Assembly (NCBI RefSeq): GCF_900491935.1
Contig: NZ_UEXK01000004.1
Span: 1,801,061 to 1,865,060 of the forward strand
Length of the DNA stretch: 64,000 bases
DNA from: Klenkia terrae
GTDB lineage: Bacteria; Actinomycetota; Actinomycetes; Mycobacteriales; Geodermatophilaceae
Direction of reading: 5' to 3'
How positions within the stretch are numbered: the stretch's first letter is position 1; each line of letters begins with the position of its first letter. Below the pieces are notes generated by a model. That model was given only the letters and a program-made list of their open reading frames with translations, ran no database searches and was not told the DNA's origin. This document shows positions 1 to 64,000 of this stretch, piece by piece. A program made the translations under genes and the position numbers.

Positions 1-1017
1 GTCCCGCTTGCCGCCGGCGACCAGCGTGGCGCCGTGCGCGACCGCCCGCTGCACCTGGGCATCGAGGGTCTCGGCAGCGCGCAGCGAGGACAGCGGGCCC
101 AGCTCGGTCTCGGCCTTCGTCGGGTCGGCCGGCACGATCGCGGTCATCTTGGCGGTGACGCCGGCCAGGAAGTCCTCGTACAGGTCGGCGTGCACCACGA
201 ACCGCTTGGCCGCGTTGCAGGACTGCCCGCTGTTGTCCATCCGCGCCTCGACGGCGGAGGAGACCGCGCCGTCCAGGTCGTCGGTGGACAGCAGGATGAA
301 CGGGTCGGACCCGCCCAGCTCCAACGCGACCTTCTTCAGGTGCCGGCCGGCCACCTCGGCGACGGCGGTGCCGGCGCGCTCCGAACCGGTGAGCGACACC
401 CCGGCCACCCGCGGGTCACCGATGATCGTCGCGGCCTGGTCGTTGCTGGCGTAGACGTTGACGTAGGCGCCCTCGGGGAACCCGGCGTCGAGGAAGATCG
501 TCTCGATCGCCGCGGCGGACTCCGGGCACTGCGGGGCGTGCTTGAGGATGATCGTGTTGCCGATCGCCAGGTTCGGTCCGGCGAACCGGGCGACCTGGTA
601 GTACGGGAAGTTCCACGGCATGATCCCCAGCAGCGGCCCCAGCGAGGCCCGGCGGATGACCGCGGTGCCCTCGGAGCCCGCGACCAGGTCGATCGGCTGG
701 TCGGCGGTGATCCGCTCGGCGTTGTCCGCGTAGTACTCGTAGATGTCCGCGGCGAAGTCCACCTCGCCCTCGGCGGCGGTGATCGTCTTGCCCATCTCCC
801 GCACGATCAGGGCGGCCAGCTCATCGCGCCGCTCCCGGTGCAGCTCGGCGACCCGGCGGACCAGCGCCCCCCGCTCGGCGGCCGTCGAGCTGCGCGACCA
901 GCCGCGGTGCGCCGACGTCGCGGCCGTGATCGCCCGCTCCACCTGCTCGTCGGTGGCGGTCGGGTAGCTGGCGACGGTCTCCCCCGTGGCGGGGTCGACG
1001 ACGGCGTACTCGCTCAT
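1..1017 (-). CDS. Aldehyde dehydrogenase, likely succinate-semialdehyde type (3' end beyond window)
   Basis: Oxidises an aldehyde to a carboxylate with NAD(P)+. The complement ATG at 1017 opens a frame of 339 codons that is still open at the window edge, so about a quarter of a normal 450-490 residue enzyme is missing. Family marks seen are MPWNFPYYQ (from residue 133), the general-base ELGG (233-236) and the catalytic Cys267 in SGQSCNAAKRF. Beside a ureohydrolase and an amine oxidase, the most reasonable substrates are succinate semialdehyde or 4-aminobutanal from putrescine; that choice is inference. It is transcribed away from the ureohydrolase, and the 126-bp gap between them holds two TGGCAACA repeats. 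Confidence 0.85.
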   Translation of the reverse strand, partial: MSEYAVVDPATGETVASYPTATDEQVERAITAATSAHRGWSRSSTAAERGALVRRVAELHRERRDELAALIVREMGKTITAAEGEVDFAADIYEYYADNAERITADQPIDLVAGSEGTAVIRRASLGPLLGIMPWNFPYYQVARFAGPNLAIGNTIILKHAPQCPESAAAIETIFLDAGFPEGAYVNVYASNDQAATIIGDPRVAGVSLTGSERAGTAVAEVAGRHLKKVALELGGSDPFILLSTDDLDGAVSSAVEARMDNSGQSCNAAKRFVVHADLYEDFLAGVTAKMTAIVPADPTKAETELGPLSSLRAAETLDAQVQRAVAHGATLVAGGKRD

Positions 1018-1051
1018 GGAGGGCTCCGATCAGAGGTTCGGGTCGACGGTA

Positions 1052-1081
1052 TGGCAACACACCTCGACGCGGGTGGCAACA
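1052..1081. promoter_or_regulatory. Two TGGCAACA direct repeats, candidate operator
   Basis: TGGCAACA occurs at 1052-1059 and again at 1074-1081, exactly 22 bp apart, about two helical turns. The pair lies in the divergent gap between the aldehyde dehydrogenase and the first ureohydrolase. The core GGCAACA recurs in the other divergent promoter of this locus at 6737-6743. It is a candidate site for the XRE-cupin regulator encoded at 5477-6037; binding is inferred only. Confidence 0.45.
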
Positions 1082-1143
1082 ACGGATAGCGTCGCCGGGA
1101 CGCCGCAGATCGACGGTTTCCGTCGCCGACCCAGGAGGACGTC

Positions 1144-2154
1144 GTGGCCCGCTACGGCCCGCAGTTCGGTCCGGACATCACCTTCCTGGGCGTGGACCGG
1201 TGCGACCACACCGACCCGGCGTCGATGGCCGGCGCCGACGTCGTCGTCCTCGGGGCGCCCTTCGACGGCGGGACGAGCCACCGGCCGGGCACCCGGTTCG
1301 GGCCGCAGGCGATCCGGATGACCGACTACCTGCCGCACGACGGCTCCCGGCCCAGCCTGGCGCTGCGCACCGACGGGCTGCGCGACCTGCGGGTGCTGGA
1401 CGCCGGCGACGTGGAGATGTACTCCGGCGACATCGAGGTGGCGCTGCCCGCGCTGCGCGCCGCGGTCGCCGACGTCGTCCGGGCCGGGGCGATCCCGGTG
1501 GTGCTGGGCGGCGACCACTCCATCGCCTTCGCCGACGCCGGCGGGGTGGCCGACGTCCTCGGGCAGGGCCGGGTCTCGATGATCCACTTCGACGCGCACG
1601 CCGACACCGGGGACATCGAGTTCGGCTCGCTGTGGGGCCACGGCCAGCCGATGCGCCGGCTGATCGAGTCCGGCGCGCTGCGCGGGGACCGTTTCCTGCA
1701 GGTCGGGCTGCGCGGCTACTGGCCGCCGCCGGAGACGCTGGACTGGATGGCCCAGCAGCGCATGCGCTCCTACGAGATGACCGAGATCGGGCACCGCGGG
1801 CTCGCCGCCTGCCTGACCGAGGCGTTCACCATCGCCACCGACGACTGCGACGGGGTCTTCCTCTCCGTCGACATCGACGTCTGCGACCCCGGGCACGCAC
1901 CGGGCACCGGCACCCCCGAGCCCGGCGGGCTGACCGCCCGCGAGCTGCTGGACGCCGTCCGCCGGATCTGCCTGGAGCTGCCGGTGGTCGGCATCGACGT
2001 CGTCGAGGTGTCCCCGCCCTACGACCACGCCGACATCACCGCCGCGCTGGCCAACCGGGTGGTGCTCGAGGCACTGAGCGCGATCGCCCGCCGCCGCACC
2101 GGCGTCCCGTTCGACCCCTCCCTCCCGCTGCTCGACCAGAGGAACCTCCCGTGA
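1144..2154 (+). CDS. speB: Ureohydrolase, agmatinase-like (first copy)
   Basis: Manganese-dependent amidinohydrolase that releases urea from a guanidino compound; agmatine to putrescine is the most likely reaction. The metal-binding motifs are all present: GGDHS (about 121-125), DAHAD (150-154) and the [22 protein letters not shown] stretch (from about 241). At 336 residues it is slightly longer than typical agmatinases. GTG start at 1144 follows AGGAGG. Its stop overlaps the GTG of the amine oxidase by 4 bp, so agmatine to putrescine to 4-aminobutanal would be made from one mRNA. Guanidinobutyrase or guanidinopropionase cannot be excluded by sequence alone. A second copy lies at 8700-9641. 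Confidence 0.85.
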   Translation: MARYGPQFGPDITFLGVDRCDHTDPASMAGADVVVLGAPFDGGTSHRPGTRFGPQAIRMTDYLPHDGSRPSLALRTDGLRDLRVLDAGDVEMYSGDIEVALPALRAAVADVVRAGAIPVVLGGDHSIAFADAGGVADVLGQGRVSMIHFDAHADTGDIEFGSLWGHGQPMRRLIESGALRGDRFLQVGLRGYWPPPETLDWMAQQRMRSYEMTEIGHRGLAACLTEAFTIATDDCDGVFLSVDIDVCDPGHAPGTGTPEPGGLTARELLDAVRRICLELPVVGIDVVEVSPPYDHADITAALANRVVLEALSAIARRRTGVPFDPSLPLLDQRNLP

Positions 2155-4031
2155 CCGCACACCCGCTCGATCCGTTGACCGCCGACGAGTTCCGCGCCGC
2201 GGCCGCCGTCCTGCGCCGGGAGAAGGGCGTGGGCGAGGGCTGGCGGTTCGCCGGCATCGAGCTGCGCGAGCCGGCCAAGGACGTCGTCCGCAGCTGGCAG
2301 CCCGGCGACCCGAACCCGCGCGCGGCCCGGGTCACCTGCTTCGACCGGGCGGCGAACGCGGCCTACACCGCGGTCGTCTCGCTGACCGACGACGCCGTCC
2401 TGGAGTGGACGGCGGTCCCGGGCCAGCAGCCCAACATGACCGTCGACGAGTGGCACGAGGCGCACGTCGCGCTGATCGCCGACGAGCGGGTCATCGCCTC
2501 GCTGGCCGCCCGCGGCATCACCGACCTGGACCTGGTGCTGATCGACACCTGGGCCTACGGGCACTCGCTGATCCCGCAGCAGTTCGCCGACCGCCGGGTG
2601 GGCTGGACCGACGTGTGGGTCCGCGAGACCCCGAACGGCAACCCCTACGCGCACCCGGTCAACGGGCTGCACCACGTGGTGGACCTCAACACCATGGAGC
2701 TCCTCGACATCGAGGACACGTTCTCCGTCGCCGCCCCGACCGGTGCGATGGGTGAGTACATCCCCGCCCTGGTGCCCGGCCTGGTGCAGCGCGAGGACAT
2801 CAAGACCTTCGAGGTCACCCAGCCCGAGGGCGTCTCGTTCGCCCTGGAGGGCAACGAGCTGACCTGGCTGGGCTGGTCGATGCGGATCGGCTTCAACCAC
2901 CGCGAGGGCCTGGTGCTGCACCGGGTCGGCATCGACGGCCGCTCGGTCGCCCACCGGATGAGCTTCGCGGAGATGGTCGTGCCCTACCGCGACCCGGGCG
3001 AGGACCACTACCGGCGCACCGCCTTCGACATCGGCGAGTGGGGCCTGGGCTTCATGACGACGTCGCTCGAGCTGGGCTGCGACTGCCTGGGCGAGATCAC
3101 CTACGTCGACGCCGTGCTGCACGACAGCCACGCCGAGCCCTACGCGATCAAGAACGCGATCTGCATCCACGAGGAGGACGACGGCGTCCTGTGGAAGCAC
3201 GTCGACGAGAACGCCGGCGCCGAGGTGCGCCGGTCCCGCAGGCTGGTGGTCAGCTTCCACGCGACCGTGGCCAACTACGAGTACCTCGTGTACTGGCGCT
3301 TCTACCAGGACGGCCAGATCGAGTGCGAGGTCCGGGCGACCGGGATCATGGTGACCTCGACGTTCGAGGGCACCCCGCCGCCGCACGGCACCGTCGTCGA
3401 CGACCACACCACCGCGCCGATCCACCAGCACTTCATCGTGGCGCGGCTGGACATGGAGGTGGACACCCCGGACAACACCGTCGTCCAGGTGCACACCGAG
3501 GCACCGCCGACCGGACCGGGCAACCCCTACGGCATGGCGCTGGTCTCCCGGTCGACGCCGGTCACCACCGAGGGCGGCTACGACCTGGACTGGGCCTCGC
3601 AGCGCGGCTACAAGGTCACCTCAGCGTCCCGGCGGAACGCCTGGGGCGCCCCGACCAGCTACAAGCTGGTGCCGACCGCGGCGATCCCGGCGCTGGCCGG
3701 GCCCGGGTCACCGCTGATGCAGCGGGCCGGGGTGGTCGCGCACCCGGTGTGGGTGACCCCGTTCGATGCCGCGGAGCGCTGGCCCTCCGGGGAGTTCTGC
3801 AACCAGAGCTCGCAGGACGCCGGGCTGCCCGAGTGGACGAAGGCCGGCCGCTCCACCGAGGCCACCGACGTCGTCCTGTGGCACGTGTTCGGGCTGCACC
3901 ACGTGCCGCGGGTCGAGGACTGGCCGGTCATGCCGGTGGACATCGTGCGGTTCGAGCTCAAGCCCACCGGCTTCTTCGACCGCAACCCGACCCTGGACGT
4001 GCCGCCCTCGAAGGGCTCGCACTGCCACTGA
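2151..4031 (+). CDS. Copper-containing primary amine oxidase
   Basis: Oxidatively deaminates primary amines to aldehydes with release of ammonia and hydrogen peroxide, using copper and topaquinone. The 626-residue length fits the bacterial family. NYEY at 375-378 carries the Tyr376 that becomes topaquinone. Copper ligands are His425 and His427 in IHQHF and a His at about 583-584 before VPRVEDWPVMP. No signal peptide is visible, so it should be cytosolic. The GTG start overlaps the ureohydrolase stop (GTGA), indicating translational coupling. Putrescine is the inferred substrate, giving 4-aminobutanal for the divergent aldehyde dehydrogenase; tyramine- or histamine-type substrates remain possible. 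Confidence 0.93.
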   Translation: MTAHPLDPLTADEFRAAAAVLRREKGVGEGWRFAGIELREPAKDVVRSWQPGDPNPRAARVTCFDRAANAAYTAVVSLTDDAVLEWTAVPGQQPNMTVDEWHEAHVALIADERVIASLAARGITDLDLVLIDTWAYGHSLIPQQFADRRVGWTDVWVRETPNGNPYAHPVNGLHHVVDLNTMELLDIEDTFSVAAPTGAMGEYIPALVPGLVQREDIKTFEVTQPEGVSFALEGNELTWLGWSMRIGFNHREGLVLHRVGIDGRSVAHRMSFAEMVVPYRDPGEDHYRRTAFDIGEWGLGFMTTSLELGCDCLGEITYVDAVLHDSHAEPYAIKNAICIHEEDDGVLWKHVDENAGAEVRRSRRLVVSFHATVANYEYLVYWRFYQDGQIECEVRATGIMVTSTFEGTPPPHGTVVDDHTTAPIHQHFIVARLDMEVDTPDNTVVQVHTEAPPTGPGNPYGMALVSRSTPVTTEGGYDLDWASQRGYKVTSASRRNAWGAPTSYKLVPTAAIPALAGPGSPLMQRAGVVAHPVWVTPFDAAERWPSGEFCNQSSQDAGLPEWTKAGRSTEATDVVLWHVFGLHHVPRVEDWPVMPVDIVRFELKPTGFFDRNPTLDVPPSKGSHCH

Positions 4032-4033
4032 GG

Positions 4034-4456
4034 TCACCCTCGGCTGGCCGCCGCCAGGTCGAGGGCGGCCAGCGCCAGCACGTCGGCGGCGGCGTGGTCG
4101 GCGGTGACCGGGTGCGTCCCGGTCACCACCGGCAGGTCCAGCACGGCGCGCAGGCGGGCCGCGGCGGCGGCGAGGGGCTCGTCGGTGACGACGGCGAACT
4201 CGGCCCGGCCGCAGCGGGCCAGCCACTCGCCCTCGACCAGGGCGCCGGACAGCGCGGCGGTGACGTCGAGCAGCAGGGCGGCGCCCAGCGGGACGAGCGC
4301 GGGGGACGGCAGCCCCACCAGCACGACGCCGGCGACGGCGGGCCCGCCCGCGGCGGGACGGCGCAGCGCCAGGACGTCGAGCAGCGCGGCCCGGCCGGGC
4401 AGCAGGGTGATGGCGTCGAGCTCCGGCGGGGCGGAGCGCTCCAGCAGCGTGGTCAC
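4034..4456 (-). CDS. Small stand-alone degenerate GGDEF-like protein
   Basis: This 140-residue protein resembles a diguanylate cyclase core reduced to a bare domain. DAITLLPGRAALLD near residue 15 matches the usual DPLTGLPNR entry motif, and RCGRAEFAVV near residue 92 stands where R-GGDEF-AVL is expected. The signature is GRAEF, so cyclase activity is unlikely; a c-di-GMP or protein-binding role is inferred. No sensor domain or membrane segment is present. It lies 44 bp downstream of the PP2C gene on the same strand and is probably co-transcribed. The GTG at 4456 has GGAGG only one base upstream, so the exact start is uncertain. It may instead be a decaying fragment of a larger protein. Confidence 0.55.
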   Translation of the reverse strand: MTTLLERSAPPELDAITLLPGRAALLDVLALRRPAAGGPAVAGVVLVGLPSPALVPLGAALLLDVTAALSGALVEGEWLARCGRAEFAVVTDEPLAAAAARLRAVLDLPVVTGTHPVTADHAAADVLALAALDLAAASRG

Positions 4457-4500
4457 GCCTCCGTCGTCGGCAGGTGCCGACCGGAGCTGTAGCGCCGGGG

Positions 4501-5382
4501 TCAGCCGGTGGGGGTGCCGGGTGAGGTGACCGGGCGGAAGGCGCCGGTCGACGGGCCGGGCCACAGCGCCTCGAGGACCTCGACGGTCTCGTCGCGGGCC
4601 GAGGACGCCGCCCCCACGGTGCGGTACCGGGTGGGCGGGATGCCGTCGACCATGTCGTCGAGGACGTCGGCGACCACGACGGTGACGTTGTCCGAGGCGG
4701 GGGCGGCCAGGGCGGCACCCAGCAGGGTGGCCGCGGCCTGGTCGGGGTTCTCCGCGACGGCCAGCAGCTCGGCCATCACCTGCGGCGGCAGCGCGCCGGA
4801 CAGCCCGTCGGAGCAGACCAGCAGCCGGTCGCCGGGCTGCAGGTCGACCGAGAGCACCTCGAGGCCCTCGACGTCGTCGGTGCCGCCGTGCAGCGCCGCG
4901 TAGACCGCCGAGCGCTGCGGGTGCACCAGCGCCTCGGCCTCGGTGATCGAGCCGGCGTCGATGAGGGCCTGCACCAGGGTGTGGTCGCGGGTCAGCTGCA
5001 CCAGCTCGGGCGCCCGCCAGCGGTAGGCCCGGGAGTCGCCGATGTGCACCAGCACGGCGGCGTCGCCGACCACGCCGATCGCCGACAGCGTGGTGGCCAT
5101 CCCCTCCAGCCGGGGCCGGTGGCCCACGGCGGTGCGGATCCGCTCGTTGCAGGCGGAGACCAGGTCGGCCAGGCCGCCGTCGGGCAGGTCGGCCTCGAGC
5201 TCCCGGCCCATCGGGGCCAGCCAGCCGATGACCAGCGAGGAGGCCACGGCACCGCCCACGTTGCCGCCGACGCCGTCGGCGACGGCGACCAGCGAGGGCG
5301 ACACCAGACCCGAGTCCTGGTTGTCCGGCCGGGGCCCGGTGTGCGAGCGCGCGGCAGCGTGCAACGACAGCGCCACACCCAC
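4501..5382 (-). CDS. PP2C-family Ser/Thr protein phosphatase
   Basis: Metal-dependent phosphatase that removes phosphate from Ser/Thr residues, typically opposing PknB-type kinases. The PPM pattern is complete: SHTGPRPDNQDS near the N-terminus, VAVADGVGGN (metal-binding Asp), HIGDSRAYRW, LTRDHTLVQ, LLVCSDGLSG, and SDNVTVVV near the C-terminus. The GTG at 5382 (293 residues) is chosen because GAGG sits 7 bases upstream; a TTG at 5415 would only add a short poorly conserved extension. No transmembrane segment is visible, so it is a soluble one-domain phosphatase. It is followed on the same strand by the small GGDEF-like gene, suggesting a shared signalling role. Confidence 0.9.
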   Translation of the reverse strand: MGVALSLHAAARSHTGPRPDNQDSGLVSPSLVAVADGVGGNVGGAVASSLVIGWLAPMGRELEADLPDGGLADLVSACNERIRTAVGHRPRLEGMATTLSAIGVVGDAAVLVHIGDSRAYRWRAPELVQLTRDHTLVQALIDAGSITEAEALVHPQRSAVYAALHGGTDDVEGLEVLSVDLQPGDRLLVCSDGLSGALPPQVMAELLAVAENPDQAAATLLGAALAAPASDNVTVVVADVLDDMVDGIPPTRYRTVGAASSARDETVEVLEALWPGPSTGAFRPVTSPGTPTG

Positions 5383-5476
5383 CCCCGTTCCTCGCCTCGA
5401 CCCGGTCCCGCGCAAGTAGACCAGCCGTGGGCCGCCGTCGCCCGCGCGATCGACGCGGCCCGACCCGCACGGGGGA

Positions 5477-6037
5477 TCAGGGAGCCGGGCTCAGCGCCCA
5501 GAGCACCTCGGCCGGTTCGGCGTCCGAGCCGTTGCGCCAGGTGTGCGGCGTCCGACCGGGGAAGGTCAGCGCGTCCCCCGGCTGCAGCGCGATCACCTCG
5601 TCGGCCAGGACGACGTCCAGCGACCCGGCCACCACGTAGACGAACTCCACCGCCGACCGCAGCGTGTAGAGGTCCGCCCCGCCGGTGCCGCCGGGCTCGA
5701 GCCGGGAGTGGATGACCTGCAGCTCCCGCTGGGTGCCCGGGGTGAGCAGCGTCTCGTGCACCCGCTGCCCGCCGAACGCGATCGGCGGGCCGGGGCCGGC
5801 GCGCACCAGCTGGGTGGACGGCGGGTCGAACAGCTCGCCCATGCCCAGGCCGAGCACCCCGGCCACGGCGACCAGCGAGGCCACCGACGGCGACACCTCG
5901 TCGCGCTCGAGCCGGCTGATGAACCCCTTGGTCAGCTCGGTCGCGGAGGCGACCTGGTCCAGGGTCAGCCCGCGGGCCTGCCGGGCCGCCCGCAGCCGGG
6001 CGCCGATCCGGGCCTCGGGCGGGGTCGGTCGGGTCAC
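5477..6037 (-). CDS. XRE-family regulator with C-terminal cupin (PuuR-like)
   Basis: DNA-binding regulator of 186 residues. An HTH_3 domain (about 9-66; ARQARGLTLDQVA and SRLERDEVSPSVASL are diagnostic) is followed by a cupin (about 105-180; GGTGGADLYTL, LQPGDALTFPGRTPHTW). This architecture is that of PuuR, the putrescine-catabolism repressor, which suits the surrounding polyamine genes; the effector here is unknown. The GTG at 6037 overlaps the stop of the cyclase-family gene (GTGA), so both come from one leftward transcript. Candidate operators are the GGCAACA motifs at 1052-1081 and 6726-6743. Confidence 0.88.
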   Translation of the reverse strand: MTRPTPPEARIGARLRAARQARGLTLDQVASATELTKGFISRLERDEVSPSVASLVAVAGVLGLGMGELFDPPSTQLVRAGPGPPIAFGGQRVHETLLTPGTQRELQVIHSRLEPGGTGGADLYTLRSAVEFVYVVAGSLDVVLADEVIALQPGDALTFPGRTPHTWRNGSDAEPAEVLWALSPAP

Positions 6038-6696
6038 GGCTGCACCTGCATCGCCACCGCGCGCACCGGGGCGCCGTCGGCGCCGGTCAGCCGCAGCGGC
6101 AGCAGGGAGACGAACGGGTCGGCGAAGTCGACGGCGGCGAGGTTGGTCAGGTTCTCGCAGATCACCCCGTCGACGGCGGCGACCAGGTGGTGCACCGGGT
6201 AGCCCTCGCCCGGGTCGTCGTCGGTGGGCGTGAGGTCGATGTTCGGGGCGTCCAGACCGATCGTGCGCACCCCGGCGGCCAGCAGCCGGCGGCAGGCGTC
6301 GGCGTCCAGGAACGGGTGGTCGAAGTAGGCCGGCGTGCCGTAGTGCGCCGACCAGCCGGTGTGCAGCAGCACGATGGAGCCCACGGAGATGCGGTCGTCG
6401 GCGACGTCGTCCCAGGTCAGCCGGCTGCGTGGCGCCCGGCCGCGGACGTCCACGACCACGGCCGACCCGGTCAGCCGGGTGAGGTCGAGCTCGTCGACGC
6501 GCAGGCCGTCGGGGGCGAAGTGGAACGGGGCGTCGACGTGCGTGCCGGTCTGCGAGCCCATGCGCACGGCCTGCACGTTGTAGCCGTCGGCGGCCACCGT
6601 GGTGTGCGGCTGCGAGGCGAACACCGGGTCCCCCGGGAACACCTGCGTGCCCGCGTCGACCGGGACGGACAGGTCGACCAGCCGTGTGACGCGCAC
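6034..6696 (-). CDS. Cyclase-family metal-dependent hydrolase
   Basis: Member of the cyclase/kynurenine-formamidase superfamily, which hydrolyses amides or ring amides such as N-formylkynurenine or isatin. The signature GSQTGTHVDAPFHF (about 47-60) supplies metal-binding His and Asp residues, and the region around GLDAPNIDLTP matches the family's second conserved block. The GTG at 6696 is preferred (220 residues; GAGGA three bases upstream) over an in-frame upstream start at 6741 that would run through the 6726-6742 inverted repeat. It is co-transcribed with the XRE-cupin gene and divergent from the permease. Its substrate is unknown; it is presumably an amide transported or formed in this locus. 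Confidence 0.85.
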   Translation of the reverse strand: MRVTRLVDLSVPVDAGTQVFPGDPVFASQPHTTVAADGYNVQAVRMGSQTGTHVDAPFHFAPDGLRVDELDLTRLTGSAVVVDVRGRAPRSRLTWDDVADDRISVGSIVLLHTGWSAHYGTPAYFDHPFLDADACRRLLAAGVRTIGLDAPNIDLTPTDDDPGEGYPVHHLVAAVDGVICENLTNLAAVDFADPFVSLLPLRLTGADGAPVRAVAMQVQP

Positions 6697-6725
6697 GTGT
6701 CCTCGTTTCGTCCCGGTGAACTTTC

Positions 6726-6743
6726 GTTGCCTTGCGGGCAACA
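6726..6743. promoter_or_regulatory. Inverted repeat GTTGCC-N5-GGCAAC in divergent promoter
   Basis: GTTGCC (6726-6731) and GGCAAC (6737-6742) form a perfect inverted repeat around TTGCG, between the cyclase/regulator unit and the NCS1 permease. The right half continues as GGCAACA, the same core as the two repeats at 1052-1081. Its position fits an operator for the neighbouring XRE-cupin protein. Confidence 0.5.
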
Positions 6744-6799
6744 GTGGCCTTACGGTACCGGCCGGTGGCCCCCGTCACCCCCGACCGAGGAGAGCCGCG

Positions 6800-8326
6800 A
6801 TGGCCCCCAGCGCAGACCCGACCCGGCGCCCCCGCGCGCTGGAGGTCGAGCAGCACGGCATCGACACCATCCCCGACGCCGAACGCACGTCGCGGCCGCT
6901 GGACCTGCTGCGCATCCAGTTCGGCGGTGCCAACACCTTCGCGACCATCATCCTGGGCACCTTCCCGATCCTGCTCGGGCTCTCGCTGGGCCAGGCGGTG
7001 CTCGCCACGGTGGTCGGCGTCGTCCTCGGCGGGCTGGTGCTCTCCCCGATGGGCCTGTTCGGCCCCAAGACCGGGACGAACAACGCGGTGTCGTCCTCGG
7101 CGCACTTCGGCGTCCGCGGCCGGATCCTGGGGTCGTTCCTGTCCCTGCTGACCGCGATCGCGTTCTACTCGATCTCGGTCTGGGTCTCCGGCGACGCCCT
7201 GGTCGCCGCGGGCAACCGGCTCTTCGGCCTGCCCGACGGCGACCTGACCCGCGCGCTGGTCTACGCCGTGCTGGGCGCGCTGGTGATCGTCGTCGTGGTC
7301 TACGGCTACCAGTTCATGCTGCTGGTCAACAAGGTCGTGGTGGTCGGCAACACGGTGCTGATCCTGCTGGGGATCGTGGCCTACGCGAACGTCTTCGACC
7401 TGTCCTACGACCCGGGCCCGGACGCCTACGCGCTGGGCTCCTTCGCCCCGACGTTCGTGCTGTCGGTGCTGATCGTGATGGGCAACCCGGTCTCCTTCGG
7501 CGCCTTCCTCGGCGACTGGTCGCGCTACATCCCGGCCGACACCTCCCGCCGGTCGCTGCTGTCGGCGACGGTGGTGGCCCAGCTGGCCACGCTGGTCCCG
7601 TTCCTGTTCGGCGTGGGGACGGCGACGCTGGTGGCCGGTGAGGTCGACTACGTCTTCGCGCTGGTCCAGGCCTCGCCGCTCTGGTACGCCCTGCTGCTGA
7701 TGGTGGTCGCCGTCCTCGGCGGGCTGTCCACCGGCGTCACCTCGCTGTACGGCACCGGGCTGGACTTCTCCTCGGTGCTGCCGCGGCTGTCCCGGGTGCG
7801 CGCCTCGCTGGTCATCGGGGCGCTGAGCTTCGTGTTCATCGTGGTCGGCCGACTGGCCTTCGACCTGGTCGGCAGCGTGAACGCCTTCATCGGCGCGATC
7901 GTCATCTGCACCACGCCGTGGATGGTGATCATGACGCTGGGCTACGTCGTCCGGCGCGGCTACTACGACCCGGCCGCCGTCCAGGTGTTCAACCAGGGCC
8001 GCGAGGGCGGCGTCTACTGGTTCTCCGGCGGGGTGAACTGGCGCGGGATGGTGGCCTGGATCCCCTCGGCGGTGATCGGGCTGCTGTTCGCCAACTACCC
8101 GCCGCTGATCGTCGGGCCGTTCACCAATGCGTTCGGCGGGGTCGACGTCAGCCTGCCGGGGGCGCTGCTGCTGGCCGCCGTCCTCTACCTGGGGTCGTTG
8201 TTCCTCTTCCCGGGGCCGCGCTACGTCTTCGGGCCGCAGGGCCCGCGCTGGGTGCCCCGCGCGGCGGGCGAGGCACCGCCGATCACCGACCCGGTCCGCC
8301 GGCCCGGTGCGGACCTGCCGGCATGA
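6800..8326 (+). CDS. NCS1-family permease (purine/cytosine/allantoin type)
   Basis: Cytoplasmic-membrane symporter of 508 residues with about twelve hydrophobic segments. Diagnostic NCS1 features are the N-terminal [25 protein letters not shown] stretch (split here as [10 protein letters not shown] then [10 protein letters not shown]), the [17 protein letters not shown] loop and [18 protein letters not shown]. Known substrates of the family are nucleobases, hydantoins, allantoin and vitamins; the ureohydrolases downstream suggest a nitrogen-rich guanidino or ureido substrate, by inference. The ATG at 6800 has GAGGAG upstream. The stop overlaps the ATG of the SnoaL-like gene (ATGA), starting a three-gene operon ending with the second ureohydrolase. 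Confidence 0.9.
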
Positions 8327-8703
8327 CCCCGCTCGAGGCGCTGGACGCGCTGGTCGCGGCGTTCGCCTCCTCCGACGAGGACGCCTACTTCGCCTGCCTG
8401 CACCCCGAGGCCACCTTCGTGCTGCCCGGCAGCCCCCGGTTCGGCTCCCGCGAGGAGTACCGGGACGCCTGGCGCACCTGGGTCGCCGAGGACGGCTTCC
8501 GGGTGCTGGCCTGCACCTCGACCGACCAGCAGCTGCAGTGGGTCGGGGAGACTGCGCTGGTCACCCACCACGTGACGACGACGGTGGCCACCCACGAGGG
8601 CGAGGCCACCACGCAGGAGCGGGAGACCGTCGTCCTCGCCCGGGACGGCGCGGGCTGGCTCGTCGTCCACGAACACCTCTCACCGTCTGGAGACACCCCG
8701 TGA
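8323..8703 (+). CDS. SnoaL/NTF2-like small protein
   Basis: A 126-residue protein of the SnoaL/NTF2-like alpha+beta barrel type: [29 protein letters not shown] at the N-terminus (helix then the typical D-x-hydrophobic strand), then [13 protein letters not shown], and alternating strands ending in [12 protein letters not shown]. In this fold the pocket can bind a small ligand or act as an isomerase or hydrolase; no specific catalytic pair is recognisable. It overlaps the permease stop and the following ureohydrolase start by 4 bp each, so it is tightly coupled to import and hydrolysis of the same substrate. Function is otherwise unknown. Confidence 0.75.
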
Positions 8704-9641
8704 GCACCCCGATCGGCCCCGTCGACGCCACGAAGGTCCCCCGCTACGGCGGGCCGGCCACCTTCGCCCGGCTGCCCCGGCTCGACGAGGTCTCCCGGGC
8801 CGACGTCGCGGTCGTCGGCATCCCGTTCGACTCCGGCGTCAGCTACCGCCCGGGCGCCCGCTTCGGCCCGGGCCACGTGCGGGCCGGGTCCAAGCTGCTG
8901 CGCCCGTACAACCCGGCGCTGGACGCGATGCCGTTCGGCACCCAGCAGGTGGCCGACGCCGGCGACCTCGGGGTGAACCCGTTCGACATCGAGGAGGCCA
9001 TCGGCACCATCGACGCCGGGATCAGCGCGCTGCGGGCCGACGGCGCCCAGGTGCTGACCCTGGGCGGGGACCACACGGTGGCGCTGCCGATCCTGCGCTC
9101 GGTGGCCCGCGACCACGGACCGGTCGCCGTCCTGCACTTCGACGCGCACCTGGACACCTGGGACACCTACTTCGGCGCCCCGTACACGCACGGCACCCCG
9201 TTCCGCCGGGCCAGCGAGGAGGGGCTGATCGACCTGGAGCGGTCGATGCACGTGGGCATCCGCGGCCCGCTGTACTCCAAGCAGGACCTGGAGGACGACG
9301 CCGTGCTCGGCTTCCAGGTGGTGCGCAGCGACGACTACGAGGTCGACGGCGTGGCCAGCGTCGTGGAGCGGATGCGCCGCCGGCTCGGCGACGGCCCGGT
9401 CTACGTGTCGGTGGACATCGACGTGCTGGACCCGGCGCACGCCCCGGGCACCGGCACCCCCGAGGCCGGCGGGCTGACCAGCCGCGAGCTGCTCAACACC
9501 CTGCGCGGCCTGGTCGGCCTGGACGTCGTCGGCGCCGACGTGGTCGAGGTGTCCCCCGCCTACGACCACGCCGAGCTGACCGCGATCGCGGCAAGCCACG
9601 TCGCCTACGAGCTGCTCAGCGTCCTGGCCCTCAACCGCTAG
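8700..9641 (+). CDS. Ureohydrolase, agmatinase/guanidinobutyrase-like (second copy)
   Basis: Manganese amidinohydrolase of 313 residues with all metal motifs: GGDHTV (about 121-126), [10 protein letters not shown] (about 147-156) and [21 protein letters not shown] (read as VDIDVLDP then [13 protein letters not shown]). It differs clearly from the 1144-2154 copy in the N-terminal half and in substrate-loop residues, so the two probably handle different guanidino substrates. Likely candidates are agmatine for one and 4-guanidinobutyrate or a related acid for the other; this assignment is inferred. It is the last gene of the permease/SnoaL/ureohydrolase operon and its stop touches that of the convergent VIT-family gene. 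Confidence 0.87.
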
Positions 9642-10360
9642 ACGCCGAGGCCGCCGACCAGGGCGCCGATCGCGAAGGTCACCGCCATCGCGATCGCGCC
9701 GCCGGCGACCAGCCGGACGACGGCCCGGGCCACCGGCGACCCGCCCAGCCGCGCGCCGACCGCACCGGTCAGCGCCAGGGCCAGCAGCACCACGAGGAAG
9801 GTCACCGGCACCCGGGCGCCGGGCGGGGGCAGCAGGATCGCGGCCAGCGGCAGCAGCGACCCGACGGTGAAGGCCACCGCGGAGGCACCCGCGGCGTGCC
9901 AGGGGTTGGTGAGCTCGTCGGGGTCGATGCCCAGCTCGGCCTCGACGTGCGCGGCGAACGCATCCTTGGCGGTCAGCTCCTCGGCGACCGTGCGGGCGGT
10001 CTGCGGCGACAGGCCCTTGGACTCGTAGATCGCGGCCAGCTCGGCGAGCTCCTGCTCGGGCATCTCGACCAGCTCGCGGCGCTCCTTGTCCAGCAGCGCC
10101 TGCTCGCTGTCGCGCTGGCTGCTCACCGACACGTACTCGCCCAGCGCCATCGAGACCGCCCCGGCGACCAGGCCCGCGACACCGGCGGTGAGGACCGGGG
10201 CGTGCGCCGTCGTCGCCCCGGCCACGCCGACCACCAGGCCGGCGGTGGACACGATGCCGTCGTTCGCGCCGAGGACGCCGGCGCGCAGCCAGTTGAGCCG
10301 GGTGCCGAGGGCGCCGGCGTGCGGCTCCCCGGTGTGGGTGACGGGCAGATCGGTGCTCAC
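9638..10360 (-). CDS. VIT1/CCC1-family Fe/Mn transporter
   Basis: Membrane protein of 240 residues that moves Fe2+ or Mn2+ out of the cytosol. The family opening [29 protein letters not shown] is present ([15 protein letters not shown] then IVSTAGL), followed by [20 protein letters not shown], a charged cytosolic metal-binding helical domain ([26 protein letters not shown] region, split) and three C-terminal membrane segments. The GTG at 10360 gives the usual family length; a GTG at 10429 would overlap the upstream gene. Its last base pairs overlap the convergent ureohydrolase stop. Metal detoxification is the likely role. Confidence 0.9.
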
Positions 10361-10421
10361 GGCGCGACGGTAGGGCTCCCCGGCACCGCGTGCCAGCAAG
10401 GTCAGGCTCGGCTGCGTGCCC

Positions 10422-10886
10422 TCAGTCACCGTCCGCCGAGGCGGTGTCGGACCAGGTGGCCTCGGCGCCGGAGTGCCCGATGCGGACCACCTGCTGGGTC
10501 ACCCCGACCACGGCGACCACGGCGAGCACCGCGGCCAGGACGCCGACCAGCCGCGGCCCGGCCGGACGACGGCCCAGCACGTAGACGGCGACCGCCATGA
10601 CGAAGAGCCCGACCATCCACGGCAGCAGCCCGTCGGCGAGGCGGGAGTGCGCCTCGATCAGCTCGCTGCGGCCCAGCGCGTGCTCCAGGTTCTCCCCGCT
10701 CTCCGTCGACAGCGGCACCAGCACCACCCCGACCAGGGCGACCAACGGCGTGACGATGCCCAGCCGGCGGCGGGCGGCCGGCCAGAGCGCGTGCAGCAGC
10801 ACGAGGAGGGCGCCCAGCGGGACCAGCACCACCGTGGCGTGCACGATCAACGGGTGCGCGGGCAGGCCGAACAGGGTCTCGGGCAC
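10422..10886 (-). CDS. DUF2231 membrane protein
   Basis: A 154-residue membrane protein with four predicted hydrophobic segments. The start VPETLFGLPAHPLIVHATVVLVP is the hallmark of DUF2231 (PAHPLIVH motif), and the His residues are thought to bind a cofactor or metal in relatives, although the function is not established. GTG at 10886 is preceded by GGAGGA four bases upstream. It shares a strand with the VIT transporter 61 bp downstream and may be co-transcribed with it. The C-terminus carries an IGHSGAEATW segment, also common in the family. Confidence 0.85.
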   Translation of the reverse strand: MPETLFGLPAHPLIVHATVVLVPLGALLVLLHALWPAARRRLGIVTPLVALVGVVLVPLSTESGENLEHALGRSELIEAHSRLADGLLPWMVGLFVMAVAVYVLGRRPAGPRLVGVLAAVLAVVAVVGVTQQVVRIGHSGAEATWSDTASADGD

Positions 10887-10953
10887 AGGGTCCTCCGTGA
10901 GGGGTGGTGACTGGCGCCCATCAACCCATGCGCACGTGTGCGCAGCCTGTGGC

Positions 10954-11439
10954 TCAGACCGCCGGTCCGGGGTCGGCGCGGCGGGTGCCCCAGGCGTAGG
11001 TCTGCTTGCGCAGCCCCAGGTAGAGGAAGGTCTCGGTCGAGGTGACGCCCTCGACCGCGCGGATCCGGCTGACGGTGTCCAGCAGCTGGGTGTCGTCGGT
11101 GCAGACCACCTCGACCAGCAGGTCCAGCGAGCCCGCGGAGATGACCACGTAGTCGACCTCGTCGAACCCGGCGACCACATCGGCGACCAGGCGCGAGTCG
11201 CCCTCGGTGCGGATGCCCACCATCGCCTGCCGCGGGAAGCCGACCTGCCGCGGGTCGGTCACCGCGACGATCTGCATGACGCCGGAGTCCTGCAGGCGCT
11301 GCACCCGCTGCCGGACGGCGGCCTCGCTGAGCCCGACCGCCTCGGCGATCCGGGCGTAGGGACGACGTCCGTCCTGCTGCAGCTGCTCGATGATCGCGCG
11401 CGAGGTGTCGTCCAACGCCATCGGCGGACGCTCCGACAT
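10954..11439 (-). CDS. Lrp/AsnC-family transcriptional regulator
   Basis: A 161-residue regulator with an N-terminal winged helix (LDDTSRAIIEQLQQDGRRPYARIA, in two parts LDDTSRAIIEQLQQDGR and RPYARIAEAVGLSEAAVRQR) and a C-terminal ligand-binding RAM/AsnC domain ending in TSTETFLYLGLRKQTYAWG. ATG at 11439 follows GGAGG. It lies 88 bp downstream of the ThrE-like exporter on the same strand; control of amino-acid export is a natural inference, as for other Lrp/exporter pairs. The TSTETFLYLGLRKQTY ending is shared by actinobacterial Lrp proteins linked to amino-acid metabolism. Confidence 0.9.
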   Translation of the reverse strand: MSERPPMALDDTSRAIIEQLQQDGRRPYARIAEAVGLSEAAVRQRVQRLQDSGVMQIVAVTDPRQVGFPRQAMVGIRTEGDSRLVADVVAGFDEVDYVVISAGSLDLLVEVVCTDDTQLLDTVSRIRAVEGVTSTETFLYLGLRKQTYAWGTRRADPGPAV

Positions 11440-11527
11440 CACGGCCTCCCCCACGGATCCCGTCGTGCACGGGTCTTCCGACGACGGGAACAGTAGCGAC
11501 CCGACCCTCGACCGCGCATGCCTCTGC

Positions 11528-12931
11528 TCAGTCGCGCCGGATCGCCCGGCCGCGCACCCGCCGCTCGAACCGGTCGATCCGGCCGCCCAGCGGCCGGCCC
11601 AGGTAGCGGCCCAGCACGACGCCCGCGGCCAGTGCCAGCCCCACTGCGGCCGCGCCCACCAGGCGGGCGGTGCCGCCGGGCACGTCGCCGTCGACCACCA
11701 CGGCGAACAGGCCGCGGTAGATGGCCAGACCCGGCAGCAGCGGCACGATGCCGCACACCGCGACCAGCAGCGCGGGGACCCCGAGCCGGTCACCCAGGGC
11801 CTCGCCGGAGAAGCCCACCACGACCGCGGCGGCAGCAGCGGCCACCGCGGGGCCGGCGCCCACCAGGCCGGCGGCGCTGGAGGTCGCCCACGCCGCCGCG
11901 CCGGCCAGCACCGCGACCGCCATGGCCCGCGGCCGGGCGAAGGAGGCCAGCGCCCACGACCCGCCCATCGCGGCCGCGGCGGTCAGCGACACGACGAAGG
12001 GGACGGCGACCGTGGCCGGGTCGATCACCCGCAGCGGCACCTCGAACCGCTGGGCGACGTCCAGCACCGCGGCGATGCCGACGACGATGCCGGTGGTCAG
12101 CGTGACCACCTCGAAGGCCCGGGCCGCGGCCGTCACCGGGAAGCCGCTGATCGCGTCCTCCGCGGCGCCCACCAGCGACAACCCGGCCAGCAGCACCACG
12201 ATGCCGGCGGCGACCACCAGCGACGCCCGGACGTCGATCCCGGCCACCACCAGCAGCACCGCCGTGCCGGTGGCGATGGCGGCGCCGGCGGCCTGCTGGA
12301 AGAACACGGGCAGACCCCGTCGGTTGAGCGCCCGGATGGTGCGCTCGACGGCCGCGGTGGTGACCGCCGCGACGAGGGCGACCAGCCAGTCGCCGCCGAG
12401 CAGGAAGGCCACGCACGCGGCCACGCCGGACCAGCCCAGCGCGTGGATCTGCCGGCGGTAGGGGTTCGGGGCGGCCAGCACGTCGTCCAGCCGGCGGTGG
12501 GCCTCCTCCAGCGGCAGGCCCCCGGTGGTGACCTGGGCGGCGAGCTCGGCGATGCCCCGCAGCCGGGTGTAGTCCACGCCCCGGGGCCGGACGATCCGCA
12601 TCAGCACCAGCGGCGGGACGTCGTCGGGGTCGTAGCCGATGGTCAGCGAGGTGAAGGTCATGTCCACCTGGCAGTCGGTGAGCCCGTAGGCCGCCGCCAC
12701 GCGCAGGACGCCGGCGGTCACGTCGGCCGCCGAGGCGCCCACGGCCATCATCGACTCGCCGATCCGCAGGGCCAGCGACAGCGCCGACCGCGCGGTCTCG
12801 ACGTCCACCCCGCTGGGCCGGGCGCGCAGGGCCAGCGGCTCGGTGGGCGGCCCGGTGCCGGACACCGCCCGGCGGGCCGCATCCGGCAGGCGTCCCCAGC
12901 GAGGCCGGGGGACGGCGGGCCGATCGGTCAC
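11528..12931 (-). CDS. ThrE-like threonine/serine exporter
   Basis: Inner-membrane exporter of 467 residues. The N-terminal ThrE domain (about 45-290) shows ALRIGESMMAVGASAADVT and ALGWSGVAACVAFLLGGDW; the C-terminal ThrE_2-like half (about 300-450) has GFSGEALGDRLGVPALLVAVCGIVPLLPG, quoted here as GFSGEALGDRLGVP and GIVPLLPG, typical of the fused actinobacterial form. About ten membrane segments are visible. The annotated GTG at 12931 is abutted by GGAGG without a spacer, so translation may begin slightly downstream. It precedes the Lrp gene on the same strand. Substrate identity (threonine, serine or a dicarboxylate) is not decided by sequence. Confidence 0.88.
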   Translation of the reverse strand: MTDRPAVPRPRWGRLPDAARRAVSGTGPPTEPLALRARPSGVDVETARSALSLALRIGESMMAVGASAADVTAGVLRVAAAYGLTDCQVDMTFTSLTIGYDPDDVPPLVLMRIVRPRGVDYTRLRGIAELAAQVTTGGLPLEEAHRRLDDVLAAPNPYRRQIHALGWSGVAACVAFLLGGDWLVALVAAVTTAAVERTIRALNRRGLPVFFQQAAGAAIATGTAVLLVVAGIDVRASLVVAAGIVVLLAGLSLVGAAEDAISGFPVTAAARAFEVVTLTTGIVVGIAAVLDVAQRFEVPLRVIDPATVAVPFVVSLTAAAAMGGSWALASFARPRAMAVAVLAGAAAWATSSAAGLVGAGPAVAAAAAAVVVGFSGEALGDRLGVPALLVAVCGIVPLLPGLAIYRGLFAVVVDGDVPGGTARLVGAAAVGLALAAGVVLGRYLGRPLGGRIDRFERRVRGRAIRRD

Positions 12932-12958
12932 CCTCCGGAGGCTACGGACACCTGTGCG

Positions 12959-13795
12959 TCAGCCGGACAGGGCGAGGGTGCTGCGGGCCTGGCGGGCGAC
13001 GGCCTCGTCGAGCATCCGGCCGTCGGCACCGATCGCCACCCCGGGGGACGCCGCCAGCCGGGTCAGCACGTCGCGGGCCTCGGCGACCTCCTCGGGCGTG
13101 GGCCGGCAGACCCGCTCCACCACCTCGACCTGCGCCGGGTGGATGCACGCCCGGCCGCGGAAGCCCATCGCCGTGAGCGCCCGGGTCTGCGCCTCGAAGG
13201 CGGCCAGGTCGCGGAACTCGGTGGACACCGCGGCCGGCGGCGGCGCGATGCCGGCGGCGGCCGAGGCGAGCACGACGGCGCTGCGGGCCAGCAGCAGCTC
13301 GGCGCCGTCCGGGCCGGGGGTGACGCCGAGGTCGGCGGCCAGGTCGACCTCGCCGAGCTGCAGGCAGCGCACCCGCGGCCCGCCGGCCAGCGCGGGGGCG
13401 GCGAGCACCCCGGCGGCGCTCTCCACCAGCGGGCTGACCCCGATGCCCCCCGGCGAGCGCCCGGTGGCCTCCTCGGCGGCCAGCAGTTGGCTGTGCACCC
13501 GCTCCAGCAGCTCCCGGGACGCCGCCTTCGGCAGCACGACGCCGGTCAGCCAGGGCGCCCGGGCCACGGCGTCGACGTCGTCCCGACCCCGCTCGCCGGT
13601 GTTGACCCGTACCCACACCTGGGCCGCCGGCCGCTCCCCGAGCAGGGTGAGGACGGCGGCCCGGGCGGCGTCCTTGCCGGCCGGCGGGACGGCGTCCTCC
13701 AGGTCGAGGACGACGGCCCCGGCCCCGGTGGCGACCGCCTTGGCGAACCGGTCGGGCCGGTCGCCGGGCACGTAGAGCCAGCTGCGGACGGTCAC
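12959..13795 (-). CDS. HpcH/HpaI-CitE-type CoA-ester lyase
   Basis: Cleaves a 3-hydroxy-acyl-CoA, of the citramalyl-CoA or malyl-CoA class, into acetyl-CoA plus a keto acid, in the cytosol. The 278-residue length and motifs fit stand-alone CitE-like proteins: RSWLYVPGDRPDRFAKA at the N-terminus, VVLDLEDAVPPAGKD, WVRVNTGE, LQLGEVDLAADLG (metal-binding Glu/Asp) and GFRGRACIHPAQVEVV. GTG at 13795 overlaps the acyl-CoA dehydrogenase stop by 4 bp. It ends a four-gene operon with a MaoC hydratase and a CoA transferase, the same trio used for itaconate and mesaconate dissimilation; citramalyl-CoA is therefore my leading substrate guess. Confidence 0.87.
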   Translation of the reverse strand: MTVRSWLYVPGDRPDRFAKAVATGAGAVVLDLEDAVPPAGKDAARAAVLTLLGERPAAQVWVRVNTGERGRDDVDAVARAPWLTGVVLPKAASRELLERVHSQLLAAEEATGRSPGGIGVSPLVESAAGVLAAPALAGGPRVRCLQLGEVDLAADLGVTPGPDGAELLLARSAVVLASAAAGIAPPPAAVSTEFRDLAAFEAQTRALTAMGFRGRACIHPAQVEVVERVCRPTPEEVAEARDVLTRLAASPGVAIGADGRMLDEAVARQARSTLALSG

Positions 13796-14955
13796 CCGAC
13801 GACCGTCGTGCCCGCGACCAGCGACTTGGCGATGACGGTGCGCAGCACGTCGTTGGTGCCCTCGCCGATCGCCATCAGCGGGGCGTCGCGGTAGAGCCGC
13901 TCGACGACGAACTCGGTGGAGTAGCCGTAGCCGCCGTGGATCCGCATGGCTTCCAGGGACAGCGCCAGCGCGGTCTCCGAGGCGAACACCTTGGCCATGC
14001 CGGACTCCGCGTCCACCCGCTGGCCGGCGTCGGCCTTGGAGGCGGCCCAGTAGGTGAGCAGCCGGGCGGCCTGCAGCTGGGTGGCCATCTCGGCCAGCTT
14101 GAGCGCGATGGCCTGGAACTCCGCGATCGGGTGCCCGAACGCCTCCCGCTCGCCCGCGTACTTCAGCGCCGCGTCGTAGGCGGCCTGGGCGACGCCGACG
14201 CTGCGGCCGGCGATGTTGAGCCGGCCGATCTCCAGGCCGCTCAGGGCCTGCTTCATGCCCAGGCCCTCGACGCCGCCGAGCAGGTCGGTGGCCGGCACCC
14301 GGACGTCGACCAGCGAGATCTCGCAGGACTCGGTGCCCTTGTAGCCGAGCTTGCCCAGGTCCCGGCTGACCTCGAAGCCCGGGGACGACGTGTCCACCAG
14401 CAGCAGCGACATGCCGCGGTGCCGGGGCTCGGCCTTCGGGTCGGTCTTCACCAGCACCGGCAGCACGTTCGCGTGCCGGGCGTTGGTGATCCAGGTCTTG
14501 GTGCCGTTGACGACGTAGGTGTCGCCGTCCAGCACCGCCGTCGTGGCGATGCCCTGCAGGTCGGTGCCCGCGCCGGGCTCGGTGAGGCCGACGCCGGTGC
14601 GCCACTCGCCGGTGGCCAGCTTGGGCAGGAAGCGCTGCTTCTGCTCCTCGGTCCCGTGCTTGGCGATCATCCAGGCCGAGAGCCCGTGGCTGCCGAGGAT
14701 GCCGGCGATGCCCATCCAGCCGCGGCTGATCTCCTCGTAGACGAGGGTGAAGCTGACCATGTCCAGCGCCAGGCCGCCGAACTCCTCGGGCGTGGTCAGG
14801 CCGAACAGGCCCATCGCCTTCAGGTGGTCGACGATCTCGGTCGGGTAGCGGCCGGTGCGCTCCCACTCCGAGGCCACCGGCACGATCTCGCGGTCGACGA
14901 AGCGGCGCAGCGCCTGCTGGAAGTCGCGCTGCTCCTCGTTGAGGGTGAAGTCCAC
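13792..14955 (-). CDS. Acyl-CoA dehydrogenase
   Basis: FAD enzyme of 387 residues that introduces a 2,3-double bond into an acyl-CoA and passes electrons to ETF. Seen: VDFTLNEEQRDFQQALRRFV start, TEPGAGTDLQG flavin-binding block, the WITNARHANV segment, and MRIHGGYGYS then IGEGTNDVLR, which places the usual catalytic Glu in GEGT. GTG at 14955 begins one base after the CoA-transferase stop and its own stop overlaps the CitE-like start. In this operon a short branched or dicarboxylic acyl-CoA such as methylsuccinyl-CoA would make chemical sense because MaoC and lyase steps would follow; that is inference. Confidence 0.9.
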   Translation of the reverse strand: MDFTLNEEQRDFQQALRRFVDREIVPVASEWERTGRYPTEIVDHLKAMGLFGLTTPEEFGGLALDMVSFTLVYEEISRGWMGIAGILGSHGLSAWMIAKHGTEEQKQRFLPKLATGEWRTGVGLTEPGAGTDLQGIATTAVLDGDTYVVNGTKTWITNARHANVLPVLVKTDPKAEPRHRGMSLLLVDTSSPGFEVSRDLGKLGYKGTESCEISLVDVRVPATDLLGGVEGLGMKQALSGLEIGRLNIAGRSVGVAQAAYDAALKYAGEREAFGHPIAEFQAIALKLAEMATQLQAARLLTYWAASKADAGQRVDAESGMAKVFASETALALSLEAMRIHGGYGYSTEFVVERLYRDAPLMAIGEGTNDVLRTVIAKSLVAGTTVVG

Positions 14956-14956
14956 G

Positions 14957-16159
14957 TCAGTGCTCCTGGTGTCCGAAGGCGCCGGCGGCGGCCAGTGCGG
15001 CGACCTTCTCGGGTGGGTAGCCGAGCAGGTCGGTGATCGCATCCTGGTGCTCGTTGCGGTGCGGGGCGCGGCGGTGCTCGGTGGGCTGGTCGCCGAAGCG
15101 GACCGGGCTGCCCACCTGCCGCACGGTGCCCCAGTGCGGGTGCTCGGTCTCCAGCAGCAGCCCCCGGGCGGCGGCCTGCGGGTCGGCCAGCGCCTGGACC
15201 ACGTCGTTGATCGGGGACGACGGCACCCCCGCGGCCTGCAGCAACGCCATCCAGTGCGCCACCGTGTCGGCGGCGAACACCGCCTTGAGCTGGGGCAACA
15301 GCTCGGCGCGGTGCACGTCGCGGAGCTGGAAGGTGGCGAACCGGTCGTCGTCCCCCAGGTCGGGCCGTTCGAGGACGGCGACCAGCCGCTGCCAGAACTT
15401 CTCCTTGGCGCAGCCGACGACCAGCCAGCCGTCGGCGGCCTGGAACGCCTGGAACGGGACCAGCGAGGGGTGCGCGGAGTCGACGGTGCGGACCGGTTCG
15501 TACCCCGCCGTCATCGCCCAGGTGGCCGGGTAGGTCAGCAGCGACATGGCGGTGTCGTAGAGGGAGACGTCGCAGTCCCCGCCGACGCCGTCCCGCCGCG
15601 CGGCGTGCAGCCCGGCCATCAGCGACAGCGCGGCGACGAAACCGCTGGAGAAGTCCACCAGCGACAGCCCGGTCTTGGTCGGCGGGCCGTCGGGGTCGCC
15701 GGTCAGGCTCATCCAGCCGGCGATGCCCTGCAGCACGTAGTCGTAGCCGGGCTCGGCCGCGCGCGGGCCGGTCATGCCGAAGCCGGTCAGGCTGCAGCAG
15801 ACGACGGCCGGGTTGAGGTGCGCGAGGTCGGCGTACCGGATGCCGATCTTGGCCGGGACGTCGCCGCGCAGGTTGGACCAGACGGCGTCGCTGGTGCGCA
15901 CCAGGTCCTCGAACACCGCGCGCCCGGCCGGCGTGGAGATGTCCAGGGACAGGCTCTGCTTGTTGCGGTTGAAGGTCTCGAAGAACAGCGACTCCTCGCC
16001 GTGCACGTACGGCGGGACGTAGCGGCCGATGTCCCCGCCGGTGCGCGGGTCCTCGATCTTGATGACCTGGGCGCCGAGGTCGGCCAGGTGCACGCTGCCG
16101 AACGGGCCGGCGCCGTACTGCTCCAGGGCGATGATCCGCACGTCCTCCAGCGGCCTCAT
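14957..16159 (-). CDS. CaiB/BaiF class III CoA transferase
   Basis: Transfers CoA between a CoA donor such as succinyl-CoA and a free organic acid, activating the pathway substrate. The 400 residues begin MRPLEDVRIIALEQYGAGPFGS, with LADLGAQVIKIEDP, NRNKQSLSLDI, GYDYVLQGIAGWMSLTGDPDG (as GYDYVLQG and MSLTGDPDG) and the catalytic Asp in SLVDFSSG (about 169-176). The ATG at 16159 overlaps the MaoC stop (ATGA). Its place between a MaoC hydratase and an acyl-CoA dehydrogenase suggests activation of a dicarboxylic acid; itaconate, mesaconate or methylsuccinate are candidates. Confidence 0.92.
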   Translation of the reverse strand: MRPLEDVRIIALEQYGAGPFGSVHLADLGAQVIKIEDPRTGGDIGRYVPPYVHGEESLFFETFNRNKQSLSLDISTPAGRAVFEDLVRTSDAVWSNLRGDVPAKIGIRYADLAHLNPAVVCCSLTGFGMTGPRAAEPGYDYVLQGIAGWMSLTGDPDGPPTKTGLSLVDFSSGFVAALSLMAGLHAARRDGVGGDCDVSLYDTAMSLLTYPATWAMTAGYEPVRTVDSAHPSLVPFQAFQAADGWLVVGCAKEKFWQRLVAVLERPDLGDDDRFATFQLRDVHRAELLPQLKAVFAADTVAHWMALLQAAGVPSSPINDVVQALADPQAAARGLLLETEHPHWGTVRQVGSPVRFGDQPTEHRRAPHRNEHQDAITDLLGYPPEKVAALAAAGAFGHQEH

Positions 16160-16680
16160 GCGGTCAGCGGCCCGGTCTTGGCCTCGGGGAAGTGGCCCTG
16201 CCCGATGCCGGACTCCCTCGTGGCGACCATGACCGAGCGCTTGAACGAGATGCACTCGTCGCCCTCGGAGGTCAGCCCGCGGGTCACCATCGACACGATG
16301 CCCGCGTAGGGCCGGGACTTCGACGCCCGCAGGCCGGTGCACAGGCTCTCCGCGTAGAGGGTGTCGCCGACGTAGACCGGGTGGGTCAGCCGGACGTCGG
16401 TCATCTCCAGGTTCGCCACCGCGTTCTGGCTCATGTCCAGCACGCTCAGGCCCAGCGTCAGGGCGATGGTCAGCCCCGAGTTCACGATGACGCGGCCGCC
16501 GGTGATGGGGTTCTGCGCGGCGAGGTGCGCGTTCACGTGCTGCTGGTTGGTGTTCATCGTCAGCATGGTCAGCCAGGTGTTGTCGGCCTCGGAGATCGTG
16601 CGGCCGAGCGGGTGCTGGTAGACGTCGCCCACGACGTAGTCCTCGAAGTACCGACCCAGGACGGCTGGGTGTGTGGTCAT
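16156..16680 (-). CDS. MaoC-like hot-dog hydratase
   Basis: A 174-residue single hot-dog-fold protein of the MaoC dehydratase family that adds or removes water at an enoyl-CoA. GRYFEDYVVGDVYQHPLGRTISEADN is the family entry (as GRYFEDYVVGDV and GRTISEADNTW), followed by NQQHVNAHLA where the hydratase-2 motif sits, and THPVYVGDTLYAES. The wording of these motifs is close to mesaconyl-CoA or beta-methylmalyl-CoA dehydratases, as far as I can judge by eye. ATG at 16680 starts a four-gene leftward operon; the gap to the divergent amidase carries a GTCTGAT site. Reaction assigned by context, not proven. Confidence 0.87.
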   Translation of the reverse strand: MTTHPAVLGRYFEDYVVGDVYQHPLGRTISEADNTWLTMLTMNTNQQHVNAHLAAQNPITGGRVIVNSGLTIALTLGLSVLDMSQNAVANLEMTDVRLTHPVYVGDTLYAESLCTGLRASKSRPYAGIVSMVTRGLTSEGDECISFKRSVMVATRESGIGQGHFPEAKTGPLTA

Positions 16681-16706
16681 GGAGACCTCCCTCGACAGCC
16701 GGACGG

Positions 16707-16722
16707 TAAACGTCTGATGATT
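16707..16722. promoter_or_regulatory. GTCTGAT motif in MaoC/amidase divergent promoter
   Basis: GTCTGAT at 16712-16718 lies in the 74-bp divergent gap, inside the context TAAACGTCTGATGATTA. It is one base from the palindromic core GTCNGAC and shares its flank TAAAC with the site at 24896-24902. FadR-type GntR proteins bind short palindromes of this size; the regulator at 22862-23572 is the candidate. Confidence 0.45.
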
Positions 16723-16754
16723 ACGCGCGCAACCCCTCGACCCGTGGAGGACCG

Positions 16755-17951
16755 ATGGACGACGCCCGCACCAACTCCGTGATCCGCCGGGTCGACCGCC
16801 CCGTCGTCCCCGGGGGCACCCTGTCCGGGATCCGGCTCGGGGTGAAGGACAACATCGACGTCGCCGGCGGCTCGACGACCTGCGCGTCGGCGTTCTTCGC
16901 CGACCGGGTGCCCGGCGCGGACGCTGAGGTCGTGCAACGGCTGACCGCCGCCGGCGCCCAGCTCGTGGCGACGCTGAACCTGAGCGAGTTCGCCGTCGGG
17001 GTGACCAACCAGAACTCCGCGGCCGGGCCGTGCCGGAACCCGTGGGACCTCGACCGGGTGCCGGGTGGCTCGTCGGGCGGGTCGGGTGCGGCGGTCGCCG
17101 CCGGGGTGGTGGACCTGGCGCTGGGCACCGACACCGGCGGGTCGATCCGGCTGCCGGCCTCGGCGTGCGGGGTCGTGGGGCTGCGGCCCACGATCGGCTC
17201 GATCCCGACCGACGGCGTCTTCCCGGTCTGCGACGACGTGGACACCGTCGGCCCGCTGGCCAGGGACGTCGCACTGGTGGCCCGGGCGCAGCGGGTGCTG
17301 ACCTGCTCGACGGCGGCGCTGCCCGCACCCGCCGTCCCGCGCCGGATCGGGCTGCCGGTGCAGCTGCTCACCGACGTCGACCCCGGCGTCCGGGCGGTGG
17401 TGGACGCCGCGGTGGCGGTGTTCGGGGCCGAGGTCGTGCCGATCGAGGTCGAGGGCCTGCTCGACGCCCAGGACATCGTCTACACGCTGGTCTACGCCGA
17501 CCTGGCCCGGATCCACGCCGACCGGCTGGCCACGGAGCCGGACCGGTTCCACCCGGACACGCTGGTCCGGGTCGGCCTGGGCCGCGGCATCACCGCTGAC
17601 GAGCGGGCGGCCGCCGTCCTCGCCCGGCAGGCGCTGCAGGACCGGATCTCCGCGGCGCTGGACGGCGTCGACCTGCTGCTCACCCCCACGATGCCGGTCG
17701 ACGTGCCGCGCGCCGACCCCGACGACGTGCTGCGGGTGTCCCGGCGGCTGGGCCAGCTGACCTACCCGTGGTCGCTGCACGCCGGGCCCACGCTGGCGCT
17801 GCCGGTGGGCCGGCACCCGCAGTCGGGGATGCCGGTGGGCGTGCAGCTGACCGCGCCGGTGGACGCCGAGGACGTGCTGCTCGCGGCCGGGCTGTGGTTC
17901 CAGGAGCAGACCGCCTGGCACACCGCGCGGCCGCCGGCGGTCAGCCGCTGA
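16755..17951 (+). CDS. Amidase-signature-family hydrolase
   Basis: Hydrolyses a carboxamide to acid and ammonia with the Ser-cisSer-Lys triad. Lys51 lies in GVKDNIDVAGG, the Gly/Ser-rich block PGGSSGGSGAAVAAG (from about residue 100) provides the cis-Ser, and the nucleophilic Ser is in LGTDTGGSIRLPA. At 398 residues it is shorter than GatA (about 490) and lacks its C-terminal lobe, so it is a catabolic or detoxifying amidase, close in size to AtzF/allophanate or malonamidase-like enzymes. ATG at 16755 follows GGAGG. It is divergent from the CoA-thioester operon and may feed it with an acid. The stop overlaps the convergent alpha/beta hydrolase by 11 bp. Confidence 0.9.
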   Translation: MDDARTNSVIRRVDRPVVPGGTLSGIRLGVKDNIDVAGGSTTCASAFFADRVPGADAEVVQRLTAAGAQLVATLNLSEFAVGVTNQNSAAGPCRNPWDLDRVPGGSSGGSGAAVAAGVVDLALGTDTGGSIRLPASACGVVGLRPTIGSIPTDGVFPVCDDVDTVGPLARDVALVARAQRVLTCSTAALPAPAVPRRIGLPVQLLTDVDPGVRAVVDAAVAVFGAEVVPIEVEGLLDAQDIVYTLVYADLARIHADRLATEPDRFHPDTLVRVGLGRGITADERAAAVLARQALQDRISAALDGVDLLLTPTMPVDVPRADPDDVLRVSRRLGQLTYPWSLHAGPTLALPVGRHPQSGMPVGVQLTAPVDAEDVLLAAGLWFQEQTAWHTARPPAVSR

Positions 17952-18645
17952 GGCCGAGCACCAGGTCGCGGACCTCGGCGGGCCGGGAGAGGAACGGGTG
18001 GTGCCCGGCGTCGATCTCCACGACCCGGCCCGCCCGCTGCGCGAACTCCCGCTGCCGGTCGGCCGGTGTCCCCCGGTCCTGGGTGCAGACCAGGTAGGTC
18101 GAGGGCACGTCGTGCCACGCGGCCGCCCCGACGGTCTGGCCGAGGACCTGCACGCCCTGCCGGGCCAGGCGCTCGGTGGCCTGCTGCTGCACGTCGCTGG
18201 CGCAGTCCTGCAGGAACGTGTCCACCAGCAGCTCGGGCCGGACGGCGAAGGTGCCGGCATCCGGGTCGACGGCGAGGAAGGGGGCCGGGCCGCCGTCCCC
18301 GCCGAAGTCGGCCAGGCACTGCCCGACCTCCGGCAGGTAGCTGGAGACCAGCAGCAGGTGCCGCACGGCGCCCACGCCGGCGGCGGCCTCGGCGGTGACG
18401 ATGCCGCCGTAGCTGTGCGCCACCACCACGGTGGGCTCGTCGCTGCCGGTCAGCACGGCGCGGACGGCGGCGACGTCCTCGGTCAGCCCGGGTCCGCCGG
18501 TGCCGGCGGCCGGGCCGGTCTCGCCGCAGCTGGGCAGCGCCGGCGCGACGCTGGCGACGCCCCGCTCGGCCAGCAGCTCCGCGGTGCGGTGCCACCACCA
18601 CGCGCCGTCCCGGACGCACGCCCCGTGCACGAACACGACCCTCAT
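17941..18645 (-). CDS. Alpha/beta-fold hydrolase
   Basis: Esterase or amidase-like hydrolase of 234 residues. It begins MRVVFVHGACVRDGAWWWHR (oxyanion HG motif), has the nucleophile elbow AHSYGG with Ser near residue 83, an acid in VCTQDRGTP near 187 and the catalytic His in AGHHPFLSRP near 213. This matches the short hydroxynitrile-lyase/methylesterase-like branch of the superfamily. ATG at 18645 is chosen because of GGGAG upstream and the compact N-terminus. It is divergent from a TetR gene with a near-perfect palindrome between them, and is presumably its target. Substrate unknown. Confidence 0.88.
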   Translation of the reverse strand: MRVVFVHGACVRDGAWWWHRTAELLAERGVASVAPALPSCGETGPAAGTGGPGLTEDVAAVRAVLTGSDEPTVVVAHSYGGIVTAEAAAGVGAVRHLLLVSSYLPEVGQCLADFGGDGGPAPFLAVDPDAGTFAVRPELLVDTFLQDCASDVQQQATERLARQGVQVLGQTVGAAAWHDVPSTYLVCTQDRGTPADRQREFAQRAGRVVEIDAGHHPFLSRPAEVRDLVLGLSG

Positions 18646-18688
18646 CGCTGCTCCCGAATGTCTCGACTCCGTCACCGAGAACGCTAGA

Positions 18689-18704
18689 CGTAGCGATCGT
18701 TACG
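18689..18704. promoter_or_regulatory. Palindrome, candidate TetR operator
   Basis: CGTAGCGATCGTTACG at 18689-18704 is a 16-bp palindrome with one mismatched pair, centred on CGATCG. It lies between the alpha/beta hydrolase and the divergent TetR gene, ending 9 bp before the TetR start. This is the usual place for an autoregulatory TetR operator controlling both genes. Confidence 0.6.
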
Positions 18705-18713
18705 CGAAAAGCT

Positions 18714-19268
18714 GTGGCGGTGGGACGACGACCGCAGCCGGAGATCCGGGAGCAGCTGCTGGACGCCTGCGCCGACCACGCGCTCGCCCACGGCCTGCCC
18801 GACCGGACCGCCCCGTTCGTCGCGGCCACCGGCACGTCGGCCCGGATGCTGCTGTACCACTTCGGCACCCGCGACCAGCTGCTGCGCGCCGTGCTGGAGC
18901 GCGCCCGGCACCGTCAGGTCGCCGCGTACCAGGACCTGCTGCGGGCCCGCCCCGGCGAGCCGTACCCCGACACCCTGGCCCGGGCCTGGGCCGGCATCTC
19001 CGGCCCGGACGGGGCGCCGTTCCTGCGGGTGTTCTCACCCCTGCGCGAGGACGCCGACCAGCAGCTGTGGCCGGAGTTCCGCCGGCTGGCCACGACCGAC
19101 TGGCTGGGCCCGCTCGAGGCCGGGCTGGCCACCCTCGGTCGTCCCGAGCTCGCCACGCTGGTGCTGGCTGTGATCCGCGGGTTGCTGATCGACCGGCAGG
19201 CCACCGGCGACGCCGAGCGCACCGACGCCGCCTTCGCCGAGTTCCTGACCTCGCTCAGCCCGAGGTGA
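18714..19268 (+). CDS. TetR-family transcriptional regulator
   Basis: A 184-residue one-component regulator. The N-terminal helix-turn-helix spans about residues 10-55 with the recognition segment TSARMLLYHFGTRDQLL, matching the family's ...LYYHF.SKE.L. The C-terminal half is helical and ligand-binding, without recognisable specificity. GTG at 18714 begins just after the palindrome at 18689-18704. It is divergent from the alpha/beta hydrolase gene, the probable target. Its last 14 bp overlap the convergent VOC-protein gene. Confidence 0.88.
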   Translation: MAVGRRPQPEIREQLLDACADHALAHGLPDRTAPFVAATGTSARMLLYHFGTRDQLLRAVLERARHRQVAAYQDLLRARPGEPYPDTLARAWAGISGPDGAPFLRVFSPLREDADQQLWPEFRRLATTDWLGPLEAGLATLGRPELATLVLAVIRGLLIDRQATGDAERTDAAFAEFLTSLSPR

Positions 19269-20367
19269 CGACGAGCTCGTTGCCCTCGGGGTCGACGACC
19301 CGGCCCTCGTCGACCAGCCGCCCGCCCGCGGCCAGGGCGGTGTCGATCCTGGCCCGGACGGCGTCCTCGGGCACGGTGAGCACGAGGTGCAGGCGGTTGC
19401 GCTGGCGGCGGCGGTCCTCCTCGGCCGGGTCGAGGGGCTGGAAGACCATGACCGGTCCGAGCCGGCGCGGGTCGTGGATCTCGGTGAGCCCGGGCCGCTC
19501 GTCGGCGACGTAGCCGAGCACTGCCGTCCAGAACGCCTGCACGGCGGCGACGTCGGCGGCGTCCAGGAACAGCTGCCTGAACCGCGGCAGCTGCGGGTCG
19601 GCGACGGCGCCGAGGTCGCGGGCCGCGGACTGCAGGCGGGTGGGCAGCGCGGGGGCGGCGGCCGCCGAGCCGCAGACGCCGTCCTCCCACTGGGCCTTGC
19701 CGCTGGCGAGCACGACGAGGTCGGGTCGGACGTCGACGAGCAGCGGCAGCCCGGTGCCGGCGACCAGGTCCGCGGCGGCGGCAGCGAGCCGTGCGGGTGA
19801 GTCGGTGCGGTAGCAGGCCATCGCGCTGAACACGGCCCACCACTCCTCGGCGCCCTCGCCCAGCGGTCCGCCGGGCAGCAGGTCGACCTCGTTGCCCTCG
19901 GGGTCGGCCTGTCGGACGCCGTACGGGCCCACCCCCGCGCCCAGCCCCAGCTCCGCGACCACCGGGGCGGGGCGGACGACGTCGAGGTGGATCCGGCTGC
20001 GCAGCGGTCGGTGCTCGTCGGACCGCCGGATCAGCAGGGCCGGGTCGCGATCCGCGGGGTCCAGCCCGAGCACCGACCCCCAGAACCGGGCCGCGCCCGC
20101 CGGGTCCGCGGACTCCAGGACGACGTCCAGCCGCTGCAGTGCCCCGGGATCGGCGGTCAGCCCGAGGTCGCTCGCGGCCGCCGACACCGCGGCGGTGTGC
20201 TCGGCGGAGTCCAGCCGCACCCGGGCGCCGCCAGCCCGGACGTCGACGGCACTGCCGGGCGCCAGTTCGGCGATGCGGCTGGCCAGCGCGGCTGCCTGCA
20301 CCTGGGACGGCGCGACGAACCACGCCGTCGCCGAGCCGCCGATGCTGCGCCAGCCGGGGTCCGCCAT
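19255..20367 (-). CDS. Pterin-4a-carbinolamine dehydratase-like domain fused to two VOC domains
   Basis: A 370-residue fusion. Residues about 1-75 (WRSIGGSATAWFVAP, AVDVRAGGARVRLDSAEH, GLTADPGAL) resemble the pterin-4a-carbinolamine dehydratase fold in reduced form, without the usual His-His pair. Two glyoxalase/VOC domains follow: about 80-195 (ADPAGAARFWGSVLGLDPADRD ... DPEGNEVDLLPGG) and about 260-370 (AAVQAFWTAVLGY ... DPEGNELVVTSG). Each VOC unit keeps the DPEGNE end motif. Enzymatic activity and substrate are unknown. ATG at 20367 is preferred over a start seven codons upstream because it begins the conserved domain. No operon partners. Confidence 0.75.
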   Translation of the reverse strand: MADPGWRSIGGSATAWFVAPSQVQAAALASRIAELAPGSAVDVRAGGARVRLDSAEHTAAVSAAASDLGLTADPGALQRLDVVLESADPAGAARFWGSVLGLDPADRDPALLIRRSDEHRPLRSRIHLDVVRPAPVVAELGLGAGVGPYGVRQADPEGNEVDLLPGGPLGEGAEEWWAVFSAMACYRTDSPARLAAAAADLVAGTGLPLLVDVRPDLVVLASGKAQWEDGVCGSAAAAPALPTRLQSAARDLGAVADPQLPRFRQLFLDAADVAAVQAFWTAVLGYVADERPGLTEIHDPRRLGPVMVFQPLDPAEEDRRRQRNRLHLVLTVPEDAVRARIDTALAAGGRLVDEGRVVDPEGNELVVTSG

Positions 20368-20432
20368 CTCGGCACCGTAGTGCCGCACAGGCCCGCCGCG
20401 CGACGGTTCCGGAACGGTGCCAGGGTGGAGTG

Positions 20433-20600
20433 GTGGAGGAGTTCCAGGTCGGCGACACCGTGCAGATCACCCGGGCGGTCGGCCTGGGCCAGGTCGGCAC
20501 CGTGGTCTGGTGGTACGCCGATCGGGAGCAGTGGCTGGTGCGCATCGGCACCGCCCAGGACTACTACCGCCCGGACGAGATCACCCACTTCCGGCCCTGA
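20433..20600 (+). CDS. Short 55-residue SH3-like protein, unknown function
   Basis: Encodes VEEFQVGDTVQITRAVGLGQ followed by GTVVWWYADREQWLVRIG and a short tail DYYRPDEITHFRP. The alternation of VGDTVQI, GTVVWW and WLVRI suggests a single SH3/KOW-like beta barrel, similar to small proteins that are often annotated as hypothetical in actinobacteria. The GTG at 20433 is supported by a GGAG-rich leader. It is divergent from the VOC fusion gene. No partner genes; function unknown. Confidence 0.6.
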   Translation: MEEFQVGDTVQITRAVGLGQVGTVVWWYADREQWLVRIGTAQDYYRPDEITHFRP

Positions 20601-20912
20601 GCTGGGTACATCGCTCAGGCGCCGGTCGACACCGTCCCGAGGCCGAGGGGCAGCAGCGCCGTCCCGCTGAGGCATCGGCCGCAGCAGGACCGCGTTCCGG
20701 TCGAGGAATTGGAGTCCATCGGCACACCAGCGCCCAGCCACAGGCGTATCTAGCGGCCAGCGGGCGTCCGGAACCACACGTCACCCGTTGGCACCGTCAA
20801 TGAAGCGCCGGCCCCGCGCTCTGCTCCGGGGACAAGCAGTGCCATCCGGCCGCACCCAGTCCGCGAACTCGACAAGCAGCCCTCGCGGCCACCAACACAC
20901 TACCGGTCGTTC
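20601..20912. other. Gene-free stretch at left flank of the Septu insert
   Basis: No convincing coding frame, RNA gene or repeat was found in these 312 bp. Base composition falls gradually from the high-GC left side to the AT-richer defence genes on the right. No tRNA or att-like direct repeat is visible at this edge. Confidence 0.5.
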
Positions 20913-21563
20913 TTACTCTCCGACAGCGCCAGTTTCGGTGGCAATGAATCCCTGGGTCTCCGCATAGGCGCGCAGTGTTTGACAGAACTCCACTTCATCC
21001 GCCAGTTCGTCAACAATCACCTCGGCGAGCGTCTCACGGTCACTGCCAACAGCTAAGGCCCACCGTTCGATGAGGCAGTGCAAGGCCTCGATCCGTTTCG
21101 CTCTTTCAATGAGTAGCGCCACGCGGCGCAGCTTCAACTTATCGACTGTCCGCCGGCCCAATTCGTCCCCGGGGCGCCCCTCGATACACGGCCCCACAAT
21201 TGCGAGATGCGCACTCGGCTCATCAGAGTAGGGATTGAGTAGAGGTGCTGACGCATCGTAGTATGCACCCTTCGCTGTATTGCAGACCGGACATGCGAGC
21301 GTGAGATTTCCCCAATCGACCACGAGATCTGGGCGCCGGCTTTTCGGCAAGATGTGCTCGACGTGCAGATAGGCGACACTACTGATTTTCGATTCGCAGT
21401 AAGCACATTTTTCGCTAGTTTCGGCAATAAGCAGACTCAGAATCTCACGGTGTCGCCACGGGGAAGGCTTTGAGTCATCTGCGGCCGCCGCGTAGTCCGC
21501 CGCCCAGGTCGACCCCTTTGATTGCAAGACCGCTGGCCCCGCATCCTTAGTCAGCTTACGCAT
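20913..21563 (-). CDS. ptuB: HNH endonuclease, PtuB-like (Septu defence)
   Basis: A 216-residue nuclease with a zinc-stabilised HNH fold: Cys53-Cys56 (CAYC), HVEHILPKS with His67/His70, WGNLTLACPVCNTAKG with Cys91-Cys94 and the terminal Asn. This arrangement is typical of PtuB and McrA-like HNH proteins. It begins 8 bp inside the end of the AAA ATPase gene (ATGCGTAA overlap), so both are made together. With an overlapping PtuA-type ATPase it is the standard type I Septu pair, which restricts phages, probably by DNA cleavage. No reverse transcriptase or retron RNA is nearby. Base composition is clearly lower in GC than neighbours, consistent with transfer. Confidence 0.82.
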   Translation of the reverse strand: MRKLTKDAGPAVLQSKGSTWAADYAAAADDSKPSPWRHREILSLLIAETSEKCAYCESKISSVAYLHVEHILPKSRRPDLVVDWGNLTLACPVCNTAKGAYYDASAPLLNPYSDEPSAHLAIVGPCIEGRPGDELGRRTVDKLKLRRVALLIERAKRIEALHCLIERWALAVGSDRETLAEVIVDELADEVEFCQTLRAYAETQGFIATETGAVGE

Positions 21564-22806
21564 CGCCTGCTCGACTCAACGAGTTAACAGCTGCCGGAAA
21601 TTGATCTTGCAACCCAACGCTTCGCATCGCCAACTGAAGTGACCGCAGATTTTCGGCAGTCGCTCCACCTATCTCAAATGCCGCCATTGCTTCCGCCAGC
21701 GCCCCCTCCACCCACATTGGGATTGTCGTGCTCATTCCCAGGACCCGCTGGAGGGTCTCGTCCGCCGAGGCTGACTTGTTGGCCTGATCCAACAGTCTGC
21801 TACTGATTCCGGCGCCAGCAACGTCCTCTAGGACATACACGTGACTATCCGCAACCGATGTAACGATGAACGGAGAATGGGTGGCAATAATGAATGAAAT
21901 CGTGGGAAAGGCGGAAAGAAGGCCCGGGATTAGTGAACGCTGGAGGCTGGGGTGCAAGTGATTCTCAGGTTCATCCATGCAGACGGTAAAGGCGCGGTAA
22001 GCGCGGCTTCGCAGCAGCAATTGCCAACTAAGTTCGATGATGGAACTGATTCCGCCAGAGACGGCGTCCATCAAGAATTCGCCGTTTGTCGTCACGACGA
22101 CAATGTCTGGAGATCGCACAACTAGCCGCACGAATCCGAACGACCCCGGCAGGACTAACGACAGTACTTCCTGGAAAGATTCCCACACATCTCGAGCTTC
22201 AGGATTGGCTTCGACGGACTCCGAATCCCGCCCGAACAGTGCTGCGGCAATCAGTGCTTCCTTCATGGCGGTCAGTGGATTCTTGGCGGTGTACGCGCCA
22301 GAATATCTGTTCAGAATCTCCGCGAAAAATTGCTCGAAAACTACGTCCGCCGATGAGAACTGTGCAGGGATGTTGACGAGAGGCTGGTAACGACTAATCG
22401 AGCGGTGCGAAGAGATATATAGACCCGGAACAGCCTGCTGCTGGTTCAGATTTAGTGTCTGCTCGGCGGAGGACGGGTCTGGATAAAGCAACAGATCGGT
22501 TTGGCCCCCCAGTTCGTACCAAAGGGTCCCCACGCTTCTTACACCAGCACGCTCCTCCGCTCGCCCGTCCGAGCGCCAGTATTGCCGACCGCCACCTTCC
22601 GGAACGCCCAGTAGTTGACTTTGCCAGTTGAAGTGCCGGCCGAGAATATTTAAAAGGGTGGTCTTACCAGAGGCGTTAGCGCCCGTGATGACCGTCAAGC
22701 GCGGGTGGAACGCTAAATCAATCTCACTAAATTGGCGCCACGATCTTATTTGTAGACGCATGAATGCTGGACGATCGCCCATTTGAGGATTGACCATTAT
22801 TCGCAC
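21556..22806 (-). CDS. ptuA: AAA ATPase, PtuA-like (Septu defence)
   Basis: A 416-residue ABC/SMC-like ATPase. Walker A is GANASGKTT (42-50), Walker B with the catalytic Glu is in FTVCMDEPENHLHPS (about 270-285), followed by ISFIIATHSPFIV, the OLD/AAA_21 type switch His. RQFSEIDLAFHPRLTVITG before Walker A is the RecF-like entry. GTG at 22806 has AAGG upstream; an ATG three codons later is equally possible. It senses or powers the PtuB nuclease encoded directly downstream. One sampled row (22321-22380) has 31 G+C of 60, far below the surrounding genes, which supports acquisition as an insert. Confidence 0.82.
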   Translation of the reverse strand: MRIMVNPQMGDRPAFMRLQIRSWRQFSEIDLAFHPRLTVITGANASGKTTLLNILGRHFNWQSQLLGVPEGGGRQYWRSDGRAEERAGVRSVGTLWYELGGQTDLLLYPDPSSAEQTLNLNQQQAVPGLYISSHRSISRYQPLVNIPAQFSSADVVFEQFFAEILNRYSGAYTAKNPLTAMKEALIAAALFGRDSESVEANPEARDVWESFQEVLSLVLPGSFGFVRLVVRSPDIVVVTTNGEFLMDAVSGGISSIIELSWQLLLRSRAYRAFTVCMDEPENHLHPSLQRSLIPGLLSAFPTISFIIATHSPFIVTSVADSHVYVLEDVAGAGISSRLLDQANKSASADETLQRVLGMSTTIPMWVEGALAEAMAAFEIGGATAENLRSLQLAMRSVGLQDQFPAAVNSLSRAGDA

Positions 22807-22861
22807 ATCACCCTTCTGCTACCCGAGAAGCCCCCCGAACATCGGAGCATAAGATCGGCCA

Positions 22862-23572
22862 TCAACCTCGGCTCAAGCGGTCCATCTGCAGATACGCGCC
22901 AGTCAGATGGTCAAGGTGCCGCCGCATGGCGGTGATCGCCCCGTCGGCGTCCCGCGCCGCGACCAGGTCGTGCAGCTCCGCGTGGTCGTCGGCGACGCAC
23001 GACCAGAACCCGTCCGGCGCGTGGTCGCGGCCGAACCGCGTCGCCAGCACCCGGAACAACGGCGCCGTGATGACCTCCAGCAGCGGGTTGCCGGTCGCCC
23101 GCAGCAGCACCAGGTGGAAGTCCTGGTTCGCGGAGTAGGTCGCCTCGCCGGTGGACTCGGCGGGGTCGAACTCCGCCCGCCGCAGGTCCTCCAGCTGCTC
23201 GTCGGTGCGGTGCCGCGCCGCCTCCCCGGCGGCCGGCACCTCCAGCAGGTGACGCAACGACATCAGCTGCCCGACCGTCACCCGCTCGGCGGCGGCCATC
23301 AGCGTCACCCCGGTCTCCAGGTGCGCCGAGAGGTGCCCGACCGTCGGCACGCTCACGAAGCTCCCTCCCGAGACACCCCGGGTGGTCTGGATGAGGTCCT
23401 GCGACGCCAGCGACCGCAGCGCCTCGCGCACCGTCGACCGACCCACCCCGAAGTCGGCGGACAGCTCCTGCTCGTTGGGCAGCCGCGACCCCGGCGCCAG
23501 CTCGCCGCTGAGGATCCGGGCCCGGATGGTCCCCGCCAGCACGGCGTACGCAGGCCCCGTCACCCGACCCAT
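22862..23572 (-). CDS. GntR-family regulator, FadR subfamily
   Basis: A 236-residue regulator with an N-terminal winged helix (about 1-75; ARILSGELAPGSRLPNEQELS as ILSGELAPGSRLPNEQEL, then GVGRSTVREALRSLASQDLI) and a C-terminal all-helical FCD domain. Metal-binding residues of FCD are plausible in DFHLVLLRATGN and the DDHAELHDLVAARD region. FadR-type proteins respond to carboxylates or acyl derivatives. The gene is divergent from the WrbA-like gene; a GTCTGAC palindrome sits 38 bp before that start. Two further copies of the motif, at 24896 and 16712, suggest a small local regulon. Located just outside the AT-rich Septu insert. Confidence 0.88.
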   Translation of the reverse strand: MGRVTGPAYAVLAGTIRARILSGELAPGSRLPNEQELSADFGVGRSTVREALRSLASQDLIQTTRGVSGGSFVSVPTVGHLSAHLETGVTLMAAAERVTVGQLMSLRHLLEVPAAGEAARHRTDEQLEDLRRAEFDPAESTGEATYSANQDFHLVLLRATGNPLLEVITAPLFRVLATRFGRDHAPDGFWSCVADDHAELHDLVAARDADGAITAMRRHLDHLTGAYLQMDRLSRG

Positions 23573-23601
23573 CCTGCCAGCGCGCACCCGGTTCACACGG
23601 T

Positions 23602-23640
23602 GTTGACAGGGCCGGCGTTGACGGCGGCAATCGTCTGACA
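23602..23640 (+). promoter_or_regulatory. Promoter region with GTCTGAC palindrome before the flavoprotein operon
   Basis: GTCTGAC at 23632-23638 is a 7-bp palindrome with a T centre (GTC-T-GAC). A TTGACA hexamer at 23602-23607 could be a -35 element about 25 bp upstream. The site lies between the GntR gene and the WrbA-like gene and fits operator-type repression of both. Confidence 0.5.
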
Positions 23641-23676
23641 CTTGGATGGAGCTCCCCGACCCGAGGAGCTCCCCCG

Positions 23677-24291
23677 GTGCCCGCCACCTCCCGCATCGCC
23701 GTCGTCTTCTACTCCTCCACCGGCAACCTGGCCGCCATGGCCGAGGCCATCGGGAAGGGCGCCGAGGAGCACGGCGCCGAGGTCCGGCTGCGGATCGTCC
23801 CCGAGCTGGCCCCACCCGCCGCGATCGCCGCCAACCCCAAGTGGCAGGCCTTCGTCGACGAGGCCCGCTACGAGACCGCCACCCTCGACGACCTCGAGTG
23901 GGCCACCGGCATCGCCCTGGGCAGCCCCACCCGCTTCGGCCTGCCCGCCGGCCAGCTCAAGGAGTTCCTCGACACCACCGGCGGCCTGTGGTTCCAGGGC
24001 AAGCTCGCCGACAAGGTCGGGACGGCGTTCACCAGCGCCTCCACCGGCCACGGCGGCCTGGAGTCCACGATCCTGGCGATGAACAACGTGCTCTACCACT
24101 GGGGCTCGCTGGTCCTCCCCCTCGGCTACGGCGAGCGGCACCTGATGAAGGAGTCCGGCAACCCCTACGGCGGCTCCTTCGTCTCCCGCTCCGGCGCCGC
24201 CCCCGACGACGTGGCCCTGGAGGCCTGCCGGCTGCAGGGCGTGCGCCTCGCCAAGTTCGCCGGCATCGTCGCCGACGGGCTCGCGGGATGA
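23677..24291 (+). CDS. WrbA-like flavodoxin-fold NAD(P)H:quinone oxidoreductase
   Basis: FMN protein of 204 residues that carries out two-electron reduction of quinones. RIAVVFYSSTGNLAAMAEAI is the flavodoxin phosphate loop, GSPTRFGLPAGQLKEFLD and TGGLWFQGKLADKVGTAFTS are typical of WrbA, and GHGGLESTILAMNNVLYHWG (as GHGGLESTIL and NVLYHWG) carries the His-Gly-Gly signature. GTG at 23677 has GAGGAG upstream. It overlaps the next ORF's ATG by 4 bp. In this cluster it may supply reduced flavin or dispose of quinonoid by-products for the RutA-like monooxygenase; this is inference. Confidence 0.87.
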   Translation: MPATSRIAVVFYSSTGNLAAMAEAIGKGAEEHGAEVRLRIVPELAPPAAIAANPKWQAFVDEARYETATLDDLEWATGIALGSPTRFGLPAGQLKEFLDTTGGLWFQGKLADKVGTAFTSASTGHGGLESTILAMNNVLYHWGSLVLPLGYGERHLMKESGNPYGGSFVSRSGAAPDDVALEACRLQGVRLAKFAGIVADGLAG

Positions 24292-24893
24292 CCGCCGAGC
24301 CGGTCCTGGTCGGCATGGGCCGGCTGGCCTCCACCGAGCGACCCGGGCTGGTCCTGGTCGACTGCCAGAAGCTCTTCACCCTGGACCCGGCCGTCTCCGC
24401 GGCCGCCGAGGGCTGCGGCCGGGCCGCCGCGGCCGCCCGCGCCGCCGGCGTCCCGGTCGTCTGGCTGCGGGTGCTCTTCGAGGACGACGACGAGCTCGGC
24501 CCGGTCTGGACGGCGAAGGCCCCTGCCCTCAAGCAACTGCGCCCCGGCGCCGAGCTGGCCGAGTTCGACGACCGCGTCGGGTACGTCGACGGCGACCCGG
24601 TGGTGACGAAGAAGCGGGCCTCGGGGTTCGTGCACACCGTGCTCGACGACCTGCTGCACGAGCTCGACGTCCACACCCTCGCCGTCGCCGGGTTCACCAC
24701 CGCTGGCTGCGTGCGGGCCACCGTCGTCGACGCCGCCTCGCTGGACTACGCCCCCGTCGTCCTCGCCGACGCCGTCGCCGACCGGTCCACCGCGATCCAC
24801 GACGCCGCGCTGGTCGACCTGGACGCCCGGTACGCCGACGTCGTGCCCGACGGCGCCGCCTGGTTCCGCGCGCTGGGGTCTACCGCCGGCTAA
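24288..24893 (+). CDS. Isochorismatase-like cysteine hydrolase
   Basis: A 201-residue hydrolase of the isochorismatase superfamily, many of which cleave C-N bonds. The triad is present: Asp in VLVDCQKLF (about residue 24), Lys in TKKRASGFVHTVLDD (about 106) and the nucleophilic Cys in GFTTAGCVRATVVDAAS (about 143). Known relatives include RutB, which hydrolyses the ring-opened product of RutA, as well as nicotinamidase and N-carbamoylsarcosine amidase. Since a RutA-like enzyme is encoded three positions downstream, a RutB-like role is attractive but not proven. ATG overlaps the flavoprotein stop; the TAA is immediately followed by a GTCTGAC site. Confidence 0.85.
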   Translation: MTAEPVLVGMGRLASTERPGLVLVDCQKLFTLDPAVSAAAEGCGRAAAAARAAGVPVVWLRVLFEDDDELGPVWTAKAPALKQLRPGAELAEFDDRVGYVDGDPVVTKKRASGFVHTVLDDLLHELDVHTLAVAGFTTAGCVRATVVDAASLDYAPVVLADAVADRSTAIHDAALVDLDARYADVVPDGAAWFRALGSTAG

Positions 24894-24895
24894 AC

Positions 24896-24902
24896 GTCTG
24901 AC
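24896..24902 (+). promoter_or_regulatory. GTCTGAC palindrome before the MmgE/PrpD gene
   Basis: GTCTGAC lies three bases after the hydrolase stop, in TAAACGTCTGACC, and 31 bp before the next start codon. It suggests an internal regulated promoter for the MmgE/PrpD, monooxygenase and lyase genes. Confidence 0.45.
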
Positions 24903-24933
24903 CTATGGTCGCCGTCACAGGAGGGAGTCACCC

Positions 24934-26313
24934 ATGAGCCTCGCCCGCCAGGTCGCCGACGTCGTCGCCCGCACCACCTCGGACGACGTCCCCACCCCCG
25001 TGCTCGACCGCGCCCGCCACCTCGTCCTGGACGCCGTCGGCCTCGCCTTCGCCGCGTCCGCCCACCCCTTCGCGGACACCGCCGCGCAGGCGCTGGGCTC
25101 CTTCGGCCCCGGCGACGTCCCCGTGCTGGGCAGCAAGACCCGGCTGCCCGCCCGCGACGCCGCCGTCCTCAACGGCGTGCTGGTGCACGGCCTGGACTTC
25201 GACGACACCCACATCGGCGCCGTCACCCACGTGTCCGCCTCGGCGCTGCCCGCCGCGATCTCCGCGGCCGTCGCCGCCGACGCCAGCACCCGCGACCTGC
25301 TGCTGGGCTACGTGCTCGGCGTCGAGGTGGCCGCCCGGGTCGGCCTGGCCGGCGCCGGTGCGTTCCACGACCTCGGCTTCCACCCCACCGCCCTGGCCGG
25401 CGCGTTCGGCTCGGCGGTCGCGGCGGGCTCGGTCACCGGCCTCGCGGAGGACCAACTGGTCGCCGCGCAGGGCGTCGTCGGGTCCATGGCCGCCGGGCTG
25501 CTGGAGTTCCTCGAGGACGGCTCCTGGACCAAGCGGCTGCACCCCGGCTGGGCCGCGCAGTCCGGCATCACCGCCGCCGCGTTCGCGAAGGCCGGGTGGA
25601 GCGGCCCGGAGGCCGTCTACGAGGGCCGCTTCGGCCTGTTCGCCACCCACCTCGCCGGCCGGGAGACCCACCCCGAGCTGGTCGCGGCCGGCCTGGGCGA
25701 GCGCTGGGAGACCGCCGAGACCGCGGTCAAGCCCTACCCGATCTGCCACTTCGCGCACGCCTTCGCCGACGCCGTCCTGCTGCTGCGCGAGCAGCACGAC
25801 CTGCGCACCGAGGACGTCGCCGCGATCCGCTGCGCCATCCACCCGGTGCCCGGCAAGGTGGTCTGCGAGCCCGCCGCGGCGAAGTGGGAGCCGCGCGACG
25901 AGTACGACGCCAAGTTCTCGCTGCCCTACGTCGTCTCCACCGCGCTCGCCTGCGGCCGGTTCACCCTCGCCGAGCTCGAGGACGACGCGCTGCGCGACCC
26001 CGAGGTGCTCGCCCTGGCCCGCAAGGTCGAGGTCGTCCCGGACCCGGACAGCGCCTTCCCGGCCGCCTACTCCGGCTGGGTGCAGATCACCACCACCGAC
26101 GGCCGGGTGCTGACCCACCGCGAGCAGGTCAACCGCGGCCACGCCGACCGACCGCTCACCGACGACGACGTCGTCACCAAGTTCCGCGGCTCGATGGCCC
26201 CGGTGGCCGACGAGGCCACCACCGAGCGGGTGCTGGCCGCCGTCCTGTCCCTGGGCCGCGAGGCCACCGACACCTCCGCCCGCACGTTCGCCGAGGCCTG
26301 CGCCGCCGGCTGA
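24934..26313 (+). CDS. MmgE/PrpD-family protein
   Basis: A 459-residue member of the family containing 2-methylcitrate dehydratase (PrpD) and cis-aconitate decarboxylase. VLVHGLDFDDTHIGAVTHVSAS (DFDDT at 88-92; quoted in part as HGLDFDDTH and VTHVSAS) is the diagnostic active-site block. LQPL-type helices and KPYPICHFAHAFADA, with a conserved KPYP-CHF segment, follow, then a C-terminal lid. The family converts small tricarboxylates or dicarboxylates by dehydration or decarboxylation. ATG at 24934 follows AGGAGGGAG. Followed by RutA-like and lyase genes; a PrpD plus isocitrate-lyase-family pair mirrors the end of the methylcitrate cycle, but no prpC is here. Confidence 0.88.
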   Translation: MSLARQVADVVARTTSDDVPTPVLDRARHLVLDAVGLAFAASAHPFADTAAQALGSFGPGDVPVLGSKTRLPARDAAVLNGVLVHGLDFDDTHIGAVTHVSASALPAAISAAVAADASTRDLLLGYVLGVEVAARVGLAGAGAFHDLGFHPTALAGAFGSAVAAGSVTGLAEDQLVAAQGVVGSMAAGLLEFLEDGSWTKRLHPGWAAQSGITAAAFAKAGWSGPEAVYEGRFGLFATHLAGRETHPELVAAGLGERWETAETAVKPYPICHFAHAFADAVLLLREQHDLRTEDVAAIRCAIHPVPGKVVCEPAAAKWEPRDEYDAKFSLPYVVSTALACGRFTLAELEDDALRDPEVLALARKVEVVPDPDSAFPAAYSGWVQITTTDGRVLTHREQVNRGHADRPLTDDDVVTKFRGSMAPVADEATTERVLAAVLSLGREATDTSARTFAEACAAG

Positions 26314-26370
26314 CCCCCAGACCCCGGCAGCGACGCCGGCCCACCCCACCTTCTAGTCACAGGAGCAGGC

Positions 26371-27423
26371 ATGGACTTCGGCGTCTTCATCCCGATCGGC
26401 AACAACGGCTGGTTGATCAGCGAGAACGCTCCGCAGTACATGCCGAGCTTCGAGCTGAACAAGCGGATCGTGCAGGAGGCCGAGGCGCAGGACTTCGCCT
26501 TCGCGCTGTCGATGATCAAGCTGCGCGGGTTCGGCGGCAAGACCGAGTTCTGGGACCACAACCTGGAGTCGTTCACCCTGATGGCCGGCCTGGCCGCGGT
26601 GACGGAGAAGATCAAGCTCTACGCCTCGACCGCTGTCCTCACCCTGCCGCCGGCGCTGGTCGCCCGGATGGCCACCACCATCGACTCCATCGCGCCGGGC
26701 CGGTTCGGCATCAACATCGTGTCGGGCTGGGCGTCGGGCGAGTACTCGCAGATGGGCCTGTGGCCCGGCGACCAGTACTTCGGCGAGCGCTACGACTACT
26801 CCACCGAGTACGTCCAGGTGCTGCGCGCGCTGTGGGAGACCGGCACCTGCGACCTGGACGGCAAGTACTTCCAGATGACCGACTGCAAGCTGTCCCCGCA
26901 GCCCAGCGCGCCGATCGACATCGTGTGCGCCGGCCAGTCCGAGCGCGGGATGCAGTTCTGCGCCGAGCACGGCGACTACAACTTCATCCTCTCCCCGGGC
27001 GTGAACACCCCCGAGACCTACCGGGAGCCCACCGAGAAGCTGGCCGCCGCCGCGGCGAAGAGCGGTCGGGACGTCGGCTCGCTGCCGCTGTTCATGGCGA
27101 TCATGGCCGACACCGACGAGGAGGCCCAGGCCAAGTGGCAGAGCTACCACGACGGCGCTGACCTGGGCGCGCTCGGCTACATGAGCGAGGAGGGGTCCAA
27201 GGACACCTCGGCCGACTCCGGCGGCACCGCGCGGACGATCAACCTCCCCGAGGGCGCGGTCAACTTCAACATGGCCACGCTGGTCGGCTCGCCGGAGACC
27301 GTCGCCCGGCAGATCGACGAGGTCGCGAAGATGCCCGGGGTCAAGGGGATGATGTTCACCTTCGACGACTTCGAGAAGGGCGTGAAGACCTTCGGCGAGA
27401 AGGTCCGGCCCCTCCTCGGCTGA
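26371..27423 (+). CDS. RutA-like class of luciferase-like flavin monooxygenase
   Basis: A 350-residue TIM-barrel FMN monooxygenase resembling pyrimidine oxygenase RutA, which opens the uracil ring between N3 and C4 using a flavin-N5 peroxide. [22 protein letters not shown] at the start, the [24 protein letters not shown] block, [20 protein letters not shown] and [12 protein letters not shown] are those of RutA proteins (each quoted under 20 residues in part: [29 protein letters not shown]). No RutC-F genes accompany it, so the substrate may be another N-heterocycle or amide. It lies between MmgE/PrpD and a lyase. An intercistronic hairpin follows the stop. Confidence 0.9.
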
Positions 27424-27429
27424 TCTCCC

Positions 27430-27456
27430 CGGCGGGGCCCCGACCGGGCCCCGCCG
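27430..27456 (+). terminator. Intercistronic hairpin after the monooxygenase gene
   Basis: CGGCGGGGCCC (27430-27440) and GGGCCCCGCCG (27446-27456) form a perfect 11-bp stem with a 5-nt loop, beginning six bases after the stop. No T-run follows. It may attenuate transcription or stabilise the upstream mRNA; the lyase gene starts 24 bp later. Confidence 0.6.
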
Positions 27457-27480
27457 GTCCGCCTGCCCGGAAGGACCCCC

Positions 27481-28365
27481 GTGACCTCGTTCGTCGCCCC
27501 CCGCCCGAACCCGCGCGCCCGGCTGCGCGAGCTGCTGGCCGCTCCCGGCCCGCTCATCGCCCCCGGCGCCTACGACGCGTTGAGCGCCCGGCTGGTGCAG
27601 CAGGCCGGTTTCGACGTCGTCTACATGACCGGCTTCGGGACGTCGGCCTCGCTGCTGGGCCGCCCGGACGTCGGACTGCTGGGCGGTGCGGAGATGACCG
27701 ACAACGCCCGCCGGATGGCCCAGGCGGTCGACGTCCCGCTGATCGCCGACGCCGACACCGGCTACGGCAACGCGCTCAACGTCGTCCGGACGGTGCGGGA
27801 GTACGAGCAGGCCGGCGTCGCCGGGCTGCAGCTGGAGGACCAGGTCTCGCCCAAGCGCTGCGGCCACATGGCCGGCAAGGCCGTCATCGACGTCGAGGAG
27901 GCCGTGGCGAAGGTGCGGGCCGCCGTCGCCGCGCGCACCGACCCCGACCTGGTGGTCATCGCCCGCACCGACGTCGCCCAGGTCGAGGGCACCCGGGCCG
28001 CGATCGACCGCGCGCTGCGGTTCGCCGACGCCGGCGCCGACGTGCTCTTCGTCGAGGCCCCGCGCACCGCCGAGGACGTCGAGCTGGTGGCCACCGAGCT
28101 GAAGGGCCACCACCTGCTCTTCAACTGGGTCGAGGGCGGGCAGACCGAGGGCCTGACCATGGAGCGGGTCGCCGAGCTGGGCTTCTCCCTGGTCCTGTTC
28201 CCGATCAGCACCCTGCTCGCAGCCACGCACGCGATGCAGGCTGCGCTCTCGACGCTGAAGCTGACGTCGTCCACCGCCGGGGCGCCGATGGGCGACTTCG
28301 ACGGCTTCCTGCAGACCATCGGCCTGCCCGAGCTGCGCGCCGACGAGGCCCGCTTCGCCGGCTGA
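27481..28365 (+). CDS. Isocitrate lyase/PEP mutase-superfamily carboxylic-acid lyase
   Basis: A 294-residue TIM-barrel lyase. VYMTGFGTSASLLGRPD, PLIADADTGYGN (metal-binding Asp pair) and GLQLEDQVSPKRCGHMAGK are family hallmarks. The Cys in KRCGH (125-129) is the catalytic base found in true C-C lyases such as methylisocitrate lyase, 2,3-dimethylmalate lyase and oxaloacetate hydrolase; PEP mutases lack it. So cleavage of a branched hydroxy-dicarboxylate to pyruvate or a keto acid is likely. GTG at 27481 follows GGAAGGA. It closes the catabolic run and may act on the product of the MmgE/PrpD enzyme. Confidence 0.88.
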   Translation: MTSFVAPRPNPRARLRELLAAPGPLIAPGAYDALSARLVQQAGFDVVYMTGFGTSASLLGRPDVGLLGGAEMTDNARRMAQAVDVPLIADADTGYGNALNVVRTVREYEQAGVAGLQLEDQVSPKRCGHMAGKAVIDVEEAVAKVRAAVAARTDPDLVVIARTDVAQVEGTRAAIDRALRFADAGADVLFVEAPRTAEDVELVATELKGHHLLFNWVEGGQTEGLTMERVAELGFSLVLFPISTLLAATHAMQAALSTLKLTSSTAGAPMGDFDGFLQTIGLPELRADEARFAG

Positions 28366-28368
28366 CCC

Positions 28369-28383
28369 CACCCCGGCGGGGTG
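28369..28383 (+). terminator. Short GC hairpin after the lyase gene
   Basis: CACCCCG (28369-28375) pairs with CGGGGTG (28377-28383) directly after the stop. It is compact and GC-only, without a T-tract; a weak transcription end for the catabolic unit is plausible. Confidence 0.35.
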
Positions 28384-28435
28384 AGGGTGGCTGTAGTCGC
28401 TACACATCAGACCTTTCCCCGCCGATGGTGCGGTC

Positions 28436-30757
28436 ATGCAGGGGATGGCGGGCAGGGATCCGCGACGCCGGGGCCCCCGGCGCGACCACCCCGGCTGGTC
28501 CACGGCCAGCCGGGTCGCCGTCTGGTCGGCGACGGTCTTCGCCGTGCTGGCCGTCGGCGGTCTCGCGGTGTCCCCCGACCTGGCGAACCCCTGGCAGGGG
28601 ACCCTGGCTCCCGTCGCCTTCGGGCTGTTGTCGACCCTGTGCGCGGTCGTGGCCGGGTGCGCCGCGGTGCGGGCGACCACGCTGGCGCCCCTCTGGGGCT
28701 CCCTCGCCGTCGTCATGCTGCTGTTCACCGCGGCCGACCTCGCCTACGTGGCATCGCCCTCCCTCGGGGCCGGCCCGTCCTGGGTGGACGGCGTCTACGG
28801 CGCCGCCTACCTCGCGCTGCTCGCCATGCCCTTCCTCTTCCTCCGCCGGCTGCGGCTGCGCCCGCACCCCACGGTGTGGGTCGACGGGCTCACCACCGGC
28901 CTGGGCGCGCTCGCGCTGGCCGCCGCCCTCGTGCTGGCCACCGTGGACGACGCGGACGCCGCGACGATGCTGGCCCTGGGCTACGTCGGCGCCGACCTGC
29001 TGCTCATCGCCCTGCTGGCCAGCCTGGGCTCGGTGCTGGGCTGCCTGCGCAGCGTGCTGCTGCCGGTGCTCGCCGTCGGGCTGCAGCTGGTCGCCGACCT
29101 GGGCCAGTACCTGGCCGGCGGGCTCGGCGCGCCGTCGGACCTGCTCTACGTCACCGGCCCGGTCCTGCTCGCCTGGGCGGCGCACCGTTGCCCGCCGGAC
29201 TGGACCGTCCGCGAGCAGTCCTGGCGGCTGCGGCTGGAGGTGCGCCGCATCGTGCTGCCCGCGGGCGGGGCGACCGCCGCCCTGGTGGTGCTCGCCTGGA
29301 GCGCGCTGCACCCGCTGGGCCCCGCCCCGGTGCTGCTGGCCGTGGCCGCGCTGGTCTCGATGGCCACCCGGACCGTGCTCACCCTGCGCGCCACCGAGAA
29401 CTTCTACGAGCTCCGCGCCCAGGCCCTCAGCGACCCGCTGACCGGGCTGGGCAACCGGCGGACCCTGGACGCCGCCCTGGCCGACCTGCCCGACGACCTC
29501 CCCGCCGCCCTGCTGCTGCTGGACCTGGACAGCTTCCGGGACGTCAACGACGGCCTGGGCCACGCCGCCGGCGACGAGGTGCTGCGCCTGCAGGCCGCCC
29601 GGCTGACCGGCGGCGACCAGACCGGGCGGGTCGCCGTCCGGCTGGAGGGCGACACGTTCGCCCTGGTGCTCCGCGGCACCGGGCCCGAGGAGGCCCGCCG
29701 GGTCGCCGAGGAGATGGCCACCCGGCTGCGGGCACCGCTGCAGGTGGACGGCACCCGGGTCCGGCTCACCGCGAGCGTCGGCGTCGCCGTCACCACCCCC
29801 GGCCGGCCGTCGGGTCCGCTGGCGCTGCTGCGCCGGGCCGACGAGGCCCTCACCCAGGCCAAGCACCGCGCCGAGGCGGTCGTGGTGGACGACCAGACCC
29901 CGGCGCACCCCGGGGTCGAGGTCTCCCGGCTCCAGCTGGCCGACGAGCTGCACACCGCGATCAGCACGGCCCAGCTCGTCCTGTGGTTCCAGCCCCAGCT
30001 GCACGTGGCCCCGGCGGGCCCGGTCGGCACCGGCGGCCGCACCACCACCGTCGCGGGCTGCGAGGCCCTGGTCCGCTGGGAGCACCCCGACCGCGGCCTG
30101 CTCGGCCCGGAGACCATCCTGTCCGCCGCCGAGCACGGCCGGCTGCTGCCCGCCCTCGGCGACGCCGTCCTCGGCATGGCCGTGGCCGCCGTCGGCGGCT
30201 GGTGGGCGCGGTTCCCGGTGCCGGTCTCGGTCAACCTGTCGGCCACCGACCTCGGCGACCGCCGGCTGCCCGAGCGGGTGCACGGACTGCTGCAGCAGCA
30301 CCACCTGCCGCCGTGGGCGCTGACCATCGAGGTCGTCGAGGACACCCTCATGGTCGACCCCACCCGGGTCGCCGAGGTGCTGCGCGACCTGCGCGACATG
30401 GGCGTCGGCGTCGCCCTGGACGACTACGGCACCGGGTACAGCTCGCTGTCCTACCTGCACGAGCTCCCGGTGGACGAGCTCAAGCTCGACCGGTCGCTGA
30501 CCCGTGACCTGGCCACCAACCCCACCGCGACCGCCATCGCCCGGCACAGCATCGCGCTGGCCCACGACCTGGGCCTGCGGGTGGTCGGCGAGGGCATCGA
30601 GGACCCCGAGGCGCTCGACGCGCTGGTCGCCCTGGGCTGCGACACGGTGCAGGGCTACCTGACCGGGCGCCCCATGCCGTCGGCCGCCTGGACGACCTGG
30701 CTGGCCGAGCAGGCCGCGCCGGTCCTCCCGGTCGCGCCTGCGCCGATCCCCGGCTGA
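28436..30757 (+). CDS. Membrane-anchored degenerate GGDEF plus EAL c-di-GMP phosphodiesterase
   Basis: A 773-residue signalling protein. Residues about 25-320 form a series of eight or so hydrophobic segments (an MASE-like sensor). The GGDEF domain (about 330-480) begins DPLTGLGNRRTLDAALADL but its active site reads LEGDTF (EGDTF at 404-408), so cyclase activity is probably lost. The EAL domain (about 500-755) is intact: CEALVRWEHP with EAL at 543-545, VNLSATDL, EVVED, ALDDYGTGYSSL, ELKLDRSL, GEGIED and CDTVQGYLTGRPMP. It should hydrolyse c-di-GMP at the membrane. ATG at 28436. A GTCTGAT-like site lies 24 bp upstream, possibly by chance. Confidence 0.92.
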   Translation: MQGMAGRDPRRRGPRRDHPGWSTASRVAVWSATVFAVLAVGGLAVSPDLANPWQGTLAPVAFGLLSTLCAVVAGCAAVRATTLAPLWGSLAVVMLLFTAADLAYVASPSLGAGPSWVDGVYGAAYLALLAMPFLFLRRLRLRPHPTVWVDGLTTGLGALALAAALVLATVDDADAATMLALGYVGADLLLIALLASLGSVLGCLRSVLLPVLAVGLQLVADLGQYLAGGLGAPSDLLYVTGPVLLAWAAHRCPPDWTVREQSWRLRLEVRRIVLPAGGATAALVVLAWSALHPLGPAPVLLAVAALVSMATRTVLTLRATENFYELRAQALSDPLTGLGNRRTLDAALADLPDDLPAALLLLDLDSFRDVNDGLGHAAGDEVLRLQAARLTGGDQTGRVAVRLEGDTFALVLRGTGPEEARRVAEEMATRLRAPLQVDGTRVRLTASVGVAVTTPGRPSGPLALLRRADEALTQAKHRAEAVVVDDQTPAHPGVEVSRLQLADELHTAISTAQLVLWFQPQLHVAPAGPVGTGGRTTTVAGCEALVRWEHPDRGLLGPETILSAAEHGRLLPALGDAVLGMAVAAVGGWWARFPVPVSVNLSATDLGDRRLPERVHGLLQQHHLPPWALTIEVVEDTLMVDPTRVAEVLRDLRDMGVGVALDDYGTGYSSLSYLHELPVDELKLDRSLTRDLATNPTATAIARHSIALAHDLGLRVVGEGIEDPEALDALVALGCDTVQGYLTGRPMPSAAWTTWLAEQAAPVLPVAPAPIPG

Positions 30758-30766
30758 GCCGCGGGG

Positions 30767-30985
30767 TCAGCCGCGGCGGGCCGCGAGCACGCCGTGCACC
30801 GTGAGGACGTCGAGCCGCACGTGCTCGGCCCGGCCACGGAGCCAGGCCGGCTCGTCACCGGTGAGGAAACGGGTGACGACGCTGACCGCGAGGTCCTCGG
30901 CCGCCGCGCCCATCCCGACCAGGCGGTGCAGCCGGCCGAGCACGTGCGCGAGGTGATCGATCGGCGGTGCGGGGGCGGACGTCAC
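30767..30985 (-). CDS. Small conserved protein of unknown function
   Basis: A 72-residue basic-to-neutral protein, VTSAPAPPIDHLAHVLGRLH..., mostly helical by appearance with no recognisable domain; I do not recognise it. GTG at 30985 is preferred because GAGAGG lies 9 bases upstream; an upstream GTG at 31009 has no good ribosome site. It is convergent with the GGDEF-EAL gene (stops 9 bp apart) and its promoter must lie in the AT-richer 30986-31082 gap. Confidence 0.45.
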   Translation of the reverse strand: MTSAPAPPIDHLAHVLGRLHRLVGMGAAAEDLAVSVVTRFLTGDEPAWLRGRAEHVRLDVLTVHGVLAARRG

Positions 30986-31082
30986 GGGGCAGAGCCTCTC
31001 ATCGTGCACAATCCGATGTGGTTCTTCCTACCTTTGCACATCCGGAACACTTCAATCCGTAACGACGCGCCAAGCCCCCCGA

Positions 31083-34000
31083 TCAGGTGAGGACGACGAG
31101 CAGGTCACCGCCCTCGACCTGCTGCACGGCGCCGATCGCGACCCGGGAGACCGACCCCGCCCGCGGTGCCGTGATCGCGGCCTCCATCTTCATGGCCTCG
31201 ATGGTGGCCAGGGTGTCGCCGGCCGCGACCTCGTCGCCCTCGCCCACCTGCAGGGTGACGACGCCGGCGAACGGCGCCGGCACCTGGCCCGGGTCGGACC
31301 GGTCCGCCTTCTCCGCCGCCTTGACCGCGGAGTCCACCGAGCGGTCGCGCACGCTGACCGGCCGCAGCTGGCCGTTGAGCGTGCACATGACGGTGCGCAT
31401 GCCGCGCTCGTCGGGCTCGCCGACCGCCTCCACCCCGATCAGCAGCCGGACGCCGGGCTCCAGGTCGACCGCGTGCTCGGTGCCGCGGCGCAGCCCGTAG
31501 AGGAACTCCTTGCTCGGCAGCACGGAGGTGTCGCCGTAGGCCTCCCGGTGCGCCTCGAACTCCTTCGTCGGCCCGGCGAACAGCAGCCGGTTGAGGGTCG
31601 GCTGCGGCGTGCTGCGCAACCCGGCCAGGTCCTCGTCGGACAGCTCGGCGGCGGGCTCCGCCGCCCGGCGGCCCTCCAGCGCCTTCGTGCGGAACGGCTC
31701 GGGCCACCCGCCGGGCGGGTCGCCGAGCTCGCCGCGCAGGAAGCCGACCACCGAGTCCGGCACGTCGAACTTCGCCGGGTCGTCGGCGAACGCGGCGACG
31801 TCGACGCCGGCGCCCACCAACTGCAGCGCCAGGTCGCCGACCACCTTGGACGACGGCGTGACCTTGACCAGGTGGCCGAGCAGCCGGTCGGCCGCGGCGT
31901 AGGCGTCCTCGACCTCCTCGAACCGCTGACCCAGGCCCAGCGCGATCGCCTGCTGGCGCAGGTTGGACAGCTGCCCGCCGGGGATCTCGTGGGTGTAGAC
32001 CCGCCCGGTCGGGCTGGGCAGCCCGGACTCGAACGGCGCGTACACCCGCCGGACGGCCTCCCAGTACGGCTCGAGGTCGTTGACCGCGGTCAGGTCCAGG
32101 CCGGTGGCGTACGGGGTGTGGTCGGTGGCCGCGACGATCGCGCTCAGCGGGGGCTGGCTGGTGGTGCCGGCCATGCTGGCGACCGCGCCGTCGACGGCGT
32201 CCACCCCGGCCTGCCAGGCCGCCATCAGCGTGGCCAGCTGGCCACCGGCGGTGTCGTGGGTGTGCAGGTGCACCGGCAGGTCGAACCGCTCGCGCAGCGC
32301 GGTGACCAGGGTGGCCGCGGCCGGCGGCCGGAGCAGGCCGGCCATGTCCTTGATCGCCAGCACGTGCGCCCCGGCCTCGACGATCTGCTCGGCCAGCCGC
32401 AGGTAGTAGTCCAGCGTGTAGAGCTGCTCGGCCGGGTCGGACAGGTCGCCGGTGTAGCAGAGCGCCACCTCGGCCAGTGCCGTACCGGTCTCCCGCACGG
32501 CCTCGATCGCCGGCCGCATCTGGGAGACGTCGTTGAGCGCGTCGAACACCCGGAACACGTCGATGCCGGTGCGGGCGGCCTCGTGCACGAACGTCGTCGT
32601 CACCTGGGTCGGGTACGGCGTGTAGCCCACGGTGTTGCGCCCGCGCAGCAGCATCTGCAGCGCGATGTTGGGCACCGCCTCGCGCAGCGCGGCCAGCCGC
32701 TCCCACGGGTCCTCGTGCAGGAAGCGGAGCGCGACGTCGTAGGTCGCCCCGCCCCAGCACTCCAGGGACAGCAGCTGCGGCGTGGTGCGGGCGACGTGCG
32801 GGGCCACGGCCAGCAGGTCCTTGGTGCGCACCCGGGTGGCCAGCAGCGACTGGTGGGCGTCGCGGAACGTGGTGTCGGTGACCGCGAGCGCGCGCTGGGC
32901 CCGCAGCCCGGCGGCGAAGGCCACCGGGCCCAGCTCGCGCAGCTGCTGCCGGGAGCCGGCCGGGGGCTGGCCGACCAGCTCGACGGCGGGCAGCTTGCTC
33001 ATCGGGTCGACCAGGTGCGGGCGCTCGCCGTGCGGGGCGTTGACCGTGACGTCGGCCAGGTAGGCCAGGAGCCGGGTGCCGCGGTCGGCGGACTGCCGGG
33101 CGGTCAGCAGCTCCGGGCGCTGCTCGATGAACGAGGTGGTCACCCGGCCCTCGCGGAAGTCGGGGTCGTCCAGCACCGCCTGCAGGAACGGGATGTTGGT
33201 GGCCACCCCGCGGATCCGGAACTCGGCCACCGCCCGGCGGGCCCGGGCCACCGCGACGCCGAAGTCCCGGCCACGGCAGGTGAGCTTGACCAGCATCGAG
33301 TCGAAGTGCGCGCCCACCTCGGCGCCCATGGAGGAGCCGCCGTCCAGCCGCACCCCGGCGCCGCCGGGCGAGCGGTAGGCGGTGATCCGGCCGGTGTCGG
33401 GGCGGAAGCCGTTGGCCGGGTCCTCGGTGGTGATCCGGCACTGCAGCGCCGCCCCGCGCAGCTGCACGGTGTCCTGGCTCAGCCCCAGGTCGGCGAGGGA
33501 CTCCCCCGAGGCGATCCGCAGCTGGGCCTGCACCAGGTCGACGTCGGTGACCTCCTCGGTGACCGTGTGCTCGACCTGGATGCGCGGGTTCATCTCGATG
33601 AACACGTGCTTGCCCGCCTCGTCGAGCAGGAACTCGACGGTGCCGGCGCAGGTGTAGTCGATGGCCCGGGCGAAGGCCACGGCGTCGGCGCACATGCGCT
33701 CGCGCAGCTCGGGGTCCAGGTTGGGCGCGGGCGCCAGCTCGATGACCTTCTGGTGCCGGCGCTGCACTGAGCAGTCGCGCTCGAAGAGGTGGATGACGGT
33801 GCCCTGGGTGTCGGCCAGGATCTGCACCTCGATGTGCCGCGGGTTGACCACGGCCTGCTCGATGAACACCGTCGGGTCGCCGAACGCCGACTCGGCCTCG
33901 CGCATGGCGGCCTCGACGGACCCGCGCAGGGCGCCCTCGTCGTCCACCTTGCGCATGCCGCGCCCGCCGCCGCCGGCGACCGCCTTGACGAACAGCGGGT

Positions 34001-34457
34001 AGGGCATGTCCCGGGCCTGGGCGATGAGGGTGTCCACGTCGTCGGTCGGCTCGGTCGAGGCCAGCACCGACAGCCCGGCGGCCGCCGCCGCGGCGATCGC
34101 GCGGGCCTTGTTGCCGGTCAGCTCGAGCACGGCGGCGCTGGGGCCCACGAAGGTGATGCCGGCGTCGGCGCAGGCCGCGGCCAGGTCGGGGTTCTCGGAC
34201 AGGAAGCCGTAGCCGGGGTAGACGGCGTCGGCGCCGGACCGCTTCGCGGCGGCCACGACGGCGGCCACGTCGAGGTAGGCGCGGACCGGGTGGCCGGGCT
34301 CGCCGATCTCGTAGGACTCGTCGGCCTTGAGCCGGTGGACCGAGTTGCGGTCCTCGTGCGGGAACACCGCGACGGTGCCGGCCCCCAGCTCGTAGGCGGC
34401 GCGGAACGCCCGGACGGCGATCTCCCCGCGGTTGGCGACCAGGACCTTCTGGAACAC
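31083..34457 (-). CDS. pyc: Pyruvate carboxylase
   Basis: Anaplerotic enzyme converting pyruvate, bicarbonate and ATP to oxaloacetate. The 1124 residues match the usual single-chain form. In order: biotin carboxylase (about 1-455; FVKAVAGGGGRGMRKVDD ATP-grasp loop, FIEMNPRIQVEHTVTEEVTD), carboxyltransferase (about 530-810; TDTTFRDAHQSLLATRVRT, HTHDTAGG, LAIKDMAGLL), the PYC_OADA/allosteric region, and the C-terminal biotinyl domain with IEAMKMEA (biotin on Lys). GTG at 34457. It stands alone, divergent from an SDR gene. It supplies oxaloacetate to the TCA cycle when growing on pyruvate-yielding substrates, such as those formed by the local lyases. Confidence 0.97.
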   Translation of the reverse strand: MFQKVLVANRGEIAVRAFRAAYELGAGTVAVFPHEDRNSVHRLKADESYEIGEPGHPVRAYLDVAAVVAAAKRSGADAVYPGYGFLSENPDLAAACADAGITFVGPSAAVLELTGNKARAIAAAAAAGLSVLASTEPTDDVDTLIAQARDMPYPLFVKAVAGGGGRGMRKVDDEGALRGSVEAAMREAESAFGDPTVFIEQAVVNPRHIEVQILADTQGTVIHLFERDCSVQRRHQKVIELAPAPNLDPELRERMCADAVAFARAIDYTCAGTVEFLLDEAGKHVFIEMNPRIQVEHTVTEEVTDVDLVQAQLRIASGESLADLGLSQDTVQLRGAALQCRITTEDPANGFRPDTGRITAYRSPGGAGVRLDGGSSMGAEVGAHFDSMLVKLTCRGRDFGVAVARARRAVAEFRIRGVATNIPFLQAVLDDPDFREGRVTTSFIEQRPELLTARQSADRGTRLLAYLADVTVNAPHGERPHLVDPMSKLPAVELVGQPPAGSRQQLRELGPVAFAAGLRAQRALAVTDTTFRDAHQSLLATRVRTKDLLAVAPHVARTTPQLLSLECWGGATYDVALRFLHEDPWERLAALREAVPNIALQMLLRGRNTVGYTPYPTQVTTTFVHEAARTGIDVFRVFDALNDVSQMRPAIEAVRETGTALAEVALCYTGDLSDPAEQLYTLDYYLRLAEQIVEAGAHVLAIKDMAGLLRPPAAATLVTALRERFDLPVHLHTHDTAGGQLATLMAAWQAGVDAVDGAVASMAGTTSQPPLSAIVAATDHTPYATGLDLTAVNDLEPYWEAVRRVYAPFESGLPSPTGRVYTHEIPGGQLSNLRQQAIALGLGQRFEEVEDAYAAADRLLGHLVKVTPSSKVVGDLALQLVGAGVDVAAFADDPAKFDVPDSVVGFLRGELGDPPGGWPEPFRTKALEGRRAAEPAAELSDEDLAGLRSTPQPTLNRLLFAGPTKEFEAHREAYGDTSVLPSKEFLYGLRRGTEHAVDLEPGVRLLIGVEAVGEPDERGMRTVMCTLNGQLRPVSVRDRSVDSAVKAAEKADRSDPGQVPAPFAGVVTLQVGEGDEVAAGDTLATIEAMKMEAAITAPRAGSVSRVAIGAVQQVEGGDLLVVLT

Positions 34458-34517
34458 GGGGACTCCCGGGGAGCGGCGACGGGTGTGGGCACCGTAGCGG
34501 CAGGGCACGACAGGACG

Positions 34518-35387
34518 GTGACCTCTCCGCGCACCGCCCTCGTGACCGGCGCCTCCAGCGGCATCGGTCGCGCCACCGCCCTCCTGCTGGCCGAGCAGGG
34601 CGCCTCCCTGGTGCTCCTGGCCCGCGGCCGCGCCGCCCTCGACGAGGCCGCCGCCGAGTGCCGGGCCGCCGGCGCCGCCGACGTGGTGGTCGAGACCTGC
34701 GACGTCAACGACCGGGAGGGCATGGCCGCCGTCGTCCAGCGGGCCGGTGCCCTCGACCTGGTCGTGCACTCCGCGACCGTGATGGCCTACGGCGACGTGG
34801 AGGACCTGCCGCCCGAGGTGTTCGAGCAGGTCGTGGACACCGCCATCCACGGGACGGCGAACGTGGCGCGGCCGGTGCTGGCCACCTTCCGCCGGCAGGG
34901 CCGCGGCGACCTGGTCGTGGTCAGCTCGCTGCTGGCCTCGATCACCGCGCCGACGATGGGTGCCTACGCCACCGCCAAGTGGGGTCAGCTGGGGCTGATC
35001 CGCACCTTGCAGCAGGAGACCCGGGACGTGAAGGGGATCCACGTCTCCGCGGTCTCCCCGGGCGGGGTGAACACCCCGATCTACTACCAGGCCGCGACCG
35101 TGCTCGGGAACACCGGCCACCCGCCGCCGCCGGTCTACTCCCCGCGCCGGGTCGGCCAGGCGATCCTGGCCGTCGCCGAGAAGCCGCGGCGGCTCAAGCA
35201 GTCCGGCATCGCCAACCCGGTGATCATCGCCGGCTACCGGCTGGTGCCGCAGGTGTTCGACACCCTCGTCGGCCCGCTGCTCAAGGTGTTCGGGATGAGC
35301 CGGGACTCGGTGCCGCCCACCGACGGCAACGTGTTCGAGTCCCGCCCGGAGGAGAACGCCGCGAAGGGCCCCTGGCGCGACATCTGA
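34518..35387 (+). CDS. Short-chain dehydrogenase/reductase
   Basis: NAD(P)-dependent oxidoreductase of 289 residues. The nucleotide-binding TGASSGIGRATALLLAEQG is at the N-terminus, the catalytic Ser is in VVSSLLASITAPTMG and the YATAK motif carries Tyr and Lys; SPGGVNTPIYYQ follows. The long C-terminal tail (IIAGYRLVPQVFDTLVGPLL) contains a hydrophobic stretch seen in DltE/YdfG-like SDRs that contact membranes. GTG at 34518 has AGGA upstream. Divergent from pyruvate carboxylase. Substrate unknown. Confidence 0.9.
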   Translation: MTSPRTALVTGASSGIGRATALLLAEQGASLVLLARGRAALDEAAAECRAAGAADVVVETCDVNDREGMAAVVQRAGALDLVVHSATVMAYGDVEDLPPEVFEQVVDTAIHGTANVARPVLATFRRQGRGDLVVVSSLLASITAPTMGAYATAKWGQLGLIRTLQQETRDVKGIHVSAVSPGGVNTPIYYQAATVLGNTGHPPPPVYSPRRVGQAILAVAEKPRRLKQSGIANPVIIAGYRLVPQVFDTLVGPLLKVFGMSRDSVPPTDGNVFESRPEENAAKGPWRDI

Positions 35388-35420
35388 GCCACGTCAAGCC
35401 AACTGGACATCCAGCCCTCC

Positions 35421-35453
35421 TATATCAAGTAAAGTAGGCAACTACTTGATGTA
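35421..35453 (+). promoter_or_regulatory. Palindrome in fic promoter
   Basis: ATCAAGTA (35424-35431) and TACTTGAT (35443-35450) form a perfect 8-bp inverted repeat around 11 bases; three more bases per side pair with one mismatch. The right edge is next to the ribosome site GTAGGAGG of fic, so binding here should block fic expression. A second related palindrome lies downstream of fic at 36711-36740. Confidence 0.65.
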
Positions 35454-35462
35454 GGAGGCTCG

Positions 35463-36653
35463 GTGGACGTAGCCAGGTTCCGGAACAGCCCGGTGGGATC
35501 ACTCATCCCCATCCGCGGCACGGATGGACGCAGCGGCAGGGAGTACGACCACGCCGCGTTCCTCCCGGATGCCCTCGATGCCGAGCCTGCCCTCACGTCC
35601 GAGACCTGGCGAGCAGTCAGCCGCGCCAACCGTGCGCTGGGCAGGCTTCACCAGGCTGGTCGCCAGGTTCCCGCGCCTGCCCTCCTGAGGCGCCCGACGC
35701 TGCGCCGCGAGGCCCAGAGCACCTCGGCTCTGGAGGGCACGTTCGCCCCGCTCGAGGACGTGTTGGCGGCCGGAGCCGAGAGCGCGGACCCAGCGGCTTC
35801 CGCCGACCTGCTCGAGGTCCTCAACTACGTCTACGCCGCGGAGGATGCCTTCGAGTGGCTGTCCGAGGGTCGTCCGCTCACCGTCTCCCTGCTCGAGGAC
35901 CTCCAGGGCAGGCTGGTCGCCGGGACCGGGGCGGACACGGGCCGAGCCGGGCATGTGCGTGCCATCCAGGTCGCCATCGGCAGCCCGGACGGCGGCATCG
36001 AATCCGCGCGTTTCGTCCCGCCGCCGCCAGGTCCGGCCCTCGAAGCCGGACTGCGAGATCTCCTCACCTGGATCACCGAGGATGAGCCGCGTGACGCAGT
36101 CGTCGCCGCTGCCCAGGCCCACTACCAGTTCGAGACCCTGCACCCGTTCAACGACGGCAACGGACGCATCGGGCGATTGCTCGTCGTGCTGCAGCTGCTG
36201 CACGACGACGTCCTGGACGAGCCGCTCCTCAGCATCTCCCCCTGGTTCGAGCAGAGGCGCCGTGAGTACCAGGACCACCTGCTGGAGGTCAGCCGAACCG
36301 GCGACTGGGACGCCTGGGTCCGCTTCTTCGCTCGCGGCCTGGAGGCGTCGGCGACCGATACGGCACATCGCGTGGATGCACTCCTGCGGCTCCAGGAGCA
36401 GTACCTCTCGCTCGTGCGTGCCTCGGCGACGCAAGGTGTGGTCAGGGACATCGCGGAGTCCCTCATCGCCTACCCGTACCTGGACGTACCCGCCACGGCG
36501 CGCAGGACCGGCCGGACCTCCCAGGCCATCCTGACGGCGATGAACAAGCTCCTCGAGCTGGGGGTCCTCGCCGAGAGACCACCCGCTGGGCGCCGTCGTC
36601 GATTCGTCGCCCTCGACGTGGTCCGAGTGCTCAGCGCTCCCCCGACAGACTGA
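35463..36653 (+). CDS. fic: Fic-family AMPylase with inhibitory motif and C-terminal winged helix
   Basis: A 396-residue Fic protein that transfers AMP (or another nucleotide) to target hydroxyls. The inhibitory motif TSALEG (87-92, form S/T-x-x-x-E-G) lies N-terminal in the Fic_N region, so this is a class II self-inhibited enzyme. The active site HPFNDGNGRIGR begins at His227. A C-terminal winged-helix-like part (about 335-396; VPATARRTGRTSQAILTAMNKLLELGVL in two pieces) could bind DNA. GTG at 35463 with AGGAGG upstream. The base composition is a little lower than neighbours. Palindromes lie on both sides; self-regulation is inferred. No cognate antitoxin gene is needed or seen. Confidence 0.92.
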   Translation: MDVARFRNSPVGSLIPIRGTDGRSGREYDHAAFLPDALDAEPALTSETWRAVSRANRALGRLHQAGRQVPAPALLRRPTLRREAQSTSALEGTFAPLEDVLAAGAESADPAASADLLEVLNYVYAAEDAFEWLSEGRPLTVSLLEDLQGRLVAGTGADTGRAGHVRAIQVAIGSPDGGIESARFVPPPPGPALEAGLRDLLTWITEDEPRDAVVAAAQAHYQFETLHPFNDGNGRIGRLLVVLQLLHDDVLDEPLLSISPWFEQRRREYQDHLLEVSRTGDWDAWVRFFARGLEASATDTAHRVDALLRLQEQYLSLVRASATQGVVRDIAESLIAYPYLDVPATARRTGRTSQAILTAMNKLLELGVLAERPPAGRRRRFVALDVVRVLSAPPTD

Positions 36654-36700
36654 CCGCCGCCGCCCGGCACGTCCGGTCGACGTCAAGAGCGCTGGACATG

Positions 36701-36750
36701 GACGGTGCTCATATCAAGTTTTCTGCTCAGAACTTGATATAAGCACCGTC
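36701..36750. promoter_or_regulatory. Long near-perfect palindrome between fic and DUF1772 gene
   Basis: The inner arms ATATCAAGTT (36711-36720) and AACTTGATAT (36731-36740) are perfect; outer arms GACGGTGCT (36701-36709) and AGCACCGTC (36742-36750) are also perfect, with one mismatched pair between. That makes 20-bp arms around a 10-base loop. The core matches the fic promoter palindrome. It could be an operator for the next gene, a terminator hairpin for fic, or both; GGAGG of the next gene follows at once. Confidence 0.65.
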
Positions 36751-36765
36751 AAGGAGGCCGGTACG

Positions 36766-37185
36766 GTGCCGCTCGTGGAGCTGCTGGGCACCCTCACCGC
36801 CGTCGGCTGCGCCCTGGTGGGCGGGGTGTTCTTCGCGTTCAGCGGGTTCGTGATGCCCGCGCTGGGGCGGCTGGACGACGGGGCGTCGGCGATGCGGGCG
36901 GTGAACGTGACCGCCGTCCGGCCGCCGTTGATGGTCCTGCTGTTCGGGACGGCGGCCGCCTGCGTCGCCGTCCTCGTGGTGGGCCCCGGCGTGCTGCCCC
37001 GGGTGGGTGCGGGGCTGTACCTGGCCGGCACCGTCGGGGTGACGATCGCGGCGAACGTGCCGCTCAACGACCGCCTGGAGCGGGATCCGTCGACCTGGCC
37101 GGCGTACCTGCGGGCGTGGACGCGGTGGAACTCGCTGCGCACGGCAGCGGCGACCGTCGCGTCGGTGCTGCTCCTCCTCGCCTGA
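36766..37185 (+). CDS. DUF1772 (anthrone oxygenase-like) membrane protein
   Basis: A 139-residue protein with four predicted membrane segments: VGCALVGGVFFAFSGFVMPAL, PLMVLLFGTAAACVAVLVV, VGAGLYLAGTVGVTIA and the C-terminal SVLLLLA end (quoted in parts). GGVFFAFSGFVMPAL and NVPLNDRLE are typical of DUF1772 proteins, for which the reference is a putative anthrone/anthraquinone oxygenase; activity is unknown here. GTG at 36766 with GGAGG upstream. The long palindrome at 36701-36750 lies directly in front of the ribosome site, so its expression is likely tied to the Fic regulator. Confidence 0.8.
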   Translation: MPLVELLGTLTAVGCALVGGVFFAFSGFVMPALGRLDDGASAMRAVNVTAVRPPLMVLLFGTAAACVAVLVVGPGVLPRVGAGLYLAGTVGVTIAANVPLNDRLERDPSTWPAYLRAWTRWNSLRTAAATVASVLLLLA

Positions 37186-37248
37186 GGCGTCATGTGACGG
37201 TGACGCACCATTCCCGGCCTCGAATGGTGCGTAGGCGTCATGTGACGG
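37185..37248. repeat. Two direct 16-bp repeats bracketing an 11-bp hairpin
   Basis: AGGCGTCATGTGACGG occurs at 37185-37200 and 37233-37248, and each copy contains the near-palindrome GTCATGTGAC. Between them ACGCACCATTC (37203-37213) and GAATGGTGCGT (37222-37232) form a perfect 11-bp stem with an 8-nt loop. The unit begins at the last base of the DUF1772 stop. It may be a terminator within a small interspersed repeat. Confidence 0.6.
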
Positions 37249-37281
37249 CGGGCGGGTGCACGACGGAACCCGCAGAGTGGG

Positions 37282-38211
37282 GTGGTGAACCCCTTCGACG
37301 CGGCGCGGGCCGCCTTCCGCGGGCGCGTCTCCGGCGATCCCACCGGCGCACCCGACTGGGTCCGGGAGATCGCCACCGTCGGCACGGGTGACGGCTGGTT
37401 CGACCCGGACGGCGTCGTCTGGCGGGTGCACGGCGACCTGTCCACGCTGGTCGGCGGGGTGGCGGCGCTGCTCGGCCAAGGCGCGCACCCCCTCGCGTTG
37501 GCCGGCGTGCAGCGGCACTCGGCCTACCGCGAGGACCCGTGGAAGCGGCTGGCCGGCACCGCGCGCTGGCTCGTGGTGAGCACCTTCGGCTCGGCGCAGC
37601 TGGCCGAGCGGGAGTCCGCCCGGGTCCGTGGCATGCACCGCCGGGTGAAGGGCACGCTGGACGACGGCCGCACCTACTCCGCCGGCGACCCCGACCTGCT
37701 GCGCTGGGTGCACCTGGCCTTCACCGACGCGTTCCTGGCCGCGCAGACCGCCGTCGGTCGGGACATGAGCCGGTTCGGCCCGCGCTGGGGCGACGACTAC
37801 GTGCGCGAGTGGGCCCGCACCGCGGAGCGGCTGGGTGCCACCGACCTGCCGACCACCCGGACCGAGCTGGCCGAGGCCATCCGCGGCTACCGCCCGGTGC
37901 TGGAGCCGGTGCCCGACGACCTGCTGGCGTTCCTGCAGGCCCCGACCGGGTTGTCCGCGCCCGAGCGGCTGGTCTACGCCGGGTTCTCCGGCGGCGCGGC
38001 CCGGCTGGTCTCCCCCACCATCGCGCCGCTGGCCCGGGTGCCCGGTCGCGCGTCCCGGTCGCCGCTGGACCGTGCCCAGCTGCTGGTCACCGAGGCCCAG
38101 CTCCGCGCGCTCAACCTGGCCCTGGGCTCGCACAGCCCGAGCGAGGAGGCCGCGAGATGGCGCCTGGGCACGGGCCCCGCTCCCGCCTGGGCGACCTCCC
38201 TGGCGAGTTGA
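37282..38211 (+). CDS. DUF2236 / MpaB-like oxygenase-family protein
   Basis: A 309-residue member of the DUF2236 group related to MpaB' and latex-clearing heme proteins. GDLSTLVGGVAALLGQGAHPLALAGVQRHS (as LVGGVAALLGQGAHPLA and GVQRHS), ARVRGMHRRVKG and WVHLAFTDAFLAA are the family signature regions, with several His and Arg residues that could bind a heme. No signal peptide. Reaction is unknown; some relatives cleave polyisoprenoid double bonds. GTG-GTG tandem starts occur at 37282 and 37285. The stop lies inside the long hairpin at 38206-38280. Confidence 0.82.
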   Translation: MVNPFDAARAAFRGRVSGDPTGAPDWVREIATVGTGDGWFDPDGVVWRVHGDLSTLVGGVAALLGQGAHPLALAGVQRHSAYREDPWKRLAGTARWLVVSTFGSAQLAERESARVRGMHRRVKGTLDDGRTYSAGDPDLLRWVHLAFTDAFLAAQTAVGRDMSRFGPRWGDDYVREWARTAERLGATDLPTTRTELAEAIRGYRPVLEPVPDDLLAFLQAPTGLSAPERLVYAGFSGGAARLVSPTIAPLARVPGRASRSPLDRAQLLVTEAQLRALNLALGSHSPSEEAARWRLGTGPAPAWATSLAS

Positions 38212-38280
38212 TCATCGTCAGCTGCAGGTGAGGACGCGCACTCCTGGGCGTGTCCGGGCTGCACCTGGCGATGATCAACT
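38206..38280. repeat. Long imperfect hairpin between DUF2236 and ilvA genes
   Basis: The left arm 38206-38227 (AGTTGATCATCGTCAGCTGCAG begins it) and right arm 38259-38280 pair over 22 bp with two mismatches around a 31-nt loop, and the loop has a partial inner stem (GGAC-CGC against GCG-GTCC). It overlaps the last codon and stop of the DUF2236 gene. Possible terminator or REP-like element. Confidence 0.6.
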
Positions 38281-38306
38281 GCGGCGCTGAGGGGAGGATG
38301 GCCCCC

Positions 38307-39542
38307 GTGAGCTTCTCCCGGCTGGTCGAGGACGCCGTCGGCCGGTTGGCCGGGGTCGCCGAGCGCACCCCCGTGCAGCGCAACCCGCGGCTGTCGGCCA
38401 TCACCGGCGCCGACGTCTGGTTCAAGCGCGAGGACCTGCAGGTCGGCCGCTCCTACAAGGTGCGCGGCGCCTACAACACGATCGCCCAGCTCGACCGGGG
38501 CAGCGCCGTGGTCACCGCCAGCGCCGGCAACCACGCGCAGGGCTTCGCGCACGCCTGCGCGACGCTGGGGGTGCGCGGCACGGTCGTCGTCCCCGGGACG
38601 ACGCCCAAGCAGAAGCGGCAGCGGATCGCCGCGCTCGGCGGGGACGCGATCACCCTGCTGGTCGACGGCGACACCTACGACGACTCCGCCCGGGTCGCCG
38701 CCGACCTCGCCGCCCGCACCGGCGCGGTCGTCGTCCCGGCGTTCGACGCGCTGTCCACCGTCGCCGGGCAGGCCACCGTGGCCGTGGAGTTCCTGGCCCA
38801 GCTGGCGCGGGTGCCCGACGTCGTCGTCCTGCCGGTCGGCGGCGGCGGCCTGCTGGCCGGCTGCGCGACCTGGCTGCGCGAGCACGCGCCCGGGACCCGG
38901 GTCGTCGGCGTGGAGCCGGCCGGGGCCGCCGGGATGGCCGCCGCGCTGGTCGCCGGGGAACCGGTGACGCTGGCCGAGATCGACACCTTCGTCGACGGTG
39001 CCGCCGTCCGCCGGGCCGGGGAGGTCACCTTCCCGCTCGTGCGCGACGCCGGGGTCGAGGTGGTCGCGGTGCCCGAGGGCGCGGTCTGCACCGAGATGCT
39101 CGACCTGTACCAGGTGGACGGCGTCATCGCCGAGCCCGCCGGGGCGCTCGCCGGCGCCGCCCTGGCGTCCGGGGTGGTCACCGTCGACCCGGGGACGACG
39201 GTGCTGGCGCTGCTGTCCGGCGGGAACAACGACGTCAGCCGGTACGCCGAGGTGGTCGAGCGCTCGCTCGTGCACCGCGGGCTCAAGCACTACTTCCTGG
39301 TCGAGTTCCCGCAGGAGCCCGGGGCGCTGCGCCGGTTCCTGCACGAGGTGCTGGGCCCGGACGACGACATAGTGCTGTTCGAGTACCAGAAGCGTGACAA
39401 CCGCGAGACCGGCGCCGCGCTGGTCGGCATCGAGCTCGGCGCCGCCACCGGCCTCACCCCGCTGCTGGCCCGGATCGCCGCCGGTCCGCTGCGCATCCAG
39501 CACCTGGCCCCCGGCACGACGGCCTACCGCTTCCTGGTCTGA
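38307..39542 (+). CDS. ilvA: Threonine ammonia-lyase (biosynthetic, short ACT form)
   Basis: PLP enzyme converting threonine to 2-oxobutanoate and ammonia, the first step to isoleucine. The 411 residues match the ~409-residue IlvA form with one C-terminal ACT-like region (HYFLVEFPQEPGALRRFLHEVLG). PLP Lys is in VGRSYKVRGAYNTI, phosphate loop GGGGLLAG, and SAGNHAQGFA. The GTG at 38307 is chosen because GGGGAGG lies 9 bases before it; an in-frame ATG at 38298 abuts the Shine-Dalgarno without space. Isoleucine feedback control through the ACT region is expected from the family. Confidence 0.93.
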   Translation: MSFSRLVEDAVGRLAGVAERTPVQRNPRLSAITGADVWFKREDLQVGRSYKVRGAYNTIAQLDRGSAVVTASAGNHAQGFAHACATLGVRGTVVVPGTTPKQKRQRIAALGGDAITLLVDGDTYDDSARVAADLAARTGAVVVPAFDALSTVAGQATVAVEFLAQLARVPDVVVLPVGGGGLLAGCATWLREHAPGTRVVGVEPAGAAGMAAALVAGEPVTLAEIDTFVDGAAVRRAGEVTFPLVRDAGVEVVAVPEGAVCTEMLDLYQVDGVIAEPAGALAGAALASGVVTVDPGTTVLALLSGGNNDVSRYAEVVERSLVHRGLKHYFLVEFPQEPGALRRFLHEVLGPDDDIVLFEYQKRDNRETGAALVGIELGAATGLTPLLARIAAGPLRIQHLAPGTTAYRFLV

Positions 39543-39560
39543 CCCGGGCAGGATGCCGGG

Positions 39561-39791
39561 ATGACCGGCGTCCCCGAGGGCTTCGACCACCGCGTCCGCA
39601 AGGACGGCGACGTCGAGGTCACCCACCACGGCCGACCGGCGGCCACCCTCCGCGGGGCCGCGGCCGCCCGGTTCCTCGCCGACGTCGCCGCCGGGGCGGA
39701 CCCCCAGCAGCTGATGGCCCGGGTGACCGGCAACTACGCCCGCGGCAACGAGCGCACCGCCCGCCAGCACCCCCGCAACCGGGGGCGCTGA
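39561..39791 (+). CDS. Small conserved protein of unknown function
   Basis: A 76-residue protein, MTGVPEGFDHRVRKDGDVEVTHHGRPAATL and so on (opening in parts), rich in Arg and Ala with no membrane segment. VEVTHHGRPAATLRG and AARFLADV resemble small actinobacterial proteins annotated only as hypothetical. It follows ilvA by 18 bp on the same strand and is convergent with the AceE-like gene, separated by three bases. Co-expression with ilvA is likely; function unknown. Confidence 0.6.
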   Translation: MTGVPEGFDHRVRKDGDVEVTHHGRPAATLRGAAAARFLADVAAGADPQQLMARVTGNYARGNERTARQHPRNRGR

Positions 39792-39794
39792 GGC

Positions 39795-42101
39795 TCAGTC
39801 GACGAGGTCCAGCGCCGCGGCGACGACCGCGTCGGTGTCGATGCCGTGGTGGGCGTAGACGCTGGCCAGGTCGCCGGACTGGCCGAACCGGGTCACGCCC
39901 AGGTGCACCGCGGGCACCCGGTGGACGCCGGCCAGGAACGCCAGCGTGTGCGGGTGCCCGTCCAGCACGGTGACCATCGGGGTCGCCCGCTCGGCCGGGA
40001 AGGCCTGGTCGAGGACGGCGGTCGGGGCGTCGTCCTGCCCGCGGCGGGCCTGCAGCGCGCGGAACAGCAGCCCCGGGCTGGTCACCACGACCACGTCGGC
40101 GGGGTGGCCCAGCCCGGCGAGCCGGTCGGCGGCGGCCAGCGCCTCGGGGACCAGGGCGCCCATCGTCACCACCGTGACGGACGGGTCGGTCACCCGGCGC
40201 AGCGCATACGCCCCGGCCACCACCTGGCGACGTCGGCGCTCGCGGGCGGCCGGGTCCTCGGGGACCGAGGCCAGCGTCTGGTCGACCGGGCGGGTGGACA
40301 GCCGCAGGTAGGCGCTGGTGCCGTCGGGCCGGCCCAGCCGGCCGAGCGAGGCCAGCAGGCACCACTCGGTGTCCAGGGCGAACGCCGGCTCGTAGGTGAC
40401 GACGCCGGGCTGCTCCAGGCCGATGGACGGCGTGGTGATCGACTGGTGCGCCCCGCCCTCCCCGGCCAGCGTCACCCCGGACGGCGTGCCGACCAGGATC
40501 GACTGGCCGCCGGCGTAGACGCCGAAGCTCCACGGCTCGAGCGCCCGGGAGACGAACGGGTCGTACATGACCCCGATCGGCAGCAGCGGCTGGTCCCACC
40601 GGTTCCACGTGGAACCCAGCTCGCCCATCAGCCCGACCAGGTTGACCTCGGCGATGCCGAGTTCGACGTGCTGGCCCGACGGGCGCTCGCGCCAGTGCAG
40701 GATCGTCTCGGGGTCGTCGGAGAACCAGTCGCGGCGGTCCTCGGCCGACCAGACGCCGACCTTGTTCACCCAGCCGCCCAGGTTCGTCGAGGACGACACG
40801 TCGGGGCTGACGGTGACCACCCGGGCGCCGGCCTCGGGCGCGGCCCGGTTGAGGTCGAGCAAGGTGCGACCGAGCGCGGCCTGGGTGGTCGCCGTCCCGC
40901 TCGGCGTCCGGCCCAGGTCGCTGGGGACGGCCGGGGCCTTCGCGCCCTCGTGCTCGGTGCGCCGCAACCGGGCGGCTGCCCCGGCCAGCAGCTCGGCGGG
41001 CGCGGAGCCCGGGTCGAACGGCGCCCACGGGTCGGCCGGGTCCACGCCGACCCGGGCGGCCAGCTCGTGCAGCTGGGCCTCGCTGAGCAGCGCGGAGTGG
41101 TTCTGCGGGTGGCCCTCGGTGGCCAGCCCGTAGCCCTTGAGCGTGTAGGCCAGCACCACGGTGGGCCGGGTGTCGTCGATCTGGCCGAACGCGGCACGCA
41201 GCGCGGCCAGGTCGTGCCCGCCCAGGTTTCGGACGGCGGCCACCAGGTCCTCGTCGGCCACCCCGGCGATCAGCCCGGCCACCGCTGCCGCGCCCTCGCC
41301 GTCCCCGGGCAGGTGCTCGCGCAGCTCGGCGGCGGTGCGCCGGAGCATCCGCTGGTACTCCGGGTTGGTCATGGTGTCGATCCGGTCGCGCAGCTCGGGG
41401 CCGCCGTCCCGGGTGAACAGCTCCTCCAGCAGGGCGCCGTACTTGACGGTGAGCACCTGCCAGCCGGCGGCGGCGAACATGCCCTGCAGCCGGGTCGCGC
41501 CGAACGTGGGCACCACCCGGTCCAGGGACTGCCGGTTGAGGTCGACCACCCAGACGACCTCGCCCAGCTCGGCGACCATCGGGTCGACCACGGCCTCCCA
41601 GACCGCGCCCTCGTCGAGCTCGGCGTCCCCGACCAGCGACCACTGGCGGCCCGCGCCGCCCGTGCCGAACTGGGTGTTGACGTAGCGGCGGGCGATCGCG
41701 CCCCAGATCGGCGCGGTCGCCCCGATCCCGACCGAGCCGGTGGAGTAGTCCGCCGGGACCGGGTCCTTGAGCCGCGACGGGTAGGACTGCAGCCCGCCGA
41801 ACTCCCGCAACGTGGTCAGCTTCTCCGCCGGCAGCTGACCCAGCAGGTACTCCAGGGCGTGCAGCACCGGCGAGGCGTGCGGCTTCACCGACACCCGGTC
41901 CTCCGGGCCCAGCGTCTCCAGCCACAGCGCGGTCATGATCGTGGTGATCGACGCACTCGACGCCTGGTGCCCGCCCACCTTCAGCCCCGAGGGGTTGGGC
42001 CGCACCCGGTTGGCGTGGTCGACGATCGCGCTGGCCAGCCACAGCACCCGCTGCTCGACCTGGCGGAGGGTCGCGTCGTCGGTGCCGGGGTGCGCGGTCA
42101 T
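39795..42101 (-). CDS. AceE/transketolase-like thiamine-diphosphate enzyme
   Basis: A 768-residue TPP enzyme resembling the homodimeric pyruvate dehydrogenase E1 (AceE, about 890) but shorter. The N-terminal half shows LKVGGHQASSASITTIMTALW, VKPHASPVLHALEYLLGQ and SLVGDAELDEGAVWEA followed by VVWVVDLNRQSLD, which fits the GDx-(about 28)-N TPP-binding motif. The middle domain has GIAEVNLVGLMGELGSTW with the Glu that activates TPP, and a C-terminal transketolase-C lobe. The substrate is likely a 2-oxo acid but could be a ketose phosphate. ATG at 42101; an ATG at 42113 is also possible. No E2/E3 genes nearby. Confidence 0.8.
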   Translation of the reverse strand: MTAHPGTDDATLRQVEQRVLWLASAIVDHANRVRPNPSGLKVGGHQASSASITTIMTALWLETLGPEDRVSVKPHASPVLHALEYLLGQLPAEKLTTLREFGGLQSYPSRLKDPVPADYSTGSVGIGATAPIWGAIARRYVNTQFGTGGAGRQWSLVGDAELDEGAVWEAVVDPMVAELGEVVWVVDLNRQSLDRVVPTFGATRLQGMFAAAGWQVLTVKYGALLEELFTRDGGPELRDRIDTMTNPEYQRMLRRTAAELREHLPGDGEGAAAVAGLIAGVADEDLVAAVRNLGGHDLAALRAAFGQIDDTRPTVVLAYTLKGYGLATEGHPQNHSALLSEAQLHELAARVGVDPADPWAPFDPGSAPAELLAGAAARLRRTEHEGAKAPAVPSDLGRTPSGTATTQAALGRTLLDLNRAAPEAGARVVTVSPDVSSSTNLGGWVNKVGVWSAEDRRDWFSDDPETILHWRERPSGQHVELGIAEVNLVGLMGELGSTWNRWDQPLLPIGVMYDPFVSRALEPWSFGVYAGGQSILVGTPSGVTLAGEGGAHQSITTPSIGLEQPGVVTYEPAFALDTEWCLLASLGRLGRPDGTSAYLRLSTRPVDQTLASVPEDPAARERRRRQVVAGAYALRRVTDPSVTVVTMGALVPEALAAADRLAGLGHPADVVVVTSPGLLFRALQARRGQDDAPTAVLDQAFPAERATPMVTVLDGHPHTLAFLAGVHRVPAVHLGVTRFGQSGDLASVYAHHGIDTDAVVAAALDLVD

Positions 42102-42203
42102 GCCCGCCAGCATGCCCACCCGCACCGGCCTAGGGTGCGGGCGGGTTGTGCGCCCGGCCACAGCCCAGGACGCCGTCGTCCGGGTCGACCCCTGGGAGCC
42201 ACC

Positions 42204-43118
42204 GTGGACCACGCCGAGCTGTCGGCCGCCTTCCTGTCCGACCCCGCCCCCGGGCGCCCGGCGCCCCGCGTGCCGACCGGCCCGGCCCGGGCGCTGCGCG
42301 ACGCCGCGGAGCCGCTGGCCACGATCGGGTTCTGGGGCCGGCAGGCCTACGACGCGGTCGCCGCGCTCGGCCTGGAGTTCCTCACCGGCTACGTCTGGGG
42401 CCGGACCGCGCCGATGGGCGAGCCGACCGCGCCGGTGGTCGTCGCCGCGTTCGGGGTGTTCGAGCCCGGGCTGGTGACCTCACTGTACGAGCAGGCCCGC
42501 GGGATCGCCTCCCGCGCCGACGTGCTGGCCGCCCGCGAGCAGGGCGCGGTGGCCTCGCTGCACCAGGTCCTCGGCGACGTCCCGACCCGCGGGGTCGAGG
42601 CCGCGGTCGCCCAGCTGCGCCGGGCCACCGACGTGGCCGTGTCCGACGTCGCCGGCCGCCCGCTGGTGGCCGGCCTGGCGTCGCTCGACTGGCCGGACGA
42701 CGCCTGGGGCCGGCTGTGGCACGCGCTGAACATCCTGCGGGAGCACCGCGGCGACACCCACCAGGCGGCCAACGTCGCGGCCGGGCTGACCGGCGTCCAG
42801 ATGAACCTGGTGACGGAGTACTGGATCGGCTGGGAGCCGCGCGCCTACGCCGGCACCCGCGGCTGGTCGGCCGAGGTCATGGACGCCGCCGACGCCGACC
42901 TGCGCGAGCGCGGCTGGCTCGCCGACGGCGCGCTCACCGCCACCGGGCAGGCCGAGCGCGACCGGATCGAGCAGGCCACCGACGCGGCGATGGACCGGGT
43001 GCTCGCCCCCGTCGGCGACGACCTGCCCGCGCTCACCGCGCAGCTGGCGGCCTGGTCGGACGTGGTGGTGGCGGCCGGCTCGGCGCCCTCGGACCCCTAC
43101 AAGCGCGTCTCCGGCTGA
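42204..43118 (+). CDS. SCO6745-family (SalK-like) protein
   Basis: A 304-residue protein with the SCO6745/SalK pattern: PLATIGFWGRQAYDAVAALGLEFLTGYVWGR (in parts FWGRQAYDAVAALGLEFL and YVWGRTAPMG), LWHALNILREHRGDTHQ with the conserved HRGD-H, LTGVQMNLVTEYWIGWEP, and a C-terminal RGWLADGALTATGQAERDRIE helix segment like a winged helix. Function is not established; SalK homologues occur in antibiotic gene clusters. GTG at 42204 with GGGAG upstream. It is convergent with the LysR gene, overlapping by 22 bp. Confidence 0.8.
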   Translation: MDHAELSAAFLSDPAPGRPAPRVPTGPARALRDAAEPLATIGFWGRQAYDAVAALGLEFLTGYVWGRTAPMGEPTAPVVVAAFGVFEPGLVTSLYEQARGIASRADVLAAREQGAVASLHQVLGDVPTRGVEAAVAQLRRATDVAVSDVAGRPLVAGLASLDWPDDAWGRLWHALNILREHRGDTHQAANVAAGLTGVQMNLVTEYWIGWEPRAYAGTRGWSAEVMDAADADLRERGWLADGALTATGQAERDRIEQATDAAMDRVLAPVGDDLPALTAQLAAWSDVVVAAGSAPSDPYKRVSG

Positions 43119-44032
43119 GACCGGGCGGCGATCGCCACCAGGTCGCGGGCCGGACCCGCCGGTGGGGAGTGGGCCGGACCGGTCCACACCGCGCGCAGCT
43201 CACGGGCCAGGTCCACCCCGGCGACCGGGACCTCGACCAGCCGCTGCTCGCGCAGGTCGGCCGCCACCGCCAGCCGGGACAGCACGGCCGGCCCCAGCCC
43301 GGCCCGGACCGACTCCCGGACGGCGGTCGCGGTGCTCAGCTCCATGGTGGGGACGGCGGACGGCGACGCCCCGGCCGACGCGAGCGCCTGCTCCAGGGCA
43401 TGGCGGGTGCCCGACCCGACCTCCCGGGTGACCAGCGGGGTGCGGGCCAGCACGGCGGCCGACACGCTCCGCCGCGCGGCCCAGGGGTGGTCCGGGGCCA
43501 CCACCAGCACCAGCCGGTCGGTGCCGACGACGCGCCGGGACAGATCGGCCAAGGGCTCCGGCCCCTCGACCAGGCCGAGGTCCACCGCCCCGTCGCGGAC
43601 CAGCTGGGCCACCGCGGCGCTGTTGGTGGCGGTGAGCGTCACCTGGACCGGGTCGGCGCGGTCCCGCGCGCGCAGCGCGGCCAACCAGCCCGGCACCAGG
43701 TGCTCGGCCACCGTCATGCTGGCGGCCAGCCGCAGCCGGGCGGTGCCCTGGTGCCGGAGCGCGGCGAGCCCGGCGTCCAGGTCGTGCGCCGCCTCGACCA
43801 CCCGAGTCGCCCAGGCGGCGAACGCCGTGCCGGCCTCGGTCAGCCGGGTGCCGCGGGCCCGCCGGTCCAGCAGGGCGACCCCGGCCCGCTGCTCCAGCGC
43901 GCGCAGCCGCGCCGAGGCCGCCTGCTGGGTGATGCCGTGCACCCGCCCGGCGGCGCCGATGCTGCCGGTGGCGACCACGTCGAGCAGCAGCTCGAGGGCG
44001 CCGAGGTCCGGGACGTGCGGGCTCAGCGGCAC
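43097..44032 (-). CDS. LysR-family transcriptional regulator
   Basis: A 311-residue LysR regulator. The winged helix (about 10-70; LELLLDVVATGSIGAAGRVHGITQQAASARLRALEQRAG in parts) is followed by two effector-binding lobes including the conserved LRLAASMTVAEHLVPGWLAAL and GTRHALEQAL blocks, close to the CysL/YwfK subgroup by appearance. GTG at 44032. It is divergent from a TDT-family exporter, with the inverted repeat 44060-44082 in between; the exporter is the probable target. Its 3' end overlaps the SCO6745-family gene. Confidence 0.9.
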   Translation of the reverse strand: MPLSPHVPDLGALELLLDVVATGSIGAAGRVHGITQQAASARLRALEQRAGVALLDRRARGTRLTEAGTAFAAWATRVVEAAHDLDAGLAALRHQGTARLRLAASMTVAEHLVPGWLAALRARDRADPVQVTLTATNSAAVAQLVRDGAVDLGLVEGPEPLADLSRRVVGTDRLVLVVAPDHPWAARRSVSAAVLARTPLVTREVGSGTRHALEQALASAGASPSAVPTMELSTATAVRESVRAGLGPAVLSRLAVAADLREQRLVEVPVAGVDLARELRAVWTGPAHSPPAGPARDLVAIAARSQPETRL

Positions 44033-44059
44033 CCGGCGAGGCTAGGTCCGGCGACGCAG

Positions 44060-44082
44060 ATGCACAAGCACGGCTTGTGCAT
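44060..44082. promoter_or_regulatory. Perfect inverted repeat, candidate LysR site
   Basis: ATGCACAAGC (44060-44069) and GCTTGTGCAT (44073-44082) form a perfect 10-bp repeat around ACG in the 103-bp divergent gap. It lies 28 bp from the LysR start and 54 bp from the transporter start, as expected for an autoregulatory site. Confidence 0.6.
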
Positions 44083-44135
44083 GCACGCCCACGCCGTGCC
44101 TACCGGACCGGCCGGCGGGGGCGCACCGTGGAGCC

Positions 44136-45248
44136 ATGACCAGCACCGTCGCCGCCGAGCCCTCCCCCGCGCCGGTCCTCGACCGATCCCGGTGGGCCGG
44201 CGTGGCCGCCATCGGTCCGAACTGGTTCGCCGCCCTGATGGGCACCTCGATCGTGGCGACCGCCGCGGCCACGCTGCCGGTGCAGGTCCCCGGGCTCCGC
44301 CTGCTGGCGCAGGCGGTCTGGGTGCTGGCCGCGCTGGTGCTCGTCGCCCTGGTCGCGGCCACCGCGGCGCACTGGGTGCACCACCCGGCGGCCGCCCGCG
44401 GGCACGCCTCGGACCCGGTGATGGTGCACGCCTACGGCGCCCCGCCGATGGGGCTGCTGGCCTTCGGCGCGGCCACCCAGCTGGTCGGCCGCGACCTGGT
44501 GGGGGCCCGGGCGGCGCTGGCGGTGTTCGCCGTCCTCTGGGTGCTGGGGACGGTGGGCGGGCTGGTCACCGCGGTCGCCGTCCCGGTGGCGCTGTTCACC
44601 CGGCCCGGCCGGTCCGGGGAGGCGTCCGGCAGCTGGCTGCTGCCCGTCGTGCCACCCATGGTCTCCGCGGCCACCGGCGCCCTGCTGGTGCCGGAGCTGC
44701 CCGCCGGCCAGCTGCGGACGACGCTGTTCACCCTGTGCTGGTCGATGTTCGGGCTGTCCCTGCTGGCCGCGTTCGCGGTGACCACGCTGATCTGGGGGCG
44801 GTTGGCCCGGCACGGCATCGGCCCGGCCGCCGCGGTGCCCACGCTGTGGATCGTGCTCGGGCCGCTGGGCCAGGCGGTCACCGCCGCCAACAACCTCGGC
44901 GCCCAGGCCGACCTGGCGCTGCCCGAGCCCTACGCGACCGCGTTCCGCGCGGCCGGGCTCGTGCTGGGCCTGCCGCTGTGGGGCTTCGCCCTGCTGTGGG
45001 TCGGGGTCGCCGCCACCGTGACGGTGCGGACCGCGCGCGCCCACCTGCCGTTCAGCCTGGGCTGGTGGTCGTTCACCTTCCCGGTCGGCACCCTTGTGAC
45101 CGGCACCTCGGGGCTGGCCGCGCACACCGGGGAGACCTTCCTGCAGGTCGCCGCGGTGCTCTTCTTCGTCGGGCTGCTGGTCGCCTGGGCGACGGTCGCC
45201 GTCCGGACCGGGCGCGGGATCGCGTCCGGCGTCCTGCTCCGGCCCTGA
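44136..45248 (+). CDS. TDT-family transporter (tellurite-resistance/C4-dicarboxylate type)
   Basis: A 370-residue integral membrane protein with ten hydrophobic segments of the SLAC1/TehA/Mae1 family. IGPNWFAALMGTSIVATAAATLP is the family entry (in parts IGPNWFAALMGTSI), with FGAATQLVGRDL, PVVPPMVSAATGALLVPEL and SLGWWSFTFPVGTLVTG, the C-terminal signature. These carriers move sulfite, malate or related anions. A LysR regulator is divergent; this arrangement with a sulfite exporter is known in the family, so sulfite is a candidate here by inference. ATG at 44136. Confidence 0.9.
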   Translation: MTSTVAAEPSPAPVLDRSRWAGVAAIGPNWFAALMGTSIVATAAATLPVQVPGLRLLAQAVWVLAALVLVALVAATAAHWVHHPAAARGHASDPVMVHAYGAPPMGLLAFGAATQLVGRDLVGARAALAVFAVLWVLGTVGGLVTAVAVPVALFTRPGRSGEASGSWLLPVVPPMVSAATGALLVPELPAGQLRTTLFTLCWSMFGLSLLAAFAVTTLIWGRLARHGIGPAAAVPTLWIVLGPLGQAVTAANNLGAQADLALPEPYATAFRAAGLVLGLPLWGFALLWVGVAATVTVRTARAHLPFSLGWWSFTFPVGTLVTGTSGLAAHTGETFLQVAAVLFFVGLLVAWATVAVRTGRGIASGVLLRP

Positions 45249-45252
45249 CCCA

Positions 45253-45352
45253 CCCCAGCGTCGATCAGGGGCTCTGATCGAAGTCCGTCCTCCTGCACCA
45301 GATCTGGTGCAGGAGGACGGAATGTGGTGCACCCCCCTGATCAACGCTGGGG
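45253..45352. terminator. Nested 100-bp palindromic hairpin at a convergent gene boundary
   Basis: Outer arms CCCCAGCGTCGATCAGGGG (45253-45271) and 45334-45352 pair over 19 bp with one mismatch. Inside lies a perfect 38-bp palindrome at 45284-45321 centred on AGATCT. It sits between the TDT transporter stop (45248) and the convergent alcohol dehydrogenase stop (45366), where a bidirectional terminator is expected. The perfect inner palindrome is unusually long. Confidence 0.65.
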
Positions 45353-45365
45353 GACGGGGGTGCGG

Positions 45366-46424
45366 CTAGGGCTCGACGGTGACCTTGATGGCGGTGCCGG
45401 CCTTGACGATGTCGAAGGCCTCCAGCGCCCGCTCCAGCGGCAGGCGGGCGGTGATCAGGTCCTTGACCGGGACCTGGCCCGACGAGATGTACTCCAGCGC
45501 CCGCTTGTTGTGCTCGGGGGCCGAGCCGTTCGCGCCGTGGATGTGCAGCTGGCGGTAGTGCACGACGTTGGAGTCGCAGGTGATCGTCGGGTTGGTCTTG
45601 GGCAGCCCGCCGAAGAAGGAGATCCGGCCGTTGCGGGCCGCCATCGCGATGGCCTGCTCCTGGGTGACGTTGGCCGCGGTCGCGGTGATGACGACGTCGG
45701 CACCCCGGCCACCGGTCAGCTCCATGACCCGCTCGACGACGTCGACCTCGGCGCCGTTGATGGTCTCGTCGGGCTGCACGGCGTCGGCGCTCATCTGCAG
45801 GCGCTCGGCGTTGACGTCGACCAGGAAGACCTTGCCCACCTTGTGCACGCCGCGGGCGATGCGGATATGCATGCAGCCGATCGGGCCGGCGCCGAAGACG
45901 ACGAGGGTGTCGCCCTCCTCGATGCCCAGCAGCTCCTGGGCGTTGATCGCGCAGGCGAAGGGCTCGGCGGCCGACGCCTCGTCGTAGCCGACGTTCTCCG
46001 GGATCCGGTTGAGGCCGTCGACCTTGAGCACCTGCTGCGGCACGATCATGTACTCGGCGAAGCCGCCGTCGTACTGGTAGCCGACCGAGGTCTGGTTCTG
46101 GCACACGGCCATCCAGCCCTTGCGGCACTCGTAGCACTCACCGCACGGCACCGCGGCGATGACCTGGACGCGGTCACCGGCGGCCCAGCTGCTGCCGTAC
46201 GTGCTGTTGACGTCGGCGCCGACCTCGACGACCTCGCCGGCGATCTCGTGACCGATCGTCCGCGGCGGGGTGAGGTTCTGGTGGCCGTTGTGGAAGATCT
46301 TGACGTCGGTGCCGCAGGTCGAGCAGTTCTTGACCTTGATCTTGATCTCGCCCGGCCCGCACTCGGGCTCCGGCACGTCCTCGAGACGGACGTCCTCCGG
46401 GGCGTAGAACCGCAGTGCCTTCAT
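45366..46424 (-). CDS. Zinc-dependent medium-chain (sorbitol/hexitol-type) alcohol dehydrogenase
   Basis: A 352-residue MDR dehydrogenase oxidising a polyol or alcohol with NAD(P). Catalytic zinc ligands are in NCSTCGTD and IGHEIAGEVV; four structural-zinc Cys lie in PCGECYECRKGWMAVC; GAGPIGCMHIRIARG is the Rossmann loop. It resembles galactitol-phosphate or sorbitol dehydrogenases more than short alcohols enzymes. ATG at 46424 with GGAGGA upstream. Divergent from the mannitol-type PTS gene and so may oxidise the hexitol phosphate delivered by it, in place of a classical MtlD. That role is inference. Confidence 0.88.
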   Translation of the reverse strand: MKALRFYAPEDVRLEDVPEPECGPGEIKIKVKNCSTCGTDVKIFHNGHQNLTPPRTIGHEIAGEVVEVGADVNSTYGSSWAAGDRVQVIAAVPCGECYECRKGWMAVCQNQTSVGYQYDGGFAEYMIVPQQVLKVDGLNRIPENVGYDEASAAEPFACAINAQELLGIEEGDTLVVFGAGPIGCMHIRIARGVHKVGKVFLVDVNAERLQMSADAVQPDETINGAEVDVVERVMELTGGRGADVVITATAANVTQEQAIAMAARNGRISFFGGLPKTNPTITCDSNVVHYRQLHIHGANGSAPEHNKRALEYISSGQVPVKDLITARLPLERALEAFDIVKAGTAIKVTVEP

Positions 46425-46603
46425 CGTGTCCTCCACAGGTGCCGGGACGGGCGGTCGGGACGACCGGGGAACGCCCGGTGTGCCGTGGATCACCCTAGTG
46501 ATGCCGCCCTCTGGCTCCGATCGTACGCATCCGGGCCCGGAGAGATCCGTGAACGGTGCTTGACCGGGCGTGAAACGACGTATACAAATCAATTCACAGA
46601 TTC

Positions 46604-46617
46604 GTGACAGCTGTCAC
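46604..46617. promoter_or_regulatory. CRP/GlxR-like site in the PTS promoter
   Basis: GTGACAGCTGTCAC is a perfect 14-bp palindrome with the layout GTGA-N6-TCAC, and the next base A completes TCACA, one base short of the actinobacterial CRP/GlxR consensus TGTGA-N6-TCACA. It lies 72 bp before the PTS start codon and 180 bp from the divergent dehydrogenase. Suggests cAMP-type carbon control of hexitol uptake. Confidence 0.6.
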
Positions 46618-46688
46618 AGACTGTGCCTACGATCCGCACCTCAGCCGTCCGCGATCCGGTCTCGGCCCCATCCAGAAGAAGGTCATCC

Positions 46689-48692
46689 ATGGCCAGCACA
46701 ACCGACGCCGCCCCCCGTGGTGGCGCCCGACTGCACGTGCAGCGCTTCGGCACGTTCCTGTCGAACATGGTGTTGCCGAACATCGGCGCGTTCATCGCCT
46801 GGGGGCTGATCACGGCCCTGTTCATCCAGACCGGCTGGGTGAAGCTCATCGGCGACGCCTTCGGCTACGACGGCGGCTACGGCTTCGTCTCGGTCCTGGG
46901 CGCCTGGACCAACGCCGACGGCACCCCGATGCACGACAGCGCCGGCATCGTCGGCCCGATGATCACGTACCTCCTCCCGCTGCTGATCGGCTACACCGGC
47001 GGCCGGATGATGTACAACGACTCGCTGCGCGGCGGCGTCGTCGGCGCGATCGCCACGATGGGCGCCATCACCGGGGCCAGCGTCCCGATGTTCCTGGGCG
47101 CCATGGTCATGGGCCCGCTCGGCGGCTGGTCGATGAAGAAGCTCGACGCGCTGTGGGCGCACAAGATCCGCCCCGGCTTCGAGATGCTGGTCAACAACTT
47201 CTCCGCCGGCATCTGGGGCGGCATCCTCGCCGTCGTCGGCTTCGTCGTCGCCGGGCCGTTCGTGCAGGGCTTCAGCACCTTCGCCGGCAACGTCGTGGAC
47301 TTCCTGGTCGAGCGCAACCTGCTGCCGCTGACCTCGATCTTCATCGAGCCGGCCAAGATCCTGTTCCTGAACAACGCGATCAACCAGGGCATCCTCACCC
47401 CGCTGGGCACCACGGCGGCGCAGACCGACGGCCAGTCGATCCTGTTTCTGCTCGAGGCCAACCCCGGCCCGGGCCTGGGCCTGCTGCTCGCCTTCGCCGT
47501 CTTCGGCCGCGGTGCCGCCAAGTCCTCGGCCCCCGGCGCGATCCTCATCCAGTTCATCGGCGGGATCCACGAGATCTACTTCCCGTACGTGCTGGCCAAG
47601 CCGAAGCTGATCGCCGCGGTGATCCTCGGCGGCATGGCCGGCGTGTTCACCAACGTCATCTTCGGCTCGGGTCTGCGCTCGCCGGCCTCGCCCGGCTCGA
47701 TCATCGCCGTGTGGGCGTCCTCGCCGCCGAGCAGCCTGCTGGGCGTCACCGCCTCGGTCATCGTCGCCGCCGGTGTCTGCTTCCTGGTCGCGTCCTTCCT
47801 GCTCAAGATCGACAAGGGCACGGACGACGGCGACCTGAGCGCAGCGACCGCGCAGATGGAGGCCAACAAGGGCAAGAAGTCCTCGGTGTCGGGCATGCTC
47901 GCCGGCTCCGGTGCGGCGGGGAACGGCCCGATCCACTCGATCGTGTTCGCCTGCGACGCCGGCATGGGCTCCTCGGCCATGGGCGCCTCGGTGCTCCGCA
48001 AGAAGGTGCACGGCGCCGGCTTCACCGACGTCACCGTGGTGAACAAGGCCATCTCGAACCTGAGCGACGACGTCGACCTGGTGGTCACCCACCAGGACCT
48101 CACCGACCGGGCCCGGCAGAGGACCCCGTCCGCGACCCACGTCTCGGTCGAGAACTTCATGGCCAGCCCGCGCTACGACGAGATCGTCGAGCTGCTCCAG
48201 CGGCAGAACGGCTCCGGTGCCGGCACCCCGGCGGCGGCGTCCTCGGCCGGCGGGGTGGACAGCGGCCTGCTGGCCCGCGAGTCCATCGTGCTCGACGCCT
48301 CCGGCGACAAGGCCGCGGCGATCGAGCAGGCCGGTGACCTCCTGGTCGCCGCCGGTGCCGTCGACACCTCCTACGTGCGGGCCATGCACGAGCGGGAGAC
48401 CTCGGTGTCGACCTACATGGGCAACCTGCTGGCCATCCCGCACGGCACCAACGAGGCCAAGCCCGCGATCAAGCGGTCGGCGATCTCGTTCGTGCGGTTC
48501 CCGCAGGGCGTCGACTGGAACGGCAAGCAGGTGAAGTTCGTGATCGGCATCGCCGGTGCCGGGGACGACCACCTGAAGCTGCTGGGCCGGATCGCGGAGA
48601 TCTTCACCGACGACGCCCAGGTGGCCCGCCTCGAGCAGGCCCGCACGCAGGACGACGTCCTCGCCGTCCTGGGGGCCATGCAGCCCGCCTGA
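46689..48692 (+). CDS. mtlA: PTS mannitol-type enzyme II (CBA)
   Basis: A 667-residue membrane permease that imports and phosphorylates a hexitol, most likely mannitol, using HPr-derived phosphate. EIIC (about 1-350) has the membrane segments with GGRMMYNDSLRGG and the GIHEIYFPYVL motif. EIIB carries the phosphorylated Cys422 in CDAGMGSSAMGAS; EIIA carries His585 in AIPHGTNEAK. The full CBA order is that of E. coli MtlA. ATG at 46689, with AGAAGG upstream. The CRP-like palindrome in its promoter indicates carbon control; no mtlD, mtlR or ptsH/I lies in the window. Confidence 0.95.
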   Translation: MASTTDAAPRGGARLHVQRFGTFLSNMVLPNIGAFIAWGLITALFIQTGWVKLIGDAFGYDGGYGFVSVLGAWTNADGTPMHDSAGIVGPMITYLLPLLIGYTGGRMMYNDSLRGGVVGAIATMGAITGASVPMFLGAMVMGPLGGWSMKKLDALWAHKIRPGFEMLVNNFSAGIWGGILAVVGFVVAGPFVQGFSTFAGNVVDFLVERNLLPLTSIFIEPAKILFLNNAINQGILTPLGTTAAQTDGQSILFLLEANPGPGLGLLLAFAVFGRGAAKSSAPGAILIQFIGGIHEIYFPYVLAKPKLIAAVILGGMAGVFTNVIFGSGLRSPASPGSIIAVWASSPPSSLLGVTASVIVAAGVCFLVASFLLKIDKGTDDGDLSAATAQMEANKGKKSSVSGMLAGSGAAGNGPIHSIVFACDAGMGSSAMGASVLRKKVHGAGFTDVTVVNKAISNLSDDVDLVVTHQDLTDRARQRTPSATHVSVENFMASPRYDEIVELLQRQNGSGAGTPAAASSAGGVDSGLLARESIVLDASGDKAAAIEQAGDLLVAAGAVDTSYVRAMHERETSVSTYMGNLLAIPHGTNEAKPAIKRSAISFVRFPQGVDWNGKQVKFVIGIAGAGDDHLKLLGRIAEIFTDDAQVARLEQARTQDDVLAVLGAMQPA

Positions 48693-48711
48693 CCCGCAGC
48701 ACCCCGCACGA

Positions 48712-48747
48712 CGCGGCCCCCGGTCCTCTCCTGGATCGGGGGCCGCG
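48712..48747 (+). terminator. Strong GC hairpin after mtlA
   Basis: CGCGGCCCCCG (48712-48722) pairs perfectly with CGGGGGCCGCG (48737-48747) around a 14-nt loop, beginning 20 bp after the mtlA stop. A factor-independent end without T-tract, as is common in high-GC actinobacteria, is likely. Confidence 0.65.
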
Positions 48748-48786
48748 CTGCGTCGGGGCCCGGTGCGCGGCGGGCAGGATCGCGGC

Positions 48787-49527
48787 ATGGGCGCACCACT
48801 CACCGTCGTCACCGGGGGCAGCCGCGGGATCGGCGCCGCCACCGTCGCCGCACTGGCCCGGGCCGGGCACGACGTCGTCGTCGGCTACCGCTCGGACGGC
48901 GCCGCGGCCGCGCGGGTGGTCGCCGACGCCGAGGCGGTCGGCGTCCGGGCGGTGGCGGTCCGGGCCGACGTCACCGACCCCGCCGACGTCGACCGGCTGT
49001 TCGCCACCGACCTCGGGACGCCGACCGGGCTGGTCGCCAACGCCGGGCTGACCGCGCACCTCGGCGACCTGGCGGACACCCCGGTCGACGTCGTCCGCAC
49101 GGTGCTGGAGGTCAACCTGCTCGGCGCCGTGCTGTGCTGCCGACGGGCGGCCCAGGTGATGGCCACCGACCGGGGCGGGGCCGGCGGCGCGGTCGTCTGC
49201 ATCTCCTCCTCCGCGGCCACGCTGGGGTCCCCGCACGAGTACGTCCACTACGCCGCCGCCAAGGCCGGCGTCGACGCACTCGTCGTCGGGCTGGCCAAGG
49301 AGCTGGCCGCCTCCGGCGTCCGGGTCAACGGCGTGGCACCGGGTCTGGTGCGCACCGACATCCACACCGGCGCCGGCGACCCCGGCCGGGTCGACCGGGT
49401 CACCGGCCGGGTCCCGCTGGGCCGGGCCGGCGAACCCGACGAGATCGCGCCCGCCGTGGTGTGGCTGCTCGGGCCCGACGCCGGCTACGTCAGCGGCACC
49501 GTGCTGCGGGTGGCCGGCGGGCTCTGA
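48787..49527 (+). CDS. Short-chain dehydrogenase/reductase (FabG-like)
   Basis: A 246-residue NAD(P)-dependent oxidoreductase. TGGSRGIGAATVAALARAGHD binds the cofactor (TGGSRGIG at residues 10-17), NAG is in VANAGLTAHL, the catalytic Ser is in CISSSAATLGS, and YVHYAAAKAG carries the YxxxK pair. The ending VSGTVLRVAGGL is typical of FabG-like SDRs. ATG at 48787. It follows the mtlA terminator and could in principle act on a polyol or sugar in the same metabolic area, but the substrate cannot be read from sequence. Confidence 0.9.
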   Translation: MGAPLTVVTGGSRGIGAATVAALARAGHDVVVGYRSDGAAAARVVADAEAVGVRAVAVRADVTDPADVDRLFATDLGTPTGLVANAGLTAHLGDLADTPVDVVRTVLEVNLLGAVLCCRRAAQVMATDRGGAGGAVVCISSSAATLGSPHEYVHYAAAKAGVDALVVGLAKELAASGVRVNGVAPGLVRTDIHTGAGDPGRVDRVTGRVPLGRAGEPDEIAPAVVWLLGPDAGYVSGTVLRVAGGL

Positions 49528-49652
49528 GCGTTGCAGCAGGTTGCACCTGCGGCGTCCTCCGTGACGCGGGTCACCGCTGGGCGACGGATGCGTTTATGGT
49601 CACATCGGCACGTGACACCAGGTGCCACCAGGCGAGCGAAGCAGGAGCAACG

Positions 49653-50774
49653 ATGCCCACCACCACCCGCGCCTCGATCATCCGTCAGTCCCCGGGCGAG
49701 TACGAGACCGTGACCCTCGAGCTGGACGACCCCCGCAAGGGCGAGGTCCAGGTCAAGATGGCCGCCTCCGGGCTGTGCCACTCCGACGACCACCTGCAGA
49801 CCGGTGACCTCCAGGTCATGACCTACCCCTTCTGCGGCGGCCACGAGGGCTCCGGCGTCATCACCAAGGTCGGGCCGGACACCCCCGGCTTCGAGGAGGG
49901 CGACCACGTCGTCTTCTCCTTCGTCCCCTCCTGCGGGCAGTGCTCCGCCTGTCGCCGCGGCGACTTCAACCTCTGCGACAAGGGCGCCCTGCTGCTGGTC
50001 GGCTCGCGCTCGGACGACGCCGAGGACTTCCGCATGAAGCTCGACGGCCAGAACGTCGGCCAGATGTGCGGCATCTCGACCTTCTCCGAGTACACGACCG
50101 CCGACGTCGCCTCGGTCATCAAGATCGACAAGGACATCCCGCTCAAGTCCGCCGCCCTCGTCGGCTGCGGCGTGCCCACCGGCTTCGGCACCGCGGTCAA
50201 GGCCGGCGGGGTCAAGCCCGGCGACGTCGTGATCGTCATGGGCATCGGCGGGATCGGCATCAACGCCGTCCAGGGTGCCGCCCACGCCGGCGCGACCAAC
50301 GTCATCGCCGTCGACCCGATCCCGTTCAAGCGCGAGATGGCGCAGGAGTTCGGCGCCACCGACGTGTTCGAGAACATGGAGCAGGCCACCGAGTTCGCCC
50401 AGTCCATCACCGAGGGCCAGGGCGCCGACGTCGCCCTGATCACCGTGGGCGTCCTCAAGCCCGAGCACCCGGCCCAGGGCCTGGCGTCCATCCGCAAGGG
50501 CGGCACCGTGGTCGTCACCGGTCTGGGCAACATGGCCGAGACCACGCCGATCTCGGCGTTCGACCTGACCCTGCTGCAGAAGCGTCTGCAGGGCGCGATC
50601 ATCGGCGCGCAGTCGCCGCACTCGGACATCCCGAAGCTGCTGCGCATGTACCAGGCCGGTCAGCTCAAGCTCGACGAGCTGATCACCAAGGAGTACACCC
50701 TCGACCAGGTCACCGAGGCCTACCGCGACATGCACGAGGGCAAGAACATCCGCGGCGTCATCGTCTTCGACTGA
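49653..50774 (+). CDS. Class III-like zinc alcohol dehydrogenase (NDMA-type)
   Basis: A 373-residue MDR alcohol dehydrogenase. SGLCHSDDHLQTGD and CGGHEGSGVI hold the catalytic zinc; PSCGQCSACRRGDFNLCDKG holds four structural-zinc Cys; GIGGIGINAVQGA is the Rossmann motif. The pattern matches actinobacterial NDMA-dependent or mycothiol-linked alcohol dehydrogenases, in which the tightly bound nicotinamide is recycled. ATG at 49653 with AGGAG upstream. It stands alone after an SDR gene; likely acts on primary alcohols or formaldehyde adducts. A perfect hairpin follows it. Confidence 0.9.
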   Translation: MPTTTRASIIRQSPGEYETVTLELDDPRKGEVQVKMAASGLCHSDDHLQTGDLQVMTYPFCGGHEGSGVITKVGPDTPGFEEGDHVVFSFVPSCGQCSACRRGDFNLCDKGALLLVGSRSDDAEDFRMKLDGQNVGQMCGISTFSEYTTADVASVIKIDKDIPLKSAALVGCGVPTGFGTAVKAGGVKPGDVVIVMGIGGIGINAVQGAAHAGATNVIAVDPIPFKREMAQEFGATDVFENMEQATEFAQSITEGQGADVALITVGVLKPEHPAQGLASIRKGGTVVVTGLGNMAETTPISAFDLTLLQKRLQGAIIGAQSPHSDIPKLLRMYQAGQLKLDELITKEYTLDQVTEAYRDMHEGKNIRGVIVFD

Positions 50775-50782
50775 CGGAACGC

Positions 50783-50830
50783 CTGATGGAGTCGCAGAGC
50801 TCGGTTCCCGATGCTCTGCGACTCCATCAG
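50783..50830. terminator. Perfect 18-bp hairpin between two convergent genes
   Basis: CTGATGGAGTCGCAGAGC (50783-50800) and its perfect complement (50813-50830) flank a 12-nt loop, starting 9 bp after the alcohol dehydrogenase stop. The right arm contains the stop codon of the convergent DUF2277 gene at 50827-50829. Bidirectional termination is the simplest role. Confidence 0.7.
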
Positions 50831-51096
50831 CGGGCGTAGCGGGTGGCGGCCTTCTCGCGGGCGCGGGCGGCGAGCACCTCGCGGTCGCGCGGGGGTGCCG
50901 ACGTCGTCAGGTCCTCGAGCAGGTGCCGGGTCGCGTGCGCGATCTCGGCGACCGCCCGGTCGAAGGCCTCCTGGTTGGCCTGCGACGGCTTCACCGATCC
51001 GCTGACCTTGCGCACGAACTGCAGCGCGGCGGCGTCGACCTCGTCGGGCGTCGTCTCCGGCGCGAGGTTGTGCAGGACCCTGATGTTGCGGCACAT
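50827..51096 (-). CDS. DUF2277 small protein
   Basis: An 89-residue protein, MCRNIRVLHNLAPETTPDEVDAAA (opening in parts), with the MCRNI-L-NFxP-type start that defines DUF2277. It has a Cys near the N-terminus, charged helices and no membrane segment. Function unknown. ATG at 51096. Its end lies within the 50783-50830 hairpin. Upstream of it, on the same strand and about 30 bp away, the acyl-CoA dehydrogenase ends, so the two may share a transcript. Confidence 0.88.
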   Translation of the reverse strand: MCRNIRVLHNLAPETTPDEVDAAALQFVRKVSGSVKPSQANQEAFDRAVAEIAHATRHLLEDLTTSAPPRDREVLAARAREKAATRYAR

Positions 51097-51125
51097 GCCG
51101 GTCACGCTAGGCCGCCGGCACCCCC

Positions 51126-52316
51126 TCAGGCCAGGGCGAACTCTGCCGGGGCGACCGAGGTCGTCACCGCGCCGCCCTTGGCCAGCGCCCGGCTGATCAC
51201 CAGCCGCTGGATCTGGTTGGTGCCCTCGAAGATCTGCATGACCTTGGCCTCGCGCATGTAGCGCTCCACCGGGAAGTCCCGGGTGTAGCCGAACCCGCCG
51301 AGCACCTGGACGGCGTCGGTGGTCACCTTCATCGCGTTGTCCGTCGCCACCAGCTTGGCGATCGACGCCTGCCGGGAGTAGGGCAGGCCGGCGTCCTTGA
51401 GCCGGGCGGCGTGCAGGGTCATGGCCCGGGCGGTCTCCACCGCGGCGGACATGTCGGCCAGCACGAACGCCAGGCCCTGGTGCTCGATGATCGGGACGCC
51501 GAAGGTCTCCCGCTCCTTGGCGTAGGCCAGGGCGTCGTCCAGCGCGCCCTGGGCCAGCCCGACGGCGACCGCGGCGATGCCCAGCCGGCCGGCGTCCAGC
51601 CCGGCCAGCGCGATCGGCAGGCCCTCGCCCTCCTCGCCCAGGCGCCGGTCGGCGTCCACCCGGACGCCCTCGAAGCGCATCAGGGCGGTGGTCGAGCCGG
51701 TCAGGCCCATCTTCCGCTCGGCCGGGTCGGCGGACAGGCCCGCGCTGTCGGCCGGGACCAGGAAGCAGGAGATGCCGCGGGAGCGGTGGTCCGACGTCCG
51801 GGCCATGACCTTGTAGAAGTCGGCCTGCCCGCCGTGCGTCGTCCAGGCCTTCTCGCCGGTCAGCACGTAGGAGTCCCCGTCCCGGACGGCGGTGGTGCGC
51901 ATCGCGGCCGGGTCGGAGCCGGCGTGCGGCTCGGACAGGCAGTAGGCGCCCAGCAGCTCGCCGCCCAGCATGTCCGGGAGCAGCCGCTGCTTCTGCTCGT
52001 CGGTGCCGCGGGTGGCCAGCCCGAAGCAGGACAGCCCGTGCACGCTCACCCCGACGCCGACGCTGGCCCAGACGCTGGCGATCTCCTCGAGCACCTGCAG
52101 GTAGACCTCGTAGGGCTGCCCGCCGCCGCCGAACTCCTCGCCGTAGGGCAGGCCCAGCAGGCCGGCCCGGCCCAGGGTGCGGAACACCTCCCGCGGGAAC
52201 TGCTCGTCGGCCTCGGCGGCCGCCGCCCTCGGCGCCAGCTCCTGCTGCGCGATCTCCCGGGTCAGGGCGAGGAGGTCGGCGGCCTCCTGGGTGGGGACCA
52301 GACGCTGGACCGGCAT
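51126..52316 (-). CDS. Acyl-CoA dehydrogenase (second)
   Basis: A 396-residue FAD flavoenzyme. LSEPHAGSDPAAMRTTAV binds flavin, EKAWTTHGGQADFYKV follows, QVLGGFGYTRDFPVERYMREAKVMQIFEGTNQIQRLV carries the catalytic Glu in EGTNQ (pieces GGFGYTRDFPVERY and IFEGTNQIQR). ATG at 52316 is used because GAGAGG lies 8 bases upstream; two in-frame codons lie before it. It is divergent from a TetR gene with a GTACTGCA inverted repeat between them, so it is the likely target. Substrate: a short or medium acyl-CoA, undetermined. Confidence 0.93.
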   Translation of the reverse strand: MPVQRLVPTQEAADLLALTREIAQQELAPRAAAAEADEQFPREVFRTLGRAGLLGLPYGEEFGGGGQPYEVYLQVLEEIASVWASVGVGVSVHGLSCFGLATRGTDEQKQRLLPDMLGGELLGAYCLSEPHAGSDPAAMRTTAVRDGDSYVLTGEKAWTTHGGQADFYKVMARTSDHRSRGISCFLVPADSAGLSADPAERKMGLTGSTTALMRFEGVRVDADRRLGEEGEGLPIALAGLDAGRLGIAAVAVGLAQGALDDALAYAKERETFGVPIIEHQGLAFVLADMSAAVETARAMTLHAARLKDAGLPYSRQASIAKLVATDNAMKVTTDAVQVLGGFGYTRDFPVERYMREAKVMQIFEGTNQIQRLVISRALAKGGAVTTSVAPAEFALA

Positions 52317-52334
52317 GACGGGCACCTCTCATCA

Positions 52335-52358
52335 GTACTGCAGGACTCCGTGCAGTAC
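52335..52358. promoter_or_regulatory. Inverted repeat, candidate TetR operator
   Basis: GTACTGCA (52335-52342) and TGCAGTAC (52351-52358) are perfect 8-bp arms around eight bases, in the 61-bp divergent gap of the acyl-CoA dehydrogenase and TetR genes. The geometry is that of a TetR dimer site. Confidence 0.65.
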
Positions 52359-52377
52359 AGAAGATAGCCTGGACGAC

Positions 52378-52965
52378 GTGACGACGGCCAGAGCGGCGAC
52401 CCGGGGACCCGCGCGCCGCGAGGCGGTGCTCGACGACCTCGTCGCGCTCTTCCTGGCCGAGGGCTTCGCCGCGTTCACCCTCGACGAGCTGGCCCGCCGC
52501 CTGCACTGCTCGAAGTCCACGCTGTACGCCGTCGCCGGCAGCAAGGAGCAGCTGGTGGTGGCCGCCGTCCGCCGGTTCTTCGCCCGGGCGACCGTCGCGG
52601 TCGAGACCCGCGCCGCCGAGCCCGCCGACGCCGCCGGGGCGATCGAGGCCTACCTGCTCGCGGTGAGCGAGCAGCTCCGCCCGGCGTCGGCGACGTTCTT
52701 CGCCGACCTGGCCGCCTTCCCGCCGGCCGCCGAGGTCTACGCCCGCAACACCCGGACCGCGGGACGGCGGGTGCAGCAGCTGGTCAGCGACGGCGTCGCC
52801 GCCGGGACCCTGCGCCCCGCGCACGCCTCGTTCGTCGGGGCCGCGGTGACCGAGGTGATGTCGGCGATCCACGCCGGTCGGATCGCCGCGGCCACCGACC
52901 TGGACGACGCCGCCGCCTACGCCGAGCTCGCCGCCCTCGTCGTCGCCGGCCTGCACCACCCCTGA
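52378..52965 (+). CDS. TetR-family transcriptional regulator (second)
   Basis: A 195-residue regulator. The helix-turn-helix is about residues 12-60, with FAAFTLDELARRLHCSKSTLYAVAGSKEQLVVAAV (pieces TLDELARRLHCSKSTLYAV) and a C-terminal TetR_C-like ligand domain. GTG at 52378. Divergent from the acyl-CoA dehydrogenase, with a clear inverted repeat between. TetR proteins of this kind commonly sense acyl-CoA, so control of fatty-acid or related catabolism is likely; the ligand is not known. Confidence 0.88.
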   Translation: MTTARAATRGPARREAVLDDLVALFLAEGFAAFTLDELARRLHCSKSTLYAVAGSKEQLVVAAVRRFFARATVAVETRAAEPADAAGAIEAYLLAVSEQLRPASATFFADLAAFPPAAEVYARNTRTAGRRVQQLVSDGVAAGTLRPAHASFVGAAVTEVMSAIHAGRIAAATDLDDAAAYAELAALVVAGLHHP

Positions 52966-53008
52966 GGGCACCGCTGCCCGGGGTTGACCCGGGCGGCAGA
53001 CCGGCGGG

Positions 53009-53027
53009 TAAGGTGAGGCTTACCGAT
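53009..53027. promoter_or_regulatory. Iron box (DtxR/IdeR-type)
   Basis: TAAGGTGAGGCTTACCGAT matches 14 of 19 positions of the IdeR/DtxR consensus TTAGGTTAGGCTAACCTAA. It ends 43 bp before the chosen start of the first permease gene. It is the first of three such boxes in this locus. Confidence 0.7.
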
Positions 53028-53070
53028 CATGGCCCTCCGGGGTCGGAGCCCGCCAGCCCTGGAGACGCCC

Positions 53071-54171
53071 GTGCCCGAGGTCGCGCCTGCGCCCGAGGTC
53101 ACCTCGCGGCGCACCGACGCGGAGCTGGCCGCCGACGCCCGGCAGGAGCAGCGCCGCCGCGGGGTGCTCCACGGCCCGGCGACCCGGCTCGGCGGCCTGT
53201 GGCTGCTGGTGGTGCTGGCCGTGGTCGCCGCCGGGCTGAGCATCGCCGTCGGCACCCGGTCGATCGGGCTGGGCACGGTCTGGCAGGCGCTGACCGACTC
53301 CGGGATGGCCGGCGACGAGGCCGTGATCATCCGCGAGCTGCGCATCCCGCGGACGCTGCTCGGGGTGCTGGTCGGGCTGTCCCTGGGGGTGGCCGGTGCG
53401 CTCATGCAGGGCCACACCCGCAACCCCCTCGGTGACCCCGGCCTGCTCGGGGTGGCCGCCGGCGCCTCGGCCGCCGTCGTCACCGCGATCTTCCTGCTGG
53501 GCATCAGCACGCCGTCCGGCTACGTCTGGTTCGCCTTCCTGGGCGCGCTGCTGGGCTCGGTGGCGGTGTTCGCCATCGGGTCCAGCGGCCGCGGCGGGGC
53601 CACCCCGGTCAGCCTGGCGCTGGCCGGCGCGGCCATCTCCGCCCTGCTCTACGCCCTGGTCCGGGCGATCCTGGTCAGCGACCAGCAGACCCTGGACAGC
53701 TTCCGGTTCTGGGTCGTCGGCTCGCTCGCCGGCCGGGACGCCTCGATCGCCTGGCAGGTGCTGCCGTTCATCGCCGTCGGCCTCGTGCTGGCCATGCTGA
53801 ACGCACCGGCGCTGAACCTGCTCGGCCTCGGCGAGGACGTCGCCCGCGGGCTGGGCCAGAACGTGCTGCTGGCCCGGGTCGTCGGCATCACCTCGATCAC
53901 CCTGCTCACCGGCGCGGCGACGGCCGCCTGCGGTCCGATCGGCTTCGTCGGCCTGGTCGTCCCGCACATCGCCCGCGCGGTCACCGGCCCCGACCACCGC
54001 TGGCTGGTGCCCTACTCCGGTCTGCTCGGGATCGTCCTGCTGCTGGTCGCCGACGTCGTGGGACGGGTCGTCGTCCGCCCCGGCGAGCTCCAGGTCGGCA
54101 TCGTGCTCGCACTGGTGGGCGCACCGTTCTTCATCGCCCTGGTCCGCCGCCGGAAGCTGTCGGCGCTGTGA
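53071..54171 (+). CDS. FecCD-family iron-siderophore ABC permease (first)
   Basis: Inner-membrane permease of 366 residues with about nine or ten hydrophobic segments. RELRIPRTLLGVLVGLSLGVAGALMQGHTRNPLGDPGLLGVAAGAS is the FecCD entry (pieces ELRIPRTLLGVL and GHTRNPLGDPGLLGVAAGA), with GPIGFVGLVVPHIARAVTGPDHR as the C-terminal signature (piece GFVGLVVPHIAR). GTG at 53071 is preferred because GGAG lies upstream; an ATG at 53029 sits against the iron box and lacks a spacer. Its stop overlaps the second permease start (GTGA). Iron-dependent repression by IdeR is likely. Confidence 0.92.
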   Translation: MPEVAPAPEVTSRRTDAELAADARQEQRRRGVLHGPATRLGGLWLLVVLAVVAAGLSIAVGTRSIGLGTVWQALTDSGMAGDEAVIIRELRIPRTLLGVLVGLSLGVAGALMQGHTRNPLGDPGLLGVAAGASAAVVTAIFLLGISTPSGYVWFAFLGALLGSVAVFAIGSSGRGGATPVSLALAGAAISALLYALVRAILVSDQQTLDSFRFWVVGSLAGRDASIAWQVLPFIAVGLVLAMLNAPALNLLGLGEDVARGLGQNVLLARVVGITSITLLTGAATAACGPIGFVGLVVPHIARAVTGPDHRWLVPYSGLLGIVLLLVADVVGRVVVRPGELQVGIVLALVGAPFFIALVRRRKLSAL

Positions 54172-55259
54172 CCACGACGATCAGCACCCGCGGACCCGGC
54201 GTGCACACCGACCGCCGCCGGGTGCTCCGGATCGGCCCGGTGTCCGGGGTGGTCCGCACCCGCCAGCTGCTGGTCCCGCTGATCACCCTCGTCGCCCTCG
54301 TGCTGGTCAGCGCGGCCAGCCTCGGCCGGGGCGACTACCCGATCGGCCTGACCGACGTGCTGCGCACCCTGGTCGGGATCGGCGACCCCACCCAGCAGTT
54401 CATCGTCACCGAGCTGCGCGCGCCGCGGATCGTCGTCGGCGTCCTGGTCGGGCTGGCGCTGGGGATCTCCGGCGCGCTCATCCAGACCTTCGCCCGCAAC
54501 CCGCTGGCCTCCCCGGACACCCTGGGCATCAACGCCGGCGCCTCGGCCGCGGCGGTCGCGGTGATCGTCCTGGGCGGGAGCAGCAGCTCGGCCGGCCAGC
54601 TGCTCGGCGGGCTGGGCCTGCCGGTGGCCGCCCTGGCCGGCGGGCTGCTCACCGCCCTGCTGATCTTCGGCCTGGCCTGGCGCAAGGGCGTCGACGGGTA
54701 CCGGCTGATCCTGGTCGGGGTCGGGCTGTCCTCGGTCGGGCTCGCCGGCGTCGACTGGCTGCTCACCCGCTCCGACATCACCGACGCCGCCGCGGCCACC
54801 GTCTGGCTGACCGGCTCGCTCAACGCGCGCACCTGGGACCAGGCCTGGCCGCTGGGCATCGCCCTCGCGGTGCTGGTGCCCGTGGCGCTGGCGATGAGCC
54901 GCCAGCTCGGCGTCCTGCAGTTCGGCGAGGACACCGCCCGGGCGCTGGGCATCCGGGTCGGCGCCGCGCAGGCCGTGGTCGTGCTGGTCGCGGTCTCGCT
55001 GGCCGCCGTGTCGGTCGCCGCCGCCGGCCCGGTCGGCTTCGTCGCCCTCGTCGTCCCCCAGGTCGCCGTCCGGCTGGCCGGGGGGTCCCGCCCGCCCCTG
55101 CTGGCCTCCGCGCTGCTGGGCGCCCTGCTCGTCGTGGGCGCCGACCTGCTCGCCCGCACCGTCCTGCCCGTCGCCCTGCCGGTGGGGATCGTCACCGCCG
55201 TCATCGGGGCCCCGTACCTGCTGTGGCTGCTCGTCCGCGGCCGCCGCGCCATAACGTGA
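54168..55259 (+). CDS. FecCD-family iron-siderophore ABC permease (second)
   Basis: A 363-residue membrane permease, the partner of the first in a heterodimeric transporter. TELRAPRIVVGVLVGLALGISGALIQTFARNPLASPDTLGINAGASA holds the family motif (pieces ELRAPRIVVGVL and FARNPLASPDTLGINAGA); GPVGFVALVVPQVAVRLAGG and the terminal LPVGIVTAVIGAPYLLWLL close it. GTG at 54168 overlaps the previous stop by 4 bp. The ATPase begins 10 bp after its stop. Same operon and likely same iron control. Confidence 0.92.
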   Translation: MTTTISTRGPGVHTDRRRVLRIGPVSGVVRTRQLLVPLITLVALVLVSAASLGRGDYPIGLTDVLRTLVGIGDPTQQFIVTELRAPRIVVGVLVGLALGISGALIQTFARNPLASPDTLGINAGASAAAVAVIVLGGSSSSAGQLLGGLGLPVAALAGGLLTALLIFGLAWRKGVDGYRLILVGVGLSSVGLAGVDWLLTRSDITDAAAATVWLTGSLNARTWDQAWPLGIALAVLVPVALAMSRQLGVLQFGEDTARALGIRVGAAQAVVVLVAVSLAAVSVAAAGPVGFVALVVPQVAVRLAGGSRPPLLASALLGALLVVGADLLARTVLPVALPVGIVTAVIGAPYLLWLLVRGRRAIT

Positions 55260-55269
55260 GGACACACCG

Positions 55270-56103
55270 ATGACCGCCACGCTGACCAAGCCGCTGCTCG
55301 ACGAGACCGGCGCACCCCGGGTGCGGCTGGCGGCCGAGCAGGTCCGGCTGGCCTACGGCGAGAACGTCGTCGTCGACTCCCTCGACCTCGCGCTCACCGA
55401 CGGGTCGTTCACCGCGATCGTCGGCCCCAACGGCTGCGGCAAGTCCACCCTGCTGCGCGCCCTGGGCCGGCTGCTTCGCCCCAGCTCGGGCCAGGTGGTG
55501 CTCGACGGCAAGCCGATCGCCAAGACCCCCACCCGCGAGGTGGCGAAGGTGCTCGGCATGCTGCCGCAGACCCCTGTCGCCCCCGAGGGCCTGACCGTCG
55601 CCGACCTGGTCGCGCGCGGCCGGCACCCGCACCAGTCCTGGCTGCGCCAGTGGTCCCGGGACGACGAGGACGTCGTGGCCGAGGCGCTGCGCTGGACCGA
55701 CATGGCCGAGCTGGCCGACCGCCCGGTCGACGCGCTGTCCGGCGGTCAGCGGCAGCGCGCCTGGATCTCCATGGCACTGGCCCAGGGCACCGACCTGCTG
55801 CTCCTGGACGAGCCGACCACCTACCTCGACCTGTCGCACCAGATCGACGTGCTGGAGCTGGTCGAGCGGCTGCACACCGAGCGCGGGCGCACCGTCGCCG
55901 TCGTGCTGCACGACCTCAACCTGGCCGCGCGCTACGCCCGCCGCCTGGTCGCGATGAAGGACGGCGTGCTGGTCGCCTCGGGCACCCCGGCCGAGGTGCT
56001 CACCGAGGAGCTGCTCGCCGAGGTGTTCGACCTGGAGGCCCGGGTCATCCCCGACCCCGTGTCCGGCACGCCGATGGTCGTCCCGGTGCGTCGCCTGCGC
56101 TGA
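55270..56103 (+). CDS. ABC ATP-binding protein, iron-siderophore (FepC/FecE-like)
   Basis: A 277-residue ATPase energising the two permeases. Walker A is GPNGCGKSTLL, the Q-loop is in MLPQTPVAPEGLTVADLV, the signature is LSGGQRQRAWISMALAQGT, Walker B is LLLLDEPTTYLD, and the switch His is in VVLHDLNLAARY. The C-terminus SGTPAEVLTEELLAEVFDLEARVIPDPVSGTPMVVPV is usual for FepC (pieces PAEVLTEELLAEVFDL). ATG at 55270, with GAGGA upstream. Last gene of the 53071-56103 operon; the lipoprotein partner is encoded separately at 59035-60069. Confidence 0.95.
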   Translation: MTATLTKPLLDETGAPRVRLAAEQVRLAYGENVVVDSLDLALTDGSFTAIVGPNGCGKSTLLRALGRLLRPSSGQVVLDGKPIAKTPTREVAKVLGMLPQTPVAPEGLTVADLVARGRHPHQSWLRQWSRDDEDVVAEALRWTDMAELADRPVDALSGGQRQRAWISMALAQGTDLLLLDEPTTYLDLSHQIDVLELVERLHTERGRTVAVVLHDLNLAARYARRLVAMKDGVLVASGTPAEVLTEELLAEVFDLEARVIPDPVSGTPMVVPVRRLR

Positions 56104-56191
56104 GGCATCCGCCCAGCTCAGCGGGCTGCGGGCAGCTCAGGCAAGGCTTCGTTTCGTGGCGGGGCCGCTGTCGCGCTGCCAGGGTGGCGCC

Positions 56192-56482
56192 ATGACCAGC
56201 ACCCAGCAGATGCCCGAGGTCCAGGACTGCTCCGTGAGCAGCTGTTCCTACAACGCCGACTCCGGCTGCCACGCCGGCGCCATCACCATCGGCGGCGACC
56301 ACGCCCACTGCGGCACGTTCGTGGAGATCTCGTTCCGCTCCGGGATCGAGCGCACCGGCGTCGTCGGCGCCTGCCACCGCAGCGAGTGCGTGCACAACGA
56401 GAAGCTGGAGTGCGGCGCGGCGTCGGTCCAGGTCGGCTCGGCCGCCGACAAGGCCGACTGCCTCACCTACTCCGCCCGCTGA
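56192..56482 (+). CDS. Double DUF1540 cysteine-rich protein
   Basis: A 96-residue cytosolic protein with two copies of the DUF1540 Cys pattern: CSVSSCSYNADSGCHAGAI (with a further Cys in HAHCGTF) and CHRSECVHNEKLECGAASV (with a further Cys in KADCLTY). Eight Cys in such spacing point to metal binding, most likely zinc, by analogy with the family; nothing more is known. It lies between the iron-transport ATPase and the ABC-like small gene, and the preceding 90 bp contain a weak iron-box-like GGCAAGGCTTC. Its stop is three bases from the convergent gene's stop. Confidence 0.82.
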   Translation: MTSTQQMPEVQDCSVSSCSYNADSGCHAGAITIGGDHAHCGTFVEISFRSGIERTGVVGACHRSECVHNEKLECGAASVQVGSAADKADCLTYSAR

Positions 56483-56485
56483 GCC

Positions 56486-56914
56486 TCAGGGCAGCAGCGG
56501 GGCGAGCGCCTGCGCGTCGGGCAGGGTCTCCAGCAGCACCTCGCCGGCGGGCGTGACCCGCAGGACGGCGTCGGCCACGGCCAGCACGGCCACCGGGTCG
56601 TCGTCGTCCACCACGACCGTGGCGCCGGCGCCGGCGAGGTCCTCGAGCGCCGACAGCACGAGCCGCCGCGCGCCCGAGTCGAGCCCGGCGGTGAGCCGCT
56701 CGACCAGCACGATGCGGGCCTGCGTGCTGCGGACGGCGTCGAGCCGGTCCAGCAGCGGGTCACCCGGCTGCGCGCCGAGGCGGGTCACCCGCAGGCCGCC
56801 GTGGCCCCCGGCGCACCGGGCGGTGTTCTCGTCCAGCGCGCCGCAGACCTGCGCGCGGACCGCGGCCGGGCCCAGCAGGGCGACGACGCTGGCGACGGGG
56901 AGCTTGAGCGGCAC
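56486..56914 (-). CDS. Degenerate ABC-ATPase-like small protein under an iron box
   Basis: A 142-residue protein resembling a shrunken ABC ATPase. VVALLGPAAVRAQVCGAL stands where Walker A would be but lacks the G-K-S/T; RIVLVERLTAGLDSGARRLVLSALEDLAGAGATVVVDDDD corresponds to Walker B and D-loop (normally LLLDEPTAGLD) with the acidic pair replaced by ERL. The signature LSGGQ is absent. ATP hydrolysis is therefore unlikely. It could be a non-catalytic regulator or a degraded gene. GTG at 56914 has GGAGG seven bases upstream, so it is translated by design. An iron box at 56939-56957 lies directly upstream, suggesting iron control. Confidence 0.55.
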   Translation of the reverse strand: MPLKLPVASVVALLGPAAVRAQVCGALDENTARCAGGHGGLRVTRLGAQPGDPLLDRLDAVRSTQARIVLVERLTAGLDSGARRLVLSALEDLAGAGATVVVDDDDPVAVLAVADAVLRVTPAGEVLLETLPDAQALAPLLP

Positions 56915-56933
56915 GGACGGACCTCCGGGAGCG

Positions 56934-56967
56934 GGTGGTGAGGTCAGGCTAACCTGACTTCACCACC
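56934..56967. promoter_or_regulatory. Iron box within a 15-bp-arm hairpin
   Basis: TGAGGTCAGGCTAACCTGA (56939-56957) matches 16 of 19 iron-box positions. The same stretch is the core of an inverted repeat with 15-bp arms (56934-56948 and 56953-56967, one mismatch, loop CTAA). It lies 25 bp upstream of the ABC-like small gene and 12 bp downstream of the BCCT stop, so it may act both as IdeR operator and as a terminator hairpin. Confidence 0.7.
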
Positions 56968-56978
56968 CGGGTCCAGGA

Positions 56979-58826
56979 TCAGGGTCTGGGCAGCGGAGAC
57001 CCCACGTCCTTCGCCGAGGCGCTCCCCGGCCGGCGACCGGCGACGGTGCGGCTGGGCGTCGGCCCGTCGGCGACGCCGTCGCCGTCCTCGTCCGGGGCGT
57101 GCTGCACGGAGAGCACGAAGTCGTCGCCGTGGGTCTGCAGCCCGTGGACGACGGCCTGCTCGACGGCCTCGGTGGCCACCACGCTGCGCAGCATCATCGG
57201 GTCGCTGCGCAGGTCCTTGGCCAGCGAGAACGCCAGCCCGATCATCACGAAGACGAACGGCAGCGCCACGATGATCGTCAGGTTCTGCAGCCCGGTCAGC
57301 CCGGCGTCCCCGCCGATGAGCAGCATGATCGCGGCCACCGAGCCCATGACGACGCCCCAGAACACGACGACCCACTTCGAGGGCTCGAGCGTGCCCCGCT
57401 GGCTGAGCGAGCCCATCACGATCGAGGCGGCGTCCGCGCCGGAGACGAAGAAGATCGCCACCAGCACCATGACCAGCACCGTGGCCACGGTGGCCAGCGG
57501 GTACTGCTCCAGGACGCCGAAGAGCTTGCCCTCGTCGGTGCCCTGGTCGGCGATGTCGGTGCCGGACTGCTGCGCGGCGATGCCGGCCCCGCCGAAGACG
57601 GCGAACCAGACCAGGCTGACCGCACTGGGCACCAGCAGGACGCCGGTGACGAACTGCCGGATGGTGCGGCCGCGGCTGATCCGGGCGATGAACAGCCCGA
57701 CGAACGGGGTCCAGCTGATCCACCAGGCCCAGTAGAAGACGGTGTAGCCCTGCAGCCAGGTGGCCATGGCGTCGCCGCCGGAGGCCTCGGTCCGGGCGGC
57801 CATCTCGCCGAGGTCGGAGAAGTAGCTGCCCAGCGCCGTGGGGATCAGGTTGAGGATCAGCACGGTCGGGCCGACGACGAACACGAACACCGCGAGCACC
57901 AGGGCCAGCACCATGTTGGTGTTGGACAGCCACTGGATGCCCCGCGAGATGCCCGAGACGGCCGAGGCGACGAAGGCCATGGTCAGCACGGCGATGATGA
58001 CGACCAGGACGCCGTTGCCGACGTCCCCGGCCCAGCCGAGGATCTCGACGCCGGAGCCGATCTGCAGCGCGCCCAGGCCCAGCGAGGCGGCCGAGCCGAA
58101 CAGCGTGGCGAAGATGGCCAGCACGTCGATGACCTTGCCGGCCGGGCCGCTGGTGCGGCGCTCACCCAGCAGCGGGGCGAACGCGGCGCTGATCAGCTGC
58201 TTGCGGCCGCGCCGGAAGGTGCCGTAGGCGATGGCCAGGCCGACGACGGCGTAGATGGCCCACGGGTGCAGCGTCCAGTGGAACAGCGTGGTGGCCATGG
58301 CCGTGGAGACCGCGGCGGCGCTCTCGCCCTCGACGGTGCCCGGGGGCGGGGAGGTGTAGTGCGCCAGCGGCTCGGAGACGCCGAAGAACATCAGGCCGAT
58401 GCCCATCCCGGCGCTGAACATCATGGCGATCCAGGAGACGGTCGTGAACTCCGGACCCTCGTCGTCCCGGCCCAGCGGGATGCGCCCGTAGCGCGAGGCG
58501 GCCAGCCAGATCACGTAGACGACGAAGCCCGACGCGGCCAGCACGAAGAACCAGCCGAGGTTGGACTCGATCCAGCCCAGCGCCGACGAGCTCGCCGACC
58601 CCAGACCCATGGGGCTCGCGAAGCCCCACACCACGAAGGCCAGGGCCAGGGCCGCGGAGACGCCGAAGACGACCGTGTCGAGCCGGCCCTTCTCGTCCGC
58701 GCGGGCCGGGGGCGGTTCGGCGATCGCCGGGTGCTCGCCGGTGTCGGCGGGGGCGCCGCCGGTGCGGCTCGGCTCGTCGCCGGGGTCACCGGCCGTCGGG
58801 TGGGTACGTGGTGCGGTGGTGGTCAC
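56979..58826 (-). CDS. BCCT-family betaine/carnitine/choline transporter
   Basis: A 615-residue sodium- or proton-coupled importer with about twelve membrane segments. The diagnostic YWAWWISWTPFVGLFIARISRGRT is present (as YWAWWISWTPFVG), as are the GMGIGLMFFGVSEPLAHY loop and FVSGADAASIVMGSLSQRG. A long charged N-terminus and a C-terminal tail rich in Asp/Gly (DEDGDGVADG) lie in the cytosol and could be osmosensors. GTG at 58826. Likely substrate glycine betaine or choline. It sits between iron genes but has no iron box of its own at its start; relation to iron uptake is not evident. Confidence 0.93.
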   Translation of the reverse strand: MTTTAPRTHPTAGDPGDEPSRTGGAPADTGEHPAIAEPPPARADEKGRLDTVVFGVSAALALAFVVWGFASPMGLGSASSSALGWIESNLGWFFVLAASGFVVYVIWLAASRYGRIPLGRDDEGPEFTTVSWIAMMFSAGMGIGLMFFGVSEPLAHYTSPPPGTVEGESAAAVSTAMATTLFHWTLHPWAIYAVVGLAIAYGTFRRGRKQLISAAFAPLLGERRTSGPAGKVIDVLAIFATLFGSAASLGLGALQIGSGVEILGWAGDVGNGVLVVIIAVLTMAFVASAVSGISRGIQWLSNTNMVLALVLAVFVFVVGPTVLILNLIPTALGSYFSDLGEMAARTEASGGDAMATWLQGYTVFYWAWWISWTPFVGLFIARISRGRTIRQFVTGVLLVPSAVSLVWFAVFGGAGIAAQQSGTDIADQGTDEGKLFGVLEQYPLATVATVLVMVLVAIFFVSGADAASIVMGSLSQRGTLEPSKWVVVFWGVVMGSVAAIMLLIGGDAGLTGLQNLTIIVALPFVFVMIGLAFSLAKDLRSDPMMLRSVVATEAVEQAVVHGLQTHGDDFVLSVQHAPDEDGDGVADGPTPSRTVAGRRPGSASAKDVGSPLPRP

Positions 58827-59034
58827 GATCGGGTGCGGCGCACGGGTCTCGGCGCCCCTCCATCCGGGCTCGGGAACAGGTCTCGGCCGGCGTCCCCGCA
58901 GGTGGGACGGCCGGGCCGACTACCCACCGTCCGCCCCACCCGCACCGGAACGCAAACCGAGCCCGCCCACAGCAACCCATTCGTGACCCGGCCGGTACCC
59001 CATCCCGGGCGCACCGGCCGGACCTGCTACGAGG

Positions 59035-60069
59035 TCAGCCGGCGAGTGTCTCCTGCAGCTGCGGGACCAGCCCGTCCAGGGCGTACGGGATGCTCAGCAC
59101 GTCGTTGTAGGAGATGGCGCCGCCCTCGGTCGACGGGCTCAGGTAGAGCACCCGGCCGGCCTGCACGGCGGGGATCGCCGAGAACACCGGGTCGGCCTCG
59201 AGCTGGGCCTGCGTGTCCTCCAGGGAGAACAGCGCGGGGACGACGAGCAGGTCGGCGTCCAGCAGCTGGGCCTGCTCGGCCGAGACCGTCGTGAAGAAGC
59301 TGTCCGTCTCCAGCGCGGAGACGTCGTCGGTGAGCTCGAAGCCCAGGCTGCGCAGGAACTCGACCCGGGTGTCGCCGGCCACGTAGACGCCGTACCCGCC
59401 GGCGCCGGTGGTGTCGGGGACCACCACTGTCACGGTCTTCCCGGCGAAGTCGGGGTTGGCCTGCGCGGCGTCGGCCAGCTGGGTGTCGACGTCGTCGAGC
59501 AGCGCCTGCGCCTCGTCCTCCTTGCCCAGGGCCTGGCCGATGGCCAGCGTGGCGTCCTCGCGGTCGACCAGGAACGCCGTCGACCCCTCGGGCCGGGCCA
59601 GCACGGGCACCAGCGCGGAGAGCTGGTCGTACTCCTCCTGCTCGATGCCGCCGCCGATCGCGATGACCAGGTCGGGCTGCAGGGCGAGCACGTCCTCCAC
59701 CGACGGCGTCCCGCTGACCGGGAGCACCTCGATGTCCCCGGCGGTCGCGGCGGGCTCGTCCTGCGCCCACGGGCCCAGGCCCGGCACGGTGGCGTCGGGG
59801 AAGGCGGCGAACTCCTGGAAGGCGACCGGGGTGACGCCGAGGGCGAGCACGGTGTCGACGTCGGTGTAGCCGGTGACCACGACGCGCTCGGGCGCGGACT
59901 CGATGGTGGTCTCGCCGAACGCGTTGGGGATGGTGACCGGGAAGGCCCCCTCTGCGGCGGCCGACCCACCGGCACCCTCGGCGGTGTCGTCGGAGGACGA
60001 CCCGCCGCAGGCGGTCAGGACGAGGGCGGCGGCCGCGGTGACGGCGGCCAGGGCGGTGCGGCGGGACAT
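59035..60069 (-). CDS. Iron-siderophore ABC substrate-binding lipoprotein
   Basis: A 344-residue periplasm-facing lipoprotein that captures ferric siderophore for the FecCD/FecE transporter. It begins MSRRTALAAVTAAAALVLTACGGSSS with lipobox LTAC at about 18-21, cleaved before Cys21. FPVTIPNAFGETTIESAPERVVVTGY is the PF01497 opening (pieces NAFGETTIESAPERVVV), then LALGVTPVAFQEF and PDLVIAIGGGI. ATG at 60069. An iron box at 60096-60114 lies 27 bp upstream. It is transcribed away from the acyl-CoA dehydrogenase-like gene's end and is separate from the permease operon. Confidence 0.92.
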   Translation of the reverse strand: MSRRTALAAVTAAAALVLTACGGSSSDDTAEGAGGSAAAEGAFPVTIPNAFGETTIESAPERVVVTGYTDVDTVLALGVTPVAFQEFAAFPDATVPGLGPWAQDEPAATAGDIEVLPVSGTPSVEDVLALQPDLVIAIGGGIEQEEYDQLSALVPVLARPEGSTAFLVDREDATLAIGQALGKEDEAQALLDDVDTQLADAAQANPDFAGKTVTVVVPDTTGAGGYGVYVAGDTRVEFLRSLGFELTDDVSALETDSFFTTVSAEQAQLLDADLLVVPALFSLEDTQAQLEADPVFSAIPAVQAGRVLYLSPSTEGGAISYNDVLSIPYALDGLVPQLQETLAG

Positions 60070-60095
60070 GGTCTTCCTCAGCTGTCGACGATCGG

Positions 60096-60114
60096 TAAGG
60101 CAAGCCTCACCTGA
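60096..60114. promoter_or_regulatory. Iron box before the siderophore-binding lipoprotein
   Basis: On the complement, TCAGGTGAGGCTTGCCTTA matches 14 of 19 iron-box positions, 27 bp ahead of the lipoprotein start. It shares the GAGGCTT core with the box at 53009-53027, supporting joint IdeR control of binding protein and permease operon. Confidence 0.68.
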
Positions 60115-60167
60115 GGACGGCGGTGTGGCCAGCCCGTCGGCGCGGTCGAGACCGGATCGTGATGCGC

Positions 60168-61154
60168 TCAACCACCCAGCTCGGCCAGCAGCGCGGTCCG
60201 GATCGCCGGCCGGGAACCGAAGACCAGCAGGAAGTGGGCCTCCCGCGCCAACCGCTCGGCCGGGTGCCCCCGGGAGACCGACCGGCTGCCGACGGCGACC
60301 GCGAGCAGCCCGGTCGCCCGGTGCGCCAGCGCCGCCGCCGCGGCCCGGGCCCCCGGCAGCTCCGCCGGTCCCGCGGCGTCCAGCCGGGACCGGACGGCGG
60401 CCAGGTCGGCGTCCAGCCCGGGCAGCTCGGCCAGCCGAGCGCAGCGGGCGGCCACCCCCAGCGCCAGCGACCCGTTGGTCCGCAGGTTGCCCGGGTCCGC
60501 GGCCTGCCAGTCGGCCAGCGGGACCGAGCGGACCAGCCGGTCGGCGGGCACCCGGTGGTCGTGCAGCCGCAGCTCGACGGTGGAGCTGGCCTGCACCGCG
60601 ACCAGCTGCTGCGGGATCACCTCCAGGGTCGGGCCGGTCTCGGCGTCCACGAGCAGGAAGTGGCAGACGTCGTCCGGCGTGCGGGCGGCGACCAGGACGA
60701 CGTCCACGTGGTCCCAGCCGGTGACCCAGGGGACGCCGCCGTCCAGCACGAACGCGTCGCCGTCCCGCCGGGCGGTGATCGCCACCGGCTCGGGCCGGGT
60801 GGCCGCCAGCAGCGCGATGCCCGACCGGACCCGACCGGCGCAGAGGTCGGCCAGGTAGGCCTCCGCCAGCGGCGACCCGGCCACCATCGCCGGCACGGTC
60901 AGGTGCTGCAGGAAGATGAACGTCGAGGACAGGTCGCCACCGGCCAGCGCCTCGGTGACCGCGTGCACGGTGCGTGCGTCGGCGCCCAGCCCGCCGTGGG
61001 AGACCGGCCCGGTGAGGCCGTAGAGCCCGGCCGCGGCCAGGGAGTCCAGGACGGCGTCGGGCACCGCGCCGTCGCTGTCCACCGCGGTGGCGCCGGGGAA
61101 CAGCAGGTCGTCGGCGAGGGCGCGGGCACGGGCGACGATGTCGGACACCCGCAC
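60168..61154 (-). CDS. Acyl-CoA dehydrogenase-fold protein, probably not a classical dehydrogenase
   Basis: A 328-residue protein with the acyl-CoA dehydrogenase N-terminal helical and middle beta domains: LAAAGLYGLTGPVSHGGLGAD, STFIFLQHLTVPAMV, then VPWVTGWDHVDVVLVAARTP. The C-terminal four-helix part is short (SVSRGHPAERLAREAHFLLVFGSRPAIR) and lacks the catalytic Glu motif, so dehydrogenation is doubtful; some such proteins are FMN-dependent monooxygenases or dehalogenases. GTG at 61154 is used (another GTG at 61148). It lies 98 bp from the lipoprotein gene, on the same strand; a link to siderophore metabolism is possible but unproven. Confidence 0.7.
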   Translation of the reverse strand: MRVSDIVARARALADDLLFPGATAVDSDGAVPDAVLDSLAAAGLYGLTGPVSHGGLGADARTVHAVTEALAGGDLSSTFIFLQHLTVPAMVAGSPLAEAYLADLCAGRVRSGIALLAATRPEPVAITARRDGDAFVLDGGVPWVTGWDHVDVVLVAARTPDDVCHFLLVDAETGPTLEVIPQQLVAVQASSTVELRLHDHRVPADRLVRSVPLADWQAADPGNLRTNGSLALGVAARCARLAELPGLDADLAAVRSRLDAAGPAELPGARAAAAALAHRATGLLAVAVGSRSVSRGHPAERLAREAHFLLVFGSRPAIRTALLAELGG

Positions 61155-61192
61155 ATGCTGCCCCGCCCCGGGCAGCGGCACACTGGGGAGCG

Positions 61193-62098
61193 ATGGACGT
61201 CCTCGCGATCGCACCCCTGGCCAACCTGACCGACTGGGTCCGTGGCCGGGGTCTCGCGGTGGTGCTGATCGTCATCGGCTCGGTCCTGCTGGCCCGGCTG
61301 GTGACCTGGGTGGGCGGCAAGGTGACCGCCCGGATCGACGCCAGCGCCGGCGGCGGCGACGCCCTGGTGCGCTCGGAGGCCGCCAAGCACCGGCACTCGC
61401 TGACCCAGGTGCTGCAGTGGGTCGCCGTCGTCGTGATCTACACCGTCGCCACCGTCACCGTGCTGTCGACGCTGGGCCTGCCGGTGACCAGCCTGGTCGC
61501 GCCCGCCACCGTGCTGGGCGTGGGCCTCGGGTTCGGTGCGCAGCGCGTCGTGCAGGACGTCCTGGCCGGGTTCTTCCTGATCACCGAGCGGCAGTACGGC
61601 TTCGGCGACGTCGTCTCGATCGCGGTGGTCGGCGGCGGCGACCCGGCCGAGGGCACCGTCGAGGACGTCACGCTGCGGATCACCCGCATGCGGTCGGTGA
61701 ACGGCGAGGTCGTGATCATCCCGAACGGGCAGATCGTCAAGGTCGTGAACCTCTCCCGCGACTGGGCCCGGGCGGTCATCGACGTCCCGGTGCCGGCGTC
61801 CACCGACGTCACCCACGTGCAGGACGTGCTCCGCGAGGTCGGCGAGCAGGCCTTCGCCGACGAGCAGCTGGCCAAGCTGCTGCTGGACACCCCGAGCGTC
61901 ATGGGCGTCACCAGCCTGGGCCTGGACGAGGTCAACGTGCGGATCGTCGCCCGCACCCTGCCGGGCAAGCAGTTCGACGTCGGCCGCGACCTGCGCTCCC
62001 GGATCGCGCTGGCCTTCCGGCGCGAGGGGATCGTGGTGCAACCGCAGAGCCCCGAGGAACCCGTCACCGGCCACGACCCGCGGGAGGTGCCGTCGTGA
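61193..62098 (+). CDS. MscS-family mechanosensitive channel
   Basis: A 301-residue inner-membrane channel that opens under tension to relieve hypo-osmotic stress. Three membrane segments (about 20-110) are followed by the pore-helix region VTSLVAPATVLGVGLGFGAQRVVQDVLAGFFLI (pieces VLGVGLGFGAQRVVQD), and the beta domain with VEDVTLRITRMRSVNGEVVIIPNGQI (piece RMRSVNGEVVIIPNG). ATG at 61193. Its stop overlaps the start of a Thr/Pro-rich protein gene, so both may be one unit. The C-terminus PREVPS is short. Close to mycobacterial MscS proteins by appearance. Confidence 0.9.
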   Translation: MDVLAIAPLANLTDWVRGRGLAVVLIVIGSVLLARLVTWVGGKVTARIDASAGGGDALVRSEAAKHRHSLTQVLQWVAVVVIYTVATVTVLSTLGLPVTSLVAPATVLGVGLGFGAQRVVQDVLAGFFLITERQYGFGDVVSIAVVGGGDPAEGTVEDVTLRITRMRSVNGEVVIIPNGQIVKVVNLSRDWARAVIDVPVPASTDVTHVQDVLREVGEQAFADEQLAKLLLDTPSVMGVTSLGLDEVNVRIVARTLPGKQFDVGRDLRSRIALAFRREGIVVQPQSPEEPVTGHDPREVPS

Positions 62099-62592
62099 GC
62101 GAGCGCCAGCCCACCACCCCGGTCCCCACCGTGACCTCCGCTGCCACCGTCACCGCCGAGCCGGCCACCCGTCGCGCCCGGGTCTGGCCCCGCCGGGTGC
62201 CCGCCCGGATCGGCCGGGCCCGCACCTCCACCGTGGTGCTCGCGGTGCTCTTCGTGGCGCTGTTCTTCGCCTGGGACCCCTCGGCCATGTCCACCTCGCT
62301 GAGCGACCCGGCGCCGGCCAGCACCGAGCAGCCGGCCCCGACCACCGACGCCCCGGCGCCCACCACCACGACGACCGAGCCGACGCCCACGACGAGCGGG
62401 GGGACGACGTCCGCGCCGCCGAGCACCAGCTCCACCACGACCGCGCCGAGCACCACCACCGAGGACGACGAGTCACCGACCAGCACCCCGGCACCCACCA
62501 CCACCGCGCCGGCGCCCACGACGACCGCCCCGCAGACGACGACACCGCGCACCACCGACGACCCACCCACGTCGGCCGCCCCCACCAGCTGA
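62095..62592 (+). CDS. Membrane-anchored Thr/Pro-rich protein
   Basis: A 165-residue protein: a basic cytosolic N-terminus, one hydrophobic segment (STVVLAVLFVALFFAW, about 45-60), then an extracellular tail of about 105 residues made of Thr, Pro, Ser and Ala repeats (APTTTTTEPTPTTS, TTTAPAPTTTAPQTTTP). This is a low-complexity stalk or wall-spanning segment, possibly O-glycosylated, by analogy with actinobacterial cell-envelope proteins. GTG at 62095 overlaps the MscS stop, suggesting it accompanies the channel. Function unknown. Confidence 0.75.
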   Translation: MSERQPTTPVPTVTSAATVTAEPATRRARVWPRRVPARIGRARTSTVVLAVLFVALFFAWDPSAMSTSLSDPAPASTEQPAPTTDAPAPTTTTTEPTPTTSGGTTSAPPSTSSTTTAPSTTTEDDESPTSTPAPTTTAPAPTTTAPQTTTPRTTDDPPTSAAPTS

Positions 62593-62599
62593 CGCTCGG

Positions 62600-63232
62600 T
62601 CAGAAGGGCCCGCGCTGGACGGCACGGAGCAGGCCGGCCACCTGGCCCAGCAGCACCCGTCGCTGCGCCACCTCGGGGTCCAGCCGCCGCTCCAGCGCGA
62701 CCGGGTCGAACGTCGCCGGCCGGCGGACGAACGCGAAAGAGCGCCCGGCGCCGGACTCACCGTGGGTGGCCGGCGTCGCCGCGGGCACGGTCGGCAGCCA
62801 GGTGGCGCCCAGGCCGCCGGCGCGCGCGACCGCGTCCTCGACACCCCGGTCCCACCGCAGGCCGGCGAGGTCCGCCGCGCGGTGCAGCAGCGCGGCGACC
62901 ACCAGCACGTCCCGCCGGTCCACCCGGCCGACCTCGAGCATGGCCAGCGCGTAGGCCGCGGTGGTGAGGGTCGACCGGTGGCAATCGCGGGCGACCCGCG
63001 TCGCCGCGTCCTCCACCCACCCCAGGAGCACCCACGACCGGTCCCGGCTCAGGCCCTCTGCCTGGACAGCGGCTCGCCAGTCCCGGTCGGCGAGCGACTC
63101 CTCGACCTCCCGTTCCCATGGGCTGCCGATCGCCGGCACCCCGTTGCCGGGGTGTGCATCCAGCAGCCGGAGCACCGACAGCTGCCCGACCTCGTCGGGT
63201 GCCCGCCCCGGCCCCCGCCGCCACCAGCCCAT
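62600..63232 (-). CDS. Protein of unknown function
   Basis: A 210-residue protein, helical and rich in Arg, Ala, Leu and Trp; I do not recognise a domain. Segments RSWVLLGWVEDAATRVARDC and LTTAAYALAMLEVGRVDRRDVLVVAALLHRAADL (parts) suggest a helical bundle. ATG at 63232 is the natural start. It is convergent with the Thr/Pro-rich gene (7 bp apart) and separated from the DUF222/HNH gene by 144 bp. Confidence 0.6.
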   Translation of the reverse strand: MGWWRRGPGRAPDEVGQLSVLRLLDAHPGNGVPAIGSPWEREVEESLADRDWRAAVQAEGLSRDRSWVLLGWVEDAATRVARDCHRSTLTTAAYALAMLEVGRVDRRDVLVVAALLHRAADLAGLRWDRGVEDAVARAGGLGATWLPTVPAATPATHGESGAGRSFAFVRRPATFDPVALERRLDPEVAQRRVLLGQVAGLLRAVQRGPF

Positions 63233-63376
63233 GCGGTGATCAGAGCATCACCGGCCCAGGAGTCAAGACCGGGCCGATCAGGACGCCGCCGAGGCCGAGT
63301 TCACCGGGGCGCAGCCGCTGATGACTCGTCGGCGGGTCACCACCTGCGGCACCTGCTCGGCGGGTGAGCGGACGCG

Positions 63377-64000
63377 TCAGGGCCGCAGCGGGAACAGAGG
63401 GGGGTCGGGGGTGTGCAGGTCGGGGAGCAGGTCACCACGGGGGTCGGTGAGGGCGCCGGTGATGATCTCCCGGCCGTCGGGTCGGGAGGTGCGCCAACAC
63501 CGCTGGCCCGGGTCCCACAGGAGCGTGTAGCCGTGGTGGACCTGGGTGTGGTGGCGTTCGCAGAGCAGGGCGGTGTTGTCCAGGCTGGTGGCCCCGCCGT
63601 CGATCCAGTGGACGAGGTGGTGGGCGTCGCACCACCAGGAGGGGGCATGACAGCCGGTGAACACGCAGCCGCCGTCGCGGACCTCAGCGGCGCGGCGGAT
63701 GTGGGCGGGGACCAGGCGCACGGACCGGCCGACGTCGAGGGGGAGGCCGTCGGGGCCGAGCAGGATGCGGGCGATGTCGGCATCGCAGGCGGCGTGGCGG
63801 GCGACGGTGTTGCTGGCGGTGGCACCGGAGCCCAGGCGGGTGGCGGCGTGCTGGGTGGTGGGGTCGGCGAGGTCCTCGAGCTGGATCAACGTCGTCAGCT
63901 GGGGGCGGCTCTTGCGCAGCACGGGCAGGTTCCCGGCGGCCAGCTGCAGGTCGGCGAGCTGGACCAGCGCGTCGGCTGAACGCTGGTCGGGGGTGCGCAG
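63377..64000 (-). CDS. DUF222/HNH endonuclease-like protein (N-terminus beyond window)
   Basis: C-terminal 207 codons of a protein with an HNH motif: CVFTGCHAPSWWCDAHHLVHWIDGG then NTALLCERHHTQVHHGYTLLWDPG (pieces CDAHHLVHWIDGG and LLCERHHTQVH). This is the C-terminus of the actinobacterial DUF222 plus HNH protein group, which is often present in many copies per genome and is prone to movement. The reading frame is open to the window edge with no in-frame start chosen, so the DUF222 part lies outside. A nuclease role is inferred from the motif. Confidence 0.9.
   Translation of the reverse strand: MRTPDQRSADALVQLADLQLAAGNLPVLRKSRPQLTTLIQLEDLADPTTQHAATRLGSGATASNTVARHAACDADIARILLGPDGLPLDVGRSVRLVPAHIRRAAEVRDGGCVFTGCHAPSWWCDAHHLVHWIDGGATSLDNTALLCERHHTQVHHGYTLLWDPGQRCWRTSRPDGREIITGALTDPRGDLLPDLHTPDPPLFPLRP

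Follow-up and report, generated by a model that had tools for sequence, protein, structure and literature searches.

The two groups of genes at 12959-28365 of the Klenkia terrae window (the 64,000-nucleotide stretch of DNA analysed here) are one catabolic unit. We suggest, with a probability of roughly 0.6, that this unit degrades a cyclic amide or imide bearing a carboxyl or alkyl group, which would be drained as a branched dicarboxylate. The citE half (citE-acd-caiB-maoC/amidase) spans 12959-17951 and the rutA half (gntR/wrbA-isochorismatase-prpD-rutA-icl) 22862-28365. The features are as follows.

6800..8326, (+): NCS1 permease, possible uptake, candidate member (PF02133, 180 bits)
12959..13792, (-): CitE-like (HpcH/HpaI) lyase, candidate citramalyl-CoA-type lyase (PF03328, 122 bits)
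13792..14955, (-): acyl-CoA dehydrogenase, acd (PF00441, 158 bits; start at 14955 set by eye, profile scans run from 14970)
14957..16159, (-): CaiB/BaiF family III CoA transferase (PF02515, 405 bits)
16156..16680, (-): MaoC-type enoyl-CoA hydratase (MaoC, 55 bits; PF19315 mesaconyl-CoA hydratase, 63 bits)
16755..17951, (+): amidase-signature amidase, divergent from maoC (PF01425, 274 bits)
17941-18675: alpha/beta hydrolase, between the halves
18714-19268: weakly TetR-like gene, between the halves
19255-20388: glyoxalase-like gene, between the halves
20403..22869: inserted segment with Septu PtuB and PtuA, not part of the pathway
20913-21563: PtuB-like HNH nuclease (PADLOC PDLC00337, 197 bits)
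21556-22806: PtuA-like AAA ATPase, adjacent to PtuB (PADLOC PDLC00290, 458 bits)
22862..23572 (start approximate), (-): GntR/FCD regulator, divergent from wrbA (PF00392 and PF07729, 70 and 77 bits)
23677..24291, (+): WrbA-type NAD(P)H:quinone oxidoreductase (NF002999, 156 bits, above the cutoff of 141)
24288..24893, (+): isochorismatase-fold cysteine hydrolase, candidate half-amide hydrolase (PF00857, 122 bits)
24934..26313, (+): MmgE/PrpD family protein, predicted substrate type 1,4-dicarboxylate (PF03972, 199 bits; PF19305, 142 bits)
26371..27423, (+): RutA flavin monooxygenase, candidate oxygenolytic ring opener (TIGR03612, 581.7 bits, cutoff 498.3)
27481..28365, (+): isocitrate lyase/PEP mutase family lyase, icl (PF13714, 174 bits; KRCGH motif at 125-129)

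All genes named in the earlier note are present at their coordinates, with family matches far beyond chance, although its list omitted the three genes between the halves. The gene it called 'RutA-like' passes the RutA equivalog cutoff.

The earlier note had read the halves as one pathway and proposed a search for their co-occurrence in other genomes; in that search they do co-occur. Both halves are present in 7/7 other genomes of the genus that were compared, all found via RutA (citE is complete in five and partial in one; the seventh stretch stops within acd). In Pseudonocardia and Actinomycetospora the core, amidase, gntR, prpD and rutA form a single cluster, from which wrbA, isochorismatase and icl are mostly missing; the GntR/FCD family regulator is also divergent from the cluster in Pseudonocardia. 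Among 170 sampled Pseudonocardiaceae genomes, the RutA clade (at least 77% identity) occurs in 11 and a close PrpD (at least 66%, a threshold chosen where the identities show a gap) also in 11, and the two lie ≤ 3 kb apart in 7 (hypergeometric p 1.4e-7; because the loci share descent, this and the p values below overstate independence). One of these, the centre genome G633, had entered via PrpD, and without it the pairing is 6/10. Across a sample of the phylum, counting the genome itself, RutA was found in 2/396 and PrpD in 4/396. Of the PrpD loci from public genomes (the best 80 of 137 relatives), 48 carry actinobacterial titles; of these loci, 34 have RutA (at least 75%), 36 have maoC, caiB and acd, and 28 have caiB, acd and rutA together. 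Six RutA loci lack caiB and acd: one is a 6-kb contig, and in the other five, all from the genus, some or all of the first half falls off the stretch. In the same 48 loci wrbA occurs in 7 (six genus-group loci plus plasmid cluster L054, where its identity is 75%), icl in 8 and isochorismatase in 9. Because they are rare in loci elsewhere, these three genes are linked to the pathway mainly via the genus, and the full ten-gene set is a genus feature.

Some loci count against the linkage. The RutA clade lacks a close PrpD in 4/11 sampled genomes (G936, G913, G940, G998); in G940 and G998 a PrpD of 56-57% identity lies > 1 Mb from RutA, and in G936 gntR-amidase-rutA stands alone in the 18 kb read. 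Conversely, a PrpD of at least 66% has no adjoining clade RutA in four genomes, and ten more have a PrpD of 56-60% without a RutA of this clade. Outside the genus group, the common part of the rutA half is gntR, prpD and rutA.

Judged by its families, the five-gene carbon core is already known: it has the same gene content as the itaconate/methylsuccinate cluster of P. aeruginosa (PA0878-PA0883) and C. necator, with a CoA transferase, a MaoC-type hydratase, a CitE-type lyase, an acyl-CoA dehydrogenase and an MmgE/PrpD protein common to both; in Pseudomonas and Cupriavidus, enzyme assays together with mutants served to assign that core (PMC12290011, PMC9875883). In contrast to this type, the window adds RutA, the amidase, the isochorismatase hydrolase, WrbA, the ICL-family lyase and GntR, its MmgE/PrpD does not have the published Glu91 and Tyr148, and the cluster is actinobacterial, whereas 96.2% of isomerases in the published survey are from Pseudomonadota (PMC12290011, PMC9875883). 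All five core enzymes stay below their NCBIfam cutoffs. The CitE-like lyase scores 168 bits against NF038242 RipC_Ccl (cutoff 375) and MaoC 145 bits against NF038241 RipB_Ich (cutoff 340), both models possibly representing the Yersinia type. The top matches of acd are acryloyl-CoA reductase (350 bits) and glutaryl-CoA dehydrogenase (285 bits), and CaiB matches succinate-glutarate (266 bits) and mesaconate (233 bits) CoA-transferase, each under its cutoff. In the PDB, the best match of the lyase is 8khl, 'probable acyl-CoA lyase beta chain' (124.5 bits), and CaiB matches succinate-hydroxymethylglutarate CoA-transferase (9br6, 248 bits).

The MmgE/PrpD protein, the only one in the genome, is closest in the PDB to iminodisuccinate epimerase (144 bits) and cis-aconitate decarboxylase (128 bits). 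Its active-site residues are H85, D88, H99, H150, K200 and K266. Those of methylsuccinate isomerase (PA0881 numbering) are His88, Glu91, His102, Tyr148, His152, Lys202 and Lys266 (PMC12290011, PMC9875883). The window protein keeps the three His and two Lys of this set and has Asp88 at the Glu91 position; the Tyr148 position is Asp146 when aligned with Glu/Tyr-type relatives, or His145 with a different placement of a one-residue gap. Because Glu91 and Tyr148 are absent, methylsuccinate is not established as the substrate. Three proteobacterial genomes (G629, G630, G631) and plasmids of Comamonas, Acinetobacter and Cupriavidus encode Glu/Tyr-type MmgE proteins 29-33% identical to that of the window; in a search for a true methylsuccinate isomerase as comparator, none of those found could be tied to PA0881. 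The methylcitrate-like drain that had been put forward is not favoured: the protein scores 60.7 of 950 bits (high-GC Gram-positive PrpD) and 31.4 of 575 bits, and icl reaches 261.4 of 354.4 bits with the PrpB model TIGR02317, below cutoff.

The new part of the cluster is its nitrogen end, RutA or HyuAB plus the amidase; the earlier note knew of no described pathway with this exact set, but the carbon core has been described. HyuAB (hydantoinase/oxoprolinase; caprolactamase-like) uses ATP, not O2. It is unrelated to RutA and none is present in the window cluster, yet HyuA and/or HyuB sits where RutA would in clusters of Amycolatopsis, Nocardia, Prauserella, Tamaricihabitans, Pseudonocardia acidicola and genome G943, the last with prpD, amidase, acd, caiB, maoC, citE and gntR together with HyuA/HyuB and no RutA. 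Of 41 loci of at least 15 kb, 28 have RutA only, 6 HyuAB only, none both and 7 neither (one of the 7 has a 45% RutA relative). The amidase follows the ring opener, being present in 29/31 sampled loci with one and 0/6 without (Fisher 1.2e-5); this count omits four genus loci whose first half is off the stretch, and including them gives 29/35 (p 2e-4). The isochorismatase-fold hydrolase passes no NCBIfam cutoff (51 of 378 bits for RutB). Its best PDB relatives are N-carbamoylsarcosine amidohydrolase (97 bits) and 3ot4/3uao (91 bits), the latter of which (3uao) we take to be maleamate amidohydrolase; RutB scores 41 bits. N-carbamoylsarcosine and maleamate amidohydrolases both cut small amide acids. 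The ICL-family lyase is closest to 2,3-dimethylmalate lyase (3fa3, 200 bits).

We infer the substrate class and every reaction as follows. RutA would open the ring with O2 between a carbonyl carbon and the nitrogen, its reduced FMN possibly supplied by WrbA, a possible source of flavin or electrons, or by another reductase. The amidase would cut the half-amide (or ureido group) and release ammonia, perhaps aided in this genus by the isochorismatase-fold hydrolase, to leave a branched 1,4-dicarboxylate of the methylsuccinate/itaconate type. MmgE/PrpD is predicted to take the C2 proton and isomerise (or decarboxylate or dehydrate) the acid to a form the next enzyme accepts. CaiB would then make the CoA thioester, the acyl-CoA dehydrogenase the unsaturated thioester, which MaoC would hydrate, and the CitE-type lyase would yield pyruvate and an acyl-CoA (acetyl-CoA if the acid is C5). 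A free hydroxy-acid formed on the side may, in this genus, be cleaved by the ICL-family lyase. The direction envisaged in the earlier note, from opening of an N-ring or amide through a branched dicarboxylate to pyruvate and acyl-CoA, is probably right.

The main competitor is that RutA is an ordinary uracil/thymine monooxygenase, with the amidase and isochorismatase replacing RutB, that merely shares a regulator and neighbourhood with an itaconate/methylsuccinate pathway. RutA is a known opener of uracil and thymine. The window protein is identical to E. coli RutA at 212/349 residues (61%), and because it is so close to the uracil/thymine enzyme a pyrimidine substrate is possible. The O2-pocket residues L65, N134, V136 and F224 are kept and Ser replaces T105 (numbering with an assumed offset of 19), a change that leaves about 80% activity (PMC7662398). 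Alphaproteobacterial plasmids of Thioclava, Palleronia, Rhizobium and Novosphingobium (L123, L124, L127, L128) carry a RutA 65-66% identical with 2-3 amidase matches and GntR annotated in both annotated records, but the stretches read gave no match to MmgE/PrpD, CaiB, MaoC or acyl-CoA dehydrogenase; one has a gene annotated malonic semialdehyde reductase. These clusters fit a pyrimidine pathway, as does the isolated gntR-amidase-rutA of G936. However, although an isochorismatase-fold hydrolase lies close by as in the Rut pathway (rutABCDEFG), the partners in the window are an amidase and dicarboxylate enzymes, none of the scanned neighbour genes matches RutC-RutG, and none of the four RutB matches in the genome is above cutoff; the Klebsiella rut operon (L129) provides the contrast. 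RutA rows (at least 75%) from PrpD loci form a separate clade (36 rows, support 99/99, in a tree that leaves out the RutA of G936, G913, G940 and G998, which lack a close PrpD), with the 45% relative of L054 outside it. The exchange of RutA for HyuAB within one cluster type and the tracking of PrpD in 7/11 genomes also argue against a pyrimidine enzyme, and the C3/C4 product of uracil or thymine needs no MaoC, CitE or MmgE chemistry. We regard this explanation as unlikely, if still a serious one.

A less probable reading again starts from, for instance, citrazinate or another 2,6-dioxopyridine carboxylate, which a citrazinate/aconitamide route would convert to cis-aconitate or a tricarboxylate like it; MmgE/PrpD would then act like cis-aconitate decarboxylase and the rest would serve itaconate degradation. 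The Asp at the Glu91 position and the missing second-base Tyr are as in the cis-aconitate decarboxylase alignment, and a transporter in the Pseudonocardia cluster has aromatic acid/H+ symport as its nearest family (205 bits, under the cutoff of 419). Against this, position 332, which aligns with human Y318, is not fixed (among 48 rows of 55% identity or more, 27 have Tyr and 21 have Phe), so that assignment as cis-aconitate decarboxylase by Tyr318 was rejected; the core keeps an acyl-CoA dehydrogenase, which itaconate degradation does not require; and a literature search on isonicotinic acid, citrazinic acid and aconitamide found nothing. Least probable of all is that the halves are separate pathways, side by side through chance or common ancestry. 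In Klenkia they lie on opposite strands and flank an insertion hotspot, and wrbA, isochorismatase and icl are rarely with the core elsewhere. Nevertheless this explanation is strongly contradicted by the merging of core, amidase, prpD and rutA in other genera; in the genus Klenkia variable inserts alone part them.

Returning to a single unit for a cyclic amide or imide, we speculate, against the odds, that the PrpD-linked RutA clade is an O2-dependent cyclic-imide/lactam opener and not a pyrimidine enzyme. The cluster would then be an undescribed soil-actinobacterial route from natural alkyl-substituted succinimides or maleimides (e.g. from tetrapyrrole breakdown) to branched C5-type dicarboxylates and, if so, an environmental source of methylsuccinate-like acids. 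A literature search on imidase and succinimide turned up only work on anabaenopeptins, and none of the papers listed in further searches links RutA to this gene set. The novelty lies in a combination of parts each known separately. The link between a distinct RutA clade and a branched-dicarboxylate pathway, together with its exchange there for HyuAB, suggests a wider ring-opening use of this flavin chemistry. RutA and HyuAB clusters are matched alternatives for one inferred ring-opening step and offer a handle on the substrate; the nitrogen-heterocycle feed is a directly testable source for the branched-dicarboxylate pathway.

The defence insert noted between the halves is real: PADLOC identifies Septu PtuAB, its GC is 0.56 versus 0.70-0.77 in the flanks, and relative G233 has about 98 bases in place of 20403..22869. 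The NCS1-SnoaL-ureohydrolase genes upstream, at 6.8-9.6 kb, were weighed as uptake candidates; the NCS1 permease also lies upstream of the cluster in G233.

The window (G000:C4:1801061-1865060), which among named relatives stands closest to Klenkia species and Modestobacter sp. Leaf380, carries the two halves in the following arrangement.

16680-12959, minus strand: maoC-caiB-acd-citE, a compact run with ends touching or overlapping
16755-17951: amidase, divergent from the maoC-caiB-acd-citE run
22862-23572: GntR/FCD regulator, divergent from the run below
23677-28365, plus strand: wrbA-isochorismatase-prpD-rutA-icl, a single run

Among the proteins named, only RutA passes a curated specific-enzyme cutoff (TIGR03612, 581.7 versus 498.3 bits); WrbA exceeds the cutoff of its own general model. 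A separate run at 6800-9641 (NCS1 permease, SnoaL-like protein and agmatinase-family ureohydrolase), also well conserved in the genus relative G233, possibly serves the uptake and use of a nitrogen compound.

The two halves are one unit, as the earlier note had proposed, and four lines of evidence agree on this. Both halves occur, in the same order, in 7/7 other genus genomes compared (found through RutA). In Pseudonocardia and Actinomycetospora they form one merged run, e.g. gntR / (citE-MFS)-maoC-caiB-acd-amidase-prpD-LLM-rutA, with RutA 80–87% identical to that of the window; the plasmid cluster pPSED01 (L054) has a 45% RutA relative instead. A search with PrpD, using one genome per species, kept the best 80 of 137 relatives as loci, 48 of them with actinobacterial titles. 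RutA at ≥ 75% identity is present in 34 of these 48, and maoC, caiB and acd together in 36. Co-occurrence elsewhere holds for the core, rutA and prpD but seldom for wrbA, icl and isochorismatase (7, 8 and 9 of the 48 loci, six of each from the genus group), and these low counts speak against identity of the full set elsewhere. The third line is a RutA tree and the fourth the replacement of peripheral genes by one another, a pattern best understood within one pathway; both are described below.

Because the 80 loci had been picked by PrpD, we added a sample of 170 genomes from the family of P. dioxanivorans, which includes its centre genome (G633), itself reached through PrpD. RutA (≥ 77%) was found in 11 genomes and PrpD in 11, the latter at ≥ 66%, a threshold set at a gap in identity (ten further genomes have PrpD at 56–60%). 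The two genes lie ≤ 3 kb apart in 7 genomes (p = 1.4e-7, uncorrected for kinship; 6/10 without G633), and the partner is not alongside in four genomes with RutA and four with close PrpD. RutA of this clade can occur without PrpD. Of 396 genomes of the phylum, the window's own among them, 2 carry RutA and 4 carry PrpD.

The genes separating the halves are an alpha/beta hydrolase, a weakly TetR-like gene, a glyoxalase-like gene and a PtuA/PtuB pair. The defence insert that the earlier note placed here is borne out: PADLOC assigns the pair to Septu (458 and 197 bits), its GC content is 0.56 versus 0.70–0.77 in the flanks, and ∼ 2.47 kb of the window corresponds to ∼ 98 bases in G233. The Septu insert is recent and separate from both halves. 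Amidase and gntR lie 4.9 kb apart in the window, against 1.3 kb in G233 and 5.5–13.4 kb in the six other genus genomes compared, which have different gene content in the gap. Within the genus this gap is a hotspot for insertion, and defence-like genes are frequent in it, as found by scanning one or two proteins per locus (window 20403-22869 and the loci below).

L014: nSTAND with Mrr domain (Pfam only; no PADLOC match)
L016: ATPase, weakly Mad3/AriA-like (67 bits)
L018: RmrA (490 bits) and dCTPase (432 bits)
L020: nearly empty
L022: AriA-like ATPase (92 bits)
L024: sugar-uptake genes (read by eye)
L026: SIR2-nSTAND (ThsA, 84 bits)

RutA of the window shares 212/349 residues with E. coli RutA and retains the O2-pocket residues L65, N134, V136 and F224. 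The T105 position is Ser in 61/61 aligned rows (including repeats of the same loci); PMC7662398 gives ∼ 80% retained activity for E. coli RutA T105S. A profile search of the window's genome found no RutB over cutoff. From the conserved residues and this result, the flavin chemistry is very probably that of RutA, and the surrounding pathway is predicted not to be Rut. In a tree of RutA from the PrpD loci (RutA of four genomes without close PrpD being left out), sequences at ≥ 75% identity form one clade (36 rows, support 99/99), the third line of evidence for one unit; its neighbour is a group containing rut-operon RutA and the amidase-linked RutA of alphaproteobacterial plasmids. In the Pseudonocardiaceae genome G913 (L192, G913:C1:6025000-6043000), RutA (81% identical to the window's) adjoins genes for a PrpF-family isomerase and a dicarboxylate carrier of MatC type, neighbours again pointing to a branched dicarboxylate; the 18 kb read contain nothing that matches MmgE/PrpD.

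On four of the plasmids (L123, L124, L127, L128) RutA stands with two to three amidase matches; the two annotated records have GntR beside it and no rutB-G annotation, apparently another RutA cassette. Loci L032 and L033 (G121, G122) hold a more distant RutA (∼ 52%) in a run that, by eye, includes a dihydropyrimidinase-like hydrolase, dipeptide-type ABC transporter genes and a GntR-like regulator.

For the acid end, the itaconate/methylsuccinate cluster offers the closest likeness: PMC12290011 and PMC9875883 describe the same five families (CoA transferase, MaoC, acyl-CoA dehydrogenase, MmgE/PrpD and CitE). However, in profile scans 0/5 core proteins of the window pass an NCBIfam cutoff (hydratase versus RipB/Ich, 145 of 340 bits; lyase versus RipC/Ccl, 168 of 375 bits). 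In the window MmgE/PrpD the His and Lys positions are retained, but Asp stands for Glu91 of methylsuccinate isomerase, and the second base, Tyr148, is replaced by Asp146 (His145 if the gap is placed differently); all 48 rows at ≥ 55% identity have D88 and H145. Given these scores and altered residues, we suggest that the cluster works like, and do not claim that it is identical to, the itaconate/methylsuccinate pathway. The acid may also be a larger succinate or one with other substituents.

The ICL-family lyase is present in six genus loci, the MAG locus L040 and Mycolicibacterium wolinskyi (L063). At L063 it lies with PrpD, CitE, MaoC and a related pair of transporter genes, of which one is confirmed to be of MatC type, and the locus has no RutA, so the lyase appears to be part of the acid end. 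In the window it has a KRCGH motif, as fits a lyase and not a PEP mutase.

The nitrogen end is marked by gene replacement. In G943 (L196) the cluster is complete (citE, LLM, HyuB, HyuA, prpD, amidase, acd, caiB, maoC, gntR), with the hydantoinase/oxoprolinase-type HyuAB in the place that RutA has in other clusters. Among 41 actinobacterial loci of ≥ 15 kb, 28 have RutA only, 6 HyuA and/or HyuB only, none both and 7 neither, one of these being pPSED01 with its distant RutA. An amidase accompanies the ring opener in 29/31 loci versus 0/6 without one (29/35 and still 0/6 once four genus loci with a first half beyond the stretch are added). Two unrelated cyclic-amide enzymes sharing one place, each with an amidase, argue for a cyclic amide or imide as the likely substrate and a half-amide as product, a class assigned from gene replacement and family chemistry. 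Caprolactamase subunit alpha is the nearest family to the HyuA of L078, whose 576 bits fall short of the 1000-bit cutoff. Mutual exclusion also holds, at 60% identity, between WrbA and a second luciferase-like protein (7 and 26 loci, both 0, neither 8), although six of the seven WrbA loci are from the genus group.

MmgE/PrpD clusters in MAGs of Halieaceae, Luminiphilus and Lysobacterales (L101, L102, L105, L107, L109, L111, L113) contain an isochorismatase-fold hydrolase, with HyuA in L101, L105 and L109 and an HpaB-type monooxygenase in L101, L102 and L105, which suggests that other ring openers serve the same nitrogen theme.
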